Positions 1 through 27,628 of a stretch of 27,628 nucleotides of DNA are shown here, piece after piece. The notes under the pieces were generated by a model that made no database searches, was not told the DNA's origin, and saw nothing but the letters and a program-made list of their open reading frames with translations. Source of the DNA: Saccoglossus kowalevskii (Eukaryota; Hemichordata; Enteropneusta; Harrimaniidae); contig NW_003119640.1 in the NCBI RefSeq assembly GCF_000003605.2, positions 1 to 27,628 of the forward strand. Reading direction: 5' to 3'. Numbering within the stretch: the stretch's first letter is position 1; each line of letters begins with the position of its first letter. Position numbers and translations under genes: made by a program.

Positions 1-816
1 TCAATTATTTTTAGTAGAAAACATAGAAATTTAGGCATGTTTTCTTGTTCCTGAACATTTTTCCAATTTCTCTATTATTTTTGGAGATCAAGTTGGTGAT
101 GATGTTGGCACATAGTGGGGTTTGACCTGTTAACGTAGCGTGAAAAGTCGTACAAAGTGAACGCAAAGTTGTGCAAAGTGATTGGAAAGTTTGTAGACAT
201 ATTTGTATGCTTGACCTAAATTGTTGGCATATAGAAACCCGCAGTTGTAAAGTCAAATAAATGAATAAAAGCGAGATGAAAACAGCCTATATAAGCAGAG
301 TATCACATGAGCTGACTGACCGTAAAAATGATAGAAAACAGCATGCAAACTTGGTAAAAGCGAGCGAAACGTTGGCGGAGTTTCATGTATATTTAACCTA
401 AGTCATTGGAATGCCAACCCCGCAGTTAAATTTCGAAAACATTAAGTAATAGTCAAGAAAATGCCAGATATATAAGCAGATTATGGCAACTGCAAACCGA
501 AAATCGAAGACAAACTGCTTGCAAAGTTTTGAAAAACGATTGCAAAGTTTGTAGATTCGTTTGGGAATGTTACATATGATATTATATTGACGGGTTCCAT
601 AGTCAAAAGTTCGAAAACGTAAAACAATATTTCGTAAATTGCCGTTAAAGTAGCGTACTATTATTCACAACATGTAGAGGTCATAGGTCAATTTAAGAAG
701 TTACTCGTACAAACGCTATCAGGTTAAAAACAGTGTCAAACATGAAATAGTCGCCAACGCGAGTATATTTCAAATTGCGTAAGCAGTAGTGTGGGTAGGT
801 GAAGAGACAAAGTTTA
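1..816 (+). repeat. Unit 0, left-truncated by the window
   Basis: This copy lacks its 5S-like head and starts just before the hairpin block. Its palindrome is broken (GTTCCTGAAC at about 52-61), and the CATAGAAATT stretch lacks the usual CATGG. S1 reads AGCGAGCGAAACG and the S1 end is TTTCATGT. S3 has ATTCACAACATG where most units have ATTCGCAGCATG. Confidence 0.95.
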
Positions 817-877
817 AAGTCAGGCTCAGTCGGGCCTGGTTAGTTCTTGCATGGGAGACTGCCTGAGAAAACCAGCT
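817..877 (+). pseudogene. 5S rRNA-derived segment 1 (ICR region)
   Basis: Gap-free match to 5S positions 49-109, with box A region AAGTCAGGC, intermediate element GGGCCTGG and box C CATGGGAGACTGCCTG. 5S positions 1-48 are not recognisable upstream, so no normal 5S rRNA can be made. T-run of 9 at 884-892. Confidence 0.88.
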
Positions 878-1773
878 AGGGAATTTTTTTTTGGTTTCAT
901 CACATACATATCAAACACATGAGACAATGTTCGTGGATCTTTTTTTCACTGTGATGTAAATTATTTTTAGTAGAAAAACATGGAAATTCAGGCATGTTTT
1001 CAAGTTCATGAACATTTTTCCAATTTCTCTGTTATTTTTGGAGATCAAGTTGGTGATGATGTCGGCACATAGTGGGGTTTGACCTGTTAACGTAGCGTGA
1101 AAAGTCGTACAAAGTGAACGCAAAGTTGTGCAAAGTGATTGGAAAGTTTGTAGATATATTTGTATGCTTGACCTAAATTGTTGGCATATAGAAACCCGCA
1201 GTTGTAAAGTCAAATAAATGAATAAAAGCGAGATGAAAACAGCCTATATAAGCAGAGTATCACATGAGCTGACTGACCGTAAAAATGATAGAAAACAGCA
1301 TGCAAAGTTGGTAAAAGCGTGCGAAACTTTGGCGGAGTTACATGTATATTTAACCTAAGTCATTGGAATGCCAACCCCGCAGTTAAATTTCGAAAACATT
1401 AAGTAAAAGTCAAGAAAATGCCAGATATATAAGCAGATTATGGCAACTGCAAACCGAAAATCGAAGACAAACTGCTTGCAAAGTTTTGAATAACGATTGC
1501 AAAGTTTGTAGATTCGTTTGGGAATGTTACATATGATATTATATTGACGGGTTCCATAGTCAAAAGTTCGAAAACGTAAAACAATATTTCGTAAATTGCC
1601 GTTAAAGTAGCGTACTATTATTCGCAGCATGTAGAGGTCATAGGTCAATTCAAGAAGTTACTCGTACAAACGCTATCAGGTTTAAAACAGTGTCAAACAT
1701 GAAATAGTCGCCAACTCGAGTGTATTTCAAATTGCGTAACCAGTAGTTTTGGTAGGTGAAGAGACAAAGTATA
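817..1773 (+). repeat. Unit 1 (957 bp, CC class)
   Basis: The 5S-like head carries GGGCCTGG and is preceded, at the end of unit 0, by the linked AAGCAGTAGTGTGGGTAGG variant. The block after the T-run has the GTGATGTAAATT form. S1 reads TGACTGACCG and AGCGTGCGAAAC. Confidence 0.95.
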
Positions 1774-1834
1774 AAGTCAAGCTCTATCGGGCATGGTTAG
1801 TTCTTGCATGGGAGACTGCCTGAGAAAACCAGCT
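1774..1834 (+). pseudogene. 5S rRNA-derived segment 2
   Basis: Box A region AAGTCAAGC fits the 5S AAGTTAAGC/AAGCTAAGC form with one or two changes. Intermediate element GGGCATGG. T-run of 9 at 1841-1849. Confidence 0.88.
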
Positions 1835-2730
1835 AGGGAATTTTTTTTTGGTTTCATCACATACATATCAAACATATGAGACAACGTTCGTGCATCTTTT
1901 TTCACTGTAATGTCAATTATTATTAGTAGAAAAACATGGAAATTTAGGCATGTTTTCAAGTTCATGAACATTTTTCCAATTTCTCTATTATTTTTGGAGA
2001 TCAAGTTGGTGATGATGTCGGCACATAGTGGGGTTTGACCTGTTAACGAACCGTGAAAAGTCGTACAAAGTGAACGCAAAGTTGTGCAAAGTGATTGGAA
2101 AGTTTGTAGATATATTTGTATGCTTGACCTAACTTGTTGGCTTATAGAAACCCGCAGTTGTAAAGTCAAATAAATGAATAAAAGCGAGATGAAAACAGCC
2201 TATATAAGCAGAGTATCACATGAGCTGACTGGCGGTAAAAATGATAAAAAAACAGCATGCAAAGTTGGTAAAAGTGTTCGAAACGTTGGCGGAGTTACAT
2301 GTATATTTAACGTAAGTCATTGGAATGCCTATCCCGCAGTTAAATTTTGAAAACATTAAGTAATTGTCAGGAAAATGCCAGATATATAAGCAGATTATCG
2401 CAACTGCAAACCGCAAATCAAAGTCAAACTGGTTGCAAAGTTATGAAAAAAGATTGCAAAGTTTGTAGATTCGTTTGGGAATGTTACATATGATATTATA
2501 TTGACGGGTTCCATAGTCAAAAGTTAGAAAACGTAAAACAATATTTGGTAATTGGCGGTTAAAGTAGCAAATTATTATTGGCAGCATGTGGAGTTCATAG
2601 GTCAATTCAGGAAGTTACTCGTACAAACGCTATCAGGTTTAAAACAGTGTCAAACATGAAATAGTCGCCAACTCGAGTATATTTCAAATTGCGTAACCAG
2701 TAGTGTTGGTAGGTGACGAGACAAAGTTTA
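1774..2730 (+). repeat. Unit 2 (957 bp, CA class, with C-to-G changes)
   Basis: The S3 region (about 2540-2595) has several G where every neighbour has C: TTTGGTAATTGGCGG and ATTGGCAGC. Further C-to-G changes lie near 2233 (CTGGCGG) and 2311 (AACGTAAG). The second S2 stretch, AACTGGTTGCAAAGTTATG, is also unusual. The head reads CTCTATCGGG. Confidence 0.95.
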
Positions 2731-2791
2731 AAGTCCAACTCAATCGGGCATGGGTAGTTCTTGCATGGGAGACTGCCTGAGAAAACCAGCT
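2731..2791 (+). pseudogene. 5S rRNA-derived segment 3
   Basis: Box A region AAGTCCAAC is weaker; intermediate element GGGCATGG followed by GTAGTTC. Box C intact as in segment 1. T-run 2797-2805. Confidence 0.86.
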
Positions 2792-2796
2792 AGGGA

Positions 2797-2805
2797 TTTT
2801 TTTTT
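2797..2805 (+). terminator. Putative Pol III T-run terminator (reference unit)
   Basis: Nine T residues begin 6 nt after the end of 5S homology, close to where a true 5S gene has its terminator. A run of four or more T on the non-template strand is the standard Pol III stop signal. A second T-run lies about 45-50 bp further on, before CACTGTAATG, and could act as a backup. Transcription itself is inferred, not shown. Confidence 0.5.
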
Positions 2806-2886
2806 GTTTCATCACATACATATCAAACATATGAGACAACGTTCGTGCATCTTTTTTTCACTGTAATGTCAATTATTTTTAGTAGA

Positions 2887-2912
2887 AAAACATGGAAATT
2901 TAGGCATGTTTT
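2887..2912 (+). other. Inverted repeat (hairpin), reference unit
   Basis: AAAACATG at 2887-2894 and CATGTTTT at 2905-2912 form a perfect 8-bp stem around the 10-nt loop GAAATTTAGG. It is kept in most units. Known losses are the altered arms in unit 0 and unit 7, and the 33-bp deletion in unit 27, which removes most of the right arm. Confidence 0.6.
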
Positions 2913-2915
2913 CAA

Positions 2916-2925
2916 GTTCATGAAC
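2916..2925. other. 10-bp perfect palindrome GTTCATGAAC (reference unit)
   Basis: The sequence equals its own reverse complement and sits between the hairpin and the Sm-like motif. It could be a dimeric protein site or simply part of a larger foldback (GAAATT 2895-2900 with AATTTC 2934-2939, ATGTT 2906-2910 with AACAT 2923-2927). It is broken in unit 0 (GTTCCTGAAC), unit 24 (GTTCATTAAC) and unit 25 (GTTCATAAAC), and absent from unit 27. Confidence 0.45.
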
Positions 2926-2945
2926 ATTTTTCCAATTTCTCTGTT

Positions 2946-2954
2946 ATTTTTGGA
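2946..2954 (+). other. Sm-binding-site-like motif ATTTTTGGA (reference unit)
   Basis: The motif fits the AU(4-6)GR consensus at which Sm proteins bind spliceosomal and spliced-leader RNAs. It follows a foldback-prone stretch and is followed by a short ATCA/TGAT hairpin (2956-2959 with 2966-2969). All units I read keep a fitting form; units 16 and 22 have four T instead of five. No snRNA or spliced-leader family is recognisable around it, so this is a motif match only and may be chance in AT-rich DNA. Confidence 0.25.
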
Positions 2955-3012
2955 GATCAAGTTGGTGATGATGTCGGCACATAGTGGGGTTTGACCTGTT
3001 AACGTACCGTGA

Positions 3013-3059
3013 AAAGTCGTACAAAGTGAACGCAAAGTTGTGCAAAGTGATTGGAAAGT
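3013..3059 (+). repeat. AAAGT ladder at helical spacing (reference unit)
   Basis: AAAGT begins at 3013, 3023, 3034, 3044 and 3055, with steps of 10, 11, 10 and 11 bp and a mean of exactly 10.5. The same ladder recurs at the matching place in the other units, in weaker form in unit 22 and with changed flanks in unit 16. It looks like an old short tandem repeat nested in sub-repeat S0. Confidence 0.75.
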
Positions 3060-3105
3060 TTGTAGATATATTTGTATGCTTGACCTAACTTGTTGGCATA
3101 TAGAA
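3032..3105 (+). repeat. Sub-repeat S0, right part (reference unit)
   Basis: GCAAAGTT at 3032 and AAAGTTTGTAGAT at 3055 match S2 at 3390 and 3413, offset by 358 bp, or twice 179. The match is strong in register: GCAAAGTT, then GATTG, then AAAGTTTGTAGAT. The left limit of S0 is unclear. Confidence 0.7.
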
Positions 3106-3285
3106 ACCCGCAGTTGTAAAGTCAAATAAATGAATAAAAGCGAGATGAAAACAGCCTATATAAGCAGAGTATCACATGAGCTGACTGGCCGTAAAAATGA
3201 TAGAAAACAGCATGCAAAGTTGGTAAAAGTGTTCGAAACGTTGGCGGAGTTACATGTATATTTAAACTAAGTCATTGGAATGCCA
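3106..3285 (+). repeat. Sub-repeat S1 (reference unit)
   Basis: Landmarks are ACCCGCAGTT at 3106, TATATAAGCAGA at 3157 and GCAAAGTT at 3214. S2 has the same landmarks in the same order, and the distance from CGCAGTT to TATATAAG is identical in both. AATAAA occurs twice between 3120 and 3140 (CAAATAAATGAATAAAAG). Confidence 0.8.
3157..3164 (+). promoter_or_regulatory. TATA-box-like TATATAAG in S1 (reference unit)
   Basis: This is a perfect TATAWAAG match within CCTATATAAGCAGAG. It is kept in most units; unit 8 reads TATATAAC and unit 28 reads ATATTTAAG. No convincing initiator or downstream gene is visible, so function is unproven and the match may reflect AT-rich repeat sequence. Confidence 0.25.
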
Positions 3286-3286
3286 A

Positions 3287-3464
3287 CCCCGCAGTTAAAT
3301 TTCGAAAACATTAAGTAATTGTCTGGAAAATGCCAGATATATAAGCAGATTATCGCAACTGCAAACCGCAAATCGAAGACAAACTGCTTGCAAAGTTTTG
3401 AAAAACGATTGCAAAGTTTGTAGATTCGTTTGGGAATGTTACATATGATATTATATTGACGGGT
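3287..3464 (+). repeat. Sub-repeat S2 (reference unit)
   Basis: CCCCGCAGTT at 3287, TATATAAGCAGAT at 3338 and GCAAAGTT at 3390 lie 176-181 bp after the matching landmarks of S1. The tail (GCAAAGTTTTG, GATTGC, AAAGTTTGTAGATTCG) matches S0 better than S1. Confidence 0.8.
3338..3345 (+). promoter_or_regulatory. TATA-box-like TATATAAG in S2 (reference unit)
   Basis: This is the second copy of the S1 motif, 181 bp downstream. Variants: TATATGAG in units 10, 23 and 27; TATATTAG in unit 21; deleted in unit 19. As with S1, no gene depends visibly on it. Confidence 0.25.
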
Positions 3465-3640
3465 TCCATAGTCAAAAGTTAGAAAACGTAAAACAATATT
3501 TCGTAAATTGCCGTTAAAGTAGCGAACTATTATTCGCAGCATGTAGAGGTCATAGGTCAATTCAAGAAGTTACTCGTACAAACGCTATCAGGTTTAAAAC
3601 AGTGTCAAACATGAAATAGTCGCCAACTCGAGTATATTTC
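3465..3640 (+). repeat. Sub-repeat S3, most diverged (reference unit)
   Basis: Weaker but in-register similarity to S2: TTAGAAAAC at 3479 against TTCGAAAAC at 3301 (178 bp), AAATTGCC against AAATGCC, and GAAGTT at 3566 against CAAAGTT near 3390 (176 bp). The TATA position reads AAAGTAGCG here, so the TATA-like box is lost. Confidence 0.5.
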
Positions 3641-3685
3641 AAATTGCGTAACCAGTAGTGTTGGTAGGTGAAGAGACAAAGTTTA

Positions 3686-3746
3686 AAGTCCAACTCAATC
3701 GGGCATGGGTAGTTCTTGCATGGGAGACTGCCTGAGAAAACCAGCT
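3686..3746 (+). pseudogene. 5S rRNA-derived segment 4
   Basis: Identical to segment 3, including the AAGTCCAAC and GGGTAG variants. T-run of 9 at 3752-3760. Confidence 0.86.
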
Positions 3747-4638
3747 AGGGATTTTTTTTTGTTTCATCACATACATATCAAACATATGAGACAACGTTCG
3801 TGCATCTTTTTTTCACTGTAATGTCAATTATTTTTAGTAGAAAAACATGGAAATTTAGGCATGTTTTCAAGTTCATGAACATTTTTCCAATTTCTCTGTT
3901 ATTTTTGGAGATCAAGTTGGTGATGATGTCGGCACATAGTGGGGTTTGACCTGTTAACGTACCGTGAAAAGTCGTACAAAGTGAACGCAAAGTTGTTGCA
4001 AAGTGATTGGAAAGTTTGTAGATATATTTTATGCTGACTAACTTGTTGGTATATAGAAACACGCAGTTATAAAGTCAAAGAAATGAATAAAAGCGAGATG
4101 AAAACAGCCTATATAAGCAGAGTATCACATGAGCTGACTGGCCGTAAAAATGATAGAAAACAGCATGCAAAGTTGGTAAAAGTGTTCGAAACGTTGGCGC
4201 AGTTACATGTATATTTAACCTAAGTCATTGGAATGCCAACCCCGCAGTTAAATTTCGAAAACATTAAGTAAAAGTCAGGAAAATGCCAGATATATAAGCA
4301 GATTATGGCAACTGCAAATCGAAAATCGAAGATAAACAGCTTGCAAAGTTTTGAAAAACGATTGCAAAGTCTGTAGATTCTTTTGGGTATGTTACATATG
4401 ATATTATTATGACGGGTTCCATAGTCAAAAGTTCGAGAACGTAAAACAATATTTCGTAAATTGCCGTTAAAGTAGCGTACTATTATTCACAGCATGTAGA
4501 GGTCATAGGTCAATTAAAGAAGTTACTCGTACAAACGCTATCAGGTTTAAAACAGTGTCAAACATGAAATAGTCGCCAATTCGAGAATATTTCAAATTGC
4601 GTAACCAGTAGTGTTGGTAGGTGAAGAGACAAAGTTTA
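3686..4638 (+). repeat. Unit 4 (953 bp), mosaic
   Basis: The first ~310 bases appear identical to unit 3. From about 3994 there is a cluster of single-base indels (GTTGTTGC, then ATTTTATGCTGACTAAC), after which the sequence follows the variant set of unit 6: AACACGCAGTTATAAAG, GGCGCAGTT, AAGTCTGTAG, TTTGGGTATG. Confidence 0.95.
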
Positions 4639-4699
4639 AAGTCAAGCTCAATCGGGCATGGTTAGTTCTTGCATGGGAGACTGCCTGAGAAAACCAGCT
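4639..4699 (+). pseudogene. 5S rRNA-derived segment 5
   Basis: Majority GGGCATGG form. T-run reduced to four (4707-4710), then ATTT. Confidence 0.88.
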
Positions 4700-5596
4700 A
4701 GGGAAATTTTATTTGGTTTCATCACATACATATCAAACATATGAGACAACGTTCGTGCATTTTTTTTTTCACAGTAATGACAATTAGTTTTAGTAGAAAA
4801 ACATGGAAATTTAGGCATGTTTTCAAGTTCATGAACATTTTTCCAATTTCTCTATTATTTTTGGAGATCAAGTTGGTGATGATGTCGGCACATAGTGGGG
4901 TTTGACCTGTTAACGTACCTTGAAAAGTCGTACAAAGTGAACGCAAAGTTGTGCAAAGTGATTGGAAAGTTTGTAGATATATTTGTATGCTTGACCTAAC
5001 TTGTTGGTATATAGAAACCCGCAGTTGTAAAGTCAAATAAATGAATAAAAGCGAGATGAAAACAGCCTATATAAGCAGAGTACCACATGAGCTGACTGGC
5101 CGTAAAAATGATAGAAAACAGCATGCAAAGTTGGCAAAAGTGTTCGAAACGTTGGCGGAGTTACATGTATATTTAACCTAAGTCATTGGAATGCCAACCC
5201 CGCAGTTAAATTTCGAAAACATTAAGTAAAAGTCAAGAAAATGCCAGATATATAAGCAGATTATGGCAACTGCAAATCGAAAATAGAAGACAAACAGCTT
5301 GCAAAGTTTTGAAAAACGATTGCAAAGTCTGTAGATTCTTTTGGGTATGTTACATATGATATTATTATGACGGGTTCCATAGTCAAAAGTTCGAGAACGT
5401 AAAACAATATTTCGTAAATTGCCGTTAAAGTAGCGTACTATTATTCACAGCATGTAGAGGTCATAGGTCAATTAAAGAAGTTACTCGTACAAACGCTATC
5501 AGGTTTAAAACAGTGTCAAACATGAAATAGTCGCCAATTCGAGAATATTTCAAATTGCGTAACCAGTAGTGTTGGTAGGTGAAGAGACAAAGTTTA
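4639..5596 (+). repeat. Unit 5 (958 bp), block-R type
   Basis: The T-run is short (TTTTATTT). It carries CACAGTAATGACAATTAG, GTACCTTGAAAAG, AAGTCTGTAG, TTTGGGTATG and ATTCACAGCATG, all shared with unit 13. GTACCTTG recurs exactly 7656 bp downstream, which is 8 units. Confidence 0.95.
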
Positions 5597-5657
5597 AAGT
5601 CAAGCTCAATCGGGCATGGTTAGTTCTTGCATGGGAGACTGCCTGAGAAAACCAGCT
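5597..5657 (+). pseudogene. 5S rRNA-derived segment 6
   Basis: Majority form, followed by the unusual ATTGAAA. Four-T run at 5665-5668. Confidence 0.88.
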
Positions 5658-6553
5658 ATTGAAATTTTATTTGGTTTCATCACATACATATCAAACATAT
5701 GAGACAACGTTAGTGCATTTTTTTTTCACAGTAATGACAATTAGTTTTAGTAGAAAAACATGGAAATTTAGGCATGTTTTCAAGTTCATGAACATTTTTC
5801 CAATTTCTCTATTATTTTTGGAGATCAAGTTGGTGATGATGTCGGCACATAGTGGGGTTTGACCTGTTAACGTACCGTGAAAAGTCGTACAAAGTGAACG
5901 CAAAGTTGTGCAAAGTGATTGGAAAGTTTGTAGATATATTTTTATGCTTGACCTAACTTGTTGGTATATAGAAACACGCAGTTATAAAGTCAAAGAAATG
6001 AATAAAAGCGAGATGAAAACAGCCTATATAAGCAGAGTATCACATGAGCTGACTGGCCGTAAAAATGATAGAAAACAGCATGCAAAGTTGGTAAAAGTGT
6101 TCGAAACGTTGGCGCAGTTACATGTATATTTAACCTAAGTCATTGGAATGCCAACCCCGCAGTTAAATTTCGAAAACATTAAGTAAAAGTCAGGAAAATG
6201 CCAGATATATAAGCAGATTATGGCAACTGCAAATCGAAAATCGAAGATAAACAGCTTGCAAAGTTTTGAAAAACGATTGCAAAGTCTGTAGATTCTTTTG
6301 GGTATGTTACATATGATATTATTATGACGGGTTCCATAGTCAAAAGTTCGAGAACGTAAAACAATATTTCGTAAATTGCCGTTAAAGTAGCGTACTATTA
6401 TTCACAGCATGTAGAAGTCATAGGTCAATTAAAGAAGTTACTCGTACAAACGCTATCAGGTTTAAAACAGTGTCAAACATGAAATAGTCGCCAATTCGAG
6501 AATATTTCAAATTGCGTAACCAGTAGTGTTGGTAGGTGAAGAGACAAAGTTTG
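5597..6553 (+). repeat. Unit 6 (957 bp), block-R type
   Basis: The post-5S sequence reads CCAGCTATTGAAATTTTA, unlike any other copy. The tail is almost identical to that of unit 4 (AACACGCAGTTATAAAG, GGCGCAGTT). A rare GTAGAAGTC occurs at about 6410. Confidence 0.95.
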
Positions 6554-6614
6554 AAGTCAAGCTCAGTCGGGCCTGGTTAGTTCTTGCATGGGAGACTGCC
6601 TGAAAAAACCAGCT
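6554..6614 (+). pseudogene. 5S rRNA-derived segment 7
   Basis: GGGCCTGG form, matching 5S here. One extra change after box C (CCTGAAAAAACC). T-run of 8 at 6622-6629. Confidence 0.88.
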
Positions 6615-7509
6615 AGGGAAATTTTTTTTGGTTTCATCACATACATATCAAACATACGACAAAATGTTCGTGCATCTTTTTTTCACTGTGATGTCAATTA
6701 TTTTTACTATAAAAACATGGAAATTTAGGCATGTATTCAAGTTCATGAACATTTTTCCAATTTCTCTATTATTTTTGGAGATCAAGTTGGTGATGATGTC
6801 GGCACATAGTGGGGTTTGACCTGTTAACGTACCGTGAAAAGTCGTACAAAGTGAACGCAAAGTTGTGCAAAGTGATTGGAAAGTTTGTAGATATATTTGT
6901 ATGCTTGACCTATTTTGTTGGTATATAGAAACCCGCAGATGTAAAGTCAAATAAATGAATAACAGCGAGATGAAAACAGCCTATATAAGCAGAGTATCAC
7001 ATGAGCTGACTGACCGTAAAAATGATAGAAAACAGCATGCAAAGTTGGTAAAAGCGTGCGAAACGTTGGCGGAGTTACATGTATATTTAACCTAAGTCAT
7101 TGGAATGCCAACCCCGCAGTTAAATTTCGAAAACATTAAGTAAAAGTCAAGAAAATGCCAGATATATAAGCAGATTATGGCAACTGCAAACCGAAAATCG
7201 AAGACAAACTGCTTGCAAAGTTTTGAAAAACGATTCAAAGTTTGTAGATTCGTTTGGGAATGTTACATATGATATTATATTGACGGGTTCCATAGTCAAA
7301 AGTTCGAAAACGTAAAACAATATTTCGTAAATTGCCGTTAAAGTAGCGTACTATTATTCGCAGCATGTAGAGGTCATAGGTCAATTCAAGAAGTTACTCG
7401 TACAAACGCTATCAGGTTTAAAACAGTGTCAAACATGAAATAGTCGCCAACTCGAGTATATTTCAAATTACGTAAGCAGTAGTTTTGGTAGGTGAAGAGA
7501 CAAAGTTTA
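6554..7509 (+). repeat. Unit 7 (956 bp), recombinant class
   Basis: The head has GGGCCTGG but the sequence before it is the AACCAGTAGTGTTGG form, so the two class markers are unlinked here. It also has CATACGACAAAATG, TACTATAAAAACATGG, GCATGTATTCAAG and a lost GC in S2 (GATTCAAAG near 7232). Confidence 0.95.
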
Positions 7510-7570
7510 AAGTCAAGCTCAGTCGGGCATGGTTAGTTCTTGCATGGGAGACTGCTAGAGAAAACCAGCT
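7510..7570 (+). pseudogene. 5S rRNA-derived segment 8
   Basis: Mixed form (CAGTCGGGCATGG). Box C ends GCTAGAG, two changes in a conserved stretch. T-run of 9 at 7577-7585. Confidence 0.87.
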
Positions 7571-8466
7571 AGGGAATTTTTTTTTGGTTTCATCACATAC
7601 ATATCAAACATATGAGACAACGTTCGTGCATCTTTTTTTCACTGTGATGTAAATTATTTTTAGTAGAAAAACATGGAAATTTAGGCATGTTTTCAAGTTC
7701 ATGAACATTTTTCCAATTTCTCTATTATTTTTGGAGATCAAGTTGGTGATGACGTCGGCACATAGTGGGGTTTGACCTGTTAACGTAGCGTGAAAAGTCG
7801 TCCAAAGTGAACGCAAAGTTGTGCAAAGTGATTGGAAAGTTTGTAGATAAATTTGTATGCTTGACCTAACTTGTTGGCATATAGAAACCCGCAGTTGTAA
7901 AGTCAAATAAATGAATAAAAGCGAGATGGAAACAGCCTATATAACCAGAGTATCACAAGAGCTGACTGACCGTAAAAATGATAGAAAACAGCATGCAAAG
8001 TTGGTAAAAGCGTGCGAAACGTTGGCGGAGTTTCAGGTATAATTAACCTAAGTCATTGGAATGCCAACCCCGCAGTTAAATTTCGAAAACATTAAGTAAA
8101 AGTCAAGAAAATGCCAGATATATAAGCAGATTATGGCAACTGCAAACCGCAAATCGAAGTCAAACTGCTTGCAAAGTTTTGAAAAACGATTGCAAAGTTT
8201 GTAGATTCGTTTGGAAATGTTACATATGATATTATATTGACGGGTTACATAGACAGAAGATCGAGAACGTAAAACAATATTTCGTAAATTGCCGTTGAAG
8301 TAGTGTACTATTATTCGCAGCATGTAGAGGTCATAGGTCAATTCAAGAAGTTACTCGTACAAACGCTATCAGGATTAAAACAGTGTCAAACATGAAATAG
8401 TCGCCACATCGAGCATATTTCAAATTGAGTAAACAGTAGTGTTGGTAGGTGAAGAGACAAAGTTTA
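7510..8466 (+). repeat. Unit 8 (957 bp)
   Basis: Box C end reads GCTAGAG instead of GCCTGAG. The ladder has TCCAAAG, the S1 TATA is TATATAACC, and S1 ends TTTCAGGTATAATT. S3 has ACATAGACAGAAGATCG, and the tail markers (AGGATTAAAAC, CACATCGAGC, GAGTAAACAG) recur only before the 5S copy at 27533. Confidence 0.95.
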
Positions 8467-8527
8467 AAGTCAAGCTCAATCGGGCATGGTTAGTTCTTGC
8501 ATGGGAGACTGCCTGAGAAAACCAGCT
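8467..8527 (+). pseudogene. 5S rRNA-derived segment 9
   Basis: Majority form; the tail is shortened to CCAGCTTGG. T-run of 8 at 8533-8540. Confidence 0.88.
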
Positions 8528-9423
8528 TGGAATTTTTTTTGGTTTCATCATATACATATCAAACATATGAGACAATGTTCGTGGATCTTTTTTTCAGTGT
8601 GATGTAAATTATTTTTAGTAGAAAAACATGGAAATTCCGGCATGTTTTCAAGTTCATGAACATTTTTCAAATTTCGTCTATTATTTTTGGAGATCAAGTT
8701 GGTGATGATGTCGGCACATAGCTGGGGTTTGACCTGTTAACGTACCGTGAAAAGTCATACAAAGTGAACGCAAAGTTGTGCAAAGTGATTGGATAGTTTG
8801 TAGATATATTTGTACGCTTGACCTAACTTGTTGGAATATAGAAACCCGCAGTTGTAAAGTCAAATAAATGAATAAAAGCGAGATGAAAACAGCCTATATA
8901 AGCAGAGTATCACATGAGCTGACTGGCCGTATAAATGATAGAAAACAGCATGCAAAGTTGTTAAAAGTGTTCGAAACTTTGGCGGAGTTACATGTATATT
9001 TAACCTAAGTCATTGGAATGCCAACCCCGCAGTTAAATTTCGAAAACATTAAGTAAAAGTCAAGAAAATGCCAGATATATAAGCAGATTATGGCAACTGC
9101 AAACCGAAAATCGAAGACAAACTGCTTGCAAAGTTTTGAAAAACGATTGCAAAGTTTGTAGATTCGTTTGGGAATGTTACATATGATATTATATTGACGG
9201 GTTCCATAGTCAAAAGTTCGAAAACGTAAAACAATACTTTGTAAATTGCCGTTAAATTAGCGTACTATTATTCGCAGCATGTAGAGGTCATAGGTCAATT
9301 CAAGAAGTTACTCGTACAAACGCTATCAGGTTTAAAACAGTGTCAAACATGAAATAGTCGCCGGATCGAGTATATTTCAAATTGCGTAACCAGTAGTGTT
9401 GGTAGGTGAAGAGACAAAGTTTA
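8467..9423 (+). repeat. Unit 9 (957 bp)
   Basis: It has small insertions (TTTCGTCTATT near 8675, ATAGCTGGGG near 8719). S1 (GTTGTTAAAAGTG, AAACTTTGG) and S3 (ATACTTTGTAAATTG, AAATTAGCG) carry variants shared with unit 19, ten units away. Confidence 0.95.
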
Positions 9424-9484
9424 AAGTCAAGCTCAATCGGGCATGGTTAGTTCTTGCATGGGAGACTGCCTGAGAAAACCAGCT
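9424..9484 (+). pseudogene. 5S rRNA-derived segment 10
   Basis: Majority form. T-run of 5 at 9492-9496. Confidence 0.88.
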
Positions 9485-10380
9485 AGGGAAATTTTTATTC
9501 GTTTCATCACATTCATATCAACATATGAGACAACGTTCGTGCATCTTTATTTTCACTGTAATGTCAATTATTTTTAGTAGAAAAACATGGAAATTTAAGA
9601 ATGTTTTCAAGTTCATGAACTTTTTTCCAATTTCTCTATTATTTTTGGAGATCAAGTTGGTGATGATGTCGGCACATAGTGGGGTTTGACCTGTTAACGT
9701 ACCGTGAAAATTCGTACAAAGTGAACGCAAAGTTGTGCAAAGTGATTGGAAAGTTTGTAAATATATTTTTATGCTTGACCTACCTTGTTGGTATATAGAA
9801 ACCCGCATTTGTAAAGTCGAATAAATGAATAAAAGCGAGATGAAAACAGCCTATATAAGCAGAGTATCACATGAGCTGACTGGCCGTATAAATGATAGAA
9901 AACAGCATGAAAGTTGGTAAAAGTGTTCGAAACGTTGGCAGAGTTACATGTATATTTAACCTAAGTCACTGGAATGCCAACCCCGCAGTTAAATTTCGAA
10001 AACATTAAGTAAAAATCAAGAAAATGCCAGATATATGAGCAGATTATGGCAACTGCAAACCGAAAATCGAAGACAAACTGCTTGCAAAGTTTTGAAAAAC
10101 GATTGCAAAGTTTGTAGATTCGTTTGGGAATGTTACATATGATATTATATTGACGGGTTCCATAGTCAAAAGTTCGAAAACGTAAAAAAAATATTTCGTA
10201 AATTGTCGTTAAAGTAGCGTACGATTATTCGCAGCATGAAGAGGTCATAGGTCAATTCAAGAAGTTACTCGTACAAACGCTATCTGGTTTAAAACAGTGT
10301 CAAACATGAAATAGTCGCCAACTCGAGTATATTTCAAATTGCGTAACCAATAGTGTTGGTAGGTGAAGAGACAAAGTTTG
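9424..10380 (+). repeat. Unit 10 (957 bp)
   Basis: It has AAGAATGTTTTC, CATGAACTTTTTTCC and GAAAATTCGTAC, shared with unit 19. It also has AAGTCGAATAAATG, AGCATGAAAGT and GATATATGAGCAG, shared with units 23 and 27. One A is lost in ATATCAACATATG near 9520. Confidence 0.95.
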
Positions 10381-10441
10381 AAGTCAAGCTCAATCGGGCA
10401 TGGTTAGTTCTTGCATGGGAGACTGCCTGAGAAAACCAGCT
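10381..10441 (+). pseudogene. 5S rRNA-derived segment 11
   Basis: Majority form, preceded by TTTG rather than TTTA. T-run of 8 at 10449-10456. Confidence 0.88.
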
Positions 10442-11339
10442 AGGGAAATTTTTTTTGGTTTCATCACATACATATCAAACATATGAGACAACGTTCGTGC
10501 ATATTTTTTTCATTGTAATGTCAATTATTTTTAGTAGGAAAACATGGAAATTGAGGCATGTTTTCAAGTTCATGAACATTTTTCCAATTTCTCTGTTATT
10601 TTTGGAGATCAAGTTGGTGATGATGTCGGCACATCGTGGTGTTTGACCTGTTAACGTACCGTGAAAAGTCGTACAAAGTGAACGCAAAGTTGTGCAAAGT
10701 GATTGGAAAGTTTGTAGATATATTTGTATGCTTGACCTAACTTGTTGGCATATAGAATCCCGCAGTTGTAAAGTCAAATAAATGAATAAAAGCGAGATGA
10801 AAACAGCCTATATAAGCAGAGTATCACATGAGCTGACTGGCCGTAAAAATGATAGAAAACAGCATGCAAAGTTGGTAAAAGTGTTCGAAACGTTGGCGGA
10901 GTTACATGTATATTTAACCTAAGTCATTGGAATGCCAACCCCGCAGTTAAATTTCGAAAACATTACGTAATTGTCTGGAAAATGCCAGATATATAAGCAG
11001 ATTATCGCAACTGCAAACCGAAAATCGAAGACAAACTGCTTGCAAAGTTTTGAAAAGCGATTGCAAAGTTTGTAGATTCGTTTGGGAATGTTACATATGA
11101 TATTATATTGACGGGTTCCATAGTCAAAAGTTCGAAAACGTAAAACAATATTTCGCAAATTGCCGTTAAAATAGCGAACTATTATTATTCGCAGCATGTA
11201 GAGGTCATAGGTCAATTCAAGAAGTTACTCGTACAAACGCGATCAGGTTTAAAACAGTGTCAAACATGAAATAGTCGCCAACTGCAGTTATTTCAAATTG
11301 AGTAACCAGTAGTGTTGGTAGGTGAAGAGACAAAGTTTA
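10381..11339 (+). repeat. Unit 11 (959 bp)
   Basis: It has CACATCGTGGTGTTTG, an extra ATT (CTATTATTATTCGC near 11180) and a degraded pre-5S stretch (GCCAACTGCAGTTATTTC). Apart from single changes it closely resembles the head of unit 12. Confidence 0.95.
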
Positions 11340-11400
11340 AAGTCAAGCTCAATCGGGCATGGTTAGTTCTTGCATGGGAGACTGCCTGAGAAAACCAGCT
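11340..11400 (+). pseudogene. 5S rRNA-derived segment 12
   Basis: Majority form. T-run of 8 at 11408-11415. Confidence 0.88.
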
Positions 11401-12296
11401 AGGGAAATTTTTTTTGGTTTCATCACATACATATCAAACATATGAGACAACGTTCGTGCATCTTTTTTTCACTGTAATGTCAATTATTTTTAGTAGAAAA
11501 ACATGGAAATTGAGGCATGTTTTCAAGTTCATGAACATTTTTCCAATTTCTCTGTTATTTTTGGAGATCAAGTTGGTGATGATGTCGGCACATCGTGGGG
11601 TTTGACCTGTTAACGTACCGTGAAAAGTCGTACAAAGTGAACGCAAAGTTGTGCAAAGTGATTGGAAAGTTTGTAGATATATTTGTATGCTTGACCTAAC
11701 TTGTTGGCATATAGAAACCCGCAGTTGTAAAGTCAAATAAATGAATAAAAGCGAGATGAAAACAGCCTATATAAGCAGAGTATCACATGAGCTGACTGGC
11801 CGTAAAAATGATAGAAAACAGCATGCAAAGTTGGTAAAAGTGTTCGAAACGTTGGCGGAGTTACATGTATATTTAACCTAAGTCATTGGAATGCCAACCC
11901 CGCAGTTAAATTTCGAAAACATTAAGTAAAAGTCAGGAAAATGCCAGATATATAAGCAGATTATGGCAACTGCAAATCGAAAATCGAAGATAAACAGCTT
12001 GCAAAGTTTTGAAAAACGATTGCAAAGTCTGTAGATTCTTTTGGGTATGTTACATATGATATTATTATGACGGGTTCCATAGTCAAAAGTTCGAGAACGT
12101 AAAACAATATTTCGTAAATTGCCGTTAAAGTAGCGTACTATTATTCACAGCATGTAGAGGTCATAGGTCAATTAAAGAAGTTACTCGTACAAACGCTATC
12201 AGGTTTAAAACAGTGTCAAACATGAAATAGTCGCCAATTTGAGAATATTTCAAATTGCGTAACCAGTAGTGTTGGTAGGTGAAGAGACAAAGTTTA
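11340..12296 (+). repeat. Unit 12 (957 bp), mosaic entering block R
   Basis: The front half matches unit 11 (CACATCGTGG). From about 11931 (AGTCAGGAAAATGCC) it switches to block-R variants: GATAAACAGCTTGC, AAGTCTGTAG, TTTGGGTATG, ATTATTATGACGGG. Confidence 0.95.
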
Positions 12297-12357
12297 AAGT
12301 CAAGCTCAATCGGGCATGGTTAGTTCTTGCATGGGAGACTGCCTGAGAAAACCAGCT
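12297..12357 (+). pseudogene. 5S rRNA-derived segment 13
   Basis: Majority form with tail CCAGCTGGGG. Four-T run at 12365-12368. Confidence 0.88.
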
Positions 12358-13252
12358 GGGGAAATTTTATTTGGTTTCATCACATACATATCAAACATAT
12401 GAGACAACGTTCGTGCATTTTTTTTCACAGTAATGACAATTAGTTTTAGTAGAAAAACATGGAAATTTAGGCATGTTTTCAAGTTCATGAACATTTTTCC
12501 AATTTCTCTATTATTTTTGGAGATCAAGTTGGTGATGATGTCGGCACATAGTGGGGTTTGACCTGTTAACGTACCTTGAAAAGTCGTACAAAGTGAACGC
12601 AAAGTTGTGCAAAGTGATTGGAAAGTTTGTAGATATATTTGTATGCTTGACCTAACTTGTTGGTATATAGAAACACGCAGTTATAAAGTCAAAGAAATGA
12701 ATAAAAGCGAGATGAAAACAGCCTATATAAGCAGAGTATCACATGAGCTGACTGGCCGTAAAAATGATAGAAAACAGCATGCAAAGTTGGTAAAAGTGTT
12801 CGAAACGTTGGCGCAGTTACATGTATATTTAACCTAAGTCATTGGAATGCCAACCCCGCAGTTAAATTTCGAAAACATTAAGTAAAAGTCAGGAAAATGC
12901 CAGATATATAAGCAGATTATGGCAACTGCAAATCGAAAATCGAAGACAAACAGCTTGCAAAGTTTTGAAAAACGATTGCAAAGTCTGTAGATTCTTTTGG
13001 GTATGTTACATATGATATTATTATGACGGGTTCCATAGTCAAAAGTTCGAGAACGTAAAACAATATTTCGTAAATTGCCGTTAAAGTAGCGTACTATTAT
13101 TCACAGCATGTAGAGGTCATAGGTCAATTAAAGAAGTTACTCGTACAAACGCTATCAGGTTTAAAACAGTGTCAAACATGAAATAGTCGCCAATTCGAGA
13201 ATATTTCAAATTGCGTAACCAGTAGTGTTGGTAGGTGAAGAGACAAAGTTTA
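12297..13252 (+). repeat. Unit 13 (956 bp), block-R type
   Basis: It shares GTACCTTGAAAAG with unit 5 at an exact offset of 7656 bp. S1 instead matches units 4 and 6 (AACACGCAGTTATAAAG, GGCGCAGTT). The post-5S stretch reads CCAGCTGGGGAAATTTTA. Confidence 0.95.
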
Positions 13253-13313
13253 AAGTCAAGCTCAATCGGGCATGGTTAGTTCTTGCATGGGAGACTGCCT
13301 GAGAAAACCAGCT
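13253..13313 (+). pseudogene. 5S rRNA-derived segment 14
   Basis: Majority form. Four-T run at 13321-13324, as in segments 5, 6 and 13. Confidence 0.88.
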
Positions 13314-14208
13314 AGGGAAATTTTATTTGGTTTCATCACATACATATCAAACATATGAGACAACGTTCGTGCATTTTTTTTCACAGTAATGACAATTAGT
13401 TTTAGTAGAAAAACATGGAAATTTAGGCATGTTTTCAAGTTCATGAACATTTTTCCAATTTCTCTATTATTTTTGGAGATCAAGTTGGTGATGATGTCGG
13501 CACATAGTGGGGTTTGACCTGTTAACGTACCGTGAAAAGTCGTACAAAGTGAACGCAAAGTTGTGCAAAGTGATTGGAAAGTTTGTAGATATATTTTTAT
13601 GCTTGACCTAACTTGTTGGTATATAGAAACCCGCAGTTATAAAGTCAAATAAATGAATAAAAGCGAGATGAAAACAGCCTATATAAGCAGAGTATCACAT
13701 GAGCTGACTGGCCGTAAAAATGATAGAAAACAGCATGCAAATTTGGTAAAAGTGTTCGAAACGTTGGCGGAGTTACATGTATATTTAACCTAAGTCATGG
13801 GAATGCCAACCCCGCAGTTAAATTTCGAAAACATTAAGTGAAAGTCAAGAAAATGCCAGATATATAAGCAGATTATGGCAACTGCAAACCGCAAATCGAA
13901 GACAAACTGCTTGCAAAGTTTTGAAAAACGATTGCAAAGTTTGTAGATTCGTTTGGGAATGTTACATATGATATTATATTGACAGGTTCCATAGTCAAAA
14001 GTTCGAAAACGTAAAACAATATTTCGTAAATTGCCGTTAAAGTAGCGTACTATTATTCGCAGCATGTAGAGGTCATAGGTCAATTCAAGAAGTTACTCGT
14101 ACAAACGCTATCAAGTTTAAAACAGTGTCAAACATGAAATAGTCGCCAATTCAAGTATATTTCAAATTGCGTAAGCAGTAGTGTGGGTAGGTGAAGAGAC
14201 AAAGTTTA
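13253..14208 (+). repeat. Unit 14 (956 bp), mosaic leaving block R
   Basis: The head and hairpin block are R type (TTTTATTTGG, CACAGTAATGACAATTAG), and R type ends near 13642. S2 and S3 are ordinary. Private changes: GTCATGGGAATG, AAGTGAAAGTC, GACAGGTTCC. Confidence 0.95.
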
Positions 14209-14269
14209 AAGTCAAGCTCAGTCGGGCCTGGTTAGTTCTTGCATGGGAGACTGCCTAAGAAAACCAGCT
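14209..14269 (+). pseudogene. 5S rRNA-derived segment 15
   Basis: GGGCCTGG form; box C is followed by CCTAAG. T-run of 8 at 14276-14283. Confidence 0.88.
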
Positions 14270-15162
14270 AGGGAATTTTTTTTATTTCATCACATACATA
14301 TCAAACATATGACAAAATCTTCGTGCATCTTTTTCACTGTGATGTAAATTATTTTTAGTAGAAAAACATGGAAATTTAGGCATGTTGTCAAGTTCATGAA
14401 CATTTTTCCAATTTCTCTATTATTTTTGGAGATCAAGTTGGTGATGATGTCGGCACATAGTGGGGTTTGACCTGTTAACGTACAGTGAAAAGTCGTACAA
14501 AGTGAACGCAAAGTTGTGCAAAGTGATTGGAAAGTTTGTAGATATATTTGTATGTTTGACCTAACTTGTTGGCATATAGAAACCCGCAGTTGTAAAGTCA
14601 AATAAATGAATAAAATCTAGATGAAAACAGCCTATATAAGCAGAGTATCACATGAGCTGACTGACCGTAAAAATGATAGAAAACAGCATGAAGATTTGGT
14701 AAAAGCGTGCGAAACGTTGGCGGAGTTACATGTATATTTAACCTAAGTGATTGGAATGCCAACCCCGCAGTTAAATTTCAAAAACATTAAGTAAAAGTCA
14801 AGAAAATACCAGATATATAAGCAGATTATGGCAACTGCAAACCGAAAATCGAAGGCAAACTGCTTGCAAAGTTTTGAAAAACGATTGCAAAGTTTGTAGA
14901 TTCGTTTGGGAATGTTACATATGATATTATATAGACGGGATTACATAGTCAAAAGTTCGAAAACGTAAAAAAATATGTCGTAAATTGCCGTTAAAGTAGC
15001 GTAATATTATTCGCAGCATGTAGAGGTCATAGGTCAATTCAAGAAGTTACTCGTACAAACGCTATCAGGTTTAAAACAGTTTCAAACATGAAATAGTCGC
15101 CAAATCGAGAATATTTCAAATTGCGTAACCAGTAGTGTTGGTAGGTGAAGAGACAAAGTTTG
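14209..15162 (+). repeat. Unit 15 (954 bp, CC class)
   Basis: It has CATATGACAAAATC, CGTACAGTG, a TAGATGAAAAC form in S1 and AGCATGAAGATTTGG, all shared with unit 28, thirteen units away. S3 has ATAGACGGGATTACATAG. Confidence 0.95.
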
Positions 15163-15223
15163 AAGTCAAGGTCAATCGGGCATGGTTATTTGTAGCATGG
15201 GAGACTGCGTGAGAAAACCAGCT
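15163..15223 (+). pseudogene. 5S rRNA-derived segment 16, degraded
   Basis: The spacer between intermediate element and box C is altered (GGTTATTTGTAGC) and box C ends TGCGTGAG. T-run of 10 at 15229-15238. Confidence 0.83.
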
Positions 15224-16117
15224 AGGGATTTTTTTTTTGGTTTCATCACATTCATATCAAACATATGAGACAACATTCGTGCATTTTTTTTTCACTGTAA
15301 TGTCAATTATTTTTAGTAGAAAAACATGGAAATTTAGGCATGTTTTCAAGTTCATGAACATTTTTCAAATTTATCTATTATTTTGGAGATCAAGTTGGTG
15401 ATGAATCGGCACATAGTGGGGTTTGGCCTGATAAGGAACCGTGAAAAGTTGAACAAAGTAAATGCAAAGTTGTGCAAAGTGATAGTAAAGTTTGTAGATA
15501 TATTTATATGAATGACCTATCATGTAGGTATATAGAAACCCGCAGTTGTAAAGTCAAATAAATGAATAAAAGCGAGATGAAACAGCCTATATAAGCAGAG
15601 TATCACATGAGCTGACTGACTGTAAAAATGATAGAAAACAGCATGCAAAGTTGGTAAAACTGTTCGAAACGTTGGCGGAATTACATGTATATTTAACCTA
15701 AGTCATTGGAATGCCAATCCCGCAGTTAAATTTCGAAAACATTAAGTAAAAGTCAAGAAAATGCCAGATATATAAGCAGATTATGGCAACTGCAAACCGC
15801 AAATCGAAGACAAACTGCTGGCAAAGTTTTGAAAAACAATTGCAAAGTTTGTAGATTCGTTTGAGAATGTTACACATGATATTATATTGACGGGTTACAT
15901 AGTCAAAATTTCGAAAACGTAAAAAAAATATTTCGTAAATTGCCGTTAAAGTAGCGTACTGTTATTCGCAGCATGTAGAGGTCATAGGTCAAATCAAGAA
16001 GTTACTCGTACAAACGCTATCAGGTTTAAAACAGTGTCAAACATGAAATTGTCGCCAGATCGGGCATATTTCAAATTGCGTAGCTAGTAGTGTTGGTAGG
16101 TGAGGAGACAAAGGTTA
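15163..16117 (+). repeat. Unit 16 (955 bp), the most diverged copy
   Basis: Changes cluster in the head (GTTATTTGTAGCATGGG, ACTGCGTGAG) and S0 (GTTTGGCCTGATAAGG, AAAAGTTGAACAAAG, GATAGTAAAGTTTG, ATATGAATGACC). The ladder spacing survives even though the bases between its rungs changed. Confidence 0.95.
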
Positions 16118-16177
16118 AAGTCAAGATCAATCGGCATGGTTAGTTTTTGCATGGGAGACTGCCTGAGAAAACCAGCG
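16118..16177 (+). pseudogene. 5S rRNA-derived segment 17
   Basis: One G is lost in the intermediate element (TCGGCATGG), shortening the box A to box C spacing by one base. T-run of 10 at 16184-16193. Confidence 0.85.
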
Positions 16178-17074
16178 AGGGAATTTTTTTTTTGGTTTCA
16201 TCACATACATTCCAAACATATGAGACAATGTTCGTGAATCTTTTTTTCTCTGTAATGTCAATTATTTTTAGTAGAAAAACATGGAAATTTAGGCATGTTT
16301 TCAAGTTCATGAACATTTTTCCAATTTCTCTATTATTTTTGGAGATCAAGTTGGTGATGATGTCGGCACATAGTGGGGTTTGACCTGTTAACGTACCGTG
16401 AAAAGTCGTACAAAGTGAACGCAAAGTTGTGCAAAGTGATTGGAAAGTTTGTAGATATATTTGTATGCTTGACCTAACTTGTTGGCATATTGAAACCCGC
16501 AGTTGTAAAGTCAAATAAATGAATAAAAGCGAGATGAAAACAGCCTATATAAGCAGAGTATCACATGAGCTGACTGGCCGTAAAAATGATAGAAAACAGC
16601 ATGCAAAGTTTGTAAAAGTGTTCGAAACGTTGGCGGAGTTACATGTATATTTAACCTAAGTCATTGGAATGCCAACCCGGCAGTTAAATTTCGAAAACAT
16701 TAAGTAATTGTCTGGAAAATGCCAGATATATAAGCAGATTATCGCAACTGCAAACCGCAAATCGAAGACAAACTGCTTGCAAAGTTTTGAAAAACGATTG
16801 CAAAGTTTGTAGATTCGTTTGGGAATGTTACATATGATATTATATTGACGGGTTCCATAGTCAAAAGTTAGAAAACGGAAAACAATATTTCGTAAATTGC
16901 CGTTAAAGGAGCGAACTATTATTCGCAGCATGTAGAGGTCATAGGTCAATTCAAGAAGTTACTCGTACAAACGCTATCAGGTTTAAAACAGTGTCAAACA
17001 TGAAATAGTCGCCAACTCGAGTATATTTCAAATTGCGTAACCAGTAGTGTTGGTAGGTGAAGAGACAAAGTTTA
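16118..17074 (+). repeat. Unit 17 (957 bp)
   Basis: The head has lost one G (AATCGGCATGG) and reads CCAGCGAGGG. Others: ACATTCCAAAC, TTCTCTGTAATG, CATATTGAAACC, ACCCGGCAG, AACGGAAAAC, AAAGGAGCG. Confidence 0.95.
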
Positions 17075-17135
17075 AAGTCAAGCTCAATCGGGCATGGTTA
17101 GTTCTTGCATGGGAGACTGCCTGAGAAAACCAGCT
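17075..17135 (+). pseudogene. 5S rRNA-derived segment 18
   Basis: Majority form. T-run of 9 at 17143-17151. Confidence 0.88.
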
Positions 17136-18030
17136 AGGGAAATTTTTTTTTGTTTCATCACATACATATCAAACATATGAGACAACGTTCGTGCATTTTT
17201 TTTCACTGTAATGTCAATTATTTTTAGTAGAAAAACATGGAAATTTAGGCATGTTTTCAAGTTCATGAACATTTTTCCAATTTCTCTGTTATTTTTGGAG
17301 ATCAAGTTGGTGATGATGTCGGCACATAGTGGGGTTTGACCTGTTAACGTACCGTGAAAAGTCGTACAAAGTGAACGCAAAGTTGTGCAAAGTGATTGGA
17401 AAGTTTGTAGATATATTTGTATGCTTGACCTAACTTGTTGGCATATAGAAACCCGCAGTTGTAAAGTCAAATAAATGAATAAAAGCGAGATGAAAACAGC
17501 CTATATAAGCAGAGTATCACATGAGCTGACGGCCGTAAAAATGATAGAAAACAGCATGCAAAGTTGGTAAAAGTGTTCGAAACGTTGGCGGAGTTATATG
17601 TATATTTAACCTAAGTCATTGGAATGCCAACCCCGCAGTTAAATTTCGAAAACATTAAGTAAATTGTCTGGAAAATGCCAGATATATAAGCAGATTATCG
17701 CAACTGCAAACCGCAAATCGAAGACAAACTGCTTGCAAAGTTTTGAAAAACGATTGCAAAGTTTGTAGATTCGTTTGGGATTGTTACATATGATATTATA
17801 TTGACGGGTTTCATAGTCAAAAGTTAGAAAACGTAAACATATTTCGTAAATTGCCGTTAAAGTAGCGACTATTTATTCGCAGCATGTAGGAGGTCATAGG
17901 TCAATTCAAGAAAGTTACTCGTACAAACGCTATCAGGTTTAAAACAGTGTCAAACATGAAATAGTCGCCAGATCGAGTATATTTCAAATTGCGTAACCAG
18001 GAGTGTTGGTAGGTGAAGAGTCAAACTTTA
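17075..18030 (+). repeat. Unit 18 (956 bp), with indel cluster
   Basis: Up to the end of S2 it is an ordinary copy. From 17836 to 17915 it has single-base losses and gains: GTAAACATATTTCG, AGCGACTATTTATTCG, TGTAGGAGGTC, CAAGAAAGTTAC. It ends with GAGTCAAACTTT. Confidence 0.95.
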
Positions 18031-18091
18031 AAGTCAAGCTCAATCGGGCATGGTTAGTTCTTGCATGGGAGAATGCCTGAGAAAACCAGCT
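18031..18091 (+). pseudogene. 5S rRNA-derived segment 19
   Basis: Majority form with one box C change (GGGAGAATGCC) and tail CTACGG. T-run of 8 at 18099-18106. Confidence 0.87.
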
Positions 18092-18945
18092 ACGGAAATT
18101 TTTTTTGGTTTCATCACATACATATCAAACATATGAGACAACGTTCGTGCATCTTTTTTTCACTGTAATGCCAATTAATTTTAGTAGAAAAACATGGAAA
18201 TTTAGGAATGTTTTCAAGTTCATGAACTTTTTTCCAATTTCTCTATAATTTTTGGAGATCAAGTTGGTGATGATGTCGGCACATAGTGAGGTTTGACTTG
18301 TTAACGTACCGTGAAAATTCGTACAAAGTGAACGCAAAGTTGTGCAAAGTGATTGGAAAGTTTGTAGATATATTTGTATGCTTGACCTAACTTGTTGGCA
18401 TATAGAAACCCGCAGTTGTAAAGTCAAATAAATGAATAAAAGCGAGATGAAAACAGCCTATATAAGCAGAGTATCACATGAGCTGACTGGCCGTATAAAT
18501 GATAGAAAACAGCATGCAAAGTTGTTAAAAGTGTTCGAAACTTTGGCGGAGTTATATGTATATTTAACCTAAGTCATTGGAATGCCAACCCCGCAGTTAA
18601 ATTTCGATAACATTAAGTAAAAGTCCCGAAAATCGAAGACAAACTGCTTGCAAAGTTTTGAAAAACGATTGCAAAGTTTGTAGATTCGTTTGGGAATGTT
18701 ACATATGATATTATATTGACGGGTTCCATAGTCAAAAGTTCGAAAACGTAAAACAATACTTTGTAAATTGCCGTTAAATTAGCGTACTATTATTCGCAGC
18801 ATGAAGAGGTCATAGGTTAATTCAAGAAGTTACCCGTACAAACGCTATCAGGTTTAAAACAGTGTCAAACATGAAATAGTCACCAGATCGAGTATATTTC
18901 AAATTGCGTAACCAGTAGTGTTGGTAGGTGAAGAGACAAAGTTTA
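18031..18945 (+). repeat. Unit 19 (915 bp), 42-bp deletion
   Basis: At 18625/18626 (AGTC|CCGAAAATCG) 42 bp are missing, including the S2 TATA-like box. This is the shortest unit, and the length difference from 957 is exactly 42. S1 and S3 match unit 9; the hairpin block and ladder match unit 10. Confidence 0.95.
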
Positions 18946-19006
18946 AAGTCAAGCTCAATCGGGCATGGTTAGTTCTTGCATGGGAGACTGCCTGAGAAAA
19001 CCAGCT
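18946..19006 (+). pseudogene. 5S rRNA-derived segment 20
   Basis: Majority form. T-run of 5 at 19014-19018, then GTTTG. Confidence 0.88.
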
Positions 19007-19903
19007 AGGGAAATTTTTGTTTGTTTCATCACATACATATCAAACATATGAGTCAACGTTCGTGCATCTTTTTTTCACTGTAATGTCAATTAATTTTAGT
19101 AGAAAAACATGGAAATTTAGGCATGTTTTCAAGTTCATGAACATTTTTCCAATTTCTCTATTATTTTTGGAGATCAAGTTGGTGATGATGTCGGCACATA
19201 GTAGGGTTTGACCTGTTAACGTACCGTGAAAAGTCGTACAAAGTGAACGCAAAGTTGTGCAAAGTGATTGGAAAGTTTGTAGATATATTTGTATGCTTGA
19301 CCTAACTTGTTGGCATATAGAAACCCGCAGTTGTAAAGTCAAATAAATGAATAAAAGCGAGATGAAAACAGCCTATATAAGCAGAGTATCACATGAGCTG
19401 ACTGGCCGTAAAAATGATAGAAAACAGCATGCAAAGTTGTTAAAAGTGTTCGAAACTTTGGCGGAGTTACATGTATATTTAACCTAAGTCATTGGAATGC
19501 CAACCCCGCAGTTAAATCTCGAAAACATTAAGTAAAAGTCACGAAAATGCCAGATATATAAGCAGATTATGGCAACTGCAAACCGTAAATCGAAGACAAA
19601 CTGCTTGCAAAGTTTTGAAAAACGATTGCAAAGTTTGTAGATTCGTTTGGGAATGTTACATATGATATTATATTGACGGGTTACATAGTCAAAAGTTCAA
19701 AAACTTAAAAAAAATATTTCGTAAATTGCCGTTAAAGTAGCGTACTATTATTCGCTGCATGTAGAGGTCATAGGTCAATTCAAGAAGTTACTCGTACAAA
19801 CGCTATCAGGTTTAAAACAGTGTCAAACATGAAATAGTCGCCAACTCAAGTATATTTCAAATTGCGTAAGCAGTAGTGTGGGTAGGTGAAGAGACAAAGT
19901 TTA
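18946..19903 (+). repeat. Unit 20 (958 bp)
   Basis: Short T-run (TTTTTGTTTG). Private or rare changes: ATGAGTCAACG, CACATAGTAGGG, AAATCTCGAAAAC, GTCACGAAAATG, AAACTTAAAAAAAATA, TTCGCTGCATG. Confidence 0.95.
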
Positions 19904-19964
19904 AAGTCAAGCTCAGTCGGGCCTGGTTAGTTCTTGCATGGGAGACTGCCTGAGAAAACCAGAT
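19904..19964 (+). pseudogene. 5S rRNA-derived segment 21
   Basis: GGGCCTGG form with tail CCAGATAGGG. T-run of 9 at 19971-19979. Confidence 0.88.
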
Positions 19965-20849
19965 AGGGAATTTTTTTTTGGTTTTGTCACATACATATTA
20001 AACATATGAGACAATGTTCGTGCATCTTTTTTTCACTGTAATGTCAATTATTATTAGTAGAAAAACATGGAAATTTAGGCATGTTTTCAAGTTCATGAAC
20101 ATTTTTCCAATTTCTCTGTTATTTTTGGAGATCAAGTTGGTGATGATGTCGGCACATATTGGGGTTTGACCTGTTAACGTACCGTGAAAAGTCGTACAAA
20201 GTGAACGCAAAGTTGTGCAACGTGATTGCAAAGTTTGTAGATATATTTGTATGCTTGACCTAACTTGTTGGCATATAGAAACCCGCAGTTGTAAAGTCAA
20301 ATAAATGAATAAAAGCGAGATGAAAACAGCCTATATAAGCAGAGTATCACATGAGCTGACTGGCCGTATAAATGATAGAAAACAGCATGCAAATTTAGTA
20401 AAAGTGTTCGAAACATTGGCGGAGTTACATGTATATTTAACCTAAGTCATTGGAATGCCAACCCCGCAGTTAAATTTCGAAAACCTTAAGTAATTGTCTG
20501 GAAAATGCCAGATATATTAGCAGATTATGGCAACTGCAAACCGCAAATTGAAGACAAACTGCTTGCAAAGTTTTGAAAAACGATTGCAAAGTTTGTAGAT
20601 TCGTTTGGGAATGTTATATATGACGGGTTCCATAGTCAAAAGTTCGAAAACGTAAAACAATATTTTGTAAATTGCCGTTAAATTAGCGTACTATTATTCG
20701 CAGCATGTAGAGGTCATAGGTCAATTCAAGAAGTTACTCGTACAAACGCTATCAGGTTTAAAACAGTGTCAAACATGAAATAGTCGCCAGATCGAGTATA
20801 TTTCAAATTGTGTAACCAGTAGTGTTCGTAGGTGAAAAGACAAAGTTTA
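19904..20849 (+). repeat. Unit 21 (946 bp, CC class), 11-bp deletion
   Basis: Eleven bases are missing near 20618 (GTTATATATGACGGG, where others have a longer ATATGATATTATATTGAC stretch). The S2 TATA reads TATATTAG. Box C is followed by CCAGATAGGG. Others: GGTTTTGTCAC, CACATATTGGGG, CAACGTGATTGC. Confidence 0.95.
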
Positions 20850-20910
20850 AAGTCAAGCTCAATCGGGCATGGTTAGTTCTTGCATGGGAGACAGCCTGAG
20901 AAAACCAGCT
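20850..20910 (+). pseudogene. 5S rRNA-derived segment 22
   Basis: Majority form; box C reads GGGAGACAGCC. T-run of 10 at 20917-20926. Confidence 0.88.
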
Positions 20911-21826
20911 AGGGAATTTTTTTTTTGGTTTCATCACATACATATCAAACATATGAGACAACTTTCGTGCATCTTTTTTTCACTGTAATGTCAATTATTT
21001 TTAGTAGAAAACATGGAAATTAGGCATGTTTTCAAGTTCATGAACATTTTTCAATTTCTCTATATTTTGGAGATCAAGTTGGTGATGATGTCGGCACATA
21101 GTGGGGTTTGACATGTTAACGTACCGTGAAAAGTCATACAAAGTGAACGCATAGTTGTGCAAACAGATTGGAAAGTGTGTAGATATAAAAGTATGCTTGA
21201 CATAACTTGTTGATATATAGAAACCTGCAGTTGTAAAGTCAAATAAATGAATAAAAGCGAGATGAAAACAGCCTATATAAGCAGAGTATCACATGAGCTG
21301 ACTGGCCGTATAAATGATAGAAAACAGCATGCAAAGTTGGTAAAGGTGTTCGAAACGTTGGCGGAGTTACATGTATATTTAACTTAAGTCATTGGAATGC
21401 CAACCCAGCAGTTAAATTTCGAAAACATTAAGTAAAAGTCAAGAAAAACATTAAGTAAAAGTCAAGAAAATGCCAGATATATAAGCAGATTATGGCATCT
21501 TCAATCCGCAAATGGAAGACAAACTGCTTGCAAAGTTTTGAAAAACGATTGCAAAGTTTGTAGATTTTTTTGGAATGTTACATATGATATTATATTGACG
21601 GGTTCCATAGTCAAAAGTTCGAAAACGTAAAAAAAAATATTTCGTAAATTGTCGTTAAAGTAGCGTACTATTATTCGCAGCATGTAGAGGTCATAGGTCA
21701 ATTCAAGAAGTTACTCGTACAAACGCTATCGGGTTTAAAACAGTGTCAAACATGAAATAGTCGCCAACTAGAGTATATTTCAAATTGCGTAACCATTAGT
21801 GTTGGTAGGTGAAGAGACAAAGTTTG
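20850..21826 (+). repeat. Unit 22 (977 bp), 23-bp duplication
   Basis: ACATTAAGTAAAAGTCAAG occurs at 21425 and again at 21448, a 23-bp tandem duplication. The same unit has several one-base losses between 21007 and 21070 and a weakened ladder (CATAGTTGTGC, AAACAGATTGG, GATATAAAAGTATG). Confidence 0.95.
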
Positions 21827-21887
21827 AAGTCATGCTCAATCGGGCATGGTTAGTTCTTGCATGGGAGACTGCCTGAGAAAACCAGCT
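21827..21887 (+). pseudogene. 5S rRNA-derived segment 23
   Basis: Box A region AAGTCATGC. The T-run is interrupted (TTTCTTTT, 21895-21902) but keeps four consecutive T. Confidence 0.87.
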
Positions 21888-22785
21888 AGGGAAATTTCTT
21901 TTGGTTTCATCACATACATATCAAACATAAGAGACAACGTTCGTGCATCTTTTTTTCACTGTAATGTCAATTATTTTTTGGTACAAAAACATGGAAATTT
22001 AGGCATGTTTTCAAGTTCATGAACATTTTTCCAATTTCTCTATTATTTTTGGAGATCAAGTTGGTGATGATGTCGGCACATAGTGGGGTTTGACCTGATA
22101 ACGTACCGTGAAAAGTCGTACAAAGTGAACGCAAAGTTATGCAGAGTGATTTGAAAGTTTGTAGATATATTTGTATGCTTGACCTAACTTGTTGGTATAT
22201 AGAAACCCGCAGTTGTAAAGTCGAATAAATGAATAAATGCGAGATGAAAACAGCCTATATAAGCAGAGTATCACATGAGCTGACTGGCCGTATCAATGTT
22301 AGAAAACAGCATGAAAGTCGGTAAAAGTGTTAGAAACGTTGGCGGAGTTACATGTATATTTAACATAAGTCATTGGAATGCCAACCCCGCAGTTAAATTT
22401 AGAAAACATTAAGTAAAAATCAAGAAAATGCCAGATATATGAGCAGATTATGGCAACTGCAAACCGAAAATTGAAGACAAACTGCTTGCAAAGTTTTGAA
22501 AAAATATTGCAAAGTTTGTACATTCGTTTGGGAATGTTACATATGATATTATATTGACGGGTTCCATAGTCAAAAGTTAGAAAACGTAAAAAAAAATATT
22601 TCGTAAATTGTCGTTAAAGTAGCGTACTATTATTCGCAGCATGTAGAGGTCATAGGTCAATTCAAGAAGTTACTCGTACAAACGCTATCATGTTTAAAAC
22701 AGTGTCAAACATGAAATAGTCGCCAATTCAAGTATATTTCAAGTTGCGTAAGCAGTAGTGTGGGTAGGTGGAGAGACAAAGTTTA
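21827..22785 (+). repeat. Unit 23 (959 bp)
   Basis: The head begins AAGTCATGCTC. The hairpin front is altered (TTTTTTGGTACAAAAAC). It shares AAGTCGAATAAATG, AGCATGAAAGT and TATATGAGC with unit 10, thirteen units away. Others: GTATCAATGTTAG, AAAATATTGC. Confidence 0.95.
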
Positions 22786-22846
22786 AAGTCAAGCTCAGTC
22801 GGGCCTGTTTAGTTCTTACATGGAAGACTGCCTGAGAAAACCAGCT
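22786..22846 (+). pseudogene. 5S rRNA-derived segment 24, degraded
   Basis: GGGCCTGTTTAG and CATGGAAGAC change both the intermediate element and box C. T-run of 6 at 22856-22861. Confidence 0.85.
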
Positions 22847-23742
22847 AGGAAATTATTTTTTGGTTTCATCACATACATATCAAACATATGAGACAATGTT
22901 CGTGCATCTTTTTTTCACTGTGATGTAAATTATTTTTAGTAGAAAAACATGGAAATTTAGGAATGTTTTCAAGTTCATTAACATTTTTCCAATTTCTCTA
23001 TTATTTTTGGAGATCAAGTTGGTGATGATGTCGGAACATAGTGGGGTTTGACCTGTTAACGTACCGTGAAAAGTCGTACAAAGTGAACGCAAATTTGTGC
23101 AAAGTGATTGGAAAGTTTGTAGATATATTTGTATGCTTGACCTAACTTGTTGGCATATAGAAATCCGCAGTTGTAAAGTCAAATAAATGAATAAAAGCGA
23201 GATGAAAACAGCCTATATAAGCAGAGTATCACATGAGCTGACTGGCCGTAAAAATGATAGAAAACAGCATGCAAAGTTGGTAAAAGCGTGCGAAACGTTG
23301 GCGGAGTTTCATGTATATTTAATCTAAGTCATTGGAATGCCAACCCCGCAGTTAAATTTCGAAAACATTAAGTAAAAGTCAAGAAAATGCCAGATATATA
23401 AGCAGATTATGGCAACTGCAAACCGTAAATCGAAGACAAACTGCTTGCAAAGTTTCGAAAAACGATTGCAAAGTTTGGAGATTCGTTTGGGAATGTTACA
23501 TATGATATTATATTGACGGGTTACATAATCAAAAGTTCGAAAACTTAAAAAAATATTTCGTAAATTGCCGTTAAAATAGCGTACTATTATTCGCAGCATG
23601 TAGAGGTCATAGGTCAATTCAAGAAGTTACTCGTACAAACGATATCAGGTTTAAAACAGTGTCAAACATGAAATAGTCGCCAACTCGAGTATATTTCAAA
23701 TTGCGTAAGCAGTAGTGCGGGTAGATGAAGAAACAAAGTTTA
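22786..23742 (+). repeat. Unit 24 (957 bp, CC class)
   Basis: The head is damaged in IE and box C (GGGCCTGTTTAG, CTTACATGGAAGAC). The palindrome is broken (GTTCATTAAC). Others: TCGGAACATAG, GCAAATTTGTGC, AGTTTCGAAAAACG. Confidence 0.95.
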
Positions 23743-23803
23743 AAGTCAAGCTCAGTCGGGCCTGGTTAGTTCTTGCATGGGAGACTGCCTGAGAAAACCA
23801 GCT
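23743..23803 (+). pseudogene. 5S rRNA-derived segment 25
   Basis: GGGCCTGG form. T-run of 10 at 23809-23818. Confidence 0.88.
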
Positions 23804-24698
23804 AGGGATTTTTTTTTTGGTTTCATCACATACATATTAAACATATGAGACAATGTTCGTGCATCTTTTTTCACTGTAATGTCAATTATTTTTAGTAGAA
23901 AAACATGGAAATTTAGGCATGTTTTCAAGTTCATAAACATTTTTTCAATTTCTCTGTTATTTTTGGAGATCAAGTTGGTGATGATGTCGGCACATAGTGG
24001 GGTTTGACCTGTTAACGTACCGTGAAAAGTCGTACAAAGTGAACGCAAAGTTGTGCAAAGTGATTTGAAAGTTTTTAGGTATATTTGTATGCTTGACCTA
24101 ACTTGTTGGCATATAGAAACCCGCAGTTGTAAAGTCAAATAAATGAATAAAAGCGAGATGAAAACAGCCTATATAGGCAGAGTATCACATGAGCTGACTG
24201 GCCGTATAAAAGATAGAAAACAGCATGCAAAGTTGGTAAAAGTGTTCGAAACGCTGGCGGAGTTACATGTATATTTAACCTAAGTCATTGGAATGTCAAC
24301 CCCGGAGGTAAATTACGAAAACATTAAGTAAAAGTCAAGAAAATGCCAGATATATAAGCAGATTATGACAACTGCAAACCTAAAATCGAAGACAAACTGC
24401 TTGCAAAGTTTTGAAAAACGATTGCAAAGTTTGTAGATTCGTTTGGGAATGTTACATATGATATTATATTGACGGGTTCCATAGTCAAAAGATCGAAAAC
24501 GTAAAAAAATATTTCGTAAATTGCCGTTAAAGTAGCGTACTATTATTCGCAGCATGTAGAGGTAATAGGTCAATTCAAGAAGTTACTCGTACAAACGCTA
24601 TCAGGTTTAATACAGTTTCAAACTTGAAATAGTCGCCAACTAGAGAATATTTCAAATTGCGTAACCAGTAGTGTTGGTAGGTGAAGAGACAAAGTTTG
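23743..24698 (+). repeat. Unit 25 (956 bp, CC class)
   Basis: It shares GATTTGAAAGTTTTTAGG, TATATAGGCAG and TATAAAAGATAG with unit 26, indicating a recent tandem copy. S2 begins CCCCGGAGGTAAATTACG. The palindrome is lost (GTTCATAAAC). Confidence 0.95.
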
Positions 24699-24759
24699 AA
24701 GTCAAGCTCAATCGGGCATGGTTATTTCTTGCATGGGAGACTGCCTGAGAAAACCAGCT
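24699..24759 (+). pseudogene. 5S rRNA-derived segment 26
   Basis: Majority form with GGTTATTTC. T-run of 9 at 24766-24774. Confidence 0.88.
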
Positions 24760-25650
24760 AGAGAATTTTTTTTTGGTTTCATCACATACATATCAAACAT
24801 ATGAGACAACGTTCGTGCATCTTTTTTCACTGTAATGTCAATTATTTTTAGTAGAAAAACATGAAAATTTAGGCATGTTTTCAAGTTCATGAACATTTTT
24901 CCAATTTCTCTATTATTTTTGGAGATCAAGTTGGTGATGATGTCGGCACATAGTGGGGTTTGACCTGTTAACGTACCGTGAAAAGTCGTACAAAGTGAAC
25001 GCAAAGTTGTGCAAAGTGATTTGAAAGTTTTTAGGTATATTTGTATGCTTGACCTAACTTGTTGGCATATAGAAACCCGCAGTTGTAAAGTCAAATAAAT
25101 GAATAAAAGCGAGATGAAAACAGCCTATATAGGCAGAGTATCACATGAGCTGACTGGCCGTATAAAAGATAGAAAACAGCATGCAAAGTTGGTAAAAGTG
25201 TTCGAAACGTTGGCGGAGTTACATGTATATTTAACCTAAGTCATTGGAATGCCAACCCCGCAGTTAAATTTCGAAAACATTAAGTAATTGTCTGTAAAAT
25301 GCCAGATATATAAGCAGATTATGGCAACTGCAAACCGCAAATCGAAGACAAACTGCTTGCAAAATTTTGAAAAACGATTGCAAAGTTTGTAGATTCGTTT
25401 GGGAATGTTACATATGATATTATATTGACGGGTTCCATAGTCAAAAGTTCGAAAACGTAAACAAATATTTCGTAAATTGCCGTTAAAGTAGCGTACTATT
25501 GTTCGCAGCATGTAGAGGTCATAGTCAATTCAGAAGTTACTCGTACAACGCTATCAGTTTAAAACAGTTTCAAACATGAAATAGTCGCCAGATCGAGTAT
25601 ATTTTAAATTGCGTAACCAGTAGTGTTCGTAGGTGAAGAGACAAAGTTTA
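24699..25650 (+). repeat. Unit 26 (952 bp), with indel cluster
   Basis: S0 and S1 match unit 25. Within 25521-25560 four or more single bases are missing (CATAGTCAATTCAGAAG, GTACAACGC, ATCAGTTT). The hairpin front reads ACATGAAAATT. Confidence 0.95.
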
Positions 25651-25711
25651 AAGTCAAGCTCAGTCGGGTCTGGTTAGTTCTTGCATGGGAGACTGCCTGA
25701 GAAACCCAGCT
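25651..25711 (+). pseudogene. 5S rRNA-derived segment 27
   Basis: GGGTCTGG form; tail GAAACCCAGCT. T-run of 9 at 25718-25726. Confidence 0.88.
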
Positions 25712-26573
25712 AGGGAATTTTTTTTTGGTTTCATCACATACATATCAAACATAAGAGACAATGTTCGTGCATCTTTTTTTCACTGTAATGTCAATTATTT
25801 TTAGTAGAAAAACATGGAAATTTAGGCATGTATTATTTTTGGAGATCAAGTTGGTAATGATGTCGGCACATAGTGGGGTTTGACCTGTTAACGTACCGTG
25901 AAAAGTCGTACAAAGTGAACGCAAAGTTGTGCAAAGTGATTGGAAAGTTTGTAGATATATTTTTATGCTTGACCTACCTTGTTGGTATATAGAAACCCGC
26001 AGTTGTAAAGTCGAATAAATGAATAAAAGCGAGATGAAAACAGCCTATATAAGCAGAGTATCACATGAGCTGACTGGCCGTATAAATGATAGAAAACAGC
26101 ATGAAAGTTGGTAAAAGTGTTCGAAACGTTGGCAGAGTTACATGTATATTTAACCTAAGTCATTGGAATGCCAACCCCGCAGTTAAATTTCGAAAACATT
26201 AAGTAAAAATCAAGAAAATGCCAGATATATGAGCAGATTATGACAACTGCAAACCGAAAATCGAAGACAAACTGCTTGCAAAGTTTTGAAAAACGATTGC
26301 AAAGTTTGTAGATTCGTTTGGGAATGTTACATATGATATTATATTGACGGGTTACATAGTCAAAAGTTAGAAAACGTAAACAAATATTTCGTAAATTGCC
26401 GTTAAAGTAGCGTACTATTATTCGCAGCATGTAGAGGTCATAGGTCAATTCAAGAAGTTACTCGTACAAACGCTATCAAGTTTAAAACAGTGTCAAACAT
26501 GAAATAGTCGTCAATTCAAGTATATTTGAAATTGCGTAAGCAGTAGTGTGGGTAGGTGAATAGACAAAGTTTA
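25651..26573 (+). repeat. Unit 27 (923 bp), 33-bp deletion
   Basis: At 25830/25831 (GGCATG|TATTATTTTTGG) 33 bp are missing, taking the palindrome and most of the right hairpin arm but leaving the Sm-like motif. The head reads GGGTCTGG. It shares AAGTCGAATAAATG, AGCATGAAAGT and TATATGAGC with units 10 and 23. Confidence 0.95.
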
Positions 26574-26634
26574 AAGTCAAGTTCAGTCGTGCCTGGTTAG
26601 TTCTTGGATGGGAGGCTGCCTGAGAAAACCAGCT
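26574..26634 (+). pseudogene. 5S rRNA-derived segment 28
   Basis: GTGCCTGG in the intermediate element. Box C start reads CTTGGATGGG, matching true 5S where all other copies have CTTGCATGGG or a derivative, but then GAGGCTGCC. T-run of 9 at 26641-26649. Confidence 0.87.
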
Positions 26635-27532
26635 CGGAAATTTTTTTTTGGTTTCATCACATACATATCAAACATATGACAAAATGTTCGTGCATCTTTT
26701 TTCACTGTGATGTAAATTATTTTTAGTAGAAAAACATGGAAATTTAGGCATGTTTTGTAGTTCATGAACATTTTTCAAATTTCTATATTATTTTTGGAGA
26801 TCAAGTTGGTGATGATGTCGGCACATAGTGGGGTTTGACCTGTTAACGTACAGTGAAAAGTCGTACAAAGTGAACGCAAAGTTGTGCAAAGTGATTGGAA
26901 AGTTTTTAGATATATTTGTATGCATGACCTAATTTGTTGGCATATAGAAACCCGCAGTTGTAAAGTCAAATGAATGAATAAAATGTAGATGAAAACAGCA
27001 TATTTAAGCAGAGTATCACATGAGCTGACTGACCGTAAAAATGATAGAAAACAGCATGAAGATTTGGTAAAAGCGTGCGAAACGTTGGCGGAGTTACATG
27101 TATATTTAACCTAAATAAACATTGGAATGCCAACCCCGCAGTTAAATTTCGAAAACATTAAGTAAAAGTCAAGAAAATGCCAGATATATAAGCAGATTAT
27201 GGCAACTGCAAACCGCAAATCGAAGACAAACTGCTTGCAAAGTTTTGAAAAACGATTGCAAAGTTTGTAGATTCGTTTGGAAATGTTACATATGATATTA
27301 TATTGACGGGTTACATAGTCAAAAGTTCGAGAACGTAAAACAATATTTCGTAAATTGCCGTTAAAGTAGTGTACTATTATTCGCAGCATGTAGAGGTCAT
27401 AGGTCAATTCAAGAAGTTACTCGTACAAACGCTATCAGGATTAAAACAGTGTCAAACATGAAATAGTCGCCACATCGAGCATATTTCAAATTGAGTAAAC
27501 AGTAGTGTTGGTAGGTGAAGAGACAAAGTTTA
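26574..27532 (+). repeat. Unit 28 (959 bp, CC class)
   Basis: It shares CATATGACAAAAT, CGTACAGTG and AGCATGAAGATTTGG with unit 15. The S1 TATA reads ATATTTAAG. S1 ends with an insertion (CCTAAATAAACATTGG). The tail (AGGATTAAAAC, CACATCGAGC, GAGTAAACAG) matches unit 8. Confidence 0.95.
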
Positions 27533-27593
27533 AAGTCAATCTCAATCGGGCATGGTTAGTTCTTGCATGGGAGACTGCCTGAGAAAACCAGCT
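27533..27593 (+). pseudogene. 5S rRNA-derived segment 29
   Basis: Majority form with AAGTCAATC in the box A region. T-run of 10 at 27599-27608. Confidence 0.87.
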
Positions 27594-27628
27594 AGGGATT
27601 TTTTTTTTGGTTTCATCACATACATATC
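27533..27628 (+). repeat. Unit 29, right-truncated by the window
   Basis: Only the 5S-like head, a 10-T run and the first bases of the following block (GGTTTCATCACATACATATC) are inside the window. Confidence 0.95.

Follow-up and report, generated by a model that had tools for sequence, protein, structure and literature searches.

Results

Organization of the satellite array

The window analysed here is a stretch of 27,628 nucleotides from Saccoglossus kowalevskii (contig NW_003119640.1), and its whole length is made up of about 29 head-to-tail units of ~957 bp each. It represents a satellite array of one of two subfamilies (A), with a partial first unit followed by 28 further units (1..27628, + strand). 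Mean pairwise identity of 28 units is 94.7%. As an example, unit 2 (957 bp) occupies positions 895..1851 of the + strand. An internal tandem duplication within the unit lies approximately at 1120..1485 (+ strand; coordinates projected from the consensus) and consists of two blocks of ~185-190 bp, consensus positions 226-415 and 408-591, which are 70% identical. A higher-order repeat was rejected, since mean identity is flat at 0.944-0.952 across unit offsets from 1 to 14.

Besides these repeats, 33 mechanically called ORFs of 80-130 amino acids are found, on the minus strand only, where they recur with the unit. TTG or GTG serves as start in 31 of them, and none of the four that were searched has a Pfam match at E 0.001. 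The + strand of the unit consensus contains a B-box-like motif in a single occurrence. Pattern scans of viral contigs and genome contigs gave zero matches.

The 5S-like segment and its limits

A short segment similar to 5S rRNA genes occurs 29 times in the window, from 819 to 27535 when each copy is located by its equivalent of 5S nt 51. No copies were found on the opposite strand of the window. Spacing between copies is 953-959 bp in 23 of 28 cases; the remaining five spacings are 915, 923, 946, 952 and 977 bp. The initial annotation had described 29 copies aligning without gaps to 5S nt 49-109. The observation is confirmed: the unit consensus matches host 5S at 49/61 positions of that span with no gaps, and individual copies align gap-free in 28 of 29 cases, the exception being copy 17 (16120), which is one base short inside the segment. 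Strong similarity is nevertheless confined to nt 48-105, where 47/58 positions are identical to host 5S.

With these limits (5S nt 48-105), the segment of copy 1 lies at 816..873, and those of copies 2 to 11 follow at 1773..1830, 2730..2787, 3685..3742, 4638..4695, 5596..5653, 6553..6610, 7509..7566, 8466..8523, 9423..9480 and 10380..10437, all on the + strand. Copy 12, at 11339..11396, is the copy that the Rfam 5S model picks up at lax thresholds (see below). Copies 13 to 16 (12296..12353, 13252..13309, 14208..14265 and 15162..15219) precede copy 17 with its 1-nt deletion (16117..16173). Copies 18 to 23 are found at 17074..17131, 18030..18087, 18945..19002, 19903..19960, 20849..20906 and 21826..21883, and copies 24 to 29 at 22785..22842, 23742..23799, 24698..24755, 25650..25707, 26573..26630 and 27532..27589, again on the + strand.

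Outside the segment, similarity drops to a chance-like level. The consensus agrees with host 5S at 16/47 positions of nt 1-47 and at 5/14 of nt 106-119, and the unit has no 5S region of full or almost full length (95-120 bp); the absence of a whole 5S gene had been stated in the initial annotation. Within the segment, a 57-nt piece of host 5S is matched at 46/57 positions in the consensus, while the best of 200 shuffles reaches 31/57. Comparison of the unit consensus with seven stretches of host 5S arrays by blastn gave best E-values from 3.6e-13 to 4.7e-12. The Rfam 5S model behaves differently: none of the 29 copies reaches its gathering score (38 bits), and at lax thresholds one copy in 29 (copy 12) is listed with 20.4 bits and E = 5.7. 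Apart from this weak 5S alignment, Rfam searches at gathering and lax thresholds returned nothing useful. The proposed likeness to 5S holds against the host gene, where it exceeds chance, and not against the model at its gathering score. Judged from these alignments, the segment is truly homologous to 5S, and the homology is limited to the promoter-containing part. The full-length match to the 5S covariance model that a functional 5S rRNA gene would give is absent (20.4 bits at best versus 38, with scored host genes at 105-113 bits).

Distribution in the host genome

The satellite is present on at least 10 contigs, in its two subfamilies. Seven further loci (on C859, C275, C4065, C4116 and C1108) are covered by the unit to 99.6-100%; three of them are 10-kb stretches from both ends and the middle of C859. 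The second subfamily (B) occurs on C1108, C3309, C3509 and C1579. A 22-mer starting inside box C has 319 exact copies in the assembly. The places listed (best or first matches) fall in arrays, and every locus measured for unit content proved to be an array.

Full-length 5S genes of the host are organized in separate arrays with units of ~1138 and ~1579 bp, and 47 of these genes score 105-113 bits with the 5S covariance model. Outside the 5S segment, the best blastn matches between the unit and these arrays (seven stretches from three arrays, that on C3485 included) span 15-26 nt and have E-values no better than 0.005.

The same genome contains a second 5S-derived satellite, 216 bp in unit length, with a full-length 5S-like region. 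Compared with the host gene it has 8 differences in nt 1-47 and 2 in nt 48-119 (Fisher p = 0.014); preservation is best in the half that contains the promoter.

Promoter elements, terminator and conservation

With box limits taken from the initial annotation, which had placed the type 1 promoter inside the segment, all three elements are present, in native spacing in 28 of 29 copies. In copy 1 the box A equivalent (5S nt 50-64) lies at 818..832, that of the intermediate element (nt 67-72) at 835..840 and that of box C (nt 80-97) at 848..865, all on the + strand. Agreement of the consensus with host 5S is 11/15, 5/6 and 16/18, respectively, so that box C is the best preserved. The commonest variant has A at positions 61 and 68 (51 of 68 subfamily A units), where the host gene has G at both. 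A Pol III terminator-like T-run (T9 at 884..892 in copy 1, + strand) follows. In line with the transcript end proposed in the initial annotation, T-runs of at least 4 follow the segment in 86 of 87 copies scanned, ~10 nt downstream of the 5S part and near the 5S terminator distance. By chance, a T-run of at least 7 lying no more than 5 nt from where it is expected would be met at 2.3% of unit positions.

Both kinds of host 5S arrays share an upstream element (-36 to -17). No trace of it was found in the satellite: up to 10 nt on either side of where it should lie, 8/16 of its invariant positions are matched, and 7.9 are expected as the best of 21 random sites. Three transcripts predicted from the window have folding z-scores from +0.8 to +1.1, no better than shuffles, and a structured RNA was rejected on this basis.

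Conservation of the segment is average. Among 68 subfamily A units it amounts to 0.970, compared with 0.969 for the whole unit, and promoter positions are changed in 7/39 cases versus 4/19 for other 5S positions. Box C displays no excess conservation among units, as 32% of 18-nt windows are equally or better conserved. Subfamily B shares 90-93% identity with the subfamily A consensus. Divergence between the subfamilies is lower in the 5S segment (0.064 versus 0.102), although 14-18% of 58-nt windows diverge as little or less (15 B rows). The majority differences from host 5S are common to both subfamilies in 10 of 11 cases.

Discussion

Origin and possible function of the 5S segment

We consider it probable that the window is acorn worm satellite DNA into which a fragment of 5S was taken up, and that this fragment is now a drifting passenger. 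A 957-bp monomer would have acquired a piece of a gene of the 5S type, extending from nt 48 to ~105 and possibly up to the terminator T-run. Since 10 of 11 differences are common to both subfamilies, the capture appears older than their split. Thereafter unequal exchange and conversion, the usual processes of satellite turnover, would have copied the fragment together with its surrounding unit, and the fragment would drift as that unit does. It reads as an old passenger because its preservation is no better than that of the rest of the unit. We infer capture as one event, the mechanism of amplification and the absence of present function. Several observations count against the passenger reading. 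Box spacing is intact in nearly all copies and the T-run is almost always there. Lower divergence of the segment between subfamilies also speaks against it, tempered by the share of windows that match it, and so does the 216-bp satellite, in which the promoter half of 5S is likewise the best kept.

Alternatively, the units might be type 1 Pol III transcription units, with TFIIIA binding to box C, intermediate element and box A. Their transcripts, ~115-120 nt in length, would begin ~48 nt before the segment and finish in the T-run, and the 5' half of these RNAs would be non-5S. The kept spacing, the similarity of box C and intermediate element to host 5S and the position of the T-run are consistent with this, and classic deletion work in Xenopus reportedly revealed that a 5S fragment from near nt 50 can start transcription before foreign DNA. 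However, the box positions have not been spared, the upstream element shared by the host arrays is missing, the predicted transcripts fold in an ordinary manner and A has replaced G at positions 61 and 68 in most A units. Such transcription units are therefore doubtful, and the tests run here lend no support to the idea that the part recruiting TFIIIA/Pol III had been retained for its function. Still less probable are arrays that would bind TFIIIA or TFIIIC with little transcription, serving either as TFIIIC-type sites of the chromosome or as a sink for TFIIIA; the good preservation of box C and the 319 copies of the 22-mer beginning in it point this way, yet box C is no better conserved than many windows of its size. 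Both satellites of this genome retain the half of 5S with the internal promoter, the 957-bp one nothing else and the 216-bp one differing from the host gene mostly in nt 1-47; it is similarly doubtful that these hundreds of promoter fragments, in arrays up to ~100 kb, recruit TFIIIA/TFIIIC, leading to short non-5S RNAs or chromatin marking. Transcription of the satellite or TFIIIA binding to it may occur.

The remaining explanation concerns origin and is compatible with the passenger reading. The unit may go back to a mobile element with a 5S-derived promoter, either a TRIM like Ajax or Cassandra or an element like SINE3, that was tandemly amplified later; we regard this as rather unlikely. 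Ajax TRIM retrotransposons of nemerteans are described as having LTRs and a tRNA primer site; their LTRs bear only the 5S part with box A, intermediate element and box C, with divergent sequence upstream (PMC10886601). The satellite resembles them, as so described, in holding that part only. Long tandem Cassandra arrays are reported as well (PMC7215508). On the contrary, the satellite unit has no LTR pair or near-identical direct repeats of the kind ascribed to Ajax and Cassandra, only the 70% internal duplication, and all loci measured for unit content are arrays. SINE3 is likewise described with a 5S-derived promoter region (PMC10886601), and this part of the suggested SINE3 likeness stands. 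The other part does not: in SINE3, by that description, a longer transcript begins with the 5S part, while here a SINE3-type transcript would stop at the T-run just past the 5S part, before any element body.

Relation to known 5S-derived satellites

5S-derived satellites are already known from frogs and fish. In the fish Hoplias malabaricus, 5SHindIII-DNA is described as a tandem satellite whose 5S-like segment is incomplete and which is separate from the species' true 5S repeats; its 360-bp unit consists of 95 bp of 5S-like and 265 bp of spacer-like sequence (PMC2713275). On this description, the acorn worm satellite is alike in being tandem, in its partial 5S-like segment and in its separation from true 5S arrays. 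It differs in that the segment makes up 58 nt of 957 and that no match beyond 15-26 nt to the host spacers compared is present. PcP190 of hyloid frogs, held to derive from 5S rDNA, is reported to have units of ~190 bp in which a region of 120 bp is 5S-like, both of its regions being transcribed in two species (PMC11675491). As far as these accounts describe them, both types share with our satellite long homogeneous tandem arrays and a segment homologous to host 5S, whereas the 957-bp unit lacks a whole or near-whole 5S region; PcP190 is closer to the 216-bp satellite.

No 5S-derived hemichordate satellite is named among the open-access literature matches listed. The 957-bp satellite of the acorn worm has only the promoter-containing part of 5S, inside a long unrelated unit. 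Together with the full-length-5S-like satellite and the true 5S genes, it forms a natural series with which to ask if Pol III promoters persist in satellites through chance or through use.

Satellite array and its distribution in the genome

The window, contig C1248 in full (27,628 bases), consists of units of ~957 bp, all in one orientation. Mean pairwise identity of 28 units (the partial first unit being left out) is 94.7%, with a range of 91.3-99.0%, and a 5S-like segment is present in all 29 units of the window. The unit consensus contains an internal tandem duplication of two ~185-190 bp blocks, 70% identical (1120-1485 in unit 2 and the equivalent place in other units), which indicates that the 957-bp unit itself has partly grown by duplication. 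Mechanical ORFs of ~97-130 aa, mostly with TTG starts, recur on the minus strand across many window units (for example 911-1213 and 1355-1648, both minus strand); four minus-strand ORFs examined gave no Pfam match.

The assembly comprises 572 Mb in 4830 contigs. Among the matches listed, subfamily A, to which the window belongs, was found on C275, C859, C4065, C4116, C880 and C1248. Subfamily B, whose identity to the A consensus is 90-93%, was found on C1108, C3309, C3509 and C1579. C859 (93 kb) is satellite throughout the three 10-kb stretches read, and among the matches listed C3309 (119 kb) carries it from 8.3 to 102 kb. A 22-mer beginning inside box C has 319 exact occurrences assembly-wide, all on the forward strand. 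Nine of the 29 window copies lack an exact match to this 22-mer (20 have one), which means that the satellite has more than 319 copies.

At every place among the matches listed, on ten contigs, the satellite lies on the + strand; strand counts (+/-) of two satellite 22-mers in the whole assembly are 319/0 and 219/0. Other repeats of the assembly occur on either strand (C3485 minus, C2212 plus). One-strand placement of the satellite is perhaps an assembly effect.

Comparison with host 5S genes

At least 47 5S genes were identified with the Rfam 5S model, all scored candidates being above cut-off (best 112.9 bits); the number is a lower bound, because scoring was confined to the best among 18,217 first-look candidates. 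They are arrayed on C3485 with a unit of ~1138 bp, and on C2212 and C3801 with a unit of ~1579 bp (spacing taken from hit positions).

The unit consensus was aligned to host 5S without gaps, using box limits from the initial annotation. Identity amounts to 47/58 over nt 48-105, comprising 11/15 in box A (nt 50-64), 5/6 in the intermediate element (nt 67-72) and 16/18 in box C (nt 80-97), as against 16/47 over nt 1-47 and 5/14 over nt 106-119. The initial annotation had described an ungapped 5S segment in 29 copies: all 29 carry the segment, and box spacing is intact in 28 of them. In subfamily A, linked variants were observed within it, G61 with C68 in 13/68 units and A61 with A68 in 51/68.

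The T-run previously noted after the 5S part was confirmed: a run of at least four T occurs within 24 nt downstream of the segment end in 86 of 87 copies scanned (14 sources, including all 29 window copies), and at least four consecutive T stand at the T-run place in 29/29 window copies. The consensus has nine T ~10 nt downstream of the segment end, beginning 4 nt ahead of the start position of the host gene's T-run. In the 957-bp unit, a run of at least seven T no further than 5 nt from a chosen site has a chance of 2.3%.

Upstream of the host genes (45 with flanks), both kinds of array carry a 20-bp block at -36 to -17 with 16 bases in common, a candidate upstream promoter element. Flanks of the two array kinds (L039-L045) are otherwise diverged. 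In the satellite, the best match no more than 10 nt from where this block should lie has 8 of the 16 invariant bases, 7.9 being expected by chance as best of 21 random sites. Upstream TATA-like elements are described as determinants for some tRNA genes, with silk worm, Drosophila, fission yeast and Arabidopsis named, in passages of PMC11346459. None of three predicted 125-nt window transcripts folds more stably than its shuffles (z +0.81, +1.10, +0.93).

Conservation of the promoter part

It had been proposed that the satellite may have kept the part of 5S that recruits TFIIIA/Pol III. Retention for that use was not supported: conservation of the segment is average (identity to the majority base 0.970 vs 0.969 for the whole unit, 68 A units) and the boxes have changed like other 5S positions. 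In the same units 52% of 58-nt windows equal or exceed the segment, and identity is 0.964 in promoter boxes, 0.981 at other 5S positions and 0.982 in box C. Mismatches to host 5S fall at 7/39 box and 4/19 other positions in subfamily A, and at 6/39 and 4/19, respectively, in subfamily B.

Divergence between A and B (81 aligned A rows and 15 B rows, at least 11 of the latter spanning the segment) is 0.064 in the segment vs 0.102 overall; it is as low or lower in 14% of windows. The segment holds one of 47 fixed A-B differences, and 18% of windows hold as few. Constraint on the segment is shown by none of the within-A, A-B divergence and box versus non-box tests. Weak constraint may exist.

Mitochondrial contig

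In COX1 of the mitochondrial contig C4830, TGA is read as Trp, and AGA and AGG are absent. The contig encodes a TTT-anticodon tRNA, assigned to Lys or Asn by ARAGORN, and COX1 carries ATA at sites that are Ile in other animals. Frames on the strand opposite COX1 are presumably nad1 and cox2. Parts of PMC3121625 report for the Saccoglossus kowalevskii mitochondrion that AUA is Ile, AAA is Lys, tRNA-Lys has UUU, AGG is missing and COX1 is inverted. On these features the host most probably belongs to Saccoglossus.

A second 5S-derived satellite

The combination of A77 with C94 (5S numbering) was matched at 13 places in the genome, one in subfamily B (C1108) and 12 in a different satellite, whose units of ~216 bp contain a full-length but degenerate 5S-like region (C2220, C4011, C4699, C627 and C981; loci L058, L059, L061-L070). 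Its consensus, built from 54 copies chosen by a 5'-end motif, differs from the host gene by eight changes in nt 1-47 (one an insertion) and two in nt 48-119; 99 unselected copies yield a consensus with identical letters at the 5' end. Present conservation is about equal in both parts, 0.951 for nt 1-47 and 0.941 for nt 48-105 (99 of 111 copies, the 12 pattern-selected ones being set aside). Many copies score above the Rfam 5S threshold (125 matches at 11 loci, some overlapping). These copies are at risk of being taken for 5S genes.

Origin of the 5S segment

The captured piece might derive from the 216-bp family or from a host gene. Subfamily B matches the former consensus at 51/61 positions and the latter at 50/61, scores too close for a choice between the two on sequence comparison. 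The 957-bp satellite differs from host 5S in C94, G107 and, in 13/68 A units, C68, all of which we take to be states of human 5S. Such states are consistent with an old capture; they could also be parallel changes. The predicted promoter may be in use. On the simplest account, however, part of a 5S gene was captured by the satellite and is borne along as a passenger.
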